Part shown: positions 1 through 64,000 of the stretch, piece after piece | Layout of the letters: each line of letters begins with the position of its first letter | Numbering within the stretch: position 1 is the stretch's first letter | IMG/VR virus record: IMGVR_UViG_3300027969_000063 | Location: 41,517 to 105,516 of that record | Length of the DNA stretch: 64,000 bases | Strand: one strand, 5' to 3' | DNA from: a virus | The notes under the pieces: generated by a model | What the model was told of the DNA's origin: nothing | The model's input: the letters and a program-made list of their open reading frames with translations, nothing else | The model's database searches: none | Position numbers and translations under genes: made by a program

Positions 1-690
1 TTCTTTTTCTTGTTGCCGGCCAATAATGAAAACATTATCAGCCGAATACATTGAACCTGTTCCACCACCAACAATGGCTTTAGGGAACATTCCAATTTCC
101 ATGTAAGTATGATTTACCACAATCATTGGAATATCTTTAAGATTCAGGTGTGGTGTTACCATTCGAAATAATGATTTAACTTGTTTTGCTCTTGACATAT
201 CAGCAACAGACTTTTCAGCCAAGGCATCTTCTACTTCTTTCTTCGATGCTAAGTTACCAATAGAATCAATTATGATGATGAGTTTGTCACCCCTATCAAG
301 TTTCGTAAGTTGTTGCATAATGTCGAATTTGAGTTGTTCGATATCTGTGAGGGGAGTGTGCAGTACACGCTCGGTATCGATACCAAAGCTGTCAAAATAA
401 CTCTGAGGAGTACCAAACTCACTATCGTAGAATAAAAGAGCCGCATCTTCATATTTGTCCAAATAAGATTTTGCCATCAAAAGTGAGAAAGCAGTCTTAA
501 AGTGTTTTGATGGACCTGCCCACATTGTAAGACCTGGTGTTAAACCACCATCTAGTTTGCCACTCAATGCCACATTAATAATTGGCACAGAAGTAGGAAT
601 CATATCCTTGGCAGTAAAGAACTTTGATTTCGACAGAATGGCCGAATCTTTAATACTACTGTTCTTTTTAATTTTATCTAATATACTCAT
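1..690 (-). CDS. uvsX: UvsX RecA-like recombinase (C-terminus cut by window edge)
   Basis: The N-terminal 230 residues of the phage RecA-type strand-exchange protein, which coats single-stranded DNA and drives recombination-dependent replication. The Walker A region reads AGPSKHFKT, close to AGPSKSFKS as I recall it for T4 UvsX. The blocks LLFYDSEFGTP, IDSIGNLASKKE and GGGTGSMYSADNVFIIG follow in T4 order. The ATG overlaps the stop of the next upstream gene as ATGA. The protein runs off position 1, so roughly the last 150 residues of a T4-sized UvsX are missing. Its mediator UvsY and helicase UvsW are encoded elsewhere in the window. Confidence 0.95.
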   Translation of the reverse strand, partial: MSILDKIKKNSSIKDSAILSKSKFFTAKDMIPTSVPIINVALSGKLDGGLTPGLTMWAGPSKHFKTAFSLLMAKSYLDKYEDAALLFYDSEFGTPQSYFDSFGIDTERVLHTPLTDIEQLKFDIMQQLTKLDRGDKLIIIIDSIGNLASKKEVEDALAEKSVADMSRAKQVKSLFRMVTPHLNLKDIPMIVVNHTYMEIGMFPKAIVGGGTGSMYSADNVFIIGRQQEKE

Positions 691-1697
691 TTCTTATCCT
701 TTTCACGAAATGCAAACTCTGCTTCATAATCATACTTAGGTTCTAATTTCTTAACTGGTTCTTCATCATGATGTTCACTATAAAATCCTGGTGCATGATG
801 AACTCTTTGGAAATTAGATATAGGTGGAATACTTTCACCAGTAACTCCATCGATAACAATATCTTCTTCCGGTTTTATTTCTGCAATGTTTTCCTTATCA
901 ACTTTAACTCTATCATCAACCGGATCTTCTGGCTTTTGAGGCTCTTCTGGCTCAGGCTTTTTATCTGTGAATACGGGAATATCGTTGGCAGTTAAACCTA
1001 CCACTTCACCATTACGAACAATTGGCTTACCAACTGATCTGTTGTTCATAGACATATTTGCTGCTATCAATAATAACACAGCTAGCGGGTCAAATACAAC
1101 CATGATTAACATGATTACCAATCTTACTGCTTTATCTAAGGCATTATCATCTTCCACTCCATAGATCATATCACCAACATACTTGATAGGACCAACTTCT
1201 GCGGTAAGTTTATTATTCTCTTTGAGTAATGGCAACTTCCGTTTATTGATTTCGGTAAGTTCTTTTTGAGTATCTTGAATTTGTTTATCGAGGCGGTTAC
1301 TTGCCGTTGATGGATCTTTGGCACGAGCAAGTAAATAATCCAATCGTTCTTTGGTAATCTTTTCTTGTTGTACTAAAGTTTTAATCTCTACTGTATTCAT
1401 ACCAGAGTCCATGGTAGAATCAATATGTGCTTTTGATAAGAAACCAAAAATACCCATCGAGGTAATAATCATCAGAATGACAACGGCAAATGTCAAGTAT
1501 GATTTTAATAAAAGTGGGCAGGTTTTCCAATTACGATACAGCCATGATGTAGTTACCAATTTGCTCAACTCAAGAACCGAACCCATAAAAACGATTGGCC
1601 AAAATGCGCCAGTAAAAATTGCAGCCAAACCAATAACGGAATAATAGGCTGCAATACCTGATAGTAGTAGTGCTGATAATAGTGTTAAGAATATCAT
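687..1697 (-). CDS. Membrane protein with periplasmic/coiled loop and acidic cytoplasmic tail
   Basis: Unknown function. Hydrophobic segments at the N-terminus and around a WPIVFMGSVLELSK stretch, a further one in the first third and another before mid-protein suggest four membrane helices. A helical Lys/Glu-rich loop with coiled-coil character separates helices 3 and 4. The last third is hydrophilic, rich in Pro, Glu and Asp. I chose the ATG at 1697 because it overlaps the gp43 stop as ATGA and has AGAGGA upstream; an in-frame ATG at 1748 would lie inside gp43. It sits between DNA polymerase and uvsX. A role in anchoring replication to the membrane is possible but is inference only. Confidence 0.8.
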   Translation of the reverse strand: MIFLTLLSALLLSGIAAYYSVIGLAAIFTGAFWPIVFMGSVLELSKLVTTSWLYRNWKTCPLLLKSYLTFAVVILMIITSMGIFGFLSKAHIDSTMDSGMNTVEIKTLVQQEKITKERLDYLLARAKDPSTASNRLDKQIQDTQKELTEINKRKLPLLKENNKLTAEVGPIKYVGDMIYGVEDDNALDKAVRLVIMLIMVVFDPLAVLLLIAANMSMNNRSVGKPIVRNGEVVGLTANDIPVFTDKKPEPEEPQKPEDPVDDRVKVDKENIAEIKPEEDIVIDGVTGESIPPISNFQRVHHAPGFYSEHHDEEPVKKLEPKYDYEAEFAFREKDKK

Positions 1698-4228
1698 GAG
1701 AAAAAATCCTCTAGTGAACTTACCTTTTCTGTCGACCAACCCATACATTCTAGAATAACCCTAATTGGTTCTATGAATGCTTTATCAAACTGTGTGTCAT
1801 AATCGATATACTGTTGCATTTCAAATTCCTTTGGTAAGCGTGACGGAAATGAAATGACCATATCTTTAAACGGGTTTGGCATTTTCAAATAAGTAAATTT
1901 AACTTTCTCACCTTCTTGTATGAGTGGATATTTTTTGGTTAGATTTAATTTATTTAAGTTATGATTATATATGATGGCACCCTTCACATGAATGGGTGTT
2001 CCCTTTTTATATAGTGATAAAGAATCGGAGTAATTCTTCAAACCGTTCAGGCCTCTTGGAAAAGAGATATCTTCTACCGGTAAAGTTTTAAAATATTCTT
2101 TAAACTCAGCAATAAATTTATGTACATCATCTTCTGTACCAGTTACCAACAGTTTAATCAACTCATACATCTTACCACGAATAACGGATGGTGTCGATGA
2201 CTTCACCATTTCAAGACCCATTACCTTGAGTTGGGGTTCATTATACTGTACGCCTTCGTTATTATACACATTAAGGATGTATCGTTTCTTGGCAGTCCAA
2301 ATACCTTTGTCAGAGAGGCCTTCCCTCTTCATCTCCATTTTCTGCTGATACGCATTAACATACTCACCAAGTTCATCGTAACTTTTATCAATGAAAGGTT
2401 GTATTTTATCTTCACATATCTTATCCATGAAGGAGATGACTTTGTTAGGTTCGCTTGTATCTTTAATAAATTTGCTGACCAACGGACCAAGCTTAAGATA
2501 AATCGAATCTGTATCTGATGCAATGACATAATCTTCCTTACTTTGTAATAACTTATTCATCCAGCCATTAAGTTTGGCTTCTATCCAACGAATACTTAAT
2601 TGCCCAGCAGTTGTGACACCGAGTGCCATGCGTAAATCGTAAAAGCGAAAGTACTGAGAGCCCAGAGCACCGTAAGCTGAGTTGAGGGAAACTTTCTTTG
2701 CCAACTGGATGTTATTGTACTTTGCAATTCGTTTTTCAATTTCATAAAGCTTGGAAGGATCTTTTTCATTCTCATATTCCTGTTTTGCTTTTAACATTAA
2801 GTTCTTAAACTTCTTACGATCAGTATACATCTCTTCCATCATCTTAGGTAAGAAACCTTGGAAGTCTGTACGAAAGAATTGGCCATTAGGAGTTATTGTT
2901 GCACCTTCAAGTTTAGATAAATCAATTTTCTTATCCAACAACTTATTCACATCAACGCCTGATGAAAGTATTTTACGCATCTCATCTGTATAGTTCTCAG
3001 GTTCAATCAATGTTTCTGGACTGATATTGTATTGCATCATCAAATGTGGATACAAAGAGTTCAAGTCAAATGAGGCAACCCAATCGTGCTTGCCTACTTG
3101 AACCTCTTTAACATAGGCACCTTCAAATGCCGAATCTTTACTCTTGGTAATTCGTGGTGGAACAATAATACCTTTCTCAAAGAGATAGGCATATGTCATT
3201 GAATCCCACATACGAGTTTGAGCAAAAATATCTTCAAAGTTGGTTTTAGTATCATAGGCCAAGGTTACTCCTAGTTCAAGTAACTTTAACTTTTCTTCCA
3301 ACTTGATAATGATCTCAACGTCACGAATGTTATATTCAATAAATTTCTGGAAGTTTAGTCGATATAAGGTATGGAGATTATCATATTCATCATAGGCAAT
3401 CTTACCTTCACCCAACTCAACTTGAGCAATGTTATCCAACCGATACGATTCTTGCGACTTACCACCAGGAGCATACCATTTGTATAGTTCGATATAATCA
3501 AGTGAGGCAACACCAACAAGATAGTATTCGGTCATCTCACGACCATTGATGATGGCTTTTCGTTCTGAAATATAATTCCAAGGAGATAGTTTCTTGGTTG
3601 CATCTTCTCCAAGAAGTTTCTTAAAACGATTTACGATGTATGGTATATCAAAGAATTTGGTATTCCAACCAGTAATGATGTCAGGACATTTACTTGTCCA
3701 CAAGGCCATGAATTGTTTACATAAAGAATATTCATCTTTACATTTCACATAGATTTCTTTACCTTGTGTTTCATAGATTCCACAACCAAAGACATAGGTC
3801 TCACCATTAAGATATTTCACACAAATGGCTGTGATAGGTTCATCTGCTTTATATGGATCAGGAAACCCATTCTCAGAACCTACCTCGATATCGATTACGG
3901 CAATTGAAATTTTCTCATAATCATAGTCGACCATACCATTGTGTTCATCGGCAATAAAAGCATATTCAAAACGAGTTTGACCATAGATTTTAGAGGCGTT
4001 AGCCACACCATCAAATTGCTTGATAAAATCTCTGGCCGATTTGGTATTGCCAAAGATTTTCTGGTCGAGGTAATCACCTTCGAGTGTGGTGAAGTTTGTT
4101 ATTTTCTTGGATGGCAAATACAAAGATGGAGAATACTCTATCTTATCTTTGATTCTTTTACCATCAACAACACCCCGATAAAGGATGTTGTTACCAAAAC
4201 ATTGGACATTTGTGTAGAATTTTGTCAT
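1694..4228 (-). CDS. 43: DNA polymerase, family B (gp43)
   Basis: Replicative DNA polymerase with 3'-5' exonuclease, 844 residues (T4 gp43 about 900). Exo I is DIEVGSENGFPDP (D113, E115), Exo II lies in ITGWNTKFFDIPYI, and Exo III in YNIRDVEI. Polymerase motif A is SFDLNSLYPHLMMQYNISPE, motif B is KKVSLNSAYGALGS and motif C is ASDTDSIYLK. The KKRYILNVY thumb-region block is also present. The C-terminus SLEDFFS resembles the clamp-binding tail of T4 gp43 and should bind the gp45 clamp encoded at 12059-12730. Its ATG overlaps the stop of the LSm-like gene by one base, so both probably share the consensus promoter at 4586-4614. Confidence 0.97.
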   Translation of the reverse strand: MTKFYTNVQCFGNNILYRGVVDGKRIKDKIEYSPSLYLPSKKITNFTTLEGDYLDQKIFGNTKSARDFIKQFDGVANASKIYGQTRFEYAFIADEHNGMVDYDYEKISIAVIDIEVGSENGFPDPYKADEPITAICVKYLNGETYVFGCGIYETQGKEIYVKCKDEYSLCKQFMALWTSKCPDIITGWNTKFFDIPYIVNRFKKLLGEDATKKLSPWNYISERKAIINGREMTEYYLVGVASLDYIELYKWYAPGGKSQESYRLDNIAQVELGEGKIAYDEYDNLHTLYRLNFQKFIEYNIRDVEIIIKLEEKLKLLELGVTLAYDTKTNFEDIFAQTRMWDSMTYAYLFEKGIIVPPRITKSKDSAFEGAYVKEVQVGKHDWVASFDLNSLYPHLMMQYNISPETLIEPENYTDEMRKILSSGVDVNKLLDKKIDLSKLEGATITPNGQFFRTDFQGFLPKMMEEMYTDRKKFKNLMLKAKQEYENEKDPSKLYEIEKRIAKYNNIQLAKKVSLNSAYGALGSQYFRFYDLRMALGVTTAGQLSIRWIEAKLNGWMNKLLQSKEDYVIASDTDSIYLKLGPLVSKFIKDTSEPNKVISFMDKICEDKIQPFIDKSYDELGEYVNAYQQKMEMKREGLSDKGIWTAKKRYILNVYNNEGVQYNEPQLKVMGLEMVKSSTPSVIRGKMYELIKLLVTGTEDDVHKFIAEFKEYFKTLPVEDISFPRGLNGLKNYSDSLSLYKKGTPIHVKGAIIYNHNLNKLNLTKKYPLIQEGEKVKFTYLKMPNPFKDMVISFPSRLPKEFEMQQYIDYDTQFDKAFIEPIRVILECMGWSTEKVSSLEDFFS

Positions 4229-4539
4229 TAACCTGTAATAATTTGTTTTTGTGGAGGTACAACAAGGCCGGAACCAAAGATTTGCTTGTAATTATTAACA
4301 AAATCTTCTGCCGGTACATAGGAGTATACTACATGTTTCTTGGCCAAGGCAACCGTGGCACCAGTCTTTTGTTCGGCATGAAGTGGGAATGGAGAGAATC
4401 CAATATTAGGTTGGCCATCTTTACCACGGACTACCGTGATACCTACTGGATTGACAATGACAAATTCAGTTTCGGATTGAGAATCGATCTCACCTAAGAT
4501 ATCTTCACCGGTGATTAATTTTAAAGCAATGATTTCCAT
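4228..4539 (-). CDS. LSm-like small protein upstream of gp43
   Basis: 103 residues, no certain function. It opens MEIIALKLITGEDILGEID and alternates short hydrophobic strands with Gly turns, the pattern of an Sm/LSm-type small beta-barrel. A second protein in the window (20013-20393) opens with the closely similar IVRLQNGEDIVGTVI and is likely a paralogue. It is the first gene of the gp43 unit: a consensus sigma-70 promoter lies 47 bases upstream and AAAGGAAA precedes the ATG. RNA binding would fit an LSm fold, but that is inferred from the sequence pattern alone. Confidence 0.75.
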   Translation of the reverse strand: MEIIALKLITGEDILGEIDSQSETEFVIVNPVGITVVRGKDGQPNIGFSPFPLHAEQKTGATVALAKKHVVYSYVPAEDFVNNYKQIFGSGLVVPPQKQIITG

Positions 4540-4555
4540 GTTATTTCCTTTTTAT

Positions 4556-4563
4556 TATAAATA
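4556..4563 (+). promoter_or_regulatory. T4-type late promoter TATAAATA (plus strand)
   Basis: TATAAATA followed by CTTAC on the plus strand matches the T4 late -10 element recognised by gp55. It lies 72 bases before the plus-strand gene at 4635 and partly overlaps the leader of the divergent gp43 unit. It is the only plus-strand late promoter I found, and it faces the only plus-strand genes. Confidence 0.75.
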
Positions 4564-4585
4564 CTTACAATGATTTGAACATTTA

Positions 4586-4614
4586 ATTATACTATTTTTT
4601 ATCCTTTTTGTCAA
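4586..4614 (-). promoter_or_regulatory. Consensus sigma-70 promoter for the LSm-gp43-uvsX unit
   Basis: On the minus strand the -35 box is TTGACA (4614-4609), followed by a 17-base spacer and a -10 box TATAAT (4591-4586). Both hexamers are perfect. The predicted start is near 4579, giving a leader of about 40 bases with AAAGGAAA before the ATG at 4539. This is what an early promoter read by unmodified host polymerase should look like. Confidence 0.85.
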
Positions 4615-4634
4615 CACAATAATGGTATACTTAG

Positions 4635-5078
4635 ATGCCCGATCCAATATCTGCTGGCGGCCAGACCGCTGTTTCCTCTTTGAAAAGTGCGCAACAAGTT
4701 GGTAAACAACTAGGCGCTGTGGTTGCTGATCAACAAGCCGACATGGAAAAATCGGTCCAAGAACAGCATAAACAAAGGCTCTTGGCACAAAAAAGAAAAG
4801 ACTATGAGCACTCAATAGAAGAGTTTAGAGCCTTTGAAAGATATGAGAAAGATAAAGCTCACGAAAAAGAAATAGCAAAAATTAAAGCTCAAGCCATTGC
4901 AAAATATGGTGCTGGTGCTTGGAATGAAATTGAATCATTAAAACAGAAATTGAAAAAAGAAAAAGAAGAAGAAGCAAAATTAATGGACAAAGATCGTGAA
5001 AAGGTCCAAGAATTATTCTGGTGGTGTATGACGGCAGCAGCTTTAATAACATATTTTTTTAAGTTGTATAAAATATGA
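4635..5078 (+). CDS. Coiled-coil protein with C-terminal membrane anchor
   Basis: 147 residues, first gene of the only plus-strand cassette. A short N-terminus (MPDPISAGGQTAVSSL) is followed by a long Glu/Lys/Gln-rich helix, roughly residues 30-120, with strong coiled-coil character. A hydrophobic segment, WWCMTAAALITYFF, comes next, then a short basic end. The layout suggests a tail-anchored protein with its coil on one side of the inner membrane. The TGA stop overlaps the ATG of the next microprotein. A late promoter lies upstream, so expression should be late. Lysis or envelope functions fit, but I recognise no family. Confidence 0.75.
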   Translation: MPDPISAGGQTAVSSLKSAQQVGKQLGAVVADQQADMEKSVQEQHKQRLLAQKRKDYEHSIEEFRAFERYEKDKAHEKEIAKIKAQAIAKYGAGAWNEIESLKQKLKKEKEEEAKLMDKDREKVQELFWWCMTAAALITYFFKLYKI

Positions 5079-5164
5079 AAAAATTGCAACCAACAGTTTT
5101 TATTTTAGTTTTGATTCTTTGTTTGGTATTAATGGTAGTTGAATCGGGACACGTTTTCAAATAA
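5075..5164 (+). CDS. 29-residue single-pass membrane microprotein
   Basis: Reads MKKLQPTVFILVLILCLVLM and then VVESGHVFK. It has a basic N-terminus, one hydrophobic helix and a short polar tail. Its ATG overlaps the stop of the coiled-coil gene (ATGA), a strong sign of translational coupling and of a real gene. It shares a hydrophobic-then-VES/MES pattern with the next microprotein. Function unknown; a small holin-like or spanin-associated role is only a guess from size and position. Confidence 0.6.
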   Translation: MKKLQPTVFILVLILCLVLMVVESGHVFK

Positions 5165-5181
5165 ACTAAAGTGAGGTTATT

Positions 5182-5262
5182 ATGTTATCTAAAATTGTTT
5201 TTATATTTTGTTTTTTAGGAATGTCGTTGTTAATGATAATGGAATCTTTAGCTAAGTTTTAG
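5182..5262 (+). CDS. 26-residue single-pass membrane microprotein
   Basis: Reads MLSKIVFIFCFLGMSLLMIM and then ESLAKF: one Lys, a hydrophobic helix and a short polar tail. GTGAGG lies about six bases before the ATG. It follows the 29-residue protein by 17 bases and ends two bases from the stop of a convergent minus-strand gene. Both microproteins have the same architecture, which suggests duplication or a shared role. Function unknown. Confidence 0.55.
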   Translation: MLSKIVFIFCFLGMSLLMIMESLAKF

Positions 5263-5263
5263 C

Positions 5264-5404
5264 CTATCTTCCTCTTCCCGCTTTTCTCATCACATTAGGT
5301 TTTGGAACAAACTTAGGTTTATTAACCTTTGGTGCTGGTCCTACTGGCTTTAGATCACGAACCTTTTTTAATTGTTCTTCACGAAATTTTTTGTCATCAG
5401 ACAT
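5264..5404 (-). CDS. 46-residue basic protein
   Basis: Starts MSDDKKFREEQLKKVRDLKP and ends in a Pro/Lys-rich stretch closing with KAGRGR. The N-terminus is helical and charged, the rest extended and strongly basic, which suggests nucleic-acid or partner binding. It lies nine bases downstream of the GroES-like gene with a Shine-Dalgarno-like AAGGAG before the ATG. It ends two bases from the convergent plus-strand cassette. No family recognised. Confidence 0.6.
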   Translation of the reverse strand: MSDDKKFREEQLKKVRDLKPVGPAPKVNKPKFVPKPNVMRKAGRGR

Positions 5405-5413
5405 ATTTTCTCC

Positions 5414-5650
5414 TTAATAGATAAAAACAACTTCCGTAATGGGGATAACATAATCTTCATCGGCTACCTTAACCGCTTTATTCCAATTCACCAGTAACTC
5501 ATCACCAATCTGTACTTCATCAACTTTAGGACCAAGAGCAACAACTTTTGCACGGTCTGGTGCTTCTGTGTACTTTAGAATGATACCTGATGCCGTCTGT
5601 TTCTCTGCGGCGATTCTTGTCACAATGATATTATTTTTTAATGGTTGCAT
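5414..5650 (-). CDS. GroES-like co-chaperonin (gp31-type)
   Basis: 78 residues. The opening MQPLKNNIIVTRIAAEKQTA and the later GIILKYTEAPDRAKVVALGP match the Cpn10 pattern: an N-terminal strand, the mobile-loop GIIL motif that docks on GroEL, then the VVALGP turn. It is shorter than GroES (about 97), with the roof region reduced. In T4, gp31 replaces GroES so that gp23 can fold, and a major capsid protein is encoded here too. Its ATG lies inside the end of the 56-residue gene upstream (13-base overlap). Confidence 0.88.
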   Translation of the reverse strand: MQPLKNNIIVTRIAAEKQTASGIILKYTEAPDRAKVVALGPKVDEVQIGDELLVNWNKAVKVADEDYVIPITEVVFIY

Positions 5651-5808
5651 AATTTTCTTTCCGCAATAGCTCTTTGAATTTTGTTGATATGTTTTTTACG
5701 AGCACCTTCAAGTAGTTTCTCTAACTGTTCAATATTCAACGGACCTAATCTCTGTTTACCATTTTTGGTCAACATTGGATTTTTCTTTTTAGATTTTGCA
5801 ACAGCCAT
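5638..5808 (-). CDS. 56-residue Lys-rich protein
   Basis: Begins MAVAKSKKKNPMLTKNGKQR, followed by a predicted helix around LNIEQLEKLLEGARKKHINK and a short basic tail. It lies between tRNA-Gly and the GroES-like gene, overlapping the latter, so the two are probably cotranslated. The composition suggests nucleic-acid contact. No family recognised. Confidence 0.6.
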   Translation of the reverse strand: MAVAKSKKKNPMLTKNGKQRLGPLNIEQLEKLLEGARKKHINKIQRAIAERKLCNH

Positions 5809-5825
5809 AATATACCTTTTAAAAG

Positions 5826-5899
5826 TGGAGCGGGATATTGGAATCGAACCAATAACGAGAGGTTGGAAACCTCTAGTTTTACCATTAAACTAATCCCGC
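5826..5899 (-). tRNA. trnG-UCC: tRNA-Gly (anticodon UCC)
   Basis: Complete cloverleaf on the minus strand. The acceptor stem GCGGGAT (5899-5893) pairs with ATCCCGC (5836-5830). The D arm contains AGTTTAATGGTAAAACT. The anticodon stem AGAGG/CCTCT carries the loop TTTCCAA, giving anticodon TCC (reads GGA and probably other Gly codons). The T arm contains GGTTCGATTCC. The discriminator is U and the CCA end is encoded. GGA is a natural codon for an AT-rich phage, and the giant repeat and collagen-like proteins in this window are very Gly-rich. Confidence 0.95.
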
Positions 5900-5905
5900 A
5901 TGGAC

Positions 5906-6034
5906 TACATTAGCCACAGTTTCTATGTTTGCTACCGATAACTCGGTTCGTCTAATGCAGTTTAAACTGGAGCGGTGGTCTGCTATGCTCAGATAATATA
6001 AGAGGGTATCTCACATCGTACTATTACACACCGC
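5906..6034 (-). ncRNA. Candidate structured RNA beside tRNA-Gly
   Basis: This gene-free stretch between a 39-residue gene and tRNA-Gly holds nested complementary segments. GCGGTG (6034-6029) pairs with CACCGC (5977-5972). A 12-base perfect palindrome, CAGTTTAAACTG, lies at 5958-5969. CATTAG/CTAATG (5957-5952 with 5913-5908) encloses a hairpin with arms ACCGA/TCGGT (5947-5943 and 5938-5934, 4-base loop). Small TCTG/CAGA and TGAGA/TCTTA stems fit inside the first helix. T4 encodes stable RNAs of unknown role beside its tRNAs, which is a possible parallel. The fold was done by eye. Confidence 0.35.
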
Positions 6035-6037
6035 ATA

Positions 6038-6157
6038 TTACTTTTCTTTATCTTTTCTTGCCTTACCTTTTGCTTCAATTCTGGCAAGTAAATCTAATAA
6101 TTCTTTTTTAGTTAACATTCTACCCCAAGAAGGAGTGTTATTTGCTTTTTCTGTCAT
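6038..6157 (-). CDS. 39-residue Lys-rich helical protein
   Basis: Begins MTEKANNTPSWGRMLTKKEL and continues as one charged amphipathic helix ending KARKDKEK. An internal ATG at Met14 is an alternative start. It follows the 61-residue basic gene and precedes the structured region before tRNA-Gly. No family recognised. Confidence 0.5.
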   Translation of the reverse strand: MTEKANNTPSWGRMLTKKELLDLLARIEAKGKARKDKEK

Positions 6158-6173
6158 ATGTAACATGATATCA

Positions 6174-6359
6174 TTACTTATACATCATTGTCAAATGGTT
6201 ATAGCAAAATATACCAAAATAAACTTTACTATAACCACTCTTCTTAGACTTCTCTAAACGCCTTACTGCTTTGTTACTTTTACGATGAACTCCAGCCTTA
6301 CGAAACAATGCCAACTTGACAAGATAGTTTCGTGGTTGAGGAGTAGTTTTCTTTTTCAT
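6174..6359 (-). CDS. 61-residue basic protein
   Basis: Very basic: it opens MKKKTTPQPRNYLVKLALFR and then carries KAGVHRKSNKAVRR and KSKKSGYSK, ending in a short hydrophobic stretch. The reading frame and a purine-rich region just before the ATG (AGGAGAGT) support it. It lies in a run of small genes downstream of the SprT-like protein and probably shares its promoter. Likely nucleic-acid binding; no family recognised. Confidence 0.6.
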   Translation of the reverse strand: MKKKTTPQPRNYLVKLALFRKAGVHRKSNKAVRRLEKSKKSGYSKVYFGIFCYNHLTMMYK

Positions 6360-6390
6360 GATACTCTCCTGTTGATAATACTTTATAAAC

Positions 6391-6903
6391 TTATTGTGGG
6401 GGTTTCCAACCTAGAGATTCTGGAACAATCTGACTGTCCGGATCTTGAATGCCAAAGAATACTTCCCACAATTTCTCTTTTATTGCGAACTTACTAAACA
6501 AACCAACTTCTGTTCCAAATGCTTCTATTTCCCAAGGCTGAACCCAATAATCCATACTATCAGAATCAACCTTCTTTCCTTTCCAACGAGTTAATGTTTC
6601 GTTGGTTTCATTATAAGCATATTGCTTAATGTGTGTCATTTCGTGTGCCAAGGTTTTTAATATCTCAGCTGCACCAATTCCAGGATGAAGTTCAATTTGA
6701 AACTCTCTCGCCTTACGACTTTCATTGTACTCTAAAATTTCAGCGTAACCATAGGCCTCAATCTTAGGATTAAATCTAATCCGTAGATAGATATTTTCTC
6801 TTAACTTTGGTGATATAAGTTGTTCAGCATAAAATACAGCAGCTCGTTTTACATACGGCCTGAAGTGCTTTTTATCGGGACAACCAACTATACTTAGCTG
6901 CAT
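6391..6903 (-). CDS. SprT-like zinc metallopeptidase-type protein
   Basis: 170 residues with a zinc-binding HEMTH motif (residues 87-91) inside LKTLAHEMTHIKQYAY. Downstream WVQPWEIEAFGTEVGLF supplies a conserved Glu typical of SprT/SPRTN-like peptidase domains. Cellular SPRTN relatives degrade proteins crosslinked to DNA; the phage role is unproven. The C-terminal zinc ribbon of full SprT is absent. A sigma-70 promoter (7000-7028) and an inverted repeat (6963-6977) lie upstream, and AAGGAG precedes the ATG. Confidence 0.8.
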   Translation of the reverse strand: MQLSIVGCPDKKHFRPYVKRAAVFYAEQLISPKLRENIYLRIRFNPKIEAYGYAEILEYNESRKAREFQIELHPGIGAAEILKTLAHEMTHIKQYAYNETNETLTRWKGKKVDSDSMDYWVQPWEIEAFGTEVGLFSKFAIKEKLWEVFFGIQDPDSQIVPESLGWKPPQ

Positions 6904-6962
6904 TTGGGGCCTCTCTCCTTAGTAAATTGACCCAATACAAAGCTATTTAGGAACCAAACTCT

Positions 6963-6977
6963 TTTCACCAGGTGAAA
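6963..6977. promoter_or_regulatory. Operator-like inverted repeat before the SprT gene
   Basis: TTTCACC and GGTGAAA form a perfect 7-base inverted repeat around a single A. It lies about 16-30 bases downstream of the predicted start of the promoter at 7000-7028 and before the SprT-like ATG. A dimeric repressor site or a short RNA hairpin is possible; the sequence alone does not decide. Confidence 0.35.
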
Positions 6978-6999
6978 TCACAATACTACTTTAGATACC

Positions 7000-7028
7000 A
7001 TTATAACACACTTCTCCAAGAAAGTCAA
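7000..7028 (-). promoter_or_regulatory. Sigma-70-type promoter before the SprT unit
   Basis: The minus strand reads TTGACT (7028-7023), a 17-base spacer and TATAAT (7005-7000). Only the last base of the -35 box departs from consensus. The predicted start near 6993 leaves a leader of about 90 bases to the SprT-like ATG, which contains an inverted repeat. Confidence 0.75.
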
Positions 7029-7040
7029 GCCGTCTGTCTA

Positions 7041-7214
7041 CTACCATTCACCATTATCAAACCATAAACGAATTGTAACAGGCAACAATTCAATCACCAA
7101 AGCATCTTGTTCCCAAGCTTCATTCGACTTGTTATAATTAAAACTAATTCTCCAATGAAATGGATTTAATTTAAAAGTAATATTACAACCAGAGTACATT
7201 AGCCAATCAATCAT
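7041..7214 (-). CDS. 57-residue aromatic-rich protein
   Basis: Reads MIDWLMYSGCNITFKLNPFH at its start and ends VTIRLWFDNGEW; rich in Trp, Phe and Asn with alternating strand-like hydrophobics. Its ATG overlaps the stop of the next upstream gene by one base (TAATG). It ends just upstream of the promoter at 7000-7028. No family recognised. Confidence 0.6.
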   Translation of the reverse strand: MIDWLMYSGCNITFKLNPFHWRISFNYNKSNEAWEQDALVIELLPVTIRLWFDNGEW

Positions 7215-7417
7215 TATATTCCTAACTGAGATTTAATATATTTGTCTTTCAACATATCTGGTATGTTTAGATATGGTTCTTCTAATAGAAAAGGACAAGG
7301 AGATCCCCACCTGTTTTCATTTAAAAAATATCTCAATAAATTTATATGATACTTATTTCTTGGATCAAACAAATATTTTGGATTGCCCAATGTTTGTTGC
7401 TGTGTTAGAAAACTCAT
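7214..7417 (-). CDS. 67-residue hypothetical protein
   Basis: Begins MSFLTQQQTLGNPKYLFDPR and includes NRWGSPCPFLLEEPYLNIPD. It looks like a small globular protein with many aromatics. It overlaps the end of the 87-codon-class gene upstream by four bases (ATGA) and abuts the 57-residue gene downstream, so the three form one translationally coupled unit. No family recognised. Confidence 0.6.
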   Translation of the reverse strand: MSFLTQQQTLGNPKYLFDPRNKYHINLLRYFLNENRWGSPCPFLLEEPYLNIPDMLKDKYIKSQLGI

Positions 7418-7659
7418 TTAATATACTCCACATTATCTTTGCGCATGTAAAAAACCACCTGATTTTTTTTTGGATCAGGTACTTCTCTAACTACGGGAAT
7501 AAAAGTTATACCTTCAATCTCATTGGTTGACCAATTCGAATAAGTGTAATAGACATCTTGATTCGTTTTTGAACGAACCTTTTTAAGAATGGCTTTACCG
7601 CCAGTTGTCATGGCAATATAACCAGGTCGAGAGGGTTTAGTTTTGTTCCAGTTTTTCAT
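7414..7659 (-). CDS. 81-residue basic protein, predicted leaderless mRNA
   Basis: Starts MKNWNKTKPSRPGYIAMTTG and continues with strands through VYYTYSNW and ITFIPVVREV; basic overall. I chose the ATG at 7659, not the in-frame TTG at 7677. The consensus promoter at 7666-7694 would start transcription at about 7659, the A of this ATG, so the TTG would not be transcribed from it. No Shine-Dalgarno sequence is visible. Function unknown. Confidence 0.6.
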   Translation of the reverse strand: MKNWNKTKPSRPGYIAMTTGGKAILKKVRSKTNQDVYYTYSNWSTNEIEGITFIPVVREVPDPKKNQVVFYMRKDNVEYIK

Positions 7660-7665
7660 GATATA

Positions 7666-7694
7666 ATTATAACTCAAAAGGAGGGGGCTGTCAA
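7666..7694 (-). promoter_or_regulatory. Consensus sigma-70 promoter with -35 inside a hairpin loop
   Basis: TTGACA (7694-7689), a 17-base spacer and TATAAT (7671-7666) on the minus strand, both boxes perfect. The -35 box spans the loop and one arm edge of the terminator-like hairpin at 7682-7703, so termination from upstream and initiation here use the same DNA. The predicted start falls on the ATG at 7659. Confidence 0.75.
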
Positions 7695-7703
7695 GAGCCC
7701 CCT
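7682..7703 (-). terminator. Hairpin after the hsp20 unit
   Basis: Arms AGGGGGCT and AGCCCCCT form a perfect 8-bp, GC-rich stem around a 6-base loop. The minus-strand continuation CCTTTTG is only a weak T-tract. It starts three bases after the stop of the 21-residue gene and probably ends the hsp20 transcript. It overlaps the promoter at 7666-7694. Confidence 0.6.
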
Positions 7704-7706
7704 GTA

Positions 7707-7772
7707 TTATCTACCGTTTGGGTAGTTCAATTGTTCCCATTCCTCATCGGATACAGGCCACCAGTTACTCAT
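7707..7772 (-). CDS. 21-residue Trp-rich peptide
   Basis: Reads MSNWWPVSDEEWEQLNYPNG plus a final R. Its ATG lies just inside the end of hsp20 and its stop falls three bases before the terminator hairpin, so it fits neatly between the two. Three Trp residues and a plausible helix hint at a real peptide, but the size makes this tentative. Confidence 0.35.
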   Translation of the reverse strand: MSNWWPVSDEEWEQLNYPNGR

Positions 7773-8232
7773 CTTTTGATTTTACGGCAATCTTCTTTAC
7801 CGCATCCTGTGCTTTTACCATGGCTTCTAACCAGATTTTAAGCATACCATTAGTAATTACGGCATCCTTAATCTCTACCTTATCGGCAAGAGTAAAGGTA
7901 CGAGAAAAATTACGGTTGGCAATACCTCTGTAGATGAAACTAGCCGGATCTTCTTCAGATTCAACTGCAGAACCTTTGATTACCAATTTACTACCGTCTA
8001 AGGTAACTTCAATATCAGTTTTAGCAAAGCCAGCAACTGCCAGTTCGATGACATACTTGTTGTCTTTTACTTGTTTGATATTGTATGGAGGGTAGCTAGT
8101 TGTTGCTTTAGCGACTGTTTCAGATACTTCACGGATTTGGTCCAATACGTCATCGAAACCAACTGTGAACGGATCCAAAGTTTTGTGGAGGGAAGCCCAT
8201 TGTGGGATTAAAGATAAAGTTGTGCTTGTCAT
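7765..8232 (-). CDS. hsp20: Hsp20/IbpA-family small heat shock protein
   Basis: 155 residues. The alpha-crystallin domain (about residues 48-140) includes YPPYNIKQVKDNKYVIELAV, AGFAKTDIEV, LVIKG and RGIANRNFSRTFTL; the last matches the conserved R-FxRxF-L block of bacterial IbpA. ITNGMLKIWL replaces the usual A-x-x-x-NGxLxI/L motif. Small heat shock proteins hold unfolding proteins for refolding, and the GroES-like protein is encoded nearby. AAGGAG precedes the ATG. A T4 late promoter lies about 160 bases upstream with a structured leader between. Confidence 0.92.
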   Translation of the reverse strand: MTSTTLSLIPQWASLHKTLDPFTVGFDDVLDQIREVSETVAKATTSYPPYNIKQVKDNKYVIELAVAGFAKTDIEVTLDGSKLVIKGSAVESEEDPASFIYRGIANRNFSRTFTLADKVEIKDAVITNGMLKIWLEAMVKAQDAVKKIAVKSKDE

Positions 8233-8268
8233 AGATTTCTCCTTAATTAAGCGAGTTACATTAAATTA

Positions 8269-8384
8269 AGATACCCCGAAGGCATATCTGGTTTATACTG
8301 GTTACGGTATCCAGCGGCATCGTAACGTCATGCCCGCTTTAAAACGCTTCGTAAACTTAGCGGTCCTAAGGTGAAGCCAGTATA
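8269..8384 (-). ncRNA. Structured hsp20 leader or small RNA at a late promoter
   Basis: The predicted transcript from the late promoter at 8389-8396 starts at about 8383, on the first base of a helix TATACTGG (8384-8377) that pairs with CCAGTATA (8301-8294). Inside lie CTTC/GAAG with CTTAG/CTAAG (8370-8356, 5-base loop) and a strong hairpin at 8337-8314 (GCGG-GCAT with ATGC-CGC, one bulge). A separate hairpin with a UUCG loop (8289-8269) follows, then the hsp20 Shine-Dalgarno. The region has no reading frame I could support. It may be a 5' UTR regulator or a discrete RNA; folding was done by eye. Confidence 0.4.
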
Positions 8385-8388
8385 ATCT

Positions 8389-8396
8389 TATTTATA
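8389..8396 (-). promoter_or_regulatory. T4-type late promoter for hsp20
   Basis: A perfect TATAAATA on the minus strand, overlapping the last codons of the membrane-protein gene upstream. Spacing as in T4 puts the start at about 8383, at the edge of the structured leader. Confidence 0.7.
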
Positions 8397-9432
8397 CTAG
8401 AAAAGTAAATAGTCCAGCGGTTATTAATAATAAACCAGCCCAACTACCTAGTGCTTTATAATATGTTTTGAGTGGTGTACCAAAATAACGGTTACCAACC
8501 ATAACACATTTATGCGTAGGACTTAATAAGTAACCAGCATAATCTACTGCAAAGAACCACATAAAATATTCTTGGCCAAATACTTGAGCCATCAATACGG
8601 CGATTGCAATAAACTTACCGCTACTACCCATCAGGAAACTTACAACAAATCCAACAAGCGAAATCAAGGTCATACCAATTAAAGAGTGTGGGTCAAAACC
8701 CGAACCTTTAATGTATGTAATAAATTCGTTATTGTAGGATTTAAAGAAGTTACCTAGAATGATAACTGCGGCGACTGTACCTAATACTTCCCAATTCACA
8801 TAACTTAATAATTTTGGAATACGCCATTGTTGTGTAATAAAAACATAATACAATGCCAACAAACCAAAAATTATAAAAACATTATCTTTACCGCCACCAT
8901 AAATGTAAGCACCCAAGGCAATAAACATAGGAAAGACATTACGCATTACTGTGCTGAGTTTGAAGGTGTCTGGTTTGATAACCACATCTTCTTCTTTTAC
9001 TTCATGCCAAATATACCAAGAAATAAAAATAAAACTAACAATCAGTAATGGTGCAATCATGCCCATAAATGTTGCATAGGTAAGACCAAATGCTGCAATA
9101 GGAAGAACAACTGTTTTCTCTAAAGGTGACCACATATAATAGTGGTGTGTCGATAGATAATCAACGATGCCCATCTTCTCACGACCTGGACCATTTTTTG
9201 GAACTACGGTGTCTAATAAACCTGCTGATACTGTTACTCTGCCTTCAATTGGTAAAATACCGCCAATAGCACTTAGAAGAACAACAACAAATTTATTAGA
9301 ACGGAAGGTGTTCTTAATATAAGAGTACGCTGGGGCAAAAAGAGAATACTCTTTGGCTAGTCCAGCAGCAATCATTATAAAGAATACCATCCATAGATAG
9401 CCTAGGCCATCTAATAGTTTTAATACATCCAT
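8392..9432 (-). CDS. Polytopic membrane protein, possible DUF401/anion-permease type
   Basis: 346 residues with about ten hydrophobic segments covering most of the chain, so an integral inner-membrane protein. Two polar re-entrant-looking motifs, GGILPIEGRVTVSAG and, in the second half, FLMGSSGKFIAIAVLMAQ, are arranged like the paired conserved loops of DUF401 and related ion-transporter-superfamily permeases. YLLSPTHKCVM lies near the C-terminus. Substrate unknown; the family call comes from memory of the pattern. It lies between regA and hsp20 with a late-type promoter and GAGGAG before the ATG. It could be a host-derived transport gene. Confidence 0.65.
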   Translation of the reverse strand: MDVLKLLDGLGYLWMVFFIMIAAGLAKEYSLFAPAYSYIKNTFRSNKFVVVLLSAIGGILPIEGRVTVSAGLLDTVVPKNGPGREKMGIVDYLSTHHYYMWSPLEKTVVLPIAAFGLTYATFMGMIAPLLIVSFIFISWYIWHEVKEEDVVIKPDTFKLSTVMRNVFPMFIALGAYIYGGGKDNVFIIFGLLALYYVFITQQWRIPKLLSYVNWEVLGTVAAVIILGNFFKSYNNEFITYIKGSGFDPHSLIGMTLISLVGFVVSFLMGSSGKFIAIAVLMAQVFGQEYFMWFFAVDYAGYLLSPTHKCVMVGNRYFGTPLKTYYKALGSWAGLLLITAGLFTFLV

Positions 9433-9478
9433 ATAATACTCCTCAAATCAAATGCACCACAGAATCATGGTATAATCA

Positions 9479-9486
9479 TATTTATT
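9479..9486 (-). promoter_or_regulatory. Late-type promoter AATAAATA before the membrane protein
   Basis: The minus strand reads AATAAATA, one base from the T4 late consensus, between regA and the membrane-protein gene. The predicted start near 9473 leaves a 41-base leader with GAGGAG before the ATG at 9432. Confidence 0.5.
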
Positions 9487-9493
9487 ACATCAA

Positions 9494-9901
9494 TTAATAG
9501 GCGCCTGGTTTTTTACCAATATTGTATTTTGGTACCAGTTCCCAATCATCTTTTTCTTTATGAGATAGTATCTTAATCTGTGATAGAAAAATAGGAGGAG
9601 GATTCTCTGCCTTATCTCTATTGATAATCTTTACCAGTCCCCAATCTTCCAATAACTTAGCAATTGCATTTCTACGAGATAAATCGTTTTCAGAAATGTC
9701 ACTAGGCTTACCATCCAAAGCAAATAGTTCTTTGAAATGTACGATATAATATCTACCTTGTTTATGTAAGATATGGCAAGATTGGTATAAAATTCTGTCT
9801 TTTTTGGAAGCCACACCGATTCGTGTGAGAGTTTCACGCACTTTGAGGAAATCGTCCTTCTCACCTAATGTAACTTCAACCAAATCTAAAATTGAAATCA
9901 T
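9494..9901 (-). CDS. regA: RegA translational repressor
   Basis: 135 residues. The block LYQSCHILHKQGRYYIVHFK is nearly identical to T4 RegA, as are the DFLKVRETLTRIGVASKKD, KLLEDWGLVKI and WELVPKYNIG segments. T4 RegA binds the initiation region of many early mRNAs and blocks translation. Its ATG overlaps the gp62 stop by one base, and the order 45-44-62-regA matches T4. It has a slightly longer N-terminus and C-terminal tail than T4 RegA (122). Confidence 0.95.
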   Translation of the reverse strand: MISILDLVEVTLGEKDDFLKVRETLTRIGVASKKDRILYQSCHILHKQGRYYIVHFKELFALDGKPSDISENDLSRRNAIAKLLEDWGLVKIINRDKAENPPPIFLSQIKILSHKEKDDWELVPKYNIGKKPGAY

Positions 9902-10290
9902 TACTTGTTCACTCCGCCTTTTGCTGTTTTTATTTTTATTTCAGCGAGTTGTTCATCATTTAGAATTCGTAAGGCTTCCTTGGCTCTTTCATTAGAATAG
10001 CCAAAATATTGCTTCACACATTCTATATCTTTGTCGACCTCTGATTTCTGCCACGGTTGAAATTTCCGTTTCATTGGTCTTATGGTATTTAGAAGATATG
10101 AATATTGCATATCGGAGTCAAGCCCCGTATGAATATTCATCTCATTCACATATAGAACACAGTCCATATGATACGACAAAGCACGATTTACAACAAAAGG
10201 TTTGTAATCCTTGTAATCATATTCATCTTGAAAAACAGACTTCTTCTTCTCCAGTATAGACGGAAGAATCTCTTTGAATAAATCTGGCAT
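9901..10290 (-). CDS. 62: Clamp loader small subunit (gp62)
   Basis: 129 residues, shorter than T4 gp62 (187), but in the diagnostic place between gp44 and regA. Helical features include ALSYHMDCVLYVNEMN and TIRPMKRKFQPWQK, followed by a long amphipathic helix, VDKDIECVKQYFGYSNERAK. It should complete the gp44 pentamer that opens the gp45 clamp. Its ATG overlaps the gp44 stop by one base. The assignment rests on position plus the PMKRKF/W segment. Confidence 0.88.
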   Translation of the reverse strand: MPDLFKEILPSILEKKKSVFQDEYDYKDYKPFVVNRALSYHMDCVLYVNEMNIHTGLDSDMQYSYLLNTIRPMKRKFQPWQKSEVDKDIECVKQYFGYSNERAKEALRILNDEQLAEIKIKTAKGGVNK

Positions 10291-11222
10291 TATTTGAACT
10301 CACAATCCACCATAATTTCTGTCAGACAAGCAACCATATTAATCTCATGATCAGCCACGAAAGCTGCCTGATATTGATACTTAGCAAGAATCAAAACTAG
10401 TTGAGGAACGGATTGAGGTTTCAATACCTCATAAAGAGTATCGTATAGTTTACGATAGATTTTGACCGGATCATTGTCAAGGTTAGCAGTAACCCATTTA
10501 CGAGTTGAGCCAAAGTCTTTAGATTTTAAAGCTGTAATGAGGGTATCAAGTTGAATGTCAGCAACATTAGAAAGAATACCAGAATCAATTGTGCCAGAAA
10601 CCGAATATCGTTGCAGTTCATTAAGAACCCTACGATTATCAGGAAAGTGTTTTGTGATAACTGCCGCAACGACATCTTTTGAATAGGTGATATTTTCCTT
10701 TTCAAGAATCCATTCAACTCTTTTAAAGAATTGAGCAGCCATTTTTTGTTTGGCGCCATTGATTTTAAAATCGACCACAGAACAACGAGAGTGGATTGGA
10801 TCGATGATACGATTCTTATAATTACAAGTGAATATGAACGAACAGTTTGAGGAGAACTCTTCAATCGCTCCACGCAATGCTGGTTGAGTTGAATTAGGAT
10901 TAAGATAGTCGGCCTCATCAATGATAACAACCTTCCGGCCACCAGCAAGAGAAACTGATGAAGCATAGTTCTTAATCTTTGTCCGAAGGACATCAATACC
11001 TGATTCGTCTGAACCGTTAATAACAATAAAGTCACACCCAACTTCATTACATAGTGCTTTAGCAATAGTTGTTTTTCCAACACCTGCTGAACCAGATAAT
11101 AATAGATTAGGTATTTCTTTTCGGTTAACGTACTCTTGAAAGGTAGATTTAATCGCATCAGGTAAGATACAATCTTCAATAGTTTTTGGCCGATACTTCT
11201 CGACCCATAGTAAATGTTCCAT
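10290..11222 (-). CDS. 44: Clamp loader ATPase subunit (gp44)
   Basis: AAA+ ATPase of the sliding-clamp loader. WVEKYRPKTIEDCILP opens the RFC-type fold, Walker A is SGSAGVGKTT (residues 43-52), Walker B is VIIDEADYL (DEAD at 102-105), and the arginine-finger SRC lies at 145-147. I start at the ATG at 11222; an in-frame GTG lies one codon upstream. GGGAG precedes the ATG by six bases. It works with gp62 (next gene) and the gp45 clamp. Confidence 0.96.
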   Translation of the reverse strand: MEHLLWVEKYRPKTIEDCILPDAIKSTFQEYVNRKEIPNLLLSGSAGVGKTTIAKALCNEVGCDFIVINGSDESGIDVLRTKIKNYASSVSLAGGRKVVIIDEADYLNPNSTQPALRGAIEEFSSNCSFIFTCNYKNRIIDPIHSRCSVVDFKINGAKQKMAAQFFKRVEWILEKENITYSKDVVAAVITKHFPDNRRVLNELQRYSVSGTIDSGILSNVADIQLDTLITALKSKDFGSTRKWVTANLDNDPVKIYRKLYDTLYEVLKPQSVPQLVLILAKYQYQAAFVADHEINMVACLTEIMVDCEFK

Positions 11223-11248
11223 CACAAACTCCCATAATATAATACATC

Positions 11249-11857
11249 TTATTCAAAAATACAATTAATAATCAAGCGATACTTCTTGTCCGTTGGTATG
11301 TTACCGGAATGTATCTGGTTAGAATCAAATATGATAGCACGACCTTTAACTGCTTCTATCCTTTGTTGTATAGTTAACTCTTCTTTAATAGGCACTCCAT
11401 TATACTTCTCATTATATAAAATGGTTTCACCGTCAGAATTGTTTACATAGTACAACAATGTTTTTCTATTTCCAATATAACCTGTTGAATCATATGAAGA
11501 TTCATCACCATCATCCGTATGTGGTCTTTGTAGTTTTACTCCGACCTGAGGCATTAATAAATTAGCTTTGATTCTTGATGCAGATTTTATCTTACCAAAT
11601 TGATTCTCATAACAAGCAATCAATGGTGCAATATAGTGCAGGTGTGCTGATTTGATTTTATTGTTTTCAATAAACGTATGTCGGAATTGAATATGTTCAG
11701 CCGTTGGTTGATTTGTAAAAAACAAATCTTCTAACTCCGTACTACTACTCACCGAATGTTTATGGAACGACCAAGCGATATCTTCACCACCCATTAATTT
11801 ATAAATTGAATCTATATAAACTTCTGGTAAGAAGTTATCAATAATGATTGGTTCCAT
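11249..11857 (-). CDS. 2OG-Fe(II) dioxygenase
   Basis: 202 residues. The iron triad is readable: H113 and D115 in QRPHTDDGD and H183 in SNQIHSGNI, with R194 in KKYRLIIN to bind 2-oxoglutarate. Central strands KTLLYYVNNSDGETILY fit the double-stranded beta-helix. The substrate (protein, nucleic acid or small molecule) cannot be told from sequence. The gene is inserted between gp45 and gp44, which are adjacent in T4, together with a 66-residue gene. Its ATG abuts the stop of that gene (TAATG). Confidence 0.88.
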   Translation of the reverse strand: MEPIIIDNFLPEVYIDSIYKLMGGEDIAWSFHKHSVSSSTELEDLFFTNQPTAEHIQFRHTFIENNKIKSAHLHYIAPLIACYENQFGKIKSASRIKANLLMPQVGVKLQRPHTDDGDESSYDSTGYIGNRKTLLYYVNNSDGETILYNEKYNGVPIKEELTIQQRIEAVKGRAIIFDSNQIHSGNIPTDKKYRLIINCIFE

Positions 11858-12057
11858 TAATTGGTGGCCAATGCACCGTTAATAACACCAACCACTTCAC
11901 TATAGTTTTGTGTAACGCCAATCGTTGCACTAGGAATACCAATGACAACAACCTCTTCATTGAGTTCTTCATTTTTATGTGTAACAACACACAAAACGTG
12001 TTTTGGATTAATTGCAACTGGATTACCAGTCATTTTGTCCGTGAATTGAACTAACAT
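11857..12057 (-). CDS. 66-residue protein, FlbD-like pattern
   Basis: Starts MLVQFTDKMTGNPVAINPKH, continuing with VLCVVTHKNEE, strands VVVIGIPSATIGV and a C-terminal amphipathic helix. The opening 'strand - turn - G-N-P-V-A-I-N-P-x-H-V' resembles small FlbD-type proteins, but that is pattern only. I start at the ATG at 12057, one base past the gp45 stop; a longer in-frame version would lie inside gp45. It sits between the clamp and the 2OG oxygenase. Function unknown. Confidence 0.65.
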   Translation of the reverse strand: MLVQFTDKMTGNPVAINPKHVLCVVTHKNEELNEEVVVIGIPSATIGVTQNYSEVVGVINGALATN

Positions 12058-12058
12058 A

Positions 12059-12730
12059 TTATTCTCCTGTTTTAGTTTCTTTTGCTTCAAATGCGATCCA
12101 ATATTGGATATCTTCTTTCGTATTCTTGAAATGACCAATACCCTTGAAAGAGATTTCAACATCATAACTTCCAGGAATCATTTTGATATTTTCAGTTTTG
12201 AATACAATATTATACTTCTTGCCATTACCTTCGCCAACTTGGGTCGAGTTTGTGTGTGCGGAATTATCTAAGGCATCAAATGTAACCACTTCGATTGCAT
12301 CACCATCGGACTTGATACCAATGTGTGGTGAACTCAAAACAGAAGATGATGACATGATTGATTTGTAATCTTCTTCAGAAAGAGTGAAAGAACAATCAAC
12401 AGAAGGAAGAGTAATCTCTTTTTCTGGAGGAGTAACAATCATCTCCTTTGCCGTCATACGATAGTTTGTTTTTCTCTTACCACTCTTAAAAATGATATCG
12501 GAATCACTAAAATCAATTTCAGAATCTTTAAACAAAGAATGTACCGATAGGAATTGATTCAAATCGTATACACAAAAATCTTGTGGAAAAGAATCTTTCA
12601 GAACGGCTTGTGCCAAAACAGTTTTACCAGATGATACTGTGGTAAGTTTGGTGCCTTTTTTGAATTGAATACCTTGATTGATACTTGAAAAGTTTTTCAA
12701 TACGGTTAGTGTTTCATTTGATAACTTCAT
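12059..12730 (-). CDS. 45: Sliding clamp (gp45)
   Basis: 223 residues (T4 228). It begins MKLSNETLTVLKNFSSINQG, aligning with MKLSKDTTALLKNFATINSG as I recall it for T4 gp45. The VYDLNQFLSVHSLF block and the late MIPGSYDVEIS segment match the T4 clamp in order. It should form the trimeric ring that tethers gp43 and, with gp55, activates late promoters. GGAG lies before the ATG. Confidence 0.95.
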   Translation of the reverse strand: MKLSNETLTVLKNFSSINQGIQFKKGTKLTTVSSGKTVLAQAVLKDSFPQDFCVYDLNQFLSVHSLFKDSEIDFSDSDIIFKSGKRKTNYRMTAKEMIVTPPEKEITLPSVDCSFTLSEEDYKSIMSSSSVLSSPHIGIKSDGDAIEVVTFDALDNSAHTNSTQVGEGNGKKYNIVFKTENIKMIPGSYDVEISFKGIGHFKNTKEDIQYWIAFEAKETKTGE

Positions 12731-12753
12731 TTATTTCTCCATTATGTAAAATT

Positions 12754-13176
12754 TTACTGCTCTTTCGAATACATTATATCATGTTCATACAGAAACATCA
12801 AGCAGCACATGGCGTGTGCCAAGTGATGTAAACCGGATTCAGGATCAAACTTCTCTCCTTCTTTCCAAGCCCATGTATGCCGTTGCATTGCATCAAAGTA
12901 CCTACGCTTTGCTTCTGGTACATGGATCCAATTATCTCTTTCATACTTCTGAGCACCAAAAGTTAAAACTTCTGTAAGGGCTTTTAGCCCGTGAGGGGGA
13001 ACTAAACCATATTCTAATTTACCACCATCAAATTTACGGCCAATATTTGTATTAAAAGCATCTTCATAACCTGGATGATAAGGTGCTTCTTCAACTAGTT
13101 TGTTACTTGTAGATTCAAAAAGCTTTGTTCCATAAGTTATTTCTTTACCTTTAACACCATACTTTTTTGTTCCCAT
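12754..13176 (-). CDS. dATP/dGTP diphosphohydrolase-like protein (DUF5664)
   Basis: 140 residues. Motifs GRKFDGGKLEYGLVPPHGLK, VLTFGAQKYERDNW, AMQRHTWAWKEGEKFDPESG and LHHLAHAMCCLMFLYEHD follow the DUF5664 pattern in order, including the paired His and Asp/Glu residues expected to bind metal. Relatives are annotated as dATP/dGTP diphosphohydrolases, so a role in adjusting the purine dNTP pool is likely but unproven. Its ATG overlaps the glycosyltransferase stop by one base; GGAG precedes the ATG. Confidence 0.8.
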   Translation of the reverse strand: MGTKKYGVKGKEITYGTKLFESTSNKLVEEAPYHPGYEDAFNTNIGRKFDGGKLEYGLVPPHGLKALTEVLTFGAQKYERDNWIHVPEAKRRYFDAMQRHTWAWKEGEKFDPESGLHHLAHAMCCLMFLYEHDIMYSKEQ

Positions 13177-13994
13177 TACATTTCTCCAACATAATTAGCA
13201 ACAGCTGGCATATCTCCTTGGAAATGATATGTACCAATGTGTGCAGTTCTCATCCAAGGACATAAGAAGATTTCTCCACCAATCTTACGCCACATCTGGC
13301 AGAACATATAATCTTCTGATAGGTAACGGTCTGAACCACCACCTGTAATAGAATCTTTGGTGTCAATTACTGTATCAAAATAAGCATGAATGTAACGAGT
13401 ACCATCAAAGTGTGCCTGACCTACATGGTCTGGTTTATATTTGATTTCAGGATAAGCTTCTTTCATTTTGGTAAATACTTCACGCTTAATCATCATGAAT
13501 CCCGTTCCAATTTCCAAAACATCTAAAGGTTCTGTTACACTAAACTGTGCCGTTCCTTGTACTGGATTGAATACAAAGTCACCAGCAATTTTTTCTAATG
13601 TCTGTGGGTCAATGTCAGGATTCTTTATAACACCTTTTTTAATAGACGACCACTTAATTGCTTTTTTAGGATAAGGACCACCAATCACATCTTTGTCTAG
13701 TGCCAACATGGCAATAACATCCTGTGGCTGGAAGTGTACGTCAGAATCTATAAACAACATATGAGTACATTCTGAACGATTTATAAATTCGTCAACAAGG
13801 TAATTCCTTGCTCTTGTAATTAGTGATTCATTAAACAGAAATGAAAATTTTATATTTACGCCATATTGAATACAAGAACTCTGTAAGTCTAAACAGGCCT
13901 TCATGTATAGTCCGTGGTTCATACCACCGTACATGGGTGTGGCCACAAATAAACTTTTCTTTTGTAGTTCTTCTTTTTTGATTGATATTTCCAT
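13176..13994 (-). CDS. GT-A fold glycosyltransferase-like protein
   Basis: 272 residues. LFVATPMYGGMNHGLYMKAC opens a nucleotide-sugar-binding Rossmann-type half, HMLFIDSDVHFQPQDV carries the DxD motif, and IGGPYPKK and EIGTGFMMIKREVF follow as in phage GT2-like enzymes. SEDYMFCQMWRKIGGEIFLC supplies the expected ED acid. It is not close in sequence to the three paralogues at 38-41 kb. The sugar acceptor (phage DNA, virion protein or host envelope) is unknown. Confidence 0.82.
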   Translation of the reverse strand: MEISIKKEELQKKSLFVATPMYGGMNHGLYMKACLDLQSSCIQYGVNIKFSFLFNESLITRARNYLVDEFINRSECTHMLFIDSDVHFQPQDVIAMLALDKDVIGGPYPKKAIKWSSIKKGVIKNPDIDPQTLEKIAGDFVFNPVQGTAQFSVTEPLDVLEIGTGFMMIKREVFTKMKEAYPEIKYKPDHVGQAHFDGTRYIHAYFDTVIDTKDSITGGGSDRYLSEDYMFCQMWRKIGGEIFLCPWMRTAHIGTYHFQGDMPAVANYVGEM

Positions 13995-14012
13995 TTGTGC
14001 TCCGTGAATAGT

Positions 14013-14045
14013 AAAAAAGGGAGTATCTCCTATGAAGAACTCCCT
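14013..14045 (-). terminator. Rho-independent terminator after the HTH gene
   Basis: On the minus strand AGGGAGT (14045-14039 region) pairs with ACTCCCT, a 7-bp stem with a 14-base loop, followed directly by six T residues (14018-14013). It lies nine bases after the HTH stop. Confidence 0.7.
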
Positions 14046-14053
14046 ATGCTAGA

Positions 14054-14317
14054 TTAGGCTAAAGAATAACCTGATTTGATAGCCGCCTTAACCAAAGCTT
14101 TGGTTGGCTTACCCATGCGATAGAAGGCAACCTTCTGACCATCTACAACTTTTTTATTTGTGTAGATTACATGGCCTTCTTGACGCAGTTCATCAATACG
14201 GGCTGAAACATTGGTGATGCCGAAACGGCGTTGTGCTTGTTTGACGGTAAAAGTGTTGTAACCTTCGGTTTGTTGTAAGGCATTCAACATCTTTTGTTTA
14301 GCAGATAAATTGCTCAT
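14054..14317 (-). CDS. Small winged-helix DNA-binding protein
   Basis: 87 residues. LSAKQKMLNALQQTEGYNTF, then VKQAQRRFGITNVSARIDEL is a helix-turn-helix pair, followed by a wing, GHVIYTNKKV...VAFYRMG, and a basic tail. This is the layout of HTH_39-like domains in phages. It is its own transcription unit: sigma-70 promoter upstream (14370-14399), terminator downstream (14013-14045). That suggests early, independent expression, possibly as a regulator; its targets are unknown. Confidence 0.8.
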   Translation of the reverse strand: MSNLSAKQKMLNALQQTEGYNTFTVKQAQRRFGITNVSARIDELRQEGHVIYTNKKVVDGQKVAFYRMGKPTKALVKAAIKSGYSLA

Positions 14318-14339
14318 TGTAATACTCCATAGTAAAGTT

Positions 14340-14362
14340 AAAAAATCCTTGCCTTAAGCAAG
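14340..14362 (-). terminator. Hairpin with T-run at the 5' end of the HTH transcript
   Basis: CTTGC and GCAAG (14362-14348, 5-base loop) form a short stem, followed on the minus strand by GA and six T residues. It lies 40 bases after the stop of the DUF4338 gene and could end that transcript. It also begins one base after the predicted start of the HTH promoter, so it would form the first structure in that mRNA. Confidence 0.5.
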
Positions 14363-14369
14363 TATTCAC

Positions 14370-14399
14370 ATCATATCATTTATGTATGTGATTTGTCAA
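14370..14399 (-). promoter_or_regulatory. Sigma-70 promoter of the HTH gene
   Basis: TTGACA (14399-14394), an 18-base spacer and TATGAT (14375-14370) on the minus strand. The predicted start is about 14363, leaving a leader of about 45 bases that begins with a hairpin. Confidence 0.75.
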
Positions 14400-14403
14400 G
14401 CGT

Positions 14404-15663
14404 TTATCGACCAACTTGTGGTAAATATTTCGCTTTGGTATCTTCCCATGACAGGTAAATAAGGTCGTCATAGAAAAGAGTTTCGTAGGATACCGTATTC
14501 TTTTTCTGTAATTGCCGAATACGGCCTTTGGCATACTTTGTTTTCCAAATAGTTGCCAATGCTTGTTCACTGGTATCGAATGATTTTACCAATGCCTCAT
14601 CTGTAATTTCTTTACGGAGAAATTCATTGGTATTATTATAGAGCGGACTAAAATAGATACCACGTTGGTGTTCGGTACGAATCAATTCTTTTGGTATACC
14701 AAGTTTAGAATAAGCAAAGTTCAATGAACGATTCTTATGATCACGCTTGAGTGGAAGTCCTTGTGTGTTCTTGGCTTCCCACCATTCAAAATATTTACGA
14801 GTATGGTTTTCTTTAATCCAATCGAATACTAATTTTTTAGTCGATCTACTTGGTTCGAAAGCCACAGAACCAGAAGAAAAACCCATAGGAGTCCAATGGT
14901 CAAGACCATCATACTGTGAGAGGCCTCCGGTTTTTGTTTTTCCATATAGTGATGTTGTAGTAACGCCGACAAGAGTGTCTCCATATTGCCTCTTCCAATC
15001 TGCTTGAACTGTATCAGATAAACACATCAATGCCAATAATTTACCACCCATGTAATTAAAACCAAGTGGTTGTAACGGAACGATGGTGGATCCAATCGCT
15101 GTATGATTAATCATATGTTGTTGTGTCTTAACATCTCTCGACCATCCGATTGCATTATCTCTCGGAGTCAAGTCCAGGAAGTCTGAGGAGATACAAATAA
15201 CACCAAGGTATTTACCTGTTACTTCATCTGTCAAAACATAGAATAAATTACGACCAATGTTGGAATTGTTTTTCATTGTGGATGAAAATGTACGAATGGC
15301 ATTCCACTTTTCGGCATCAGGACCATTTGAAAGAACCATAACAGGTTTCAATTTCTCATAATCATCAGGTTGTGTTGGCATCCAGAAATTTGATTTCATT
15401 TTATCAACCAATTTCTTTTGTTCAGGATCAACCATCTGTGTTTCTTGGCCAAACAATGTAGATACTTCTTGAACTGGATATCTCTCTTTTACTTCACACC
15501 ACTTTTGATATAAGGTATATTCACGAACATCCATTTGAGAAGCATAAGTTAAGTCCTTGATGAGGACTTCTTTCATGTTACCTTCATCGATGTGTTCAAA
15601 GATAGTGTTCTTTTCAGACCACTCTTTCCATTGTTTTTCTACATACTCAATTGGTGTTGCCAT
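14404..15663 (-). CDS. DUF4338 / DruA-like protein
   Basis: 419 residues. The middle (about 140-270) carries VTGKYLGVICISSDFLDLTP, RDNAIGWS, then the QPLGFNYMGGKLLALMCLSD and VQADWKRQYGDTLVGVTTTS blocks. This is the order of motifs in DUF4338, the domain of DruA from Druantia anti-phage systems. The rest is not assigned. Its ATG abuts the peptide deformylase stop, so it sits in a replication/recombination operon rather than a defence island. A nucleic-acid role is plausible; enzymatic activity is unknown. The family match is from motif memory, not a search. Confidence 0.7.
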   Translation of the reverse strand: MATPIEYVEKQWKEWSEKNTIFEHIDEGNMKEVLIKDLTYASQMDVREYTLYQKWCEVKERYPVQEVSTLFGQETQMVDPEQKKLVDKMKSNFWMPTQPDDYEKLKPVMVLSNGPDAEKWNAIRTFSSTMKNNSNIGRNLFYVLTDEVTGKYLGVICISSDFLDLTPRDNAIGWSRDVKTQQHMINHTAIGSTIVPLQPLGFNYMGGKLLALMCLSDTVQADWKRQYGDTLVGVTTTSLYGKTKTGGLSQYDGLDHWTPMGFSSGSVAFEPSRSTKKLVFDWIKENHTRKYFEWWEAKNTQGLPLKRDHKNRSLNFAYSKLGIPKELIRTEHQRGIYFSPLYNNTNEFLRKEITDEALVKSFDTSEQALATIWKTKYAKGRIRQLQKKNTVSYETLFYDDLIYLSWEDTKAKYLPQVGR

Positions 15664-16238
15664 TATCGTATTCTCAAACCATTCATAATTTTATTACGCT
15701 TCTTGATACCTTGTTGTAATGCCAAAGGTTTTACTTTACTAGTATACACTATTCCATTCATGTGGTCAAGCTCATGTTGGAAACAACGAGCAGATATACC
15801 AGAGAATGTAGTTTGTTGCCATTCACCTTTAAAGTCTTGGTATGTTACCGCAACTTCTTCTGGTCTTGTAATTCTTAATGCCAGAAAAGGATAAGAAAGG
15901 CAACCTTCCACCATGTGAACTTCCGTTTTAGAATTCAATACAATACTAGGATTGAAAAATGCCACATAATGATCACCTGAACCCATCACAAACATTCTAT
16001 ATGGAAATCCACATTGATTGGCTGAAAGTCCTACACCACGATGTAGTTTACAGGTTTCTACCATCGATGATGCAAACTCAACTGGATCAACCGGTGGATT
16101 TTTAAAATCAAATTCCGGCATTACTTCACGGAGAATTGGATGTTGTTCTGATACCAACTCAAAGGTTTTAAATTGTTCAATGGGAGTATTCGGTTGTATT
16201 AACGAATCTTCTGTATTAATTTTAATTACATCACTCAT
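15663..16238 (-). CDS. def: Peptide deformylase
   Basis: 191 residues with all three deformylase motifs: GVGLSANQ (residues 68-75), EGCLS (111-115, metal Cys) and QHELDH (154-159, two metal His and the catalytic Glu). It should remove N-formyl groups from new proteins. Aquatic phages often carry such genes, presumably to process phage or host proteins during infection. Its ATG overlaps the gp46 stop (ATGA), so it is cotranscribed with the recombination genes. Confidence 0.95.
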   Translation of the reverse strand: MSDVIKINTEDSLIQPNTPIEQFKTFELVSEQHPILREVMPEFDFKNPPVDPVEFASSMVETCKLHRGVGLSANQCGFPYRMFVMGSGDHYVAFFNPSIVLNSKTEVHMVEGCLSYPFLALRITRPEEVAVTYQDFKGEWQQTTFSGISARCFQHELDHMNGIVYTSKVKPLALQQGIKKRNKIMNGLRIR

Positions 16239-17950
16239 TGTGCTATCCTACTAAAGTTATTATGTTTCTCGAATTTAATAATGGATCTAAACTTATCAAA
16301 CAGTTGGTCTCCTTTGTGTGAGATAACAAACACATTGGTGTCGGTTCCCATCTCATGAAGCAACTTTAAGAATTCTTCTGTACCAACACCGTCTAATGAT
16401 GAATCAAATACCTCATCTAGAATTAATAGATTGGTATTGGTGGAGTTCTTCAACTTGGCAATCTGACGCCATGTAAACAATAAGGCCAAGTCAATACGCA
16501 TTTTTTCACCTTCTGAAAAGTTAGCATAAGAGAACTCATCACGGTGCCTACTTTTAATTGTTTCTTCAAACGATTCATTGATATTAAAGTTTACAAAGAA
16601 ATCCATGGCAGTCAAATACTTATTAATTAACTTATTCATAATAGGTAAGTATTGACGAATAATCTTGGTCTTAATACCAGTATCTTTTAATAGATTTCCA
16701 GCAAACTCATAATACTGCTTCTCTACTGATAGTTCTTCCATCTTGCTGAGCAACACGGACAACTGTTGTTTGAGTTCCTTAAGCTTCTGATTTTCTTCCT
16801 CAACAGTATCTTTACCAATCGATAACTCATCGATTTCTTTTTGTAATTTAGTAACATAAGCATTAATTGCCGATATCGTGGAATTATGTTTAACAATTTC
16901 ATTATTATGTCCAGAAATGTGTTTGTTGATATTAATAATTTCTTCTATTCGTTGGTTTGTTTTAGCAATCTCCGCTGAGATTTCCGTAAGGCCTTCCCGT
17001 TGAGTAACGACTTTGGATTTTCTTTCGCTGACTTGTTCTGACTTGAAGTCTCCTTCAATGGTTTGTTTACAGGTTGGGCAGTTGTCGTGTTCTTCATAGA
17101 AAGCAATGTCCTTTTCATTTTTCTTAATGTTGGTTTCAATCTTTGATTCTAGTTGTAACAACTTCTTACTCTTCTTTTCCACAGAAAGTTTATCTTCAAT
17201 CTTTCTTTGTAGTACATCAATGTGTTTTTGGATTAAATCCACATCTCGTTTGAGTGTAAAGATTTGGTCTATGCTATCAGCAATTTCTTTTCGTTTCTTA
17301 CCAATCTCTTCGTCACTTCTATTCTTGTGGTCCTCAATACTTTGTTTTTGGAAATTAATTCTTTCAGATGTCAAGTCCATCTCATGTTTACTTTTAACCG
17401 AGAGGTCTTTAATTTCTGCCATCTTCTCTTTAACAACACCATTCATTGAGGAGAAGATATTAATATCCAATAAGTCCTCAATAATTGCCCTACGATCCGC
17501 AGGAGTTAATTGCATAAATGGAACAAACGATGCAGAACCTAATATAACAACTTGAGTAAAGGATTTAAAATTTATTTTGAGAATGAACTTCTCTAAGAAC
17601 TCTTGATAGTCCTTTGCTTTGGCATCTTGGTCTAGTAGTTTATCACCAAGGTACACTTCAAATACATTTGGTTTAATACCACGAATAACCTTATAGTTCT
17701 TTTGGCCAATGGCAAATTCAATCTCCACAACACAAGCTTGTTGGTTGATAGAGTTTAATAACTGTGGTTTGTTTATCTTACGAAATGGTTTACCAAAAAG
17801 ACCAAAGCACAAAGCATCCAGAATTGTGGACTTGCCTGCACCATTATGGCCAATGATTAGTGTATTGGGTGACTTCTGAAAATTAATTTCTGTAAAGGTG
17901 TTACCTGTTGATAAGAAATTCTTCCAACGGACTTTCTGGAATATAATCAT
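16235..17950 (-). CDS. 46: Recombination nuclease subunit gp46 (Rad50/SbcC-like)
   Basis: 571 residues (T4 560). Walker A is IIGHNGAGKST (residues 33-42). Two long coiled-coil arms flank a zinc hook, CPTCKQ, near residue 292. The ABC signature is NFSEGEKMRID near 478, and Walker B is NLLILDEVFDSSLDG. With gp47 it resects double-strand ends to load UvsX. Its ATG overlaps the 73-residue gene, which itself overlaps gp47, so all three are coupled. Confidence 0.96.
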   Translation of the reverse strand: MIIFQKVRWKNFLSTGNTFTEINFQKSPNTLIIGHNGAGKSTILDALCFGLFGKPFRKINKPQLLNSINQQACVVEIEFAIGQKNYKVIRGIKPNVFEVYLGDKLLDQDAKAKDYQEFLEKFILKINFKSFTQVVILGSASFVPFMQLTPADRRAIIEDLLDINIFSSMNGVVKEKMAEIKDLSVKSKHEMDLTSERINFQKQSIEDHKNRSDEEIGKKRKEIADSIDQIFTLKRDVDLIQKHIDVLQRKIEDKLSVEKKSKKLLQLESKIETNIKKNEKDIAFYEEHDNCPTCKQTIEGDFKSEQVSERKSKVVTQREGLTEISAEIAKTNQRIEEIININKHISGHNNEIVKHNSTISAINAYVTKLQKEIDELSIGKDTVEEENQKLKELKQQLSVLLSKMEELSVEKQYYEFAGNLLKDTGIKTKIIRQYLPIMNKLINKYLTAMDFFVNFNINESFEETIKSRHRDEFSYANFSEGEKMRIDLALLFTWRQIAKLKNSTNTNLLILDEVFDSSLDGVGTEEFLKLLHEMGTDTNVFVISHKGDQLFDKFRSIIKFEKHNNFSRIAQ

Positions 17951-18168
17951 TTATTAAAGTGGTCTTTGATCGCTTCACATACCAGAACTTTACCATCATA
18001 AGATTCAGAAAGTCCTGAATGTTCTAATGTGTGTTTTCTAGCCACATCCATACAGGTATTAATAATCAATTCCGCAAAGAATTCAATTTCTTTATCGGTC
18101 ACTTCACGATTGTCATATGCAATGTATAATCCAGACCTCTCAACCAATTCTCTAATTTTATTATTCAT
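17947..18168 (-). CDS. 73-residue protein between gp47 and gp46
   Basis: Begins MNNKIRELVERSGLYIAYDN and is mostly helical, with EIEFFAELIINTCMDVARKH and a short C-terminal helix. Overlaps of four bases with both gp47 and gp46 show tight coupling. Small proteins of this shape occur in aquatic T4-like phages as I recall, but no function is known to me. Confidence 0.7.
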   Translation of the reverse strand: MNNKIRELVERSGLYIAYDNREVTDKEIEFFAELIINTCMDVARKHTLEHSGLSESYDGKVLVCEAIKDHFNK

Positions 18169-19241
18169 GCTTGCTCCTGATTCAATGCCTCAATATACAG
18201 TTCTTTTAATACCGTTTTGAGTTTGTCATTATCAATATGTTCTTCTTTAATACCATCCACAAACTTGTTAATAATCGTGATAGTATCTTCAGCTTCATTA
18301 ATCATATCATCATCCACGCCTTCTGTCAAGTCAGCAAAGTCTTCCGCAATGGTAATATCGACTGGATTGACCTTGTATAATTTGTCCATGAACCGGTCAA
18401 ATAGATGTGGATTGATCTTGTTCACTACCACAACTTTCACATATGTTCCGGTATACTTTTCTAAATCTTTGGCTAACATCTCGGAAATGGTGGTTTCTTT
18501 ATCATCATATGTAATACGATGAAACATTACGTTGGGGTTCTCAATAAATTCCAAATCAAGAGAACTAAGATCAAACAAATGAAAGCCCCTCGGATCATTA
18601 TAATCCTGCCAGGTGAGTTCGTAAGGATTACCAAGATAACGGATATTATCCTGATTTGAACGATGATGATAGTGACCTGAAAAAACAGTATCAAACTTTT
18701 TAAATAATCCACGGTCTAGTCCTTCTTGTGATGGCATACCACGATGCATGGCAAAGCCGGCAATTTCAAGATGTCCCATACAAATATTAGCATCGGTATC
18801 AGACAATACAAAAATTGAATCGTCATAATTTTCTGGACAAATCCAAGGTATCATGCAAATAGGATATTTTTCATTGTCTAACCAAATTGTAGTTGGTTCA
18901 TCAATTACGGAAATGTTATTATATTCTTTTAATAGTAAACGTACCGAATTAACTTCATTGGTATTTTTGAAATAGGTATCATGATTACCTGCCAACATAT
19001 GAACTTGAATGTTCCTTTTGGCCAATTCATCAAAGAACATCTCCTTGGTTCGTTTTAAGGAGTAAAAGTTTACATACTTACGGCGGTCAAAAGTGTCCCC
19101 AAGTATGAGAACAGTATTAATACCATTACTGTCAAGAGTAGGAAAGAATGTATCTTTATAGAACTTCTCATAGTAATCCAAAAAGTGGGGTGAATCGTTT
19201 CTAGCTCCGAAGTGCTGATCTGTTATTACTGCTATCTTCAT
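18165..19241 (-). CDS. 47: Recombination nuclease subunit gp47 (Mre11/SbcD-like)
   Basis: 358 residues. The calcineurin-type phosphoesterase motifs are present in order: ITDQHFG (D8, H10), LILGDTFDRR, LAGNHDT, and GHLEIAG with SGHYHHR. I start at the ATG at 19241; the in-frame TTG at 19256 would add five residues. It pairs with gp46 to form the end-processing nuclease. The small gene upstream overlaps its start by about 40 bases. Confidence 0.95.
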   Translation of the reverse strand: MKIAVITDQHFGARNDSPHFLDYYEKFYKDTFFPTLDSNGINTVLILGDTFDRRKYVNFYSLKRTKEMFFDELAKRNIQVHMLAGNHDTYFKNTNEVNSVRLLLKEYNNISVIDEPTTIWLDNEKYPICMIPWICPENYDDSIFVLSDTDANICMGHLEIAGFAMHRGMPSQEGLDRGLFKKFDTVFSGHYHHRSNQDNIRYLGNPYELTWQDYNDPRGFHLFDLSSLDLEFIENPNVMFHRITYDDKETTISEMLAKDLEKYTGTYVKVVVVNKINPHLFDRFMDKLYKVNPVDITIAEDFADLTEGVDDDMINEAEDTITIINKFVDGIKEEHIDNDKLKTVLKELYIEALNQEQA

Positions 19242-19368
19242 GTAGTTTAATCTCAATTACGCTGTTAATGGGACTCGAATTAGAAAACAAAGTGGCTTCA
19301 AACAAAGTTTTAAAAAATTTATAACTAACGGTTGAAGAACCATTTAAATAATAAGATACTCTGTACAT
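19201..19368 (-). CDS. 55-residue protein overlapping the gp47 start
   Basis: Begins MYRVSYYLNGSSTVSYKFFK, then TLFEATLFSNSSP and IEIKLHED, a strand-helix-strand pattern. It ends inside gp47 in a different frame. The pattern 'MYxVSYYLxGS...FKTLxEA' is familiar from small genes beside gp47 in aquatic T4-like phages, which supports it. It lies four bases after the gp55 stop. Function unknown. Confidence 0.6.
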   Translation of the reverse strand: MYRVSYYLNGSSTVSYKFFKTLFEATLFSNSSPINSVIEIKLHEDSSNNRSALRS

Positions 19369-19372
19369 TATA

Positions 19373-19930
19373 TCATTCTCCTAAGAATTTTTCAATACCT
19401 TTTGGTTTCTTTACCTCTTTTTTCTTTTCTTTGGCTTCCTCATAGTTCTCAATAAATTCTGCAATGTTATCATAGAGTTCGAACTGTTTAGAGGTACCAT
19501 CTTCAAACTCCATTAGTTCCATTTCATCAAGTATGCCCATTTGCTGTGTGGCTTTATACTTCACATATAACTGTTTCTTCTCTTTTTGGATCCTACGCAG
19601 AAAGGCATAGTAAATAATTTGAGTAAAGTAAGCAAAAGGGTTTTTGGATTTGGTAGGATCAAAGTTGCTAAAATACATTAAACAGTTTTCAATACCATCC
19701 GATATCATTTCATCACGGTAAGTATAGTTAATGAAATTGGGTTTATGTGATAGACCTTCTGCTATCTTCATGAAGCACTCACCAATATAGTTTGGAATAG
19801 GAGGAGGTGTAGTTTTATTCTTCTTAGCTTCTTTGGATTTTTCTTGATAGTCCATCAAAGCTTGTAGAAAGTCCCCATTATTGACATATTGTTTAGGTTT
19901 CTTTGGTGCTTTAGGTGCTGGTGTATTCAT
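19373..19930 (-). CDS. 55: Late-promoter sigma factor gp55
   Basis: 185 residues as T4 gp55. YRDEMISDGIENCLMYFSNF and DPTKSKNPFAYFTQIIYYAF, then LRRIQKEKKQLYVKYKA, match the sigma-70 region 2-like core of gp55. An N-terminal Pro/Lys-rich extension precedes it. The C-terminal end GIEKFLGE should be the hydrophobic/acidic clamp-binding tail. I start at the ATG at 19930 rather than the in-frame GTG upstream. It should direct host RNA polymerase to the TATAAATA promoters seen in this window. Confidence 0.93.
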   Translation of the reverse strand: MNTPAPKAPKKPKQYVNNGDFLQALMDYQEKSKEAKKNKTTPPPIPNYIGECFMKIAEGLSHKPNFINYTYRDEMISDGIENCLMYFSNFDPTKSKNPFAYFTQIIYYAFLRRIQKEKKQLYVKYKATQQMGILDEMELMEFEDGTSKQFELYDNIAEFIENYEEAKEKKKEVKKPKGIEKFLGE

Positions 19931-20012
19931 ATTTACCACATAATGTTATTGACATGTGCTTGACAAGTGTGTATAGTCGAGTATGTCCTTGGTTGAAAGT
20001 AATAAAGGATCA

Positions 20013-20393
20013 TTAATGTATGTTATGTCCATCGTATTTTAATTCGTCTAATGCTTCCATAATATCTAGGGATTCTATATCATCTAAATCGTCCATGATA
20101 TCTCTTGCCTTAAGCAGCTTCTTAATTTTTTCCACAGAGTTGACATAGAACTCACAGAGGTCGTCAAGTGGTTCAAACACACACATAATATCTTTAGTTG
20201 ATATTACCGCTTCATTCTTCTTCAACAACTGTACCGGCAACCAGTGATTCATTATCAATCCAGATTCATTATTTTTAAATTGTATTCCAACTGTCATAGG
20301 CTCACATATAGTGAACTGGTCATCATCTTGACTAATCACGGTACCAACAATATCTTCACCATTCTGTAAGCGAACTATTTTAATATTATCCAT
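20013..20393 (-). CDS. LSm-like protein downstream of uvsW
   Basis: 126 residues. The opening MDNIKIVRLQNGEDIVGTVI and the strands up to about residue 75 match the LSm-like protein at 4228-4539. A helical acidic C-terminus (DDLDDIESLDIMEALDEL) is added here. Its ATG overlaps the uvsW stop by eight bases. RNA binding is possible from the fold pattern; nothing more can be said. Confidence 0.75.
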   Translation of the reverse strand: MDNIKIVRLQNGEDIVGTVISQDDDQFTICEPMTVGIQFKNNESGLIMNHWLPVQLLKKNEAVISTKDIMCVFEPLDDLCEFYVNSVEKIKKLLKARDIMDDLDDIESLDIMEALDELKYDGHNIH

Positions 20394-21882
20394 TTTTTAG
20401 TCCAATCTTGTATATTTTAAATGGGAACTTCTCTTCATTATATATCTTAGTCCTATCCACAAAATGTTTCAAAGTAAAATTCATGTGTTTTCCAACACGG
20501 AGGTCATCAGATATATCATAGAGTGTGGCTATTTCTTTGCCATCACTTTGTCGTAAGCCTCGTCCAATGCTTTGCAGAGTTCGAATGCTCGATTTTGTTG
20601 GCATTGCAAATATAATGTTATGCAGGTTCCTAATATTAATTCCAGTACTAAAAGTACCAAAACTAGCCACAATAATAGCATCTTGTTCTATCTCCATAAT
20701 TCTTCTAACTTCTTCACGGTCTGATGTATCTACACCACCATGAATAAAGAAAACTTTTCTGTTGCCAATCTTCTCTGTATCCTTTATCATATCATACAGG
20801 ATCTTGCCATGTTTGTCAACCATTTGATATAGTACCAGAGTATTTTTGCCTAAGCTAACTGCAAGATTCTTAACGAATTTATTTCTTGCCTCATGCGATA
20901 TCAAGTAACCAATCTCTTCAGCATATGTCATACCTTTAACTGCCTTAGATTCTTCATTGGTATGTTTTAATACAAGACATTTAATTTCAAAGTTAGATAG
21001 CTGGTCTTTGTCGATCAGTTCTTTTGTGGAGATTACCTTCTTAACTGGACCAAACAAACCTTCTAATACTAATTTGTGTGTCTTGGTACCATCTAAGGTA
21101 CCCGTAAGGCCAATACGGTATTTGGCATTAGTACAAGAAGTAAGAATAGTAGTAAGTGATTGTGCTTTAAAGTTATGTGCCTCATCACCAATTACATAAT
21201 CAAACTGTTCAAAATATTCTTTTGGCATTTTATACAAGGACTGCCAAGTGGATATTGTCAACGGTTTGTCTGTGGTCTTTTCTTTACCTTGATAGATTCG
21301 GTGTAAATGTTCTTCCATACTACCATCATTGTAATCACCAAAGTCGGAGAATAACTGTTCCACCAAAGATGTAGTTGGAACAATAACAAGGCCTTTTAAG
21401 TTTTGGTATTTCCAAAGTTGTCTAAAGATGAGGTAGATAATAAGGGATTTACCTGAAGCTGTTGGAGATAATAGTAACGCTCTTCGCTTCTGCATTGCAT
21501 GAACATAGGCATTGATTTGGTGTTCTCTAACTTCAATTGGTTCGCCACGAGCATGTGGGTTAATTTCTGAGATAAATTTCTTTGCATGGTATATCGAGTA
21601 TTCACTTTCTATATCTAAATCATTTTGACATTCATATGTGTAACCTCTTGATTCACAAAACTGTTGGATATAATCCAATAGACCCAAATACAACTGTGAT
21701 GTTTGTAAGTTGTATAATCTTATTTTGCCATCCCAAATTTTATTTCGGAATGCTGGAACAAATTGGTAACCAGGAACAAAGAACGTAAAAAACTCCGATA
21801 ACTCTCGAGCAATATGCTTCTCGCAAGTTATCTTGGCATATACTTCATCCTTTTTGGAGATTATTATATTACTGTCCGCCAA
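20386..21882 (-). CDS. uvsW: UvsW DNA/RNA helicase
   Basis: About 499 residues. Helicase motifs: I LLSPTASGKSLIIYL, II VIGDEAHNFKA, III GLTGTLDG, later VASFGTFSTGINIRN and the arginine-finger motif QSIGRGLRQ. The N-terminal domain KITCEKHIARELSEFFTFFV and NKIWDGKIRLY aligns with T4 UvsW. There is no ATG near the expected start. I prefer the TTG at 21882 (GGGA upstream, length fits T4); GTG at 21909 is the alternative. T4 UvsW unwinds R-loops and branched DNA, shifting replication to the recombination-dependent mode. Confidence 0.94.
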   Translation of the reverse strand: MADSNIIISKKDEVYAKITCEKHIARELSEFFTFFVPGYQFVPAFRNKIWDGKIRLYNLQTSQLYLGLLDYIQQFCESRGYTYECQNDLDIESEYSIYHAKKFISEINPHARGEPIEVREHQINAYVHAMQKRRALLLSPTASGKSLIIYLIFRQLWKYQNLKGLVIVPTTSLVEQLFSDFGDYNDGSMEEHLHRIYQGKEKTTDKPLTISTWQSLYKMPKEYFEQFDYVIGDEAHNFKAQSLTTILTSCTNAKYRIGLTGTLDGTKTHKLVLEGLFGPVKKVISTKELIDKDQLSNFEIKCLVLKHTNEESKAVKGMTYAEEIGYLISHEARNKFVKNLAVSLGKNTLVLYQMVDKHGKILYDMIKDTEKIGNRKVFFIHGGVDTSDREEVRRIMEIEQDAIIVASFGTFSTGINIRNLHNIIFAMPTKSSIRTLQSIGRGLRQSDGKEIATLYDISDDLRVGKHMNFTLKHFVDRTKIYNEEKFPFKIYKIGLKNG

Positions 21883-22303
21883 TGAACTTTTCCCATCCAA
21901 TAAAATCACGCAACTGCCAAGTTCTTTGTTTTAATTCATTCATAATAGATTCGATCACAGATACCGTTTCTTCATGATATACTTTCTTTTCTAACATACG
22001 AATAAGGTCATCATCACCTTCCAAGTAAGCATTGATATCCGATTTCAAAACAAACTGAAACGGTTCCCATCCATGTTCTTTTAACTCATCGGCATCCATA
22101 CGGCCAGAATAATAGTTAATCTTTACCTTACGCATACGCAAATAATCAAAGTGTGCCTTTTTAGAGGCAATCTTATGTTTGGTAAGAATGGAGAGGTACT
22201 TGTTGTGTAGAGTGGGTATCTTGATGAGTTCTTTACCAGGTTCGGTTTGGTCCATCTCTGCATCTTTTTCCCAATACTTTAATACTTGTTCTAAGTTTTC
22301 CAT
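21869..22303 (-). CDS. uvsY: Recombination mediator UvsY
   Basis: 144 residues (T4 137). LHNKYLSILTKHKIASKKAH, RKVKINYYSGRMDADEL and the later LKSDINAYLEGDDDLI segment match T4 UvsY, including the YYSGR motif and the 'VLSADKDVL' equivalent. It loads UvsX on gp32-covered DNA. It is followed by uvsW, as in T4, and has its own sigma-70 promoter upstream. Confidence 0.93.
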   Translation of the reverse strand: MENLEQVLKYWEKDAEMDQTEPGKELIKIPTLHNKYLSILTKHKIASKKAHFDYLRMRKVKINYYSGRMDADELKEHGWEPFQFVLKSDINAYLEGDDDLIRMLEKKVYHEETVSVIESIMNELKQRTWQLRDFIGWEKFIGGQ

Positions 22304-22333
22304 AATATAATAAAAAAGTTATCCTAAACCTGT

Positions 22334-22362
22334 ATAATATCACATATACATTACGTTGTCAA
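22334..22362 (-). promoter_or_regulatory. Sigma-70 promoter before uvsY
   Basis: TTGACA (22362-22357), a 17-base spacer and TATTAT (22339-22334) on the minus strand. It lies between the tube-like gene and uvsY. The predicted start near 22327 leaves a 24-base leader. It marks the border between late structural and early recombination genes. Confidence 0.75.
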
Positions 22363-22365
22363 TAC

Positions 22366-22896
22366 TTAAACACTTTCAAATTCAAAATAATCAAATATAA
22401 AAGTGGCATCTGCCGTCATGATGTCATCTGCCGATTGAGAACTATCAAAAATAATATCCGATAGACTAATTGGGAACATGTTAATTAATTTAACTCTCAA
22501 TATGGGGTTGTTTAACGATGATAACACCGTAAGGGTACCATCGGAGTAATACTTTAAATTGGTATTCTTGCCAACATTTTGTACATCAGTTAACCTTTTT
22601 CTCTCCTCAAAATTGACTGGAGATGCGATGGAACGGAACCAGTTATGGATATGGCGCCATCCTTCTACCGATTCATCCAGCAGGAAATGAACGTTGAAAG
22701 GGTTATAGGTTATCTTATTACCAGGAGCAAAGTAATCTAATAGTGGACTACTAATAGGAGCTTGACCCAAGTTAATACCAGGTAAGTTTACCGATTGGCA
22801 AAAGAATTGGGATGTACCAATCCTATCAAACGTCAATATAAACTTGGTCGGTTGAAGTAGGTTGGTGTTCTGAGGGGTTCTGTTAAATGCTGTCAT
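22366..22896 (-). CDS. Second gp19-like tail tube/structural protein
   Basis: 176 residues, placed after gp23. NTNLLQPTKFILTFDRIGTS, FFCQSVNLPGINLGQAPI, YNPFNVHFLLDESVEGWRHI and HNWFRSI follow the pattern of tail-tube-fold proteins (gp19 superfamily). It is clearly diverged from the main gp19 at 29318-29860. I start at ATG 22896; the longer frame to 22953 would read through a strong terminator. The late promoter at 22902-22909 predicts transcription starting at this ATG. Its exact virion role is unknown. Confidence 0.82.
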   Translation of the reverse strand: MTAFNRTPQNTNLLQPTKFILTFDRIGTSQFFCQSVNLPGINLGQAPISSPLLDYFAPGNKITYNPFNVHFLLDESVEGWRHIHNWFRSIASPVNFEERKRLTDVQNVGKNTNLKYYSDGTLTVLSSLNNPILRVKLINMFPISLSDIIFDSSQSADDIMTADATFIFDYFEFESV

Positions 22897-22901
22897 ACTA
22901 G

Positions 22902-22909
22902 TATTTATG
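22902..22909 (-). promoter_or_regulatory. Late promoter CATAAATA, start at the ATG
   Basis: CATAAATA followed by CTAGT and then the ATG at 22896. With T4 spacing the first transcribed base is the A of the ATG. It lies between the gp23 terminator and the tube-like gene. Confidence 0.65.
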
Positions 22910-22913
22910 TAGC

Positions 22914-22943
22914 CAAAAAAAAGACCACCCGAAGGTGGTCTTT
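22914..22943 (-). terminator. Strong terminator after gp23
   Basis: AAAGACCACC and GGTGGTCTTT form a perfect 10-bp stem with a TTCG loop on the minus strand, followed by a T-run. It ends the gp23 transcript 26 bases after its stop. Confidence 0.92.
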
Positions 22944-22969
22944 CAAATATCACTCTACGGTGATTTTTA

Positions 22970-24298
22970 TTACATCAAGTTTGCAACTTTGAAAATGCGA
23001 TAGTACTTGTTAGTACGAGCATTCATACGACCGTTACCAACAGTAATACCTTCTGCGAATGGGTTTGCGACCATTCCATAACGTGTCTTAAAGCCAATCT
23101 TAGGTTGGAATGTGTACTGATCTACTGCACGAACCATTTGTAATGGAACGTATGGGCAATAGAACAAGCCAGCATCGTAAGGGCTAGAACCTTTGTAACC
23201 GATAGTTACGAGTTCTTGGTTAGATGTATATCCACCAAAATACGGGTCAATATAAACCTTCATACGACCATGTAACAAACCAGCAAAAGTATTGCCTGTG
23301 TCATCTACTTGCAAATCAGTTTGGAGAGCAGGAGTATATTGTAATACACCAGCCATTGCCATTGCTGAAGCAACGTCAGAAGATACGATCAATACATTAC
23401 CTTTTCCACGGCGAGTCTGCTTAGCAATTACGTTAGCATCACGCTCGATTTGGAAAATTAGACCTTTGAAACGCTCAACTGACCAACGGCCGTTAGAGTC
23501 TGTATCTAAGTCAAATGTACCAGCGTTTGTTGTACCATACTGAGCACCTACAACAGCAGTTGCGTAGATTGTACGGATAACTTCACGGTTGATCTCAGCA
23601 AGGATTTCTGTTGAAAGAATGTTGCTCAATTCTGTTTCAGCGTCAAGACCATGGATTGCTTTCAAGTCTTGTGCTAATTCGAGTGAGTACTCAGCTTTCA
23701 AAGCACGGCTTTGAGCAGTTACAGTAACTTTCTCAATAGAGAATGCCATCTGTGCAAATGCTGTGTTGCCATCAGAACCCAAGAATTCAGCAGTAGCTGT
23801 TGGGATACCTAGACCGCTTGTGAAAGCGTTAGCAGAGAAAGAGTTAACAGGGTTTACTGAAACGTCAGCGGCTGTATTACCACCAAAACCATAGATGTTA
23901 GTGGCAGAACCTTGGCCAGTAAACATTGTGTTGGCTTCGTTGAAGAATGCCTCATCGCCACCTTGGTTAACATACTTAGCACGCATTGCAAAAATCAAAC
24001 CGGTAGGACCAGTCATTGGCTGAACGCCAGCAACGTCATAAGCGATTAGATTTGGTAGAGCACGGCGAACCAAAGAGATCAAGATTGGATCAAAGTTTTG
24101 AATAGCAGATCCAGTAACGTTTGTAGGACCGTCAGAGGAGGTTTCGTTCAAAGCTTGACGATCTTGTGTCATAGCTTGTTGTTGATTTTCCAAAACAAGG
24201 GCTGTAACAGCACGCTTGTATGGGTCTTTAATGGCTTCTAATTCTGGATGCTCCAGAACTGGTGCCCACTTAGTTTGTAGTTCTTCAGTTAAATACAT
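22970..24298 (-). CDS. 23: Major capsid protein gp23
   Basis: 442 residues. After a helical propeptide comes LNE at residues 50-52, a (L/I)xE site expected to be cut by the gp21 protease. NFDPILISLVRRALPNLIAY, DVAGVQPMTGPTGLIFAMRA and SRALKAEYSLELAQDLKAIH are classic gp23 blocks, as are GKGNVLIVSSDVASAMAMAG near residue 300 and the C-terminal YGMVANPF. It forms the hexameric capsid shell. AAAGGA precedes the ATG and a strong terminator follows. Confidence 0.97.
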   Translation of the reverse strand: MYLTEELQTKWAPVLEHPELEAIKDPYKRAVTALVLENQQQAMTQDRQALNETSSDGPTNVTGSAIQNFDPILISLVRRALPNLIAYDVAGVQPMTGPTGLIFAMRAKYVNQGGDEAFFNEANTMFTGQGSATNIYGFGGNTAADVSVNPVNSFSANAFTSGLGIPTATAEFLGSDGNTAFAQMAFSIEKVTVTAQSRALKAEYSLELAQDLKAIHGLDAETELSNILSTEILAEINREVIRTIYATAVVGAQYGTTNAGTFDLDTDSNGRWSVERFKGLIFQIERDANVIAKQTRRGKGNVLIVSSDVASAMAMAGVLQYTPALQTDLQVDDTGNTFAGLLHGRMKVYIDPYFGGYTSNQELVTIGYKGSSPYDAGLFYCPYVPLQMVRAVDQYTFQPKIGFKTRYGMVANPFAEGITVGNGRMNARTNKYYRIFKVANLM

Positions 24299-24328
24299 TT
24301 TAGTATCCTTTGTTGTTATTATTATGGC

Positions 24329-25516
24329 TTACTTAGCCAAGTTTTTTGAAATTACATTAGCATACTGTTCCATTAAAGGATCAGAAGATTTAGAAACCTT
24401 CTTTTCTTCTTCAATTTCTACAGTATCATCTAAAGCAGAACTGTCGGCAACTTTAACATCGGACTTGAAATATGATTCTTTCAAAGTTTCGACTTTAGTA
24501 GCAAACTCTTCCTCTGTGGTAAACTCTACGTTCTCTGCGAGCGATTTCAATTTCTCCACTTGGGTCTGCGATAGGCCTTCACACGCTGTGTAGATTGCCT
24601 CAATTTTTTTCTGTTCGTTAAGTGCTTTAGCCAACTCAACGCCTTTGCTGATTTGCTCATTTAAAGAAGCTTCGAGTTCTTCTACCTTGGTTGCCAACTC
24701 TTCAACAACATCAACCTTGTCGGTAGGAATATCGATGTAATGCTCTTCGAACAAACTTTTTAATCCAGTAATAAAATCTTCTACGATTTCGGCACGGAGA
24801 CCTTTTTCGATAGCGATTTCGTTATCTTTCATCCACTCTTCAACCATGTAGTTGAGGTAGTCGTCCACTTTAGCAGCCAAATCTTCTTTAATTTCTTCGA
24901 CAGCGGCATGGAACTGTTCTGTGAGTTCTGCTTCAATTTCTTCAGCAACTTCTTCAGCACGAGCAATAACTGCAGCTTCAAAAATTGTGGTAGCTTTAGC
25001 AGTGAACTCTTCAGAAAGATTTTCGCCAGACAACAGAGCGTCAATATCTTCCTTCATTTTTGCCTTAGACATAGCTTTCTTAATCATGGCTTTATCTTGA
25101 GCAGCATCTTCGTGACCTTCTTTTTCTTCGGCAACAACTTCATCACCTTCAACTTCGGTCTCTTCGTACTGCTGAATACCAACACCACCTTTATTTGGTT
25201 TCATCATTTGCTTACCTGGCTTTCCTTCTGGTTGTTCTACTGAACCAGACTGAGCAGGCTGGCCAGTGAGTTTTTTAGCTGGCTCAGAACCTACAGGAGG
25301 TGTTGCACCTGGAGCGGTAGCTGTTGGCGTACCTCTAGTTGCATCTGGACCAGAGTCAGTTGTTTTGGTAACTTGAGTACCAATGTCACCTGCGTCTTTT
25401 GTACCGTAGGCAACATCACCACTTAGTTTTGCTGGTTTATCTTGACCACTTTTCTTACTAGCGACAGAGCCTGAAAGAATTTCTTTAGCGGCTTCGGACA
25501 GATTAAATTTTCCCAT
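24329..25516 (-). CDS. 22: Prohead core scaffold gp22
   Basis: 395 residues between gp21 and gp23, as in T4. The N-terminal third is low-complexity (Gly, Pro, Thr, Lys), the rest acidic, long helices such as ARAEEVAEEIEAELTEQFHA with coiled-coil spacing. The C-terminus LMEQYANVISKNLAK matches gp22 family ends. It builds the inner core and is degraded by gp21. A perfect late promoter lies upstream and GGAG precedes the ATG. It is longer than T4 gp22 (269) because of the N-terminal segment. Confidence 0.92.
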   Translation of the reverse strand: MGKFNLSEAAKEILSGSVASKKSGQDKPAKLSGDVAYGTKDAGDIGTQVTKTTDSGPDATRGTPTATAPGATPPVGSEPAKKLTGQPAQSGSVEQPEGKPGKQMMKPNKGGVGIQQYEETEVEGDEVVAEEKEGHEDAAQDKAMIKKAMSKAKMKEDIDALLSGENLSEEFTAKATTIFEAAVIARAEEVAEEIEAELTEQFHAAVEEIKEDLAAKVDDYLNYMVEEWMKDNEIAIEKGLRAEIVEDFITGLKSLFEEHYIDIPTDKVDVVEELATKVEELEASLNEQISKGVELAKALNEQKKIEAIYTACEGLSQTQVEKLKSLAENVEFTTEEEFATKVETLKESYFKSDVKVADSSALDDTVEIEEEKKVSKSSDPLMEQYANVISKNLAK

Positions 25517-25544
25517 TTTGAAAATCTCCTTGATTTATATTGGA

Positions 25545-25552
25545 TATTTATA
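25545..25552 (-). promoter_or_regulatory. Late promoter TATAAATA before gp22
   Basis: Perfect TATAAATA on the minus strand, immediately after the gp21 stop. The predicted start near 25539 leaves a leader of about 22 bases with AAGGAG before the gp22 ATG. Confidence 0.8.
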
Positions 25553-25553
25553 T

Positions 25554-26198
25554 TTAAAGTTTTTTGAAGAAGTTCTCAAAAATGCGTAGACTTACTTCCT
25601 CGATCTCCCCTCTGGTTGCCTTGCGGATTTGACCCACGGCCTCAGAGTAATCTTGTTCGGTCCATACACCATTGACTAACATCCATTCTTTACCCTCCAT
25701 GATACCTTGTACAAAAGCACCAGGCGCTGAAGGGTCTGCTACAATATCTGCCGCTGTGGCTAGATAGAAATCGGGTTGTACAACGTTAACACCGTTAACA
25801 TTTTTTAGTGAACCCATGCCTCTTGAAGATACTCCTAATTGTGCACCACCTTCAATAAGACTTTTGGCGATGTTGCCCATAGGCGTATCTAAAATTTTTG
25901 CTTTACCGATCCATTGTTGACCATCTTCTTTTAAGGCGGTGATCATATGTGATACACGGTCAAGATTGATACTTGGTGATTCTGGATGACCTAACTCTCC
26001 AAAAGCACGATGTTTATTGATGTACTCTTCTGTATACCGAGCAACTTCTTTTCTCATGGTATTGAACTCATACAAACGGCCGTTACGGTTCTTTTTTTCG
26101 GAAACCAAAAATGGCCCCTCGATGTGTAAAGACTTCTTACCATCGGATTCTTCAACCAAGTAACTTACGGTTTCATTAATTTCTTTAATGAGTTTCAT
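25554..26198 (-). CDS. 21: Prohead maturation protease gp21
   Basis: 214 residues, serine protease of the herpesvirus/T4 assemblin-like fold. IEGPFLVSEKKNRNGRLYEF opens the core, catalytic His71 lies in FGELGHPES, and the nucleophile is Ser124 or Ser125 in LGVSSRGMG. It cleaves gp23, gp22 and core proteins at (L/I)xE sites during head maturation. The ATG overlaps the basic protein upstream by four bases. Confidence 0.94.
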   Translation of the reverse strand: MKLIKEINETVSYLVEESDGKKSLHIEGPFLVSEKKNRNGRLYEFNTMRKEVARYTEEYINKHRAFGELGHPESPSINLDRVSHMITALKEDGQQWIGKAKILDTPMGNIAKSLIEGGAQLGVSSRGMGSLKNVNGVNVVQPDFYLATAADIVADPSAPGAFVQGIMEGKEWMLVNGVWTEQDYSEAVGQIRKATRGEIEEVSLRIFENFFKKL

Positions 26199-26611
26199 AA
26201 TCCCATTGCCCTTCTTTTCCTTAACGACATAATTCTCTTTCTAAGAGATTGTCCTAATTTAGCACGCCTTTTAGTTTTAGAACGTCTAGCACCCATTTTA
26301 CGGTTTCTACGCTCAATAGGTGACATGCGTGTCATTTTGCCACCTCTAATTGTCCAACCTTTTACAGCAGAAAGTTTCTTCCTACGTTGAATCTTTCCTT
26401 TTCTAATTCTTACTCGAAAGGTCTTAGTTCTACCAATCTTCATTACATTTCTTACCGCTTCAGATATATTGCTAGTTTCAAACATCTCTGACGCCAAACG
26501 CAATTTCATTTGGTTGAGTTTTTGGTCAACCAAATCATTTAAATATTGATCTAAAACTTCTTTACTTTCTACCAGTTGGTTGTTAAGAAGTTTGTCAATA
26601 AAACCATCCAT
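26195..26611 (-). CDS. Highly basic prohead-region protein (gp68-like position)
   Basis: 138 residues in two parts. A helical N-terminal half (DGFIDKLLNNQLVESKEVLD onwards) is followed from about residue 60 by an extremely Lys/Arg-rich tail such as RRNRKMGARRSKTKRR and RKRIMSLRKRR. It lies directly upstream of gp21, where T4 places the core proteins gp67 and gp68. It may bind DNA or the acidic core. gp68 equivalence rests on position and composition only. Confidence 0.7.
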   Translation of the reverse strand: MDGFIDKLLNNQLVESKEVLDQYLNDLVDQKLNQMKLRLASEMFETSNISEAVRNVMKIGRTKTFRVRIRKGKIQRRKKLSAVKGWTIRGGKMTRMSPIERRNRKMGARRSKTKRRAKLGQSLRKRIMSLRKRRAMGL

Positions 26612-27129
26612 TATGGCCTTAGATTATAAGGAGGATAGTTAAATGCTGCCGGATCATTAAACTGACCACGTTGATAATGCGCATTGTCTTTACGGAATTC
26701 AATAACAATCGTGTAAGAACTGTTTGCAATCATACCTCTGGTTTGAATGCCCATATCACCTTTACAATTAGCCGTACCTCTTGCATTATTTGGAATTGTA
26801 ATCCAGTTACCTGCACCGTCATATTCTCCATTACTATTTAAAAACAAACAAGTAATTGCCGTATCTGCATGCCAAAACAATTGAACATCACCATCTTTAG
26901 GAGAATCATACCAAACACGGTTAACGGCTAAACCATAGTAAGGTAATGCTGTACCGCCGTCACTTAATAAACCAGGTACTGTGTTTGCATTTAAAGCACC
27001 AGACAAGGTGTTTGCTACAATACGAGCGTGATTATCTTCTTGACCTGAACCGTCAAATTTACCCGTTAACTTAATAACAGCATGTTCTGTTGTGTCTTTT
27101 AAGACTTGGTATGTAAATAGGTTTGCCAT
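26611..27129 (-). CDS. Head-region structural protein
   Basis: 172 residues: MANLFTYQVLKDTTEHAVIK, LTGKFDGSG, PYYGLAVNRVWYDSPKDGDV, NWITIPNNARG and a Pro/Tyr/Asn-rich end, FNDPAAFNYPPYNLRP. Strand-rich and charged like a decoration or capsid-associated protein. I recall close relatives between gp20 and gp21 in aquatic T4-like phages, where they are listed as virion proteins. The precise place in the capsid is unknown. Its stop overlaps the next ATG (TAATG). Confidence 0.78.
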   Translation of the reverse strand: MANLFTYQVLKDTTEHAVIKLTGKFDGSGQEDNHARIVANTLSGALNANTVPGLLSDGGTALPYYGLAVNRVWYDSPKDGDVQLFWHADTAITCLFLNSNGEYDGAGNWITIPNNARGTANCKGDMGIQTRGMIANSSYTIVIEFRKDNAHYQRGQFNDPAAFNYPPYNLRP

Positions 27130-27132
27130 TTT

Positions 27133-27363
27133 TTATTCCTGTTTAAATTCTTCTGGTAAGGCTATCGCCCATTGCGAAGCGTTATACGGTATGCTTATGT
27201 ATTTATTAATCTTATCTATGTGGTATAGTGCCACTCGCTGGCCGTCACCAAACTGTCTAATTGACATTCTTTTCATCAACATGACGGCAGGAGGGTCAGC
27301 CGGTAACTTGTCTTTACGGGCTTCATTTATCTGACCAAAACGAACTTCTTTAAGAGTTTTCAC
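27133..27363 (-). CDS. 76-residue head-region protein
   Basis: MKTLKEVRFGQINEARKDKL, then AVMLMKRMSIRQFGDGQRVA and LYHIDKINKYISIPY: a helical start and a strand-rich second half. The start is GTG at 27363, overlapping the acidic core protein by 14 bases. It lies in the head operon between gp67-like and the structural protein at 26611. Function unknown. Confidence 0.65.
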   Translation of the reverse strand: MKTLKEVRFGQINEARKDKLPADPPAVMLMKRMSIRQFGDGQRVALYHIDKINKYISIPYNASQWAIALPEEFKQE

Positions 27364-27544
27364 CCGTTTCTTCCTCTTCTGATTCTGTTTCTTCTTCTGG
27401 TTGAGCCATCAAACCTTGAGCAATTTCTACCTTTTTTGCTTCAATATGAGCATTTACTTTATCTTGAATGGAAGAATATAGTGAGTTTCTAAACTCTACA
27501 CCGTTGTCGTCCATTGCGTAATCGATTATACTTTTAGTTTCCAT
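27350..27544 (-). CDS. 67: gp67-like prohead core protein
   Basis: 64 residues: METKSIIDYAMDDNGVEFRN, a helix through DKVNAHIEAKKVEIAQGLM, and a very acidic tail, EEETESEEEETGENS. T4 gp67 has the same plan (helical head, strongly acidic tail) and the same place just after gp20. I start at the ATG at 27544 with GGAG six bases upstream, not the TTG at 27556. It should contribute to the prohead core and be processed by gp21. Confidence 0.82.
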   Translation of the reverse strand: METKSIIDYAMDDNGVEFRNSLYSSIQDKVNAHIEAKKVEIAQGLMAQPEEETESEEEETGENS

Positions 27545-27561
27545 TTTTATCTCCAATAAAA

Positions 27562-27569
27562 TATTTATA
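27562..27569 (-). promoter_or_regulatory. Late promoter TATAAATA before the gp67-like gene
   Basis: Perfect TATAAATA on the minus strand, overlapping the last codons of gp20. The predicted start near 27556 gives a 12-base leader containing GGAG. Confidence 0.8.
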
Positions 27570-29247
27570 ATATACGTTTCAATTTAATTAATGTACCACT
27601 TACTTCTTCTTTAGTGGCTTTGGCTTGTGCATCTTGTTGTTGCTGTGCCATGTCCATAGCATGTTGTTGGTCATCCGGATTCTGTGGTTGACCAGGTACT
27701 TGGGACATCATCTGTGCCTGTGCCACATCGTTGGTTACACCAACTGGCAATCCAAGACCATCTTTCTTCTCTTGCTCAATCTCTTTCTCCATAATCTGAA
27801 TGTCGTCATCAGTCAAACGGAGAACATTACGTTGAATCCATGCTTGTGAGAAGTACCGACCAGTATACGGATCAACAGAACCCAACAACTGTAGACGGTT
27901 GGTCATCAGTTCGGCTTCTTTGAGTTCAGAGAAGTTATTGTCTTTAATGAAGTCATAATGGATGTATTCTTTGAATTCATTCCACTCCTCATTAGTACAG
28001 ATACCTTTTAGTACACATTGTACTCGCATTGCTTGGTCAAACAACTCGGAGAACTTACTGCGTAAACGGTCTACAAACTTGGCAAACTTTAACTCGTCAC
28101 GGGTAATCTCATTTGAACGACCTAAAGAGAAACCTGAAGTTTCTGGATTCAACCTAGACACAGGTACACATAGTGCCTTGTATAGTTTCTTTTCAAAATA
28201 CTTAACATCTTCCAATTCACCTAGGTTTTGACCGCCAGGTAATGTGGTAATTTCTGTACCTTTACCGCCTTCACGGCGAGGTAACCAAAAATCTTCTAAC
28301 ATTGAAAGGTGTTTACGGTCATCACGAACTTCACCTGTGGCAGAATCGTATACAAGTTTGTTCTTGTATTTGACCATAATATCACGGAGATACTGCTCTG
28401 CCTTTAATTTTGGTAGATTACCCACATCAATGTAAAAAATACGGCGTTCAGGAGCACGACTAATTCTGTAAATGACTGTAGCATCTTCAATCATCCTTAA
28501 TTGGTTAAGTGGCTTAATTGCTTTGTGAAGGTAAGATAATACCACGGCACGCCTAGAATCCATTAGACCAGAAACCACCGACACAATAGAGTCCACAGTA
28601 ATACGAACTCCTACTGGTCCAAAGTTGTTGGAACCGCCCGTGGTGACTTTATCGTTGAACAGGTAATACTCATTGATCACCTTCATGATTTCAGCACCAG
28701 TCCGTTCATCCTTTTGCTTCTTAATTTCACGAACTTTACGCAGTTTTCGTGGGTCGATATAACGGAGTTCTTTGACACCTTGTGATGGGTTTTCTCTATC
28801 GACAATAATGTGGTAATATAAACGACCATCCACATAGTATCTACGGAAGATATCTTGTCCCATGTTCTTGTAATTAAACAATCTCAGAACGGTATTAAAT
28901 TCATCCTTAATAGCAGTTTTGATTTTATCTGGTTGTTTGAGATCATCCAAAATAATTTTAATACTTTGACCATCATCATCTTGGCAAATGGCTTCATTGA
29001 TAATATCATCGATGGCCGATTCGATTTCTGGCTGCATGGCCATTTCACGATAACGAGAAATGAGTTCTACTTCATTTTTGGCTGTACCATCGAGGTCCAC
29101 ATATGTGCCATAGTAGGCCGCAGAGGTAATGGTGAGAGCGCCGTCCTCATTAGCAGGAGGCGTAAAAGATTGTTGCACATCTTGGACTTCTTCGTCCTTG
29201 TTTCGTGCAATTGTAAAACCAAAAAGAGAAAATTTATTAGCCGCCAT
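27565..29247 (-). CDS. 20: Portal protein gp20
   Basis: 560 residues (T4 524). Blocks NEVELISRYREMAMQPEIES, AIDDIINEAI, YYVDGRLYYHIIVDRENPSQ, ELRYIDPRKLRKVREI, HKAIKPLNQLRMIEDATVIY and RISRAPERRIFYIDVGNLPK are diagnostic for T4-type portals. The C-terminus is Gln-rich. It forms the dodecameric vertex that the gp17 motor docks on. It is followed by the gp67-like gene and preceded by a terminator after gp19. Confidence 0.97.
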   Translation of the reverse strand: MAANKFSLFGFTIARNKDEEVQDVQQSFTPPANEDGALTITSAAYYGTYVDLDGTAKNEVELISRYREMAMQPEIESAIDDIINEAICQDDDGQSIKIILDDLKQPDKIKTAIKDEFNTVLRLFNYKNMGQDIFRRYYVDGRLYYHIIVDRENPSQGVKELRYIDPRKLRKVREIKKQKDERTGAEIMKVINEYYLFNDKVTTGGSNNFGPVGVRITVDSIVSVVSGLMDSRRAVVLSYLHKAIKPLNQLRMIEDATVIYRISRAPERRIFYIDVGNLPKLKAEQYLRDIMVKYKNKLVYDSATGEVRDDRKHLSMLEDFWLPRREGGKGTEITTLPGGQNLGELEDVKYFEKKLYKALCVPVSRLNPETSGFSLGRSNEITRDELKFAKFVDRLRSKFSELFDQAMRVQCVLKGICTNEEWNEFKEYIHYDFIKDNNFSELKEAELMTNRLQLLGSVDPYTGRYFSQAWIQRNVLRLTDDDIQIMEKEIEQEKKDGLGLPVGVTNDVAQAQMMSQVPGQPQNPDDQQHAMDMAQQQQDAQAKATKEEVSGTLIKLKRIL

Positions 29248-29266
29248 ATTGTGTTATATCCAATTC

Positions 29267-29302
29267 AAAAAAAACATAATGGAGAGAACCGTAGCTCTCT
29301 CC
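29267..29302 (-). terminator. Terminator between gp19 and gp20
   Basis: GGAGAGA and TCTCTCC form a perfect 7-bp stem with an 8-base loop. On the minus strand it is followed after six bases by eight T residues. It lies 15 bases after the gp19 stop. Confidence 0.7.
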
Positions 29303-29317
29303 GTAAAATAAAATAAA

Positions 29318-29860
29318 TTAACTTGTTGTAACAGCTTCCCACCATTGGTAGGCAAAGGTTACACCGTATTCTTCAATACTGTCATTTGAACTCCAATCTA
29401 AATCAATTGGTGCCAAATCAACAGGGAACAAGCCAACAAATTTATAAGATTTGAGAGCTTCGCCTGCTTTGCCGTATTGAGTAACGGTTGCGTCTGTGGT
29501 GTATCCTAGTGGATTAACAGCTGCACCATTTCTGACGTTACTTGCATGACTGTTGATTGCATTCATCCATGATTCCATAGAATCTCTGATTACAAAATCT
29601 TCATCATTGATAATTTGCAATGTCCAATCGGCGAATGAACGGTTACCAGCAAACTTCAATTCACGACCAAAGTAATAAATTGGGAATGAATTAACGGTTG
29701 AACCAGGTAACTGTGCCGTTTTAGCCATAAACGATGTCTTTTGTGAAGCTGCCACACCGTTTGCTGCGACTGTTGGAAATGTTAAGGTTACTTGAAATAG
29801 ATTGGGACGGGCACCGTCACCAATCATATTAGACCTAAATTCCGCTACATTAAATGCCAT
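29318..29860 (-). CDS. 19: Tail tube protein gp19
   Basis: 180 residues (T4 163). MAFNVAEFRSNMIGDGARPN, LFQVTLTFP, AQLPGSTV, PIYYFGRELKFAGNRSFADW and FRAQ-equivalent segment near SMESWMNAINSH match gp19. YKFVGLFPVDLAPIDLDWSS lies near the C-terminus. It polymerises as hexamer rings inside the gp18 sheath. AGGAG precedes the ATG. Confidence 0.95.
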   Translation of the reverse strand: MAFNVAEFRSNMIGDGARPNLFQVTLTFPTVAANGVAASQKTSFMAKTAQLPGSTVNSFPIYYFGRELKFAGNRSFADWTLQIINDEDFVIRDSMESWMNAINSHASNVRNGAAVNPLGYTTDATVTQYGKAGEALKSYKFVGLFPVDLAPIDLDWSSNDSIEEYGVTFAYQWWEAVTTS

Positions 29861-29883
29861 TTGTATCTCCTATATCGTTGTAT

Positions 29884-29891
29884 TATTTATT
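29884..29891 (-). promoter_or_regulatory. Late-type promoter AATAAATA before gp19
   Basis: AATAAATA on the minus strand, one base from consensus, overlapping the gp18 stop region. The predicted start near 29878 leaves an 18-base leader with AGGAG before the ATG. Confidence 0.55.
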
Positions 29892-31605
29892 AGAACTTCC
29901 CAACGACTTCAGTAAAATCAACACCAGTTCTTACTGCCACAAAATTCAACTGGATGAAGTTGATAGAACGAGCAGGTTTGATGTAGATATCACCAACAAA
30001 TCGGTTTGTATCAATCACTTCACCAGTATTATTTGTAGAATCACAAACAACACGGAAGTCATAGATACCACGGCGACCTTGTACATCTCTTAGGAACGGT
30101 GTAACCAAAGCAACAAACTGAGCCCGTGTAAATTCGTCATTGAATTCAAACATGGAATATTTAGCTGCTGAAGCAATAGCCTTTTCTAATACAATAAACA
30201 ATCTACGAACATTAATACGATCAAAGGCAGATGGTTTGGATTGTAAAGTCTTGTCACCATACAACACTACGCCTGTACCAGCCATTGCAACTACTGGATT
30301 AACACCTTTTGCATAAAGTGTATCTCTATCTGTCTTGGTTGGATTGTATGCCAACTTAACAACATTCTTTAGATTACCACGGTTTAGACCAGCAGGTGAG
30401 AACCATGGATCACGAACATTGTCGGTATTAACACATAGTCCAGCAATATCACCGTTTAAAGGAACCCAACGATATGTATTGTTGTACTTGTCAAACATAT
30501 ACTTCCAACCAGAGTCGGCAACAGTATAAGAAGATGAACGAGCCAACGTAGTATTCCAAGCAACAATATCAGCAGCTTCATCGCCAGCATTGTTTACAAC
30601 AGTATCGGAAGGTGGAGAAATAAATGCCACACAATCTTTTCTGTATTCAGCAACATTATCGATGATGTACTGTTGTACGGCCACAGCAGCATTACCAGAA
30701 ATTACCAATGAAATATCTAATGCTTCAGAATTTCTGAATAAACCATATCCAGTTTGAAGATTGCTAGCAGCTGGTTGGCTATCGGTACCTTTGGTCAATG
30801 TGATTGTTTGTGGTGTAGCCACAGTTACATAATTGGTATTGCTTAATGCATTACCCCATGTGGTAGAAGTTGTGCTGTAACTTACTGGATCCATAGAATA
30901 AACATACTTTGATTGCTTAAACAATACATCTTTGTAGAAATTTGAATTTCCTAAAGAGTCTGTTGAATCTGAACCTTTTGAAAGGTATGGGAATACTTCT
31001 AATACAGTATTTTTTGTACCAGTAAATAGACCTTGTGAGTCCATAACGACAATGTGTATTTCATCATTAGCAGCACCAGCAGATGCAGCTTGTACAGAAG
31101 TACCTGGAGCGCCAGTAAAGTATGAAGAAACACCCACACCATTAACTGTCCAAGTATTAAAAGTGGCACCAGCATCAATAACTGAAACTGTTATTGAATT
31201 ACCTAGAGCACCAGCATACTTAGCGGCAAAAGCACCAGTAGTATTAGCGTTAAGTCTGTTATGTAAATAGGACTCTTCGTAGATATCTTCATTTAAAATT
31301 TGGATACTTGTAGCAGTAGTATTTGCAATAGCATTGTATCCGCTATCACCAACCGCACGAACAATTTTTAAATTATTACCATAGGCCAGAAAACTGGCTG
31401 CTGTGAAGAATGATGTATATGTGTTACTATCAGGCTTGCCAAATACTTTTGCTAAAGTAATTTCGCTATCGATAGTTTTTACTATATTTGCTGGTCCCCA
31501 TTGGAAACCTCCAGCAAAAGCACCGGCCGTAGTGAGTACTGAAGGAACGACTGTTGTAAGGTCGACTTCAGAAACGTTTACGCCTGGAGAGATTTGAAAT
31601 GCCAT
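29890..31605 (-). CDS. 18: Tail sheath protein gp18
   Basis: 571 residues (T4 659). It opens with ISPGVNVSEVDLTTVVPSVL and TTAGAFAGGFQWGPANIVKT, typical of contractile sheath proteins. YRWVPLNGDIAGLCVNTDNV, RDPWFSPAG, GVVLYGDKTLQSKPSAFDRI and NVRRLFIVLEKAI form the conserved C-terminal domain. It contracts around the gp19 tube during DNA delivery. AAGGAG precedes the ATG. Confidence 0.97.
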   Translation of the reverse strand: MAFQISPGVNVSEVDLTTVVPSVLTTAGAFAGGFQWGPANIVKTIDSEITLAKVFGKPDSNTYTSFFTAASFLAYGNNLKIVRAVGDSGYNAIANTTATSIQILNEDIYEESYLHNRLNANTTGAFAAKYAGALGNSITVSVIDAGATFNTWTVNGVGVSSYFTGAPGTSVQAASAGAANDEIHIVVMDSQGLFTGTKNTVLEVFPYLSKGSDSTDSLGNSNFYKDVLFKQSKYVYSMDPVSYSTTSTTWGNALSNTNYVTVATPQTITLTKGTDSQPAASNLQTGYGLFRNSEALDISLVISGNAAVAVQQYIIDNVAEYRKDCVAFISPPSDTVVNNAGDEAADIVAWNTTLARSSSYTVADSGWKYMFDKYNNTYRWVPLNGDIAGLCVNTDNVRDPWFSPAGLNRGNLKNVVKLAYNPTKTDRDTLYAKGVNPVVAMAGTGVVLYGDKTLQSKPSAFDRINVRRLFIVLEKAIASAAKYSMFEFNDEFTRAQFVALVTPFLRDVQGRRGIYDFRVVCDSTNNTGEVIDTNRFVGDIYIKPARSINFIQLNFVAVRTGVDFTEVVGKF

Positions 31606-31656
31606 TTGTTATCTCCTTGAATATGATGTTATTTGGCAGTTATGATACCATACAGA

Positions 31657-31664
31657 TATTTATG
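31657..31664 (-). promoter_or_regulatory. Late-type promoter CATAAATA before gp18
   Basis: CATAAATA on the minus strand, 12 bases after the gp17 stop. The predicted start near 31651 leaves a leader of about 46 bases to the gp18 ATG. Confidence 0.6.
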
Positions 31665-31675
31665 TAAGGCGGTAT

Positions 31676-33361
31676 TTAGAGATTCCTAAAAGATTCTCTG
31701 ACGAAAGATTCATAAACATTGCCTCCGTCTGCTACTTCCCATACATCACCACCAACAACCTCTAGTCCTGGCCGTTCTAAACCAGTTTCTATGATTGGTG
31801 CTGGTAATGTTTCATCATCTAATTGATTCATATTTTCTAACTGAATCTGTTTTCTAATGTCATGGTTGACAATTTCTTTAAAGTATTTCTGTGTGGCAGC
31901 CCATGCAAAAAGAACTAAAGTCATAGCCATATCATCATTGGCTTCAGCTTCAGCCGCAAAAGATGTCTTGTTGGCCACAAAGGTGGTTAGTTCAGAAATG
32001 GTATCAAAGTCTACAACTTGTAACTTGTCACCCTCAATCAAGGTCTTTAGGTTAGAACAACCAACTCGTTTGACCGCTGTAGACATCTTGACACCCATCT
32101 GTACACCACGACCAAATCCACTATGAAGTTGTTGGGGTTTCTTATTACCTGTAAACACTTTCCATAGATTTTCATACTCCAAATCTTGGTGAATAATATC
32201 GGCTACTTGTGGATTGTTATTAATTTCAACCAAAACATAAGCTTCATTATATAATCTTGCAGCATTGTATATGATGGTTGGAAATAAAATTGGTGAAATT
32301 GATGAACTCTTATAGGTGGCCACTTGCCGATATGGTGTGATGGATATATCGAATACAGAAAATGCTGAACAGTCCAAGTTACGACCTTCTGATACATCCA
32401 CGGTAATGGCATACAGATGGTCTTTTTTACCATAATCATCACCTTTAATTGGATATTCATAGATTTTCATCATATCGTGTTCAGTAACAGGATCTTTATA
32501 GACCATTGCCTGTAATTTTTGACCAGAAATAAGAGTGTTATTAGAACCTAAAAACTCCGTTTCAAACTCCTGACGGAACTGATGCTCAGATGTGTTACGA
32601 ATTGTTTCTTCTTTCCAAGCATCATCTCGACCTGGTACCATAGACCAATGAACTTCAAATGGTGTGTAGTTATTCTTTTTATTAATGGCATCTGTCCAAA
32701 TCTTATAAAACAGATTCATACCATTAGGTGTAGAAACAATAATAATCTTTGTTTTGGTACCAGCAGTAATAACAGGATACACAGAAGTAAAGAAGTCCGT
32801 GGCAATATTGGATGGTACGAAAGCAAACTCGTCTAAGAATACAATGTTAAACGAACCAGAACGAGCCGCTGAAGATGATGTTGAAGATGCAATGATTACA
32901 GAACCGTTTTCTAATTCGACACGACCTTTGTTCCACTCTACAACACCTTGTTGTAACCACATTGGTAAATTCTCATAGGCCAACTGTAGTTTACCTAGAA
33001 TACCACGAGCAGTTTCACCACGGTTAGCAAGAACAGCAACGGTCTGTGAATCTTGAAACAATATGGTCCAGAGAAGATAAGCAACTGTTGTGGTGGTTTT
33101 ACCAACTTGTCGAGGACATTTCATGATTGTAAAACGATTTTGATGGAACGTTTTAATCATGTCCTCTTGAAAATCATACATCTTAAATGATGTTATACCT
33201 TCATCAAGAGTAATAATCTTAATGTATTTGGTAAAATACAAAGGATCTTTAGAACATTTGATATATTCTTGTACTTGTTCTTCCGTAAAGTTAACCTGAA
33301 CACCTACCCGTTTCAGTAGGGGGTTATCACGGTACGATTCTTTATTCTTTTTGAGAGCCAT
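31676..33361 (-). CDS. 17: Terminase large subunit gp17
   Basis: 561 residues (T4 610). The ATPase Walker A is KCPRQVGKTTT (from residue 81) and Walker B NIVFLDEFAFV (DE at 176-177). The coupling motif VSTPNG lies at 209-214. The C-terminal nuclease begins with YAITVDVSEG (Asp321) and has further acids at NDDMAMTLVLFAW. It packages DNA into the prohead and cuts it. The start overlaps the gp16 end by 20 bases. Confidence 0.97.
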   Translation of the reverse strand: MALKKNKESYRDNPLLKRVGVQVNFTEEQVQEYIKCSKDPLYFTKYIKIITLDEGITSFKMYDFQEDMIKTFHQNRFTIMKCPRQVGKTTTTVAYLLWTILFQDSQTVAVLANRGETARGILGKLQLAYENLPMWLQQGVVEWNKGRVELENGSVIIASSTSSSAARSGSFNIVFLDEFAFVPSNIATDFFTSVYPVITAGTKTKIIIVSTPNGMNLFYKIWTDAINKKNNYTPFEVHWSMVPGRDDAWKEETIRNTSEHQFRQEFETEFLGSNNTLISGQKLQAMVYKDPVTEHDMMKIYEYPIKGDDYGKKDHLYAITVDVSEGRNLDCSAFSVFDISITPYRQVATYKSSSISPILFPTIIYNAARLYNEAYVLVEINNNPQVADIIHQDLEYENLWKVFTGNKKPQQLHSGFGRGVQMGVKMSTAVKRVGCSNLKTLIEGDKLQVVDFDTISELTTFVANKTSFAAEAEANDDMAMTLVLFAWAATQKYFKEIVNHDIRKQIQLENMNQLDDETLPAPIIETGLERPGLEVVGGDVWEVADGGNVYESFVRESFRNL

Positions 33362-33770
33362 TATTTTTCAGTAGTTTACTTAGTTCAGAGGTTGAACCAA
33401 CAAAAATGGCTTTATCGATATTGGTGTTAGTTGTTTCTCTCTTAACACCATCCATCTCACGCATTTGTTTTTGAATATTTAAAAGTTCTTTATTGGCATC
33501 TACCATATTTTTAAGTATACCACCATACACTTCAAATGCTCTTGGATGTTGACCTGCTTTGGCAACTTGTAATATTTCTTCCATGGCTTCTTTACCTTGG
33601 TCAATAATACCTTGTAGGTTTTCTTTTGACTGTTGATACGCATCAGACAAATCTTGTTTTAATTCGGGATCATTATCTTTGGTAGATACCGCAGGAAGTT
33701 TTTCTTTCTTTTCCTCTGGCGCAGGCACCACATCAAATATTTCTTCCATTTTTTTATCAAAGTTGTTCAT
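33342..33770 (-). CDS. 16: Terminase small subunit gp16
   Basis: 142 residues (T4 164). A charged N-terminus is followed by two long helices, DLSDAYQQSKENLQGIIDQG and HPRAFEVYGGILKNMVDANK, then LLNIQKQMREM. This is the coiled-coil hairpin that forms the ring-shaped gp16 oligomer. Position directly before gp17, with overlap, confirms the call. Confidence 0.92.
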   Translation of the reverse strand: MNNFDKKMEEIFDVVPAPEEKKEKLPAVSTKDNDPELKQDLSDAYQQSKENLQGIIDQGKEAMEEILQVAKAGQHPRAFEVYGGILKNMVDANKELLNIQKQMREMDGVKRETTNTNIDKAIFVGSTSELSKLLKNNGSQKE

Positions 33771-33785
33771 AGTTAGTTTTATTCA

Positions 33786-35405
33786 TTAAGATAGTTTAAC
33801 GTAACCCCAATAAACAGTTTGTTCCGATCCGCTGGTGTTATTAATTCCAAAAACAAATACATTGTTTGTTGTGCCTGATACAGTAGCAGTTGATATTGCA
33901 CCTACTGTTCCCACAATTTGATCCGGTATACTTGTGATTGTAATTGGACTTCCACCACCTGTATAATTCCAAGCGTATTGATTACCTAATACTGGCACAT
34001 TACTATTGGTAACATGTACGGTAGCAATGTATGATATAATCCCGTTAGGAATATTACCTCTAACCCATAACTGATAAGCGCCATTTATTGGAACTGTAAT
34101 ACTGTATGTGCTTGCGCCGGTAGTAACAGTCCAACTACCTGAAGTGAGATTTGCTCCGCTTGCACCTTGAACACCCGTAGCACCATTGGTGCCAGAAGGA
34201 CCGGTTGCACCACTAACACCAGTAGCACCATTAGTACCTGCTGAACCGGTGGCACCATTAATACCTGTACCTGTAGCACCGTTAGTGCCGGCAGAACCTG
34301 TGGCACCAGTAACACCTGAAGCACCCGATACTCCACTAGCACCATTTGTACCATTTGTACCAAAAGGACTTAAATCGGTTACATAGATGGCATACTGAGT
34401 ACCGTTAGTGGCGTATACTGGTAAAACTATAGCATCGTTGGTATTAATTACCCAAGTAGGATGGCCTGGATCGTCACCTAATGACACATTAGATTGAGGA
34501 GTATTCATTAATTTTGTAACAGTATTGGCAGGATCACCAACAGGTACAAAAGTCCAATTTGTATTTCCAAGACCAATTATTTCATTTATGTAAGCATCTA
34601 CTACTGAGCCATCTTTTCTAACAGTAAAACCATTTCCATAAGAATTAAGATTAAATTCTCCTAGTGCTACTGTATAACTGCCTGTAAAACTATCTAGTAA
34701 TAATAAATTACCAGCACCAATAGTACCTTGTGGTCCAGTAGCACCAGAAACACCAGTTGCGCCTTGTGTACCTACACCAGTTGCACCATCAATACCTGTA
34801 GCACCATTAGTACCCGCTGAGCCTGTGGCGCCATTGGTACCGGCAGAACCTGTAGCACCATCAACACCATTTACTCCACTAGCGCCATTAGTACCGGCTG
34901 AACCTGTGGCACCATTGGTTCCATTTGAACCGGTAGGACCAGTAGCACCATCAATACCTGTAGCACCATTTGAACCAGAGGAACCCGTGGCACCATCAAT
35001 ACCTGTAGCACCATTAGTACCTGCTGAACCTGAAGCACCTTGTACGCCTGTAGCACCATTTGTACCGGCTGAACCTGTGGCACCATTAGTACCTGCTGAA
35101 CCTGAAGCACCTTGTACGCCTGTGGCACCGTTGGTACCGGCAGAACCTGTAGCACCAGAAATACCAGTAGCACCTTGGCCACCAGTAACACCACTAGCGC
35201 CTTGAGCACCTGTAGCACCTTGATTACCTTGAATACCAACATGGTCAACATAATATTTTGAAGCCATTGCATGGCCGCCACGGGTTACACCATCATGGAT
35301 TGTTATTGTGTGGTTTGTTGAATCGATAATAAATTCACCATTAGCTCCAGTAGTATTAGCAACTACTGTGTTGGCAAATCTTTTAAATTGTAATGTTCTT
35401 GGCAT
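33786..35405 (-). CDS. Collagen-like fibre protein
   Basis: 539 residues. It begins MPRTLQFKRFANTVVANTTG and then DSTNHTITIHDGVTRGG, a short cap seen at the N-terminus of phage fibre/appendage proteins. From about 60 to 230 it is Gly-x-y repeats, mostly GATG, GTNGATG and GAQGASG, as a collagen triple helix requires. A globular insert (about 230-345) precedes a second shorter Gly-x-y run, then a 100-residue strand-rich C-terminal domain that may be the tip. Likely a trimeric virion fibre. It is inserted between gp15 and gp16, which are adjacent in T4. Confidence 0.85.
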   Translation of the reverse strand: MPRTLQFKRFANTVVANTTGANGEFIIDSTNHTITIHDGVTRGGHAMASKYYVDHVGIQGNQGATGAQGASGVTGGQGATGISGATGSAGTNGATGVQGASGSAGTNGATGSAGTNGATGVQGASGSAGTNGATGIDGATGSSGSNGATGIDGATGPTGSNGTNGATGSAGTNGASGVNGVDGATGSAGTNGATGSAGTNGATGIDGATGVGTQGATGVSGATGPQGTIGAGNLLLLDSFTGSYTVALGEFNLNSYGNGFTVRKDGSVVDAYINEIIGLGNTNWTFVPVGDPANTVTKLMNTPQSNVSLGDDPGHPTWVINTNDAIVLPVYATNGTQYAIYVTDLSPFGTNGTNGASGVSGASGVTGATGSAGTNGATGTGINGATGSAGTNGATGVSGATGPSGTNGATGVQGASGANLTSGSWTVTTGASTYSITVPINGAYQLWVRGNIPNGIISYIATVHVTNSNVPVLGNQYAWNYTGGGSPITITSIPDQIVGTVGAISTATVSGTTNNVFVFGINNTSGSEQTVYWGYVKLS

Positions 35406-35406
35406 T

Positions 35407-36516
35407 TTAAGATCCTAAATCTATTTGGTTTTCTAATTCGATATGCAAATCGTCTATACCAAATACGTTTGTGTTTAAATCAACAACTAAAGTATTTGAT
35501 GAAATAACTGTATCATCAATATTTGGTATTTCTGTTGTAGTGGTGGTATATGTATAAGAAGTGTTTACGTTAGCATCAGTTGGATTAGTAACAATAACAA
35601 TCTGTGCTTGTGTTTGTGGTAATACATTGTATGAATCAAATACATAATTGGCATTACTTACATAACCAACAATGGGCGAATCTGATATAAAATTACCTTC
35701 AATATTGGTTAATTTTAATACGCCATTTTCCCAAGAAAGAACCTTGGCAGTTGCTGTGGCATTGGCATGAGAGTATCCTTGATATACCAATTCATCTTTT
35801 TTATAATTTTGTTCATAAGAATTTTGGTGATGTGATCTCATATTAAATTCAACAACATCATTTGTAGTAATGTTATTCAATATATTTGTAATAGAAGTTC
35901 TGATTAAACCACCAACATCAGATACCTTACCAAATACAAATCCTTTAACTGTAAAGTTTAATGTCCAAATAACCATTCTAGTTTCTACAGTTCTACCATC
36001 ACCTTCGTATTCTATTTCGTGTGTAGCACTATTTAAAACAATAGGTATTTCTTTTACAATACCCATTTCAGGAATAAGATTTAATTTAATAGTGTAATCT
36101 GGTGCAAAATATGGAAGTATGTGTTCAATAATTTGTGTACCATCTTCAATGTTTCTTACATAGATGTACAGATTAAAATCAAAATTATATGGAACAGGAT
36201 TGTATTGAGATACAACACCACTAGTTGTTTTGGCAAATGTTTTAATATTTGTATTTTGTTTACGAGTGGCATCGTAAGTCATATTAGACATTTCGAATGA
36301 CATTCTTGGTAAAGTTGTTTGAACTTTTTTATCCAAGTTTGGATCATCCTCTAGACGCCTAACATACATCTCTTTGGTGGCATAGACAATAGGCACCAAC
36401 ATTCTTTGTTGTTCTGATAAATTTGGATTGTAACGAACCAATGTAATATCTTTAAATAGATTACCAAATCCTATTACTAGTTTTCGAATGATTCTATTGT
36501 ATGATGTATTTGCCAT
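35407..36516 (-). CDS. 15: Tail sheath stabiliser / tail completion gp15
   Basis: 369 residues (T4 272). KLVIGFGNLFKDITLVRYNP, VPIVYATKEMYVRRLED, LPRMSFEMSNMTYDATRK, VVSQYNPVPYNFDFNLYIYV and IIEHILPYFAPDYTIKLNLI match T4 gp15. The last 130 residues are extra and contain a strand-rich segment (ATAKVLSWENGVLKLTNIEG, NFISDSPIVGYVS) that resembles part of gp14. It caps the finished tail. Its ATG overlaps the gp14 stop by one base. Confidence 0.95.
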   Translation of the reverse strand: MANTSYNRIIRKLVIGFGNLFKDITLVRYNPNLSEQQRMLVPIVYATKEMYVRRLEDDPNLDKKVQTTLPRMSFEMSNMTYDATRKQNTNIKTFAKTTSGVVSQYNPVPYNFDFNLYIYVRNIEDGTQIIEHILPYFAPDYTIKLNLIPEMGIVKEIPIVLNSATHEIEYEGDGRTVETRMVIWTLNFTVKGFVFGKVSDVGGLIRTSITNILNNITTNDVVEFNMRSHHQNSYEQNYKKDELVYQGYSHANATATAKVLSWENGVLKLTNIEGNFISDSPIVGYVSNANYVFDSYNVLPQTQAQIVIVTNPTDANVNTSYTYTTTTTEIPNIDDTVISSNTLVVDLNTNVFGIDDLHIELENQIDLGS

Positions 36517-37403
36517 TATATGCTACCAAAAGGATTTGTTTCTGAAAAATCAATAATAGAATTAGCAGAATTACTAATATGTTTATTATCGTAAGTTTCT
36601 GAATAAGTGTTGTCCACTAATGGATCAAACGATGCCAAGACATATTGAGCACCACTTGTTTCACCAACAAGAGTTTCACCATCGACAAAGTTTCCGTAGA
36701 TAGTTGTTACAGCCAGAATGTTGGATGCTGGTACCCAACCTTGAACTGTAGCAGAAGCAATCACAACATCGTTTACTGTTTGTGTTACCAATTCTTTTTG
36801 TAAGAACTTTCCTGTACCTGCACCAGTATTTAAATGTAATGTGTAAGCATTATTAGTAACAACATCATCAATCTCACTAATGCCAGTAGAAATCTCTTCT
36901 TGTGAATACTTGAATTTCTCTAAACTGAGTTCAAAGAAATAAGGTTGTTTTCTACCTAACATATGGAAATCTTTGGCTTGTTCTGTAAATTTAATTTCAA
37001 ACAATTCGCCAGTACCATTCAACCAAGGTACATACACCAAATCACCTTCTCTTGGTCTGGTAAAATGGTTATCTGGATTCTGTAGTACCTTTTCTTCAAA
37101 GGCTCTCTTAGAAACAATTACTTTAACGTCATCTTTAATTTCCAAACCAAACTTGGAAAATACATCATGCTGACCAATGTAATCTGTTGGATCAGAAGAT
37201 AGATACATCTCAACTGGAAATGAAGTTTTAAATTTCTTAACTGGATCTTCACCGTACAATAGATCACGATCTCCCGAATTGGTAATAGGAAGATAGAAAG
37301 CATCAAAGCCCATAATCTTGATTGATTCAACAATCAAATCTTCTATGAGTCTTTGTTCGCTATATTTTGAATTGTAATTATTAAAGTAAACTGAAGTTGC
37401 CAT
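36516..37403 (-). CDS. 14: Neck protein gp14
   Basis: 295 residues (T4 256). SEQRLIEDLIVESIKIMGFD, AFYLPITN, LLYGEDPVKKFKTSFPVEMY and FSKFGLEIKDDVKVIVSKRA match the gp14 pattern. FKYSQEEISTGISEIDDVVT follows. The C-terminal third contains ASNILAVTTIYGNFVDGETL and VGETSGAQYVL, similar to a segment in gp15. It completes the head neck with gp13. Two bases separate its ATG from gp13. Confidence 0.93.
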   Translation of the reverse strand: MATSVYFNNYNSKYSEQRLIEDLIVESIKIMGFDAFYLPITNSGDRDLLYGEDPVKKFKTSFPVEMYLSSDPTDYIGQHDVFSKFGLEIKDDVKVIVSKRAFEEKVLQNPDNHFTRPREGDLVYVPWLNGTGELFEIKFTEQAKDFHMLGRKQPYFFELSLEKFKYSQEEISTGISEIDDVVTNNAYTLHLNTGAGTGKFLQKELVTQTVNDVVIASATVQGWVPASNILAVTTIYGNFVDGETLVGETSGAQYVLASFDPLVDNTYSETYDNKHISNSANSIIDFSETNPFGSI

Positions 37404-37404
37404 A

Positions 37405-38178
37405 TTAATTCATGAACATTTCTAGTGGTGCACCGTATTCGGTTTGCATTTGTGCTTCTAGTGCTTTAATTTCTTCAAATGCTTCGTCATAAATTTTATC
37501 GCCATTAAGTGTTACACCACCTGGCAATTGTAGATTGTTAAACTTTTTAAGGTTGGCTCCCCAACTACGCTTGATAACTGCCGTGGCATATTCTTTTAAC
37601 CAACGGTCATTCCATACTTTACCATATACATCAGGATTAATTACGGCATATGCTTCAGCAATTACGATTGTACCAACTGGTGCCTCAGATGCTCCCCAAG
37701 CCCAATCAATATACAATCTTTGCATGTGTCTTTGAAAACGGATTGGTACTTCTCCAGAGAATAACAACTCCAAAGAACGTAGATGTTGCATGGTTAATGT
37801 ATAGTTAATATACGATGCAGAAGTAAAGTCGTAGAGTTCATTTAAACGTAATTGGTATCTTAGGTCAAACATATTGACGGCTGCATGAGAATCTTGGACT
37901 GGAAATATTCTGGTGATACCAACAATTTCCAATGGATTACCATCAGCGTCTTGTGATTCGGATAAGTCTAGATATTTTTGGTCAATTTCGGTTTGACCAA
38001 CGGCTTTGATATAATATACCTTTTGTAGACCATCAAAATGATAGTCCTGCCAGTATTGTAAAGCGTCATCGATACGGTCTTCCACTTGGTCATCATCTAT
38101 GTTGATATCGATAACGGGAAAACCTAGTCTACGGAGGCAGTAATTTTTAAAGTCCGTTCTATTAGTGATTGTTGCCAT
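37405..38178 (-). CDS. 13: Neck protein gp13
   Basis: 257 residues (T4 309). RTDFKNYCLRRLGFPVIDIN, IDDDQVEDRIDDALQYWQDY and HFDG open the conserved domain. TRIFPVQDSHAAVNMFDLRY, RHMQRLYIDW, NDRWLKEYATAVIKRSWGAN and LKKFNNLQLPGGVTLNGDKI are gp13 hallmarks. It forms the connector ring below the portal after packaging. GAGGA precedes the ATG. Confidence 0.95.
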   Translation of the reverse strand: MATITNRTDFKNYCLRRLGFPVIDINIDDDQVEDRIDDALQYWQDYHFDGLQKVYYIKAVGQTEIDQKYLDLSESQDADGNPLEIVGITRIFPVQDSHAAVNMFDLRYQLRLNELYDFTSASYINYTLTMQHLRSLELLFSGEVPIRFQRHMQRLYIDWAWGASEAPVGTIVIAEAYAVINPDVYGKVWNDRWLKEYATAVIKRSWGANLKKFNNLQLPGGVTLNGDKIYDEAFEEIKALEAQMQTEYGAPLEMFMN

Positions 38179-38207
38179 GTTATCCTCAGATATAAGAATT
38201 TATTGGA

Positions 38208-38215
38208 TATTTAGG
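38208..38215 (-). promoter_or_regulatory. Late-like promoter CCTAAATA before gp13
   Basis: CCTAAATA on the minus strand, two bases off the late consensus, between the glycosyltransferase stop and gp13. The predicted start near 38202 leaves a 24-base leader with GAGGA. Confidence 0.4.
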
Positions 38216-38218
38216 CAT

Positions 38219-38995
38219 TTATTTGGTGTACTCTCCCCACCATGTGGTCCAATCAATGTAAGGGTCCATTTGTGTGTCAAACTGCATATGTAATGCCACA
38301 CTTGGTATTGGACTAAACCGTAAAGCATGGTTCTTCCAAACATGACAGATGGTATTGCCTTCGTGAGTATGTTCCTCTGGTGTACTATAGTCTGGATTGT
38401 ATTCCTTAGCCAGTTTTTCAAATTTTGGCCAATGGTCAATGAGTACCTGTGGTCGTAACATGAAAGTATTGGTTGTCCAGATACCAGATTTCCAATGTCT
38501 TTTTGAACCATGTACCACAAAACATGGTTCCATGTGTGGTGGATAATAATCATCTGGCATATCAAACGGATAAATTACAATTTCTTGGCCAGATTTATCT
38601 TTAAATAACTGATAAGAATCTAACATTTCTACCAAAGAACTATTACAATGTAGGTAATCATCTTCCACAGAATATACTAAATCTGCTTCTGAATCACGGC
38701 AGAATTCAAACTGTTTTAATGCTGAATAGTTATAACCAGGTTCTGCCATGTTATAGATTTCATGTGGCCATTTGGATTTCTCAAACAAAGCATAGATACC
38801 TTGTTTCAATAAATCGGTACTGTGGTCATCTAGAATTTTAAAATTGACTTCGTGGCTTTCTACCATGTTGGCTGCATTGATGAGTGATGATAAACAACCT
38901 AGAATTAAAGTTGTTTTGTCCATACCACAATATCTCTCACGGTCCAAGTGTACATTACCCAAGTCGTGTGTTCTTAAAATGATTTCTAGTTTCAT
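38219..38995 (-). CDS. GT-A type glycosyltransferase, paralogue A
   Basis: 258 residues. LEIILRTHDLGNVHLDRERY, VNFKILDDHSTD, SALKQFEFCRDSEADLVYSV and EDDYLHCNSSLVEM give the GT2-like nucleotide-sugar fold with an EDD acidic triad where the DxD motif sits. The end SPIPSVALHMQFDTQMDPYI is shared with the next two genes. It is the last gene of a four-gene cassette after the giant RCC1 genes. Acceptor unknown. Confidence 0.82.
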   Translation of the reverse strand: MKLEIILRTHDLGNVHLDRERYCGMDKTTLILGCLSSLINAANMVESHEVNFKILDDHSTDLLKQGIYALFEKSKWPHEIYNMAEPGYNYSALKQFEFCRDSEADLVYSVEDDYLHCNSSLVEMLDSYQLFKDKSGQEIVIYPFDMPDDYYPPHMEPCFVVHGSKRHWKSGIWTTNTFMLRPQVLIDHWPKFEKLAKEYNPDYSTPEEHTHEGNTICHVWKNHALRFSPIPSVALHMQFDTQMDPYIDWTTWWGEYTK

Positions 38996-39792
38996 GTTAT
39001 CCTATCCCATAAATCTCTCCACCCTAAGTGAGTGGTTCTTATTGTTGCCGGTTCATTAAATGAAAGATGATACGCTACAGATGGTATTGGACTAAACACC
39101 TTTACATGACCTGTACCTTCTTCATAGTTCTCATATAACTTGTTTATAAACTGATCTTCTGCCGCATCAGGAAAGGTCAAAGCCAATCCTTTAAATACTT
39201 CAAAATTATCTTTAAAGAAACTTTGATGTGCAAATATGGTATTGGCAGTATGGCGAACTTGCCTCCAATACCGAACACCATCATATAGAAGAATAGTAAG
39301 ATACTCTCTACCTACATCATATCTAAATGCACAATCATAAGGATACAAAGCAATTGGATTTGGATATTTTTGTGTCAAATAATTATAAGCAATCAACATA
39401 CTGTTTAAAGCATTCTCTTCGTGCAAATAATCATCTTCTACCGAATATACCATATCTTCGGACTCAGCACACATCTCAAACTGCTTAAGTGCTGATTGTT
39501 TAAATCCTTTAGTTTCTAAACTGATTAACTCAACTTCTTTACTACACTTACTTAACACTTCTCTTAAATCTACCAAAAAAGATTCAATACTATTATCATC
39601 CAGTACGGTCAATTTAATATCTTCAACGACCACACAGTTATTGATTGCATTTACTAAAGACGTGGCACACTTTAGGACCATACCTTTCCTGTCGTCACCA
39701 CATATTCTTGGTAACTGCTGAACTGTTGGTTGATTAGTGCCTTGCTTAGGTACTTCTTTCTCACAAGTCCTTAGTATGACATGAAGCTTCAT
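38992..39792 (-). CDS. GT-A type glycosyltransferase, paralogue B
   Basis: 266 residues. LHVILRTCEKEVPKQGTNQP, IKLTVLDDNSIESF, QSALKQFEMCAESEDMVYSV and EDDYLHEENALNSMLIAYNY repeat the motif order of paralogue A. The SPIPSVAYHLSFNEPA end is also shared. It overlaps both neighbours by four bases (ATGA-type), so the cassette is translationally coupled. Duplication of one ancestral gene is the simplest origin. Confidence 0.82.
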   Translation of the reverse strand: MKLHVILRTCEKEVPKQGTNQPTVQQLPRICGDDRKGMVLKCATSLVNAINNCVVVEDIKLTVLDDNSIESFLVDLREVLSKCSKEVELISLETKGFKQSALKQFEMCAESEDMVYSVEDDYLHEENALNSMLIAYNYLTQKYPNPIALYPYDCAFRYDVGREYLTILLYDGVRYWRQVRHTANTIFAHQSFFKDNFEVFKGLALTFPDAAEDQFINKLYENYEEGTGHVKVFSPIPSVAYHLSFNEPATIRTTHLGWRDLWDRIT

Positions 39793-41210
39793 GCAATAAT
39801 CAATTCTGGATCACACATGGCATCCAATGGAGGTTCTCCTTTGAATAGTATTGCCACCACTTCACCATCTTCCGATTTAACATGTGCATCAAAGCCTAAA
39901 GAATTTAATATCTGTGTCATAGAATGTTTAGTAAATCCAGTTTTATGTAACATACCTTCACCCCAAGATTCTGTAAACCCACGATGACCATAAATCATAT
40001 CAATGACCGAAACTGGACCAGCAGAGCTTTCATATACAGTATCAAGTAAATTGTTTTCAATCTTATCTGCAATAGAACCAATATCTGGTACTCTGATGAC
40101 GGCAAAGCCACCATCTTTTAATACTCTCAACATACTATTAAAGATTTTTGGTAGGTCATGAAAGTAATTATGTTCTACCACATGAGAAGCCCAAATGGCA
40201 TCCACAGATTCATTAGGTATACCTTCAAAATCAATGATAGAAGATTTCATGTGTGCTGTATCATTTTCATAAGCATCAACACGAATCTCTTTCCAATCTA
40301 AAAAGTATTTTGATTGTGATTCTAGTTTTGTTTTACCACAACCAATGTTAACCACAATTTTTTTATCGGTCGTAAACAGGTCTTGGTTATCATTTCGTGC
40401 AAAACTGGTAACATCATCACCGTGTTTATTCCACCAATCTTCCCACTTAATGTAAGGATCTTTTTCATTCTCACCTTGAAAGTGCAATGCTAAAGATGGT
40501 ATTGGTGACATGACCACATACTCTCTTTCTTGCCATAATCTGTTTACCGATTCATCTTCCAGCTTTGGATTATGAGGATGGTCGTTAACAATCTTCTCGA
40601 ACAGGTCCCATTCTTTCACCACGACTTCGTGAGTTGTCATGAAGGTACACGGTACCTGATAAGTTTGCCGCCAATGGCGATCTGGTCCTTGAACGATCCG
40701 AACAGGTACCACATTGTGGTCCCAATACCGGTATGGATCATTGTATGGTAACAATGAAAGTGGCTGAGGAAACTTAGGTTGGTATTTTTGCCATTGTAAT
40801 ACCATTTGATAAAAACATTCTTCGTCAAAAAGGTAATCATCTTGTGCCTGAAACACCAAATCTTTACCATCATCACGCATACTCTCATAACACTCACGCA
40901 ATGATGCCATTAAACCAAAACCTTCAATATGTTTTAGATTGGTTGGAAAGTTAGCCAACGAGAGATTATCTTTTAATATTTGAATACCATTCTCATCGGA
41001 GTGGTCATCAAATGCATTCAGTTTAAACTTCCAAGTTGGTAATTTCTCTTGAGCATAGTTAATGGATTTAATTAAAGAACGGGTACAACGCTTTACGATT
41101 TCTGTTTTATCGTTACACCCGTATCTTGTAAATTTAAATCCTTCATATGGTACATAATTATCTTGGCTGTTTGATTTATTATGTGTTTGTAAAGCAATCA
41201 AAAATTCCAT
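39789..41210 (-). CDS. Glycosyltransferase-methyltransferase fusion (paralogue C)
   Basis: 473 residues, two domains. Residues 1-270 repeat the paralogue fold: KLNAFDDHSDENGIQIL, DLVFQAQDDYLFDEECFYQM and SPIPSLALHFQGENEKDPYI. Residues about 285-460 are a class I SAM methyltransferase: VVNIGCGKTKLESQSKYFLD, RVDAYENDTAH, DAIWASHVVEHNYFHDLPKI and MLRVLKDGGFAVIRVPDIG. The predicted enzyme could add a sugar and methylate it. It lacks the EDDYLH form, having QDDYLF instead. Confidence 0.83.
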   Translation of the reverse strand: MEFLIALQTHNKSNSQDNYVPYEGFKFTRYGCNDKTEIVKRCTRSLIKSINYAQEKLPTWKFKLNAFDDHSDENGIQILKDNLSLANFPTNLKHIEGFGLMASLRECYESMRDDGKDLVFQAQDDYLFDEECFYQMVLQWQKYQPKFPQPLSLLPYNDPYRYWDHNVVPVRIVQGPDRHWRQTYQVPCTFMTTHEVVVKEWDLFEKIVNDHPHNPKLEDESVNRLWQEREYVVMSPIPSLALHFQGENEKDPYIKWEDWWNKHGDDVTSFARNDNQDLFTTDKKIVVNIGCGKTKLESQSKYFLDWKEIRVDAYENDTAHMKSSIIDFEGIPNESVDAIWASHVVEHNYFHDLPKIFNSMLRVLKDGGFAVIRVPDIGSIADKIENNLLDTVYESSAGPVSVIDMIYGHRGFTESWGEGMLHKTGFTKHSMTQILNSLGFDAHVKSEDGEVVAILFKGEPPLDAMCDPELIIA

Positions 41211-41212
41211 TA

Positions 41213-42988
41213 TTAACTCTTCTCAGGTTTAGGTGCTGTTAAGGCTGCCTTCCGTTTATCATCACGGCGTTTAATGGTATCTTTAAGTTCTTGAATCGTA
41301 TAACGTGGTGGTTTGTGAACTTGTAACAACATGATAGTTGCTTCTGCCACATTAGATTGAGTATGTAAAGCAAACTGTAATTGCTCTTCGGTAATTTCCT
41401 TATCTTTCAACATTCTCATCCACTCACCAACATAGGTATACTTGACATCACATACATCAATATCAATACCCAATTCAATTGACAATGTACTGTCTGAACG
41501 ACCAATCTCCATGCCATCAATTAAACTCTTTTGATTAAACAAAGCAAATGTTCCAGGAGTTAATGGACGCTTGTGTGTAGGATCATCCCAAGCATGGTCT
41601 GAACGATGATGTGGGAACTGTACTTCCCATACGGCACCATTCTCTGATACACGATACATTTCTTTAATGATATCTACGATTGAATGTGTATCATTACCTA
41701 AATGTTCTAGAATATCTTTAGCAACGATGTGCTGGAACTCATCATCTTGAAATGGCCATGGTACTGATTGTAGATCCACGATTTGATCTGGTTCAACATT
41801 CTCTGAAGCATCCACATTAAGAAAGCCATCCATCTTAAAGAAACCACAACCCATGTTCATCTTCTTAGGCTCTTTATCGTGACTTTCATGTTGAACTGGT
41901 TTTAAATTAAATTTCTTTTCAAAATCTTTGTAGAGTTTTTGAAATGTTCCGTTCCATGATTTGGCTTCTTGCTGACGATACAAAGTAACACAATCATAAT
42001 AAGGAGATTTGGTACTCTGTGGTGCACCAAATGTCCATGTATGATATGGTAGAATTGGTGTAAGAATCCAAGTTTGTTTACCAAGTGCAGCAGCCGCATG
42101 AGCAATACTGGTACAAGAGGTAATAACAATGTCAAGATTCTCCATTGCAGCCAATGTATCTTCCCAAGAAGTTAATTGATGTTGTAAATCAATAATGTTC
42201 TCTGGCAAATCAATAATGTTTTGGTCACGCTGTAATGAATACAACTGAACTTCATCGTACTTACCAAGTTCTGTTAAGAAACCAGGAGGGAATCTACGGA
42301 ACTGTTGATGTTCAAATTTAGGATTACCAGCCCAACGAATACCAACTTTAAGTTTGTCAGATTTAATAATATCTTTCCACTCTTCAATCTTTTCTGGTAA
42401 AGCATGTAGGTATTTTTTACTTGGGAAATTTTTGAATGTATTGCCTGATACCCAGCCTGCTGAGAAACCTGGTACCCAATAATCATGAGCAACTAAGTGG
42501 CTTTGATTTCGTAGAATAACACCATCACAACCTTCAATACGCTCAAATACCGATACCACTTCTGGTGATGCGGCCAAATAAACTTTATCTGCACCTAGTT
42601 TTTTAAATGATTCTACAAAACGAGAGTGAATAATTTCATCACCAAATCCACCCTCTAAAGAGATGATAATTGATTTACCTTTGATATCATCTTTTTCAGG
42701 ATTAAAAATGGGAGCATTTGTTTTGAGTGGAGGAGAACCATAGACATTAATAAATCGTCCTGATTCCAACATCTGGCAACCTTCTTGATAATTGCCATCT
42801 TGTAACATGAACCAGCCACGATTAAATGTGTGCCGTGTCCACATTTCAGGATTACCAAGTTCACCTTTGGTGTCTGGAATACCTTCTGGTCCTAGTTTCT
42901 GTAACTTATCAGATATTTGGCGAGCTTTAACAAACTCACCTTTTAACATCAACTGCAATTCACTATCAATATCATGCATTGAATTCAT
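41213..42988 (-). CDS. GT9-like glycosyltransferase fused to methyltransferase
   Basis: 591 residues. An N-terminal helical/TPR-like part precedes a GT9 (heptosyltransferase-type) GT-B domain: IIISLEGGFGDEIIHSRFVE, KVGIRWAGNPKFEHQQFRRF, LYSLQRDQNI and DIVITSCTSIAHAAAALGKQ. From about 390 a SAM methyltransferase follows: MNMGCGFFKMDGFLNVDASE, DFQ-like DDEFQHIVAKDILEHLG and MYRVSENGAVWEVQFPHHRS. It starts the cassette downstream of the giant adhesin genes. GGAG precedes the ATG. An in-frame ATG lies three codons further on. Confidence 0.84.
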   Translation of the reverse strand: MNSMHDIDSELQLMLKGEFVKARQISDKLQKLGPEGIPDTKGELGNPEMWTRHTFNRGWFMLQDGNYQEGCQMLESGRFINVYGSPPLKTNAPIFNPEKDDIKGKSIIISLEGGFGDEIIHSRFVESFKKLGADKVYLAASPEVVSVFERIEGCDGVILRNQSHLVAHDYWVPGFSAGWVSGNTFKNFPSKKYLHALPEKIEEWKDIIKSDKLKVGIRWAGNPKFEHQQFRRFPPGFLTELGKYDEVQLYSLQRDQNIIDLPENIIDLQHQLTSWEDTLAAMENLDIVITSCTSIAHAAAALGKQTWILTPILPYHTWTFGAPQSTKSPYYDCVTLYRQQEAKSWNGTFQKLYKDFEKKFNLKPVQHESHDKEPKKMNMGCGFFKMDGFLNVDASENVEPDQIVDLQSVPWPFQDDEFQHIVAKDILEHLGNDTHSIVDIIKEMYRVSENGAVWEVQFPHHRSDHAWDDPTHKRPLTPGTFALFNQKSLIDGMEIGRSDSTLSIELGIDIDVCDVKYTYVGEWMRMLKDKEITEEQLQFALHTQSNVAEATIMLLQVHKPPRYTIQELKDTIKRRDDKRKAALTAPKPEKS

Positions 42989-43046
42989 TCAAATCTCCTA
43001 TAATTAAATCATGTTATACTATTATATATGCTTGTTGTTTTTCGAC

Positions 43047-46000
43047 TTACCTTCTAAAGTTACTTCCAGCACCACCAGAGAATAGGTTGGCGGTATAACC
43101 TGTGGCTAATTGTGCTACTAATACCGGACTAGATCTTGTGACAGTTGATCCATCACCGTACTGACCTACAGCATTATTACCCCAAGCATACAGGTAACTA
43201 TTGGTTTCATTATCAGTTGTAATGGCTATCGTGGTATTATTACCTATAGCAACATCAATAATATTTAAATTTGATATGGCTATATTTACAATGTCGGGAG
43301 TGGACCTACTGGTTGGAACAGTATTAAAACCAAAAGCATTATTGGTATTTGCACCCCATGCATATAAGGAATCAGATAAATTAATACCAAAAGCTGTACT
43401 AAGTCCAATAGATAAAGATTTCCAACCTAAACCTTTTGAATTTTTAATATTTGATTGATTTATTATGGCAGCTCGATCTGTAACACTGGCAGGACTAACT
43501 GTGGTTCCAATACCCATTTGTCCATAAGTATTGTTTCCATAACCATAAGATACATTATTATTATCTAAAAGAAGATAATATTGTACACCACCACCGCCAC
43601 CAGTAACAGCTGTTTTCCATGGCACTCCAGTTGATGCGGAATTTGAAACGATTGATGGTACACCTCCGCCATTTCCCCAATTAAACAAACGGCCAGCAAT
43701 ATCAATAGCTACCGAACTATTACCATTACAATTTATAAAAGAAAAAGAAGATCCACTAACAACCGTTACAGGAGTTGATTTAGAAATTACGGTATTATCA
43801 CCTATTTGACCACTAGAGTTACCGCCCCATCCAAATAAACGGCCTGTGTTAGTAATAGCATGGCCAGCTGTTACCATTGTCCATGAAACTGTGGTAGAAC
43901 CTTCAGCACCAATTTTAACCGGAGATGATCTATTAATTAAAGTACCGTCACCTAAATCACCACTACTATTATCACCCCATGCATATAAAGCACCAGTTAT
44001 ATCAATAGCAAAATTATTATAAGAACCAGCATATACAGATGACCATGAAGATGTACCAATTTTTACAGGAGAAGATTTATTAATAGTTGTACCATCACCG
44101 AATGCGCCAAATAGACCAGTTCCCCAAATGTATAAAGCACCCGTAGTATCAATAGCAATAGTGTTGACATATCCAGCACTTACTGCTGACCATGATTTGG
44201 TACCAATTTTTACTGGAGAAGATTTATCAATCGTAGTACCATCACCTAATTGGCCATTAACATTATAACCCCATGTATAAAGAGCACCTGTAGTATCAAT
44301 AGCTGCTGAATGTCGATTTATTCCAACACTAAGTATAGTCCAAGAATTGCCAAACAAAAGTTGTGGAACAGTTTGTCTTTCAGTAAATGTATTACCTGCT
44401 ATACCGTTACCTAACATTCCATCATTATTGGAACCCCATGTATAAAGAGAACCATCATCACTTATACCACCAGAAGTGGGGCCAAGAGCGCCACCAGTTC
44501 TAAGTAATTTCCAAGATGTAAATGGCTTAGAGTTTGTAATTATTATTGGTTGTGATTTACCAATTGTTGTACCATCACCTAATTGTCCATATTGGTTATC
44601 ACCCCAAATATAATTATATCCATTTTTAACTCCTGTAGTATTTTGATAGTGCGCTTTTACTGAAGTCCAAGGATAAACATCAATTAATACAGGCGAAGAT
44701 TTATCAACTATAGTACCGTCACCCAATCGGCCAGAATTATTGGAGCCCCATGCATGCAATTGGCCAGCAGCAGTAAGACCGACTGTAAAATAGTTACCAA
44801 CACTCACTATTGACCATGAACTTGTACCAATTTTTACCGGTGTAGATTTACCAATTGTTGTGCCATCGCCTAAATTACCACTTGAATTAGCGCCCCATGT
44901 GTACAGAGCACCAGTAGTAGTAATAGCAGCAGTATGGGAACCATCAGCAGATACCGCTGACCATGAAGAATAACTGTTTAATGCTTCGTTTATCACAGAA
45001 ACTAATACTGGTGAAGATTTAGAAACTGTTGAGGTATCACCTAATTGTCCTTGATTATTATAACCCCATACATATGCATTGTTTGCAGTAGTAATGGCTG
45101 CTGTGTTATATTGTGAAGCACTCACGGCTGACCATGAAGAAGAGGAATAACCACTAGTAGTTGTCGAAAGCTGAACAGGTACCGATCTACTAGCTGTTGA
45201 AAGGCCACCTAAGTTACCATAAGGATTGTAACCCCATAACCATAAAGAACCAAGCGTATCAATAGCAGTAGAAGTAGAATATCCAGCAGAAACAAAATTA
45301 AAAGAAATGTTTGATGTGGTATCATAAGGATAACCTAATACAACAGGAGAACTTGTTAAATTGCTAGGTAATATATTAAAATAATTAATACTACCCCAAT
45401 TCCATAAAAGACCATTAATATCAATCGCTGATACATTTGATGTCATTGAAAATACTTTTGTCCATGAGCTAGTACCAATTTGTACTGGTGATGATTTATT
45501 GATTGTAGTGCCATCACCTAATTGGCCTTGAGCATTATAACCCCAAACGTATAAAGCACCATTTGTGGCAATACCTGCTGATGTTGAAAAACCAGATGAT
45601 ATTGCTGACCATGAACTAGAACCAATTTTTATTGGTACTGATCTATTAGATGTTGTACCGTCACCTAAGAAACCTAAGTTATTTTGGCCCCATGCATACA
45701 AAGAACCAGTAGTATCAATACCAAGAACATAACCAGATCCAGCACTTACTGTAGTCCATGAAGAATAAATGGCAGCTGCATTATTTCCAATACCAATGAA
45801 TACTGGTGAAGATTTATTAATTGTGGTACCGTCACCTAAACCACCATAAAGATTATAACCCCATGTATATAAATTACCAGAAGTGGTAATACCAATAACA
45901 CCGAAAATATCTGAACCTATGAATGACCATGAGCTTGTACCAATTTGTACAGGTGAGGATTGATTAATTGTTGTACCATCACCTAGTTGGCCATAAGTAT

Positions 46001-49000
46001 TACTACCCCATGCAAATAATCGGCCATTAATATCAATAGCTCTGTGACCATCGTATCCTGCAGCTAACTTAGACCATGAACTTGTACCAATTTTAACGGG
46101 TGATGATTTATTAATTGTAGTACCATCACCCAATTCACCATTGCTATTATTGCCCCATGTAAATAAGCTGCCATCTTTTGTAATACCAGCTGTATTAGAT
46201 GGACCACTTATGGATATGATTGTCCATGAACTCGAACCAATTTTTATTGGAAATGATTGATTAGTTGTATTACCGTTGCCTAACTGACCAGTAGAATTAG
46301 TACCAGTCATCCATAAACCACCATTAACATCAATTCCTCCTGTGTGGTTGTAACCAAGGCTCACTATTGTAAATGAAGAACCACTATTAATTAATACCGG
46401 TGAGGATTTAGCAACTATAGTACCGTCACCTAATGCACCATTGGTGTTATTGCCCCATGCATACCAAGCACCAGAAGAGGTAATACCTGCCATGTAACTT
46501 ACACCTGCAGCCACAAATGCCCATGAAGATGTGCCAATTTGTACAGGTGAAGATTTAGTGACTGTGGTATTATCACCTAATTGGCCGGCAGTATTTTGAC
46601 CCCATGTGTATAGACGGCCGTTAATATCAATACCTGCTGAAGCAAGTCCTTTTACGCTTACTCTAGTCCATGAAGAGCTACCAATTTTAATTGGTGCTGA
46701 TTTATTATTTGCAGTATTATCACCTAATTGACCATTAGGATTATAACCCCATGTATATAAAGCACCAGTAGAGGTAATAATTGCTTGATTATATTGACCA
46801 GAAGCTACTTGATTCCAAGAAGAATAATATACTGAAGATGTTTGAATTTTCACCGGCAATACATAAGAAAGATTTAAACCTAAATCCGTACCAATTTCTC
46901 CAAAACTATTATCTCCCCATGCCCATAAAGCACCAGTAGAATCAATTGCGCTCGTATGATACGAACCAACAGATACAGATGTCCATGAAGAACTACCAAT
47001 TTGTACAGGTGATGATTTGGCAACCAATGTACCATCACCTAAATTACCAAAACCATTAGCTCCCCAAGTAAATAACCGACCATTAATATCAATTGCTGCA
47101 GTGTTATTACCAACACTTACTTTTGTCCATGAGCTAGTACCAATTTGTATTGGTGATGATTTATTAACCGTAGTACCATCGCCTAATTGTCCATTAGAGC
47201 CACTACCCCACGCAAACAATCGACCTACAGTATCAATTGCTGTTACATAAGAAGTGCCTGCAGCTATAGCTAACCATGAAGAAGAACCAATTTTTACTGG
47301 AGAAAATCTAGTAGTTACTGTACCGTCACCTAATTGGCCTTGTTGATTGTCACCCCATGACCACAATGATGAATCTGAATTTTTAATGGCTAAAAAGAAA
47401 TTAGCAGGACCTCCAGTAATTTGTTTCCATGCACCTGGTATACTTGGTGTTGTAACTACTGGTGAAGATTTATTAATTGTTGTGCCATCACCTAATTGTC
47501 CAAGAGAATTATCACCCCAAGCATATAATTTTTTAAGCGAATCGCTAGCAATGGTGTGTGCTTGGCCTGCACTTACTGCTGACCATGATGAAGTACCAAG
47601 TTGTACTGCAGAAAGTTTATCAATCGTGTTACCGTTACCCAATTGACCTGCAGCATTACCACCCCATGTATATAATTTACCACTAGTGGTGATAGCCGCT
47701 GTGTGCGATACGCCAGCAGTTACAACTGTCCATGAAGAATAGACGTTTAATACAGGATCATATGCAGTAACGAATACAGGAGAAGATTTGGAAGTTGCCG
47801 TACCATCGCCTAATTGGCCTGATGTACCAAGACCCCACATGTATGCTGTATTTGCAGTAGTAACCGCAGCAGTATGAGTACCACCAGCAGATACAGATGT
47901 CCAAGATAAAATTGATGGATTGCTAGTTGGGCCAACTTTAAATGCTGTAGTTTTGTTTATTGTTGTGCCATCACCTAATTGACCGGTAGCATTACCACCC
48001 CAAACATATAACGTGTTTGCAGTAGAAATAGCAGCAGTATGAGAACCACCAGCAGATACGGATGTCCAAGATACAATTGGATTAGTTGGAGCTAAAACAA
48101 ATACAGGCGATGATTTGCTAACAACAGTATTATCACCCAATTCACCAGAGGTACCAAGACCCCATGTAAACAGAACACCAGTTGTTGTGATACCCGCTGT
48201 GGTTGAACCGCCTGCACCTATTGATGACCATGAGCTTGTACCAATTTTTACTGGAGAGGATTTATTAACAGTAGTACCATCGCCTAATATACCACCAGCA
48301 TTATTACCCCATGTATATAAAGCGCCTGTAGTATCAATAGCGGCTATACTACCATTACCAACGTTTGACACAACTGCAATCCATGAACTTGTACCAATTT
48401 TTACTGGAGAGGATTTGGCAATTGTAGTACCATCACCCAAGTAACCTGTGTCAGAAGCATTAGCACTCCATGTAAACAAAGATCCATCAATAGTAATACC
48501 TGCACCAGCAGTTACTACTGACCACGAACTAGATCCAATTTTAACAGGAGAAGATTTAGTAACACTTGTGTTATCACCTAATTGGCCAACATTACCAAAA
48601 CCCCAAGCATATAAAGCACCAGTAATATCAATAGCCCAAGCATTAAGTGAACCAGCAGCTACTTTTGTCCATGAAGAAGAACCAATTTTGACTGGTGAAG
48701 ATTTAGTAACTGTAGTATTATCACCCAATGCACCAAAACTACCACTACCCCATGTCCATAAAGCACCAGTGGAATCAATCGCAACTGCGTGCTGATTTCC
48801 AGCAGCTATTGTACTCCATGAATTATTACCAATTTGTACTGGTGAAGATTTAGTAACTGTAGTACCGTCACCTAATTGTCCAACGTTGTTGTAACCCCAT
48901 GCATACAGAGCACCAGCAGTAGTAATACCAAACGCAACTTGAACTCCTGCAGCTACTACTGACCATGATGATGATCCAATTTTTACTGGTGAAGATTTAT

Positions 49001-51152
49001 TAACTGCTGTATTATCGCCTAATTGACCTATAGCGCCATTACCCCATGTCCATAAACCACCAGTAGTATCAATAGCAACTGCAGCTGATATGTTATAACT
49101 TATTTGACTCCATGTGCTTGGTATAGTAACAGTTGTTTGTACAGGAGTAGATTTATTAATTGTAGTACCATCACCTAATTGGCCGGTAGCATTATTACCC
49201 CAAGCAAACAATTTACCATCTGATGTAATACCGGTTGAGTGTGTACTACCAGCACTTACTGATGACCATGAACTGGATCCAATTTGTACAGGTGAAGATT
49301 TGTTTATTGTTGTACCATCACCTAAGTGACCGTTAGTATTTTGACCCCAAGTATATAAGGCACCGGTAGTGGTGATACCTGCTGTATGTGAAGCACCAGC
49401 TGATGCTACTGACCACGATGATGTACCAATTTTTACTGGTGAAGATTTGGCAACTGTAGTATTATCACCAATTTGACCGGTAGCATTAGAACCCCACGCA
49501 TATAAATTACCATTAATATCAGTAGCGGTAGTATGTATATCACCAGCAGATACAGATGACCAAGAAGAAGATCCAATTTTTACTGGTGAAGATTTTGAAA
49601 CTATTGTGCCATCGCCTAATTGTCCTGAAGTACCAAAACCCCAAGCATATAAAGCACCAGTAGAATCAATAGCAACTATATGTGAATTGCCTGCAGATAC
49701 AGATGACCATGAAGATGTACCAATTTTAACTGGTGAAGATTTTGAAACTACTGTATTATCACCCAATTGTCCTATGGAATTATTACCCCAAGTATATAAG
49801 GCACCGGTAGTGGTGATACCTGCTGTAAATGTTCCATTTCTATTAGCTGAAAGTTGTTTCCAAGTAGGCGCTGAGATTATAGGAATTAATACGGGTGACG
49901 ATCTATTAGTTGTGGTGCCGTCACCAATTTGACCAGTAACATTATAACCCCATGCATATAAATTACCATTAATATCGGTAGCAGATGTGTGATATTGTCC
50001 AGCACTTACTGTTGTCCATGAAGAAGAACCAATTTTAACGGGAGAAGATTTAGCAACGGTAGTATTATCACCTAAACCACCATAATTATTATAACCCCAA
50101 GCATAGAGCGCACCAGTAGAATCAATGGCGGCCATATGTGAAAAACCGGCTGATACTATTGACCATGAGTTTGAACCAATTTTAACAGGAGAAGATTTAG
50201 AAACTATTGTATTATCGCCTAATGCACCATAATTGGTGTTATTGCCCCATGTATACAAAGCACCATTAGTGGTGATACCTGCTGTAAATCCTGCTCCAAT
50301 ACTAGTTACAATTTGTTTGAAAGAAAAATTACCATTTGCAAAACCAATTTGTGTTGGTGTACTATAATATGGTTGACCCGTTATGTAACCAACTTGACCC
50401 GCATCATTTTGACCCCAAGCCCATAGTCCGCCATTTGTTGTAATACCTGTTACATATTGACTTCCAGCACTTACAGATGTCCATGAAGATGTACCAATTA
50501 ATACCGGCGATGATTTATTAATTGTAGTACCATCACCTAATTGATTACTACTATTTAAACCCCATGTATACAAAACGCCAAGTGAATCAATTGCTGCTGT
50601 ATAAGATTGTCCTGCACTCACTATACTCCAAGATTTATTTCCAAGTTGTGTTGGTGTTGATTTGTCAATTGTAGTACCATCACCTAATTGGCCATTATTA
50701 TTAAGGCCCCATACAAACAAAGCACCATCAGTAGTACGAATGGCTGCAAAATGATTGCCAACACCTTGACCTCCTGTAATTGATTTCCAAGGATACTCAA
50801 CAGTTTTTGTTATTGATATTGCTACTGGTGAAGATTTGTTAATTGTAGTACCATCACCAATTTGATAAGCTGAATTATTACCCCATGTGTATAATTTATT
50901 ACCTGTTACAACACCAAAATTAGCATAACCAGATTCAAGTGCTGTAATACTTCCTAAAGGTATTGATGTTGGAGTGGATTTACTGACTGTTGTACCATCA
51001 CCAAGTTCTCCGTTGCTAGCGTTACCTAATACATATAAAGTTTGAGCTGCATCTAATATAGCTGTAGTACCAGAGCTAGTTGTTGCTATTTTTGTAACAG
51101 TATTAGCAGTTGATAAAACTGGAACTTGTGTTGGAAATGAAGTAGTGGTCAT
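43047..51152 (-). CDS. Giant RCC1-repeat beta-propeller protein (2701 aa)
   Basis: An uninterrupted frame of 2701 residues made almost wholly of RCC1-type repeats of about 47-52 residues. The typical unit is VSAGxxHTAAID, GALYxWG, NxxGQLGDGTT, xxKSSPVKIG, SSWS. I read 14 consecutive units in the first 700 residues, so about 50 in total by length. RCC1 repeats form seven-bladed propellers, so several propellers in a chain are expected. It has no signal peptide or membrane segment. Location before the glycosyltransferase cassette and neck genes suggests a virion appendage (tail fibre or adhesin), by inference. The C-terminus is an Arg-Arg tail. Late-type GATAAATA lies upstream. Confidence 0.85.
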   Translation of the reverse strand: MTTTSFPTQVPVLSTANTVTKIATTSSGTTAILDAAQTLYVLGNASNGELGDGTTVSKSTPTSIPLGSITALESGYANFGVVTGNKLYTWGNNSAYQIGDGTTINKSSPVAISITKTVEYPWKSITGGQGVGNHFAAIRTTDGALFVWGLNNNGQLGDGTTIDKSTPTQLGNKSWSIVSAGQSYTAAIDSLGVLYTWGLNSSNQLGDGTTINKSSPVLIGTSSWTSVSAGSQYVTGITTNGGLWAWGQNDAGQVGYITGQPYYSTPTQIGFANGNFSFKQIVTSIGAGFTAGITTNGALYTWGNNTNYGALGDNTIVSKSSPVKIGSNSWSIVSAGFSHMAAIDSTGALYAWGYNNYGGLGDNTTVAKSSPVKIGSSSWTTVSAGQYHTSATDINGNLYAWGYNVTGQIGDGTTTNRSSPVLIPIISAPTWKQLSANRNGTFTAGITTTGALYTWGNNSIGQLGDNTVVSKSSPVKIGTSSWSSVSAGNSHIVAIDSTGALYAWGFGTSGQLGDGTIVSKSSPVKIGSSSWSSVSAGDIHTTATDINGNLYAWGSNATGQIGDNTTVAKSSPVKIGTSSWSVASAGASHTAGITTTGALYTWGQNTNGHLGDGTTINKSSPVQIGSSSWSSVSAGSTHSTGITSDGKLFAWGNNATGQLGDGTTINKSTPVQTTVTIPSTWSQISYNISAAVAIDTTGGLWTWGNGAIGQLGDNTAVNKSSPVKIGSSSWSVVAAGVQVAFGITTAGALYAWGYNNVGQLGDGTTVTKSSPVQIGNNSWSTIAAGNQHAVAIDSTGALWTWGSGSFGALGDNTTVTKSSPVKIGSSSWTKVAAGSLNAWAIDITGALYAWGFGNVGQLGDNTSVTKSSPVKIGSSSWSVVTAGAGITIDGSLFTWSANASDTGYLGDGTTIAKSSPVKIGTSSWIAVVSNVGNGSIAAIDTTGALYTWGNNAGGILGDGTTVNKSSPVKIGTSSWSSIGAGGSTTAGITTTGVLFTWGLGTSGELGDNTVVSKSSPVFVLAPTNPIVSWTSVSAGGSHTAAISTANTLYVWGGNATGQLGDGTTINKTTAFKVGPTSNPSILSWTSVSAGGTHTAAVTTANTAYMWGLGTSGQLGDGTATSKSSPVFVTAYDPVLNVYSSWTVVTAGVSHTAAITTSGKLYTWGGNAAGQLGNGNTIDKLSAVQLGTSSWSAVSAGQAHTIASDSLKKLYAWGDNSLGQLGDGTTINKSSPVVTTPSIPGAWKQITGGPANFFLAIKNSDSSLWSWGDNQQGQLGDGTVTTRFSPVKIGSSSWLAIAAGTSYVTAIDTVGRLFAWGSGSNGQLGDGTTVNKSSPIQIGTSSWTKVSVGNNTAAIDINGRLFTWGANGFGNLGDGTLVAKSSPVQIGSSSWTSVSVGSYHTSAIDSTGALWAWGDNSFGEIGTDLGLNLSYVLPVKIQTSSVYYSSWNQVASGQYNQAIITSTGALYTWGYNPNGQLGDNTANNKSAPIKIGSSSWTRVSVKGLASAGIDINGRLYTWGQNTAGQLGDNTTVTKSSPVQIGTSSWAFVAAGVSYMAGITSSGAWYAWGNNTNGALGDGTIVAKSSPVLINSGSSFTIVSLGYNHTGGIDVNGGLWMTGTNSTGQLGNGNTTNQSFPIKIGSSSWTIISISGPSNTAGITKDGSLFTWGNNSNGELGDGTTINKSSPVKIGTSSWSKLAAGYDGHRAIDINGRLFAWGSNTYGQLGDGTTINQSSPVQIGTSSWSFIGSDIFGVIGITTSGNLYTWGYNLYGGLGDGTTINKSSPVFIGIGNNAAAIYSSWTTVSAGSGYVLGIDTTGSLYAWGQNNLGFLGDGTTSNRSVPIKIGSSSWSAISSGFSTSAGIATNGALYVWGYNAQGQLGDGTTINKSSPVQIGTSSWTKVFSMTSNVSAIDINGLLWNWGSINYFNILPSNLTSSPVVLGYPYDTTSNISFNFVSAGYSTSTAIDTLGSLWLWGYNPYGNLGGLSTASRSVPVQLSTTTSGYSSSSWSAVSASQYNTAAITTANNAYVWGYNNQGQLGDTSTVSKSSPVLVSVINEALNSYSSWSAVSADGSHTAAITTTGALYTWGANSSGNLGDGTTIGKSTPVKIGTSSWSIVSVGNYFTVGLTAAGQLHAWGSNNSGRLGDGTIVDKSSPVLIDVYPWTSVKAHYQNTTGVKNGYNYIWGDNQYGQLGDGTTIGKSQPIIITNSKPFTSWKLLRTGGALGPTSGGISDDGSLYTWGSNNDGMLGNGIAGNTFTERQTVPQLLFGNSWTILSVGINRHSAAIDTTGALYTWGYNVNGQLGDGTTIDKSSPVKIGTKSWSAVSAGYVNTIAIDTTGALYIWGTGLFGAFGDGTTINKSSPVKIGTSSWSSVYAGSYNNFAIDITGALYAWGDNSSGDLGDGTLINRSSPVKIGAEGSTTVSWTMVTAGHAITNTGRLFGWGGNSSGQIGDNTVISKSTPVTVVSGSSFSFINCNGNSSVAIDIAGRLFNWGNGGGVPSIVSNSASTGVPWKTAVTGGGGGVQYYLLLDNNNVSYGYGNNTYGQMGIGTTVSPASVTDRAAIINQSNIKNSKGLGWKSLSIGLSTAFGINLSDSLYAWGANTNNAFGFNTVPTSRSTPDIVNIAISNLNIIDVAIGNNTTIAITTDNETNSYLYAWGNNAVGQYGDGSTVTRSSPVLVAQLATGYTANLFSGGAGSNFRR

Positions 51153-51177
51153 ATTTTTTTATTTTATTAATATCTAA

Positions 51178-51185
51178 TATTTATC
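51178..51185 (-). promoter_or_regulatory. Late-like promoter GATAAATA before the 2701-aa gene
   Basis: GATAAATA on the minus strand overlaps the stop of the 4228-aa gene. The predicted start near 51172 leaves a 20-base A/T-only leader with no Shine-Dalgarno sequence. Confidence 0.5.
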
Positions 51186-54100
51186 TAAGGTTTCCTAATT
51201 GGCCATTACTATCAAGACCCCATGTGTATAAAGTATTGGTACTGTCAATTGCTGCTGAATGTCCTTGTCCAGTTGCAACAGAAATCCAATTTGATTTACC
51301 TACACTAATTTGAACAGGTGAAGATTTGTTAATTGTAGTACCATCACCCATTTGACCGGAACTATTAAGACCCCATGCAAATAAACGACCACTTGAATCA
51401 ACTGCTAATATTTGGCCAAAAGATGCACTTACTGATACCCATGAAGAATTGCCAACTTGTACCGGTGAAGATTTGTTAATTGTAGTACCATCACCTAAAC
51501 TACCCCAAGTATTATCACCCCACATAAACAACCGACCTTGAATGTCAATACCTACCGTAGTTCTATTAGAAGAAGCTTGAACAAAAGCCCAAGAACTGTT
51601 GCCTATTTTATTAACCCATGAAGTTTTTGTTGTTACTGTACCATCACCTAATGCACCACTAAGTGCATCACCCCATGCATATAGAGCACCAGCCGTGGTA
51701 ATACCTACTACATATCCACCAGGAGTAGCTCCTGTACGGCCTCCACCAACATCTACAATTGTCCAAGAAGATCCAGTTAGTGGTTGACCAGTGCTTGAAC
51801 CAAAACCACCAGAAGTATTGTCACCTTTTTCACCGGTAACTGAATATCCTGTAAAGGTAGCAACACCATTGTTATTTAAAAGGAATGTACTGCAATAAGC
51901 TGTTCCTCCAGCATTATTTGCAGAATTGGTGCCAACAAAACTAAATGATGATCCAGCATAACATAATACCGGTGAAGATGTGGATGCTCCGGCACTAGCA
52001 TTTGCTGGATTTCCTCGATCATTAAAACCCCATGCATATAAAGCACCTTGAGTAGTAATAGCTATACTAATAAAATGAGAGGCTTTTACAAATGTCCATG
52101 AAGAAGTACCAAGTTTTACTGGAGATGATTTAGAAACTATTGTATTATCACCTAATTGACCAGAAGTATTCAAGCCCCAAACCCATAAACCACCAGTAGT
52201 ATCAATAGCCATTGTATGAGAAGCACCAAGACTTATTTTTTTCCAAGTTGCAGATGTGTTATAAAAATTGGTAGTAACCAATGTTTTTTGCGGATTATTT
52301 ACAAGCGGATTAGTTCCTAAACCTAATTGACTATTGGTATTATTTCCCCAACCATATAAACTACCGGATATTCCACGGCCATAGAAGAAGTTTCCTGTAC
52401 CTGATGATATTAAATTAAATGAAGTATCTGCCACTACTGTATCTAAACCAATTTGTACGGGTGAAGATTTGCTAGTAGTGGTGACATCACCTAATTGATA
52501 AGAACTAGCAAGACCCCATGTAAACAGTCGGCCATTAATATCAAGACCTAAATTATTATTATTTGAAAATGGATTACCATTTACCACGGACCAAGATGAT
52601 GAACCAATTTTTATTGGAACGGATCTACTAATTGTTGTACCATCACCTAATTGACCAGAAGCATTAACACCCCAAGCATACAAAGCACCAGTTGAATCAA
52701 TAGCATTTGATAAACCAACATAAGACCAAGATGTAGTATTGTAAGAATATGGAACAGAATTAATTGTTTGAACATTTCTATTGGTTGTTGTGCCATCACC
52801 TAATTGGCCAGAAGTATTAAGACCCCAAGTATATACATTACCTGTAGTATTAATAGCTGCTGCATGAGTACTACCAGCACTTACTGTAGTCCATGATAAT
52901 GAACCAACTTGTACTGGTGATGATCTAGTTGCACCACCATCACCTAATTGACTAGTAGCACCATTACCCCAAGAATATAAACGACCGAGTGTATTGAGAG
53001 CAAATGTACTATCAAGTCCAGCACTCACTACAGTCCAAGAATAATATGTTGAAAGAATGACAGTTGCACCAATTTGTACTGGAGAAGATTTATCAACAAT
53101 AGTATTATCACCTAATTGGCCATAATTATTAACACCCCAAGCAAACAAACGACCAGTATTATCTATAGCAGAACTACCTTGGCCAGAAGATAATTTAGTC
53201 CACGATGAAGTACTAACTTGTACTGGTGATGATCTATTAGTGATTGTACCATCACCAAATGCGCCGCCAGCATTTGAACCCCAAGCCCATAAATTACCAA
53301 TAGAATCAATAGCTGTGGTAGCATAGTTGCTAGTAACTACTTTTGTCCAAGCTCTTGTACCAATTTTTACCGGCGATGATTTATTAATTGTTGTGCCATC
53401 ACCCATAAAACCAGAAGCATTCCATCCCCAAGTATATAATGCACCAGTAGTATCGATAGCCGCTGTAGTAGAAAAACCTACTGATATTAATATCCATGAT
53501 GAAGTACCAATTTGTACCGGTGAGGATTTACCAGCTGAGGTGTTATCACCTAATTGGCCTAAGGAATTATTACCCCACATAAACAAACGACCATTAATAT
53601 CAATTGCTGCACCCCTTGAATCACCACAACTTACCATTGACCATGAACTCGTACCAATTTGTACTGGTGAAGATTTAGCAACTAAAGTACCATCACCTAA
53701 TTGACCAACAGCGTTATCACCCCAAGCATATAAACGACCATTGGTATCGATAGCTAACACATTACTGTATCCAACACTTACTGCTGACCATGAACTTGTA
53801 CCAATTTTAGCAGGTGAAGATTTAGAAACTCCGGCATTATCACCTAATTGTCCGCTAGCTGATGAACCCCAAGTCCACAAAGCACCAGTAGAATCAATAG
53901 CTGCCGACATAGCATTAACAACACCAAATCCGCCGGCGCTTACTTTACTCCATGTGCGATATCCGGTTGGTGTATCCAAATTTGATCCAATTTGTATTGG
54001 AGTGGATTTACTAATTGTAGTACCATCACCTAAATTACCAACTGAATTTTGACCCCATGCCCATAATGTTGAATCTTCAGCACGAATGGCTAAAGTATGA

Positions 54101-57100
54101 GAATTATTTAATCCTCTCGACACTTCACTCCATGTAGAAGATATTGTTGTTGAAGTATTTGCTTGTTGTATTATTACTGGTGAAGATTTACTAATTGTAG
54201 TACCATCACCTAGTTGGCCACTAGTATTTTGACCCCATGTAAACAAACGGCCAATAGTATTAATTGCAGTAGTATAAGAATTACCAAGAGCTACGGATGA
54301 CCACGAATCGGTTCCTATTTGTACAGGTGAAAATTTATTAATTGTGGTACCATCACCTAGTTGGCCAACATTATTTAAACCCCAAGCAAACAAAGCTCTT
54401 GCACTTGTAATAGCTGCTGTATGAGTACCACCAACAGCTACGGCTGACCATGAAGAATAAACATATGTTGTTTCATTATAAACATTAGAAACGGTTACTG
54501 GTGATGATCTAGTAATTGTAGTACCGTCACCTAATTGATATGAAGAATTAAAACCCCATGCAAATAAATTACCAGTCAAATTAATTGCAGTGGTAAAAGA
54601 ACTACCATTACTAACAGCTACGGTTGTCCATGAAGAAGTACCAATTTGTACTGGTGATGATCTAGTGGTTACTGTATTATCACCTAAGTTGCCTAGACCA
54701 TTATAACCCCATCCATACAAACGACTGTTTATATCAATACCCATTGTATGGAGATCACCTGCGGCCACTTTAGTCCATGAGCTTGAACCAATTTTTACCG
54801 GCGATATATTGTTAGTTGTACTGTTGTTACCTAATTGACCATAAGCATTATATCCCCAACCATATAAAGCACCAGTAGTATCAATGGCGGTAGTATAATT
54901 AGTACCTGCACTTACTGCGGTCCATGAAGAATAAACATTTAATGCTTCATTGTATGCTGTAACTAATACTGGAGATGATCTACTGGTTACGCTACGGTCA
55001 CCTAATTGGCCAGAAGTATTAAGACCCCAAGCATATAAATTACCTGTAATATCAATAGCTTTTGTGTTATTATTACCAGCACTTACTACTGACCATGAAG
55101 AGGTACCAATTCTTGCTGCTGTAGATTTAGTTGTTGTTGTATTATCGCCTAATGCACCATAAGTACCACTACCCCATGTCCATAAAGCACCGGTAGTAGT
55201 AATAGCGGCACCACCTGAGGCGCCAGCAGACACAGAAGTCCAAGACGGAAGAGAAGAACCTGTTACAGTATCCGCTAACGTACTCAATAATACTGGTGAA
55301 GATTTAGAAACTGTTGAATTATCAGCTAGTTGTCCATATTGATTGCTACCCCATGTATACAAAGTACCATTACTTAATATACCAGTAGTATAATTATATA
55401 GTGCTGAAGCTGGCATATTAACGGCCACGGCCGACCATGAAGAAGTACCAATTTGTACAGGAGAAGTTTTATCAACAGTAGTATTATCACCTAAATTTCC
55501 ATAACCATTATAACCCCATGCAAATAAAGCACCAGTAGAAGTAATTGCCGCAACGTGTTGTGAACCAGTACTTATTGATGACCAAGAATAAGTTGATACA
55601 ATTTTAGTTGGATAAGAAAGATTTTGTTGACCATATATTCCTGGAATAAAAGTATAACTACCCGATAATGCTTTTTGGTAACCCCACATATACAAACTGC
55701 CATTAGTATCAATTGCCGATTGAGTAGATCCACCAGCATTTACAAATGACCAAGAAGAATAAGTAACTGTGGTGCTATCTACATTAAGTGCTGTTAATGA
55801 ACTTAATTGAAATGGTGGACTACCTGCAGCTGAGTAAGCTGTGCCATCTGTAGCAATAGCAACTGGTTGTGTATAACCAGCATCTACAAATGACCAAGAA
55901 GAAGTACCAATTTTTGTTGGTGACGATCTAGAAATTACTGTACCGTCACCCAAACGACCATCGCTATTTTGACCCCATGTATATAGAGCACCAGTAGTAT
56001 CGATGGCATATGTATAATCCCATCCAGCGGATACTTGTGTATATGAATTTGTACCATATATTTGAGTTGGTGTAACTATAAAAGTTTGGCCGTTACCTAA
56101 TCCACCACTATAACTTGCACCCCATGTCCATATTCGGCCAAGAGTATCAATAGCTGCGCAATGACTTTGGCTAATACTTACCATGGTCCATGAAGAACCT
56201 GCAGGACCAATTTGTACCGGCGAAGAATAGTTAACACTATTAAATCCGTTTTGACCTATACTACCGGAACCCCAAGCAAATAGTCGACCAACAGCATCGA
56301 TAGCTAAAGTTGTAAATGCTGATTTACCAGTAGCAACCATTGCCCATGAAGAAGTACCAATTTTTTGTGGAGTGGTTTGAGGAGTAGTTGCATTACCAAT
56401 ACCTAATTGACCCTGAGCATTATAACCCCATCCATAAAGTTCTCCAGAAATAGTAATGCCCATGGTATAACTATGACCGGCTGAAATTTTACTCCAAGAA
56501 GATGCGCCCACTCCAATTATTCGTTTTGGCGCACTAACAGTAGTTGTTGTACCATCGCCTAATTGATAAGTACTATTATTACCCCACACCCATAAACGAT
56601 TAAGGGTATCAATAAGCATGTAATGATTGGTTCCTGCTGATACTGATGATACTTTAGGACCAAAACCGTAAAGTGATCCGCCATAATTATTATAATAAAG
56701 ACTAATAGTATACAAATTTTGATTATTATCAACAGCATAAGCATTTTGATTTGTATCAATAGATATTTTGCTTAAAGGTACTGTTGCTGGTTTATTAGAA
56801 ACTTGTCCTGCTGCACCACCACTGGCCCATGTATATAAATTTCCTAAATTATCAATTGCAAAAGTTCGATTTGCAGCACTTAGTGAAGTCCAAGATTGAG
56901 TTGAAGGAGCTAAAGGTGTTGATTTAACAAATACTGGTGATGATTTTGTAGCCACTCCTGATCCGTCAGCTAATTGACCATAGGTGTTATCACCCCACAC
57001 ATATAAATTGCCACCAGAATTATATGCTAGAATATTTTGCTGAGTAATCTCTATTGAATTTGGAGACAATCCACTTAAATTAGGAAGAGTTGTCATTATA

Positions 57101-60100
57101 GGACTAACATTGGTGTTATTGTTACCGCTTAAATAATAACCATTATAACCCCAATGCCATAAAGTATTAGTGCTATCAATAGCACAGCTCGCTAAAGCAG
57201 TTTTTGCAAATATCCAACTTCTATCAATACCAATTTGTACAGGTGAAGATTTAGACACGTTAGTACCATCACCTAATTCATATGAGGAATTATAACCCCA
57301 TGTAAACAAACGGCTATTAATATCAATAGCAGATGAAGAGGAATAACCAGCACGCACAAATGACCATGAGCTATTACCAATTTGTACCGGCGAAGCAGCT
57401 GTATATTGAGCAACTGTTGTACCATCACCTAAATTACCATAAGTATTATTAAGTAAACCCCATAAACGACCAACGGTATCAATTGCAAGAATATGAGCTG
57501 CACCTTGAGATGACATTACAAATGAGTTGCCTGCACCCATTTGTACTGGTGAATTTCCTTGTCCTAAACTAGAACCCCAAAAATATAATCGACCACTGGT
57601 ATCAATGGCTGAAAATCCAGCACATTGAAGATCCGTAGCACCTAAAGCTGTCCAGCTTTTATCAGTACCAATTTGTACAGGAGAAGATTTATGAGTAAAT
57701 GTTGAAGCATTATTAATATCACCTAACTGAGAAGCATCATTTGAACCCCATGTGAATAGGCGACCATCAACCGTAATACCTGCTGAAGATGACCTACACA
57801 CCGCTACTGTTGTCCATGAAGAAGTACCAATTTGCATGGCACTATATTGTTTATTTCCTGTTCCTGAATTAACTGAATTATTACCTATTTGGCCACTTCC
57901 ATTAGCACCCCATGCCCATAAAGCACCGGTAGAATCGATGGCTAATGCATGTTGACCTATTGAAACTTTTTTCCAATTACCCGATAATGCAACCGCTACT
58001 GGTGATGATTTATTAACCGCTGTACCATCACCTGGATTGTTACCCCAACTATATGCTTTACCTGTACTATCAATTGCAGATGTAAAAAAGTTACCTGCAG
58101 CCACTTTTGTCCATGAACTAGAGCCAATTTTAACTGGTGAAGATTTTGAAACTGTAGTGCCATCACCTAATTGGCCATAGGTAGCATTAGAACCCCACAC
58201 ATATAAAGCACCTGTAATATCAACAGCAGCTGAATGAGAATTACCAGCAGCTACATATGCCCATGATGATGTACCAATTTTAACTGGCGAAGATTTATCG
58301 ATGGTAGTACCATCACCTAATTGACCGGCAATATTTCGGCCCCACGCCCACAATGATGAATCTTGATTACGAATTGCTAATGTAAAAAATTCATTTTGAG
58401 AAATTTGTTTCCATGTAGCTGTTGTGGATCCAATTAATTGAACGGCTCGAGATTTATCAATTGCAGTATTGTCACTCAATTGACCATTAGAATTATAACC
58501 CCATGCCCACAAAGAACCAGTATAATCAATAGCAGTTGTATGGTAATTACCAGAACTTATTTTTGACCATGATGTATATGAATTTAATGTTTGAGTAAGA
58601 GAAGCGGTAAAAGCAGCAAGAACAACAGGAGAAGATTTGGAAATTGTTGTGCCATCACCAATTGCACCTGATGTGCCAAGACCCCAAACAAATAAATTAC
58701 CATTAACATCAATAGCGGATGTGTGTGTTTGTCCAGCGTATACGGCTGACCATGATGAGGTACCAATTTGTACAGGAGAAGATTTATTAACTGTTTGTCC
58801 ATCACCTAATTGGCCATTAGCATCATTACCCCATGTAAACAAACGACCAACAGAATCAATAGCGGCACAATGAGATTGTCCTGCACTAACAAATGACCAT
58901 GAAGATGAACCAATTTTGGTTGGTAATGATTTTTGAACTGTAGTGCCATCACCTAATTGACCATTAGAACCACTACCCCAAACATATAGAGAACCATCAA
59001 TAGTAATAGCTAATGTATTGGAACCTCCAACAGAAACTTTTGCCCATGAAGAAGAACCTACTTGTACGGGCGATGATTTAGTAACAGTAGTGCCATCGCC
59101 TAAGTTTGCTAAGTTACCATAACCCCATGTAAACAAACGGCCATTAATATCAATAGCGGCCGTATTTGAAGTGCCAGCTGATGCTACTGACCATGAAGAA
59201 GCACCAATTAATGTAGGATTAGATTTACTGGTAGCAGTACTATCACCTATTTGTCCATTAATACCACTACCCCATGTATATAATTTTCCTGTTGTATCAA
59301 TAGCAGCATTATGTAGATAACCTACGGATAGTAATGACCATGAACTTGAACCAATTTTAACCGGAGAAGATTTAGCAACAGTTGTGTTATCACCTAACTG
59401 ACCATAAGTAACGTTACTACCCCATGCATACAAAGCACCAGTAGAATCAATAGCAACTGCATGTGAAAAACCAGCACCAATTTGACTCCACGAAGAAGTA
59501 CCAATTTGTATTGGTGAAGATTTAGCAACTATTGTATTGTCACCTAATTGACCACCGTTATTAGAACCCCATGCCCATAAAGAACCATTAGAACGAATAC
59601 CAAATGTATCTTGAAATGTACCGGGTCCGCCACCTGCTGCGGTTTTACTCCAATAAACTGGTTCTGTATATGTTACAGCTGCAGCTCCAGCTTTTACCGG
59701 TGTGGATCTAGTAACTGTAGTGCCATCACCTAATTGTCCATAAACATTTTCACCCCAAGAATAGATTTGACCATTACTGGATTTTGCTACTGAATAATAG
59801 GTACCAACATCCAAATCAGTCCAAGTAGATGGTATAGTAAATGGTATGACGCTAGTTGAAATTGTTGGAGAATTTACAGGAGTAATATCTGTAATTGGTG
59901 ATGATTGACAAGTCATCAATTTTGTATTTGCTATTGCTGATATTGGTTGAGTTGGTACAGTAAATAATGATCCACTATAAACTGCTGTGCCGTTAACAAA
60001 ACGGAAGTTAGAAATATTTCCAGCAAATGTTGCAGCACCACTACCATCTGCTCCAATTCTTAATGATCCATTTCCTATTGTGCCGGCTTGTGTATCTGTT

Positions 60101-63100
60101 GTTGCATCAAGAGTACCATTAACATATAATTTAACTGTTGAACCTGAACGAACTACAGCAATATGAGCCCATGTATTAATAGACAATGTGCTAGTATAAG
60201 TGGTTGAAATATTACCGTATAGATTTGAAGTTATAGTATTTCCTACTAAAAACCAAGTGTATCTGCCAGTAGCTTCTGAGCCCAATGTAAACAAAGAACG
60301 AGTACCTGTTACGCTAGTTGGATAGTACCAACCTTCAACAGTAAAATCACCAGTACAATTGTATGTCGAATTTATATAACCGGTATTTGTGGTTAAGTAT
60401 TGATTTGTTCCGTTAAATAATACAGAATTAAAACCAAGAGTGCCGGTTGGAATGCTAATTGCTACAGGAGAGGATCTATTTGTAAAAGTATTATCGGCTG
60501 TTGCATTACTATAAGGATTATAACCCCATCCAAATAAAGCACCAGTAGAAGTAATGCCATTTGCCCAATAATTTCCAAGAGATATTACCGACCACGATGA
60601 TGAACCAATTTTTACTGGCGCAGATTTGTTAACTGTAGTACCATCACCTAATTGTCCATAACCATTATACCCCCATGTGTATAAAGCACCAGTAGAATCA
60701 ATGGCGGCCGTACCTAAGTCGCCAACTGCCACGGATGTCCATGAAGAGTTGCCAATTTTAACTGGTGTTGATTTATTAACAGTAGTACCATCACCTAGTT
60801 GACCATTAGTATTATTACCCCATGTGTATAAAGCACCTGTGTTAGTGATACCAGCAAACTGTACTCCATTATCACCAGTAGCAAGTTGTACCCAAGAGTA
60901 TGTTGATCCTGAATTAGCAATTTGTGTTGGTGTACTATAATTTGCAAAGCCAGTTAAGTATCCAATTTGGCCTTGAACATTACTACCCCATGCCCACAAT
61001 TTACCATCTGATGTAATACCTGTTGTAAATAAAGATCCTGCAGATACAGATGACCATGAGCTTGTACCAATTTTTACTGGTGAGGATTTACTAACGGTAG
61101 TATTGTCACCTAATTGATAAGAGCCATTAAATCCCCAAGTATATAAAGCACCTGTAGTATCAATAGCAGCTGTGTGTGTTGATGAAGCAGTTATGGATGT
61201 CCATGAAGAGTTGCCGATTTTAACAGGCAATGATTTGCTAACTGTAGTACCATCACCTAATTTTCCAATTGCACCATCACCCCACGCATACAAAGCACCA
61301 AGCGAATCAATAGCAACCGAATGTGAATATCCAGCACTTACTTTTGACCAAGATTTGGCACTAATTAATACTGGAGAGGATCTAGTAACTACAGTACCAT
61401 CACCAAGTTGACCGCTAGCATTACCACCCCATCCATATAAAAGTCCAGTATTAGAAATAGCTAATGTGTGGCTAACTCCTTCCGAAATTTGAGCCCAAGA
61501 ATGTGGTGTTGCAGAATTAGGAAGTTTTGTTGGTACAGTATATAATGATTGGTTAATAAAGTTTCCAAGTTGGCCAAAAGTATTACTACCCCATGTCCAT
61601 AATGAACCATCGGTTGCAATTGCAGTAGTGTGAGAATCACCAGTACCTATGGATGTCCATGAATTAGAACTTCTTAATGGATATATTATGGTATTTAATG
61701 AAGAAACAACACCACCATTATTAGTAATTGTAAACGCATTGGTGCTGTTATCAATGAATGTGTCTGATTGACAAGTTAACAATGCTGTGTTGGCAATAGC
61801 AGTCAATGGTACAGATAATGTGTTAAAGTCAGATGTATATACAGCAGTACCTTTAACAAAACGAAGATTAGAAATAGAACCAGTAAATCTACTACCACCA
61901 GCGGAAACTGCCTCACCAATGTATAGAGGTTGAGCATTACCATTAAGTGTGGTGGTATTTGTAAATTGTAGAACAGCACGGCCATCCACATAAACTGTGT
62001 TGTTGTTTGTGCCTGAACCATTTCTAACCCAAGCTACATGATGCCAAGTACCATCAGTAATTGGTACTGAAATATCATTTAGTGCCGATTGGCCAATGAT
62101 AGCTCTAAGTAAATTTGATTTAAATCCAAAATTCCATTCACCTAATGCACCTGTGTTATATTGACTAATTATACTAGCGGTTTGAGCATCACTACCATAA
62201 GTTGTATTGAGCCAAGCTTCAATTGTAAAATCACCACTACCTGGCTGATTTGCTACAGTATTAGGAGTACTCAAATAACAACCGCCAGCTCCATTAAATT
62301 GTGAAGCAAAAGTACTAAATGTATTAAGAGCACCAACTTGTACAGGTGAAGATTTACTAATTGTAGTACCATCACCTAATTGATAAGAACCATTTAAACC
62401 CCAAGCATATAATTTTCCATCTGAAGTGACACCAAATCCTGCAGAGTTACCGGCGTTTACTGTTGACCAAGAACTTGTACCAATTTGTACTGGCATTGAT
62501 TTATTAACTACAGTACCATCACCTAATTGTCCAGCAGTATTATTACCCCATGCCCACAATGTTGAATCTTGATTACGAATTGCTAGTGTAAAATTGGCAC
62601 CAGGAGCTTTAGATGCAGAAACAATTCTCCATGAGGAATATGATGCAACAGTATTAACCACTACAGGAGATGATCTATCAATAGATGTACCATCACCTAA
62701 ACCACCCAAATAAGTACCGTTATTTGAACCCCAAGCATATAATGTGCCAAGGCTGGTAACAGCAAATGCTTGAGAATTTCCAACACTTACTGTTGACCAT
62801 GAGCTTGTACCAATTTGTACTGGAGATGATTTAGTAATCGTAGTGCCGTCACCTAATTGACCATTAGCATTAAGCCCCCAAGTAAACAAACGTCCAACAG
62901 TATCAATGGCAGCTGAATAAGAATTAGCTGCACTTATTTTTGACCAAGAGGATGAACCAATTTTAACTGGTGATGATCTAATAGATGCTGTGTTATCACC
63001 TAAAGCACCACTATTAAAACCCCATGCATACAATGCGCCAGTAGAATCAATAGCAATTGTATGAATTTGGCCAGTTGATACTGTTGACCATGAAGAATTG

Positions 63101-63867
63101 CCAATTTTAGTTGGTGCGTATTTAGTGGTACTAGTGTTATCACCTAATTGTCCGCTGGTACCAAGACCCCACATATACAAAGCACCGGTAGTATCAATAG
63201 CAGCTGAAAAATTTGTACCAGCACTTACTACTGACCAAGACCTAGATTTTGAAATTAAAACTGGTTTTGATCTATAACTAACTGTACCAACAGTACCATC
63301 ACCTATTTGGCCACTAGTGGCCAAACCCCAACCCCATAAAGAATAATCCGATTTTCTAATAGCTAATGAATGTACTTGTCCCACACTTACTGCTGCCCAA
63401 GAAGCATAAGATGCAGAATCAATAAAAGTTGTAATTTGAACTGGACTAGAACGATTTTCTACATCTGCTACACCTAGTTCACCAAAACTATTTCTACCCC
63501 ATGACCATAAAGTACCAGCAATAGTTAAACCAACAGTACTATCTGCTTGTGCTGTTACTGATGTCCATGATGATGAACCAATTTTAACCGGTGTTGATTT
63601 ATTAATTGTTGTACCATCACCAAGTTGACCATATTGGTTAAACCCGGTCATGTACAAGCTACCATCAGAATAAACGATGGCTGTATGGTTGTTACCTGTA
63701 GAGGATGTTGGAGAGAACTGTGCGTTTAATGAAACAGGAGTAGACCTGTTGATTGTTGTACCATCACCTAATTGACCATAACTATTCAGACCCCAAGCAT
63801 ACAGAGTTGTCTTAGGTATGTTACTAATGTTTTGTGTTGGTAACGATATGTAGTGGTAGAATAACAT
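51181..63867 (-). CDS. Giant RCC1-repeat protein with two LamG-like domains (4228 aa)
   Basis: 4228 residues in one frame, again RCC1 repeats (LYAWGLNSYGQLGDGTTINR near the start) for nearly the whole length, roughly 70-75 units by length. Two strand-rich inserts match LamG/concanavalin-type jelly rolls. The first is about residues 520-720 (SGDFTIEAWLNTTYGSDAQT, HHVAWVRNGSG, NTVYVDGRAVLQF, LYIGEAV, NLRFVKGTAVY). The second is about 1140-1330 (CTGDFTVEGWYYP, WAHIAVVRSGSTVKLYVNGT, NFRFVNGTAVY). Such domains bind sugars, so receptor binding is plausible. It starts two bases from the end of another tail-type frame. Confidence 0.85.
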   Translation of the reverse strand: MLFYHYISLPTQNISNIPKTTLYAWGLNSYGQLGDGTTINRSTPVSLNAQFSPTSSTGNNHTAIVYSDGSLYMTGFNQYGQLGDGTTINKSTPVKIGSSSWTSVTAQADSTVGLTIAGTLWSWGRNSFGELGVADVENRSSPVQITTFIDSASYASWAAVSVGQVHSLAIRKSDYSLWGWGLATSGQIGDGTVGTVSYRSKPVLISKSRSWSVVSAGTNFSAAIDTTGALYMWGLGTSGQLGDNTSTTKYAPTKIGNSSWSTVSTGQIHTIAIDSTGALYAWGFNSGALGDNTASIRSSPVKIGSSSWSKISAANSYSAAIDTVGRLFTWGLNANGQLGDGTTITKSSPVQIGTSSWSTVSVGNSQAFAVTSLGTLYAWGSNNGTYLGGLGDGTSIDRSSPVVVNTVASYSSWRIVSASKAPGANFTLAIRNQDSTLWAWGNNTAGQLGDGTVVNKSMPVQIGTSSWSTVNAGNSAGFGVTSDGKLYAWGLNGSYQLGDGTTISKSSPVQVGALNTFSTFASQFNGAGGCYLSTPNTVANQPGSGDFTIEAWLNTTYGSDAQTASIISQYNTGALGEWNFGFKSNLLRAIIGQSALNDISVPITDGTWHHVAWVRNGSGTNNNTVYVDGRAVLQFTNTTTLNGNAQPLYIGEAVSAGGSRFTGSISNLRFVKGTAVYTSDFNTLSVPLTAIANTALLTCQSDTFIDNSTNAFTITNNGGVVSSLNTIIYPLRSSNSWTSIGTGDSHTTAIATDGSLWTWGSNTFGQLGNFINQSLYTVPTKLPNSATPHSWAQISEGVSHTLAISNTGLLYGWGGNASGQLGDGTVVTRSSPVLISAKSWSKVSAGYSHSVAIDSLGALYAWGDGAIGKLGDGTTVSKSLPVKIGNSSWTSITASSTHTAAIDTTGALYTWGFNGSYQLGDNTTVSKSSPVKIGTSSWSSVSAGSLFTTGITSDGKLWAWGSNVQGQIGYLTGFANYSTPTQIANSGSTYSWVQLATGDNGVQFAGITNTGALYTWGNNTNGQLGDGTTVNKSTPVKIGNSSWTSVAVGDLGTAAIDSTGALYTWGYNGYGQLGDGTTVNKSAPVKIGSSSWSVISLGNYWANGITSTGALFGWGYNPYSNATADNTFTNRSSPVAISIPTGTLGFNSVLFNGTNQYLTTNTGYINSTYNCTGDFTVEGWYYPTSVTGTRSLFTLGSEATGRYTWFLVGNTITSNLYGNISTTYTSTLSINTWAHIAVVRSGSTVKLYVNGTLDATTDTQAGTIGNGSLRIGADGSGAATFAGNISNFRFVNGTAVYSGSLFTVPTQPISAIANTKLMTCQSSPITDITPVNSPTISTSVIPFTIPSTWTDLDVGTYYSVAKSSNGQIYSWGENVYGQLGDGTTVTRSTPVKAGAAAVTYTEPVYWSKTAAGGGPGTFQDTFGIRSNGSLWAWGSNNGGQLGDNTIVAKSSPIQIGTSSWSQIGAGFSHAVAIDSTGALYAWGSNVTYGQLGDNTTVAKSSPVKIGSSSWSLLSVGYLHNAAIDTTGKLYTWGSGINGQIGDSTATSKSNPTLIGASSWSVASAGTSNTAAIDINGRLFTWGYGNLANLGDGTTVTKSSPVQVGSSSWAKVSVGGSNTLAITIDGSLYVWGSGSNGQLGDGTTVQKSLPTKIGSSSWSFVSAGQSHCAAIDSVGRLFTWGNDANGQLGDGQTVNKSSPVQIGTSSWSAVYAGQTHTSAIDVNGNLFVWGLGTSGAIGDGTTISKSSPVVLAAFTASLTQTLNSYTSWSKISSGNYHTTAIDYTGSLWAWGYNSNGQLSDNTAIDKSRAVQLIGSTTATWKQISQNEFFTLAIRNQDSSLWAWGRNIAGQLGDGTTIDKSSPVKIGTSSWAYVAAGNSHSAAVDITGALYVWGSNATYGQLGDGTTVSKSSPVKIGSSSWTKVAAGNFFTSAIDSTGKAYSWGNNPGDGTAVNKSSPVAVALSGNWKKVSIGQHALAIDSTGALWAWGANGSGQIGNNSVNSGTGNKQYSAMQIGTSSWTTVAVCRSSSAGITVDGRLFTWGSNDASQLGDINNASTFTHKSSPVQIGTDKSWTALGATDLQCAGFSAIDTSGRLYFWGSSLGQGNSPVQMGAGNSFVMSSQGAAHILAIDTVGRLWGLLNNTYGNLGDGTTVAQYTAASPVQIGNSSWSFVRAGYSSSSAIDINSRLFTWGYNSSYELGDGTNVSKSSPVQIGIDRSWIFAKTALASCAIDSTNTLWHWGYNGYYLSGNNNTNVSPIMTTLPNLSGLSPNSIEITQQNILAYNSGGNLYVWGDNTYGQLADGSGVATKSSPVFVKSTPLAPSTQSWTSLSAANRTFAIDNLGNLYTWASGGAAGQVSNKPATVPLSKISIDTNQNAYAVDNNQNLYTISLYYNNYGGSLYGFGPKVSSVSAGTNHYMLIDTLNRLWVWGNNSTYQLGDGTTTTVSAPKRIIGVGASSWSKISAGHSYTMGITISGELYGWGYNAQGQLGIGNATTPQTTPQKIGTSSWAMVATGKSAFTTLAIDAVGRLFAWGSGSIGQNGFNSVNYSSPVQIGPAGSSWTMVSISQSHCAAIDTLGRIWTWGASYSGGLGNGQTFIVTPTQIYGTNSYTQVSAGWDYTYAIDTTGALYTWGQNSDGRLGDGTVISRSSPTKIGTSSWSFVDAGYTQPVAIATDGTAYSAAGSPPFQLSSLTALNVDSTTVTYSSWSFVNAGGSTQSAIDTNGSLYMWGYQKALSGSYTFIPGIYGQQNLSYPTKIVSTYSWSSISTGSQHVAAITSTGALFAWGYNGYGNLGDNTTVDKTSPVQIGTSSWSAVAVNMPASALYNYTTGILSNGTLYTWGSNQYGQLADNSTVSKSSPVLLSTLADTVTGSSLPSWTSVSAGASGGAAITTTGALWTWGSGTYGALGDNTTTTKSTAARIGTSSWSVVSAGNNNTKAIDITGNLYAWGLNTSGQLGDRSVTSRSSPVLVTAYNEALNVYSSWTAVSAGTNYTTAIDTTGALYGWGYNAYGQLGNNSTTNNISPVKIGSSSWTKVAAGDLHTMGIDINSRLYGWGYNGLGNLGDNTVTTRSSPVQIGTSSWTTVAVSNGSSFTTAINLTGNLFAWGFNSSYQLGDGTTITRSSPVTVSNVYNETTYVYSSWSAVAVGGTHTAAITSARALFAWGLNNVGQLGDGTTINKFSPVQIGTDSWSSVALGNSYTTAINTIGRLFTWGQNTSGQLGDGTTISKSSPVIIQQANTSTTISSTWSEVSRGLNNSHTLAIRAEDSTLWAWGQNSVGNLGDGTTISKSTPIQIGSNLDTPTGYRTWSKVSAGGFGVVNAMSAAIDSTGALWTWGSSASGQLGDNAGVSKSSPAKIGTSSWSAVSVGYSNVLAIDTNGRLYAWGDNAVGQLGDGTLVAKSSPVQIGTSSWSMVSCGDSRGAAIDINGRLFMWGNNSLGQLGDNTSAGKSSPVQIGTSSWILISVGFSTTAAIDTTGALYTWGWNASGFMGDGTTINKSSPVKIGTRAWTKVVTSNYATTAIDSIGNLWAWGSNAGGAFGDGTITNRSSPVQVSTSSWTKLSSGQGSSAIDNTGRLFAWGVNNYGQLGDNTIVDKSSPVQIGATVILSTYYSWTVVSAGLDSTFALNTLGRLYSWGNGATSQLGDGGATRSSPVQVGSLSWTTVSAGSTHAAAINTTGNVYTWGLNTSGQLGDGTTTNRNVQTINSVPYSYNTTSWSYVGLSNAIDSTGALYAWGVNASGQLGDGTTISRSVPIKIGSSSWSVVNGNPFSNNNNLGLDINGRLFTWGLASSYQLGDVTTTSKSSPVQIGLDTVVADTSFNLISSGTGNFFYGRGISGSLYGWGNNTNSQLGLGTNPLVNNPQKTLVTTNFYNTSATWKKISLGASHTMAIDTTGGLWVWGLNTSGQLGDNTIVSKSSPVKLGTSSWTFVKASHFISIAITTQGALYAWGFNDRGNPANASAGASTSSPVLCYAGSSFSFVGTNSANNAGGTAYCSTFLLNNNGVATFTGYSVTGEKGDNTSGGFGSSTGQPLTGSSWTIVDVGGGRTGATPGGYVVGITTAGALYAWGDALSGALGDGTVTTKTSWVNKIGNSSWAFVQASSNRTTVGIDIQGRLFMWGDNTWGSLGDGTTINKSSPVQVGNSSWVSVSASFGQILAVDSSGRLFAWGLNSSGQMGDGTTINKSSPVQISVGKSNWISVATGQGHSAAIDSTNTLYTWGLDSNGQLGNLR

Positions 63868-63881
63868 TGACTTACCCTATT

Positions 63882-64000
63882 TTAAACGTTTTGTGCTGAC
63901 ATTACTGCATTGTAACTTGTGCCTGCGTCTGTCGTAAAAATAGTAAGTATGTCCCTTTTACCGTTGGTGTATGTTAATGTTGGAGCTATGCCACTAGGAA
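63882..64000 (-). CDS. C-terminus of a tail/structural protein (cut by window edge)
   Basis: The last 38-39 codons of a minus-strand gene: APTLTYTNGKRDILTIFTTD, then AGTSYNAVMSAQNV. This strand-turn-strand ending, with DILTIFTTDAGTSY, resembles the C-terminal strands of phage fibre-like proteins. It ends 15 bases before the 4228-aa ATG. Only the end is visible, so no function is assigned. Confidence 0.6.
   Translation of the reverse strand, partial: PSGIAPTLTYTNGKRDILTIFTTDAGTSYNAVMSAQNV

Follow-up and report, generated by a model that had tools for sequence, protein, structure and literature searches.

The window analysed here comprises 64,000 nucleotides and corresponds to the terminal 64 kb of an IMG/VR virus record of 105,516 bp (IMGVR_UViG_3300027969_000063). 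As the end of the window is also the end of the record, 133 bp lie between the contig end and the start of the larger of the two very long genes described below (giant A). This gene is separated by 28 bp from the other one (giant B), and both are flanked on the same strand by the remnant of a tail-fibre-like gene and by genes of predicted modifying enzymes:

63885..63998 (-), C-terminal 38 aa of a tail-fibre-like protein ('tip' module, PSGIAPTLTYTNGKRDILTIFTTDAGTSYNAVMSAQNV), truncated at the contig end
51181..63867 (-), giant A, 4228 aa, ATG start
61858..62070 (-), Laminin-G-like insert 1 in giant A, best stretch at residues 600-670 (PF02210, E 3.3e-7 for the protein)
59992..60414 (-), Laminin-G_3 / concanavalin A-like insert 2 in giant A, residues 1152-1292 (PF13385, E 1.9e-31, two stretches in the protein)
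43047..51152 (-), giant B, 2701 aa, ATG start
41213..42988 (-), 591-aa predicted bifunctional enzyme, N-terminal GT9-fold glycosyltransferase fused to a C-terminal SAM-methyltransferase-like domain
39789..41210 (-), 473-aa protein, N-terminal GT-A-like domain and C-terminal methyltransferase (PF08241, 29.7 bits, above the cut-off)
38992..39792 (-), 266-aa GT-A-like glycosyltransferase (family profile A3 against SpsA, 1h7l, E 5e-5; other glycosyltransferases weaker)
38219..38995 (-), 258-aa GT-A-like glycosyltransferase (same family profile A3)

Both giant frames remain open without interruption over the 20.8 kb reported in the earlier note. On the 3' side of the giants the 591-, 473-, 266- and 258-aa proteins are followed by gp13 (Ad2), gp14 (Hc2) and gp15, beyond which lie genes for a collagen-like fibre, gp16, gp17, sheath, tube, portal, protease, scaffold and a gp23-like protein. 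The giants are thus situated upstream of the T4-like neck genes gp13/14/15, as had been noted, but four predicted glycosyl-/methyltransferase genes intervene. The nearest named relatives of gp23 (62–65% identity) come from Methylophilales, Stenotrophomonas, Pelagibacter and Synechococcus phages. A scan of the larger ORFs in the first 40 kb of the record revealed no baseplate gene, and the baseplate genes of this phage probably lie beyond the contig end. A second tail-tube-like gene (window 22366-22953, minus strand; phrog_45, E 8.7e-36) adjoins gp23, the usual one being located at 29318-29860.

The RCC1 content of both giants is far beyond chance. The Pfam RCC1 profile PF00415 gives 111 matches in the record, all of them within giants A and B (best E 4.9e-15), and none of 14 control genomes contains a match. 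The whole-protein scores are 1225.8 bits for the 2701-aa and 1566.1 bits for the 4228-aa protein against a cut-off of 21.7, and both giants match phrog_4219 (E 1.9e-231 and 3e-292). The claim that the frames consist of tandem RCC1 repeats is therefore borne out by the profile search suggested for it, with the exception of the two Laminin-G-like lectin domains which giant A carries beside its blades. With an iterated repeat HMM, 53 blades are counted in giant B and 77 rows in giant A, 1–2 of which fall in a non-RCC1 insert, leaving about 75. The proteins, with masses of 437.6 kDa (giant A) and 275.9 kDa (giant B), are rich in Ser and Thr (26% together) and close to neutral, the net charge being ~+3 over 4228 and ~+1 over 2701 residues, respectively.

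Repeats within the giants are ~49% identical to one another. This similarity is the same (~0.49) at every lag, with no peak at 7 or at any other lag, and an expansion of the arrays via duplication of whole propellers is accordingly not visible. The blades begin within the first 20–40 residues, and Pfam and PHROG searches of both giants gave no N-terminal baseplate- or fibre-attachment domain. For this reason we term the giants members of a tail-fibre module and not classical tail fibres. A peptide scan for full-length close relatives of giant B returned only two contigs, each with several separate RCC1-type ORFs of 380–590 aa, which precludes a strain-level comparison of the whole array.

The fold of the repeats was modelled with AlphaFold2 for residues 1-1100 of giant B together with 20 relatives. 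The model (pLDDT 79) contains a continuous run of four-stranded blades, whose secondary structure agrees with the expected ~50-residue form of blades in the RCC1 families PF00415 and PF25390. With a pTM of 0.41 the model does not extend to how the propellers pack against each other or which blades close with which. Foldseek places the seven-bladed UVR8 and other RCC1 folds as the best PDB matches of the model (TM 0.79 normalised to UVR8). In complete, smaller RCC1 ORFs of other phages the repeat number peaks sharply at 7 (49 ORFs), with a lesser maximum at 14 (8 ORFs); whole seven-bladed propellers as the unit would give such a distribution, but within the giants repeat similarity shows no lag of 7. 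Two ways of placing propeller borders in the giants were tried and rejected: long spacers lack periodicity, and the dips of AlphaFold2 confidence (425-431, 656-681) do not correspond to multiples of 7 blades.

The tip module ends with its stop codon ~14 bp before the start of giant A. It is 37–60% identical (E to 1.6e-9) to the C-terminal ends of fibre proteins encoded just a few bp ahead of RCC1 genes in other phages, and matches the C-termini of phrog_22179/7760/9017 'tail fiber protein' (E 1.4e-4 to 1.1e-3). In one such locus (L251, 1-5154) 'YANGAFxxANAAY' repeats make up a tail fibre of 1718 aa or more, which has the same tip module at its end, just before an RCC1 giant. In many relatives a gene of ~170 aa encoding Phage_tail_APC (PF16778; phrog_4912/4697) abuts the RCC1 start; the two such chaperone genes tested score 46.8 and 55.4 bits with PF16778 against a cut-off of 26.6. 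A chaperone gene is not visible in the window because the contig ends there, and the complete module of fibre tip, chaperone, RCC1 giant and glycosyltransferase/methyltransferase (GT/MT) is present in L259/L250 and in L260/L240.

The linkage was counted in the loci of a pattern scan. Of the 31 RCC1 ORFs that have at least 12 repeats and a non-RCC1 gene upstream, 23 directly follow a fibre-tip or chaperone gene, compared with 4 of 432 ORFs without RCC1. For RCC1 ORFs of all sizes the fraction is 31/77 (Fisher p 3e-24). These counts are inflated, since the seeds of the home-made chaperone and tip HMMs came from genes adjoining RCC1; the Pfam and PHROG matches are independent of them and agree. 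The tip match, the PHROG C-termini and the upstream-gene counts together place the giants in a tail-fibre module.

The enzyme cassette, which the earlier note had overlooked, is the most informative neighbour of the giants. The 591-aa protein is modelled with a pLDDT of 86 and is predicted to have a GT9-like GT-B fold: Foldseek gives the GT9 structure 3tov as the best match (TMt 0.50), other matches being the TibC heptosyltransferase 4rap (0.38–0.43) and methyltransferases, the scores for the glycosyltransferase half being moderate (TMt 0.4–0.5). The fold search alone indicated a glycosyltransferase; the sequence profile searched against the PDB returned none, and PF01075 was reached by sequence only with E 0.14, in a relative of the protein. 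The N-terminal part of the 473-aa protein aligns with the 266- and 258-aa proteins, and the profile of this family matches GT-A enzymes; D57 and D112-D113-Y114 of the 266-aa protein are invariant. Genes for a cytidyltransferase and a nucleotide-sugar epimerase are found elsewhere in the same phage (L214 9042-15205, at ~29 to 35 kb of the record); their products could provide the glycosyltransferases with donors.

Relatives of the 591-aa gene were searched for in IMG/VR without reference to RCC1. Where upstream DNA was available, an RCC1 ORF lies directly upstream in 29 of 32 cases, and the family together with the window forms 21 clusters at 95% identity. For comparison, a search with gp14 yielded 80 loci, many of them too short to reach RCC1; it is present in 15. 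One of the three exceptions, L251, has its RCC1 giant one small ORF away from the 591-aa homologue. The other two (L227/L228) represent one lineage, in which the gene sits behind a 2576-aa protein made of another repeat, 'SSDGxTWT'. The 2574-aa protein of L228 (2105-9826), which replaces the RCC1 giant before the GT9/MT gene, has the repeat 'SSDGxTWTxRTSGT'; it is Ser/Thr-rich, and in Pfam only DUF6242 (PF19755) exceeds the cut-off. This repeat is possibly another type of propeller. In a collection of named phages the glycosyltransferase half was found in BUCT-ZZ01, S-SRM01 and marine virus AG-345-E08, in each case with the gene among RCC1 genes. One further match, weak and partial, comes from an uncultured phage.

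RCC1 proteins were known in tailed phages before, virion proteins included, and the giants of the window are not the only or the largest ones. Three curated PHROGs (phrog_4219, 7220 and 16766) describe phage RCC1 proteins, which also occur in the cyanophages S-SRM01 and BUCT-ZZ01 and in C. difficile and other phages; eleven RCC1-like proteins were described in phAPEC6. Three phrog_4219 RCC1 proteins of W70 (W70_237-239) were detected in the virion by mass spectrometry (PMC11370258), and so was the RCC1 protein GAP_001 of GAP32, as reported in PMC5259590. The term 'RCC1' in papers on RcGTA, rumen phages and prasinoviruses denotes genes or strains and proved to be a false lead. The pattern scan of IMG/VR revealed many further RCC1 ORFs, a large share of them with a single propeller, as well as proteins larger than those of the window. 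The largest complete RCC1 frame among the fetched records (L259 1115-17845) encodes 5577 aa with 101 blades and lies directly behind tip and chaperone genes; another complete frame has 4385 aa, and two contigs contain three consecutive giants of ~3289, 3107 and 5127–5169 aa. Five contigs found via gp14 alone have large RCC1 ORFs upstream of gp14, and one of them (L058/L224) repeats the gene order of the window with nearly identical gene sizes. In the cultured cyanophage BUCT-ZZ01 a tail fibre, a chaperone-like gene and an RCC1 gene with 14 repeats are followed by a homologue of the 591-aa protein at 49%. What is new here is the operon, in which RCC1 giants have fibre/chaperone genes upstream and GT9/MT downstream.

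Alignment of the window with L058 in 250-bp windows shows how identity changes along this operon. From ~250 bp before the end of giant B through the enzyme genes the identity amounts to 88–98%, whereas in the adjoining RCC1 body it drops to 51–62%, which is no better than between unrelated repeats; in the gp13/gp14/gp15 region it is 63–83%. Only the last ~65–130 residues of giant B are thus conserved with its nearest relative. This profile means that the array is either far more variable than the modifying enzymes or exchanged as a cassette, and its fast divergence is consistent with selection by receptors or by defence. The collagen-like fibre gene between gp15 and gp16 (window 33786-35405, minus strand) is 85–100% identical to its counterpart in L058, with gp14/gp15 beside it at 63–83%; these sequences suggest a separate exchange of fibre genes.

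We propose that the giants are virion adhesins of the tail-fibre module, glycosylated and methylated by the neighbouring enzymes, and assign to this reading a probability of roughly 0.6. The operon would run from the tail-fibre tip (and, in many relatives, a tail-assembly chaperone) through the RCC1 giant or giants, the GT9-type GT/MT and the GT-A glycosyltransferases to gp13/gp14. Its giants would be strings of seven-bladed RCC1 beta-propellers with lectin-like inserts, carried on the virion of this phage, displayed on the tail and binding receptors at the cell surface. That they are surface adhesins is argued by the mass spectrometry of W70 and GAP32 virions, the linkage to fibre and chaperone genes, the lectin inserts and the variability of the array; the 'enormous fibre or adhesin' of the earlier note is strengthened by the same evidence and in this sense partly supported, whereas its suggestion of the main receptor-binding apparatus goes further than this evidence. 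The Ser/Thr-rich blades and the tight linkage to GT9/MT suggest that the propellers serve as the substrate and are most likely glycosylated and methylated by the enzymes of the operon, much as autotransporter adhesins are decorated by TibC, although the glycan could instead be placed on another virion protein or on the host surface.

The latter possibility underlies the explanation that competes best with ours: the giants may be tail adhesins while the enzymes act elsewhere (on a glycan of the host surface, on DNA or on some other virion protein), their linkage reflecting hitch-hiking in a host-range island. Glycan genes do gather in such islands of phages, sugar genes are interspersed with RCC1 genes in S-SRM01, and the cytidyltransferase and epimerase genes lie elsewhere on the same record. 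An island, however, does not need a GT9/MT gene directly behind RCC1 as regularly as it is observed across some 20 clusters, and in the lineage devoid of RCC1 this gene immediately follows that of a different giant repeat protein, likewise rich in Ser and Thr. We consider this explanation rather unlikely.

It is improbable that RCC1 proteins are internal capsid proteins which condense or package DNA, even though the name implies this and a role in condensing or ordering DNA in the head was suggested in print for those of phAPEC6 and W70, and their association with the virion in W70 and GAP32 would agree with it. The near-neutral charge of the giants is unlike that of a DNA-binding protein, their size fits the role poorly, and the lectin-like inserts, the linkage to fibre, chaperone and glycosyltransferase genes and a divergence of the array typical for surface proteins speak against it. 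An assembly artefact, a chimera (named in the earlier note as fatal to its proposal) or non-expressed repeat decay can be practically dismissed: the window does lie at a contig end and repeats are prone to mis-assembly, but the frames are intact across 20.8 kb, repeats of ~49% identity are not collapsible copies, and independent contigs from other metagenomes have the same gene order.

If the giants are indeed modified adhesins, the function of a whole annotation class would be corrected, as phage RCC1 proteins currently carry the label 'regulator of chromosome condensation' and are presumed to pack DNA, whereas the operon points to surface adhesins. A phage-encoded protein-glycosylation system with its substrate encoded next door would be added, and it would be explained why some aquatic phages devote to two genes as much as a fifth of a 105-kb contig. 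Our data suggest that very large, sugar-decorated and fast-changing host-binding proteins are widespread in unrelated phages. It is conceivable, if somewhat short of an even chance, that they form an unrecognised class of phage virion glycoproteins, with single chains of up to ~100 blades (to 5577 aa), three consecutive giants in some genomes and a dedicated GT9-methyltransferase for each; these would be very long, sugar-coated adhesive strands which diversify rapidly and in which the blade type (RCC1 or another repeat) is interchangeable. The operon makes the function testable in the cultured BUCT-ZZ01 on Synechococcus elongatus PCC 7942.

In T-even phages gp37 and gp38 form the pair of distal fibre and adhesin. 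The arrangement of genes in the present operon is similar, a fibre gene being followed by a separately encoded protein proposed for the tip, but gp38 is far smaller than an RCC1 giant. With the RCC1 proteins of phages W70, GAP32 and phAPEC6 the giants have the repeat family in common, and with those of W70 also phrog_4219. The W70 proteins, however, are of 40–43 kDa with approximately one propeller each, arranged in tandem, whereas the giants string about 75 and 53 blades on one chain each, include lectin inserts (in giant A) and are accompanied by a cassette of modifying enzymes. The closest likeness in gene order is found in BUCT-ZZ01, where tail fibre, chaperone-like gene, RCC1, the GT9/MT homologue and then gp14 follow one another in the same orientation. 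Its RCC1 protein (UTS52180, annotated as 'BNR repeat domain protein') has 14 repeats in ~700 aa, far fewer than in the giants, and the annotation does not recognise the locus as a module. TibC-type heptosyltransferases decorate autotransporter adhesins (PMC4358343), and the enzymes TibC and Aah with their adhesins TibA and AIDA-I resemble the present system in that a GT9-like enzyme, here matched in fold to 4rap, is paired with a large repetitive adhesin. In contrast to TibC/Aah with their autotransporter substrate, the phage enzyme carries a fused methyltransferase and is predicted to act on RCC1 propellers.
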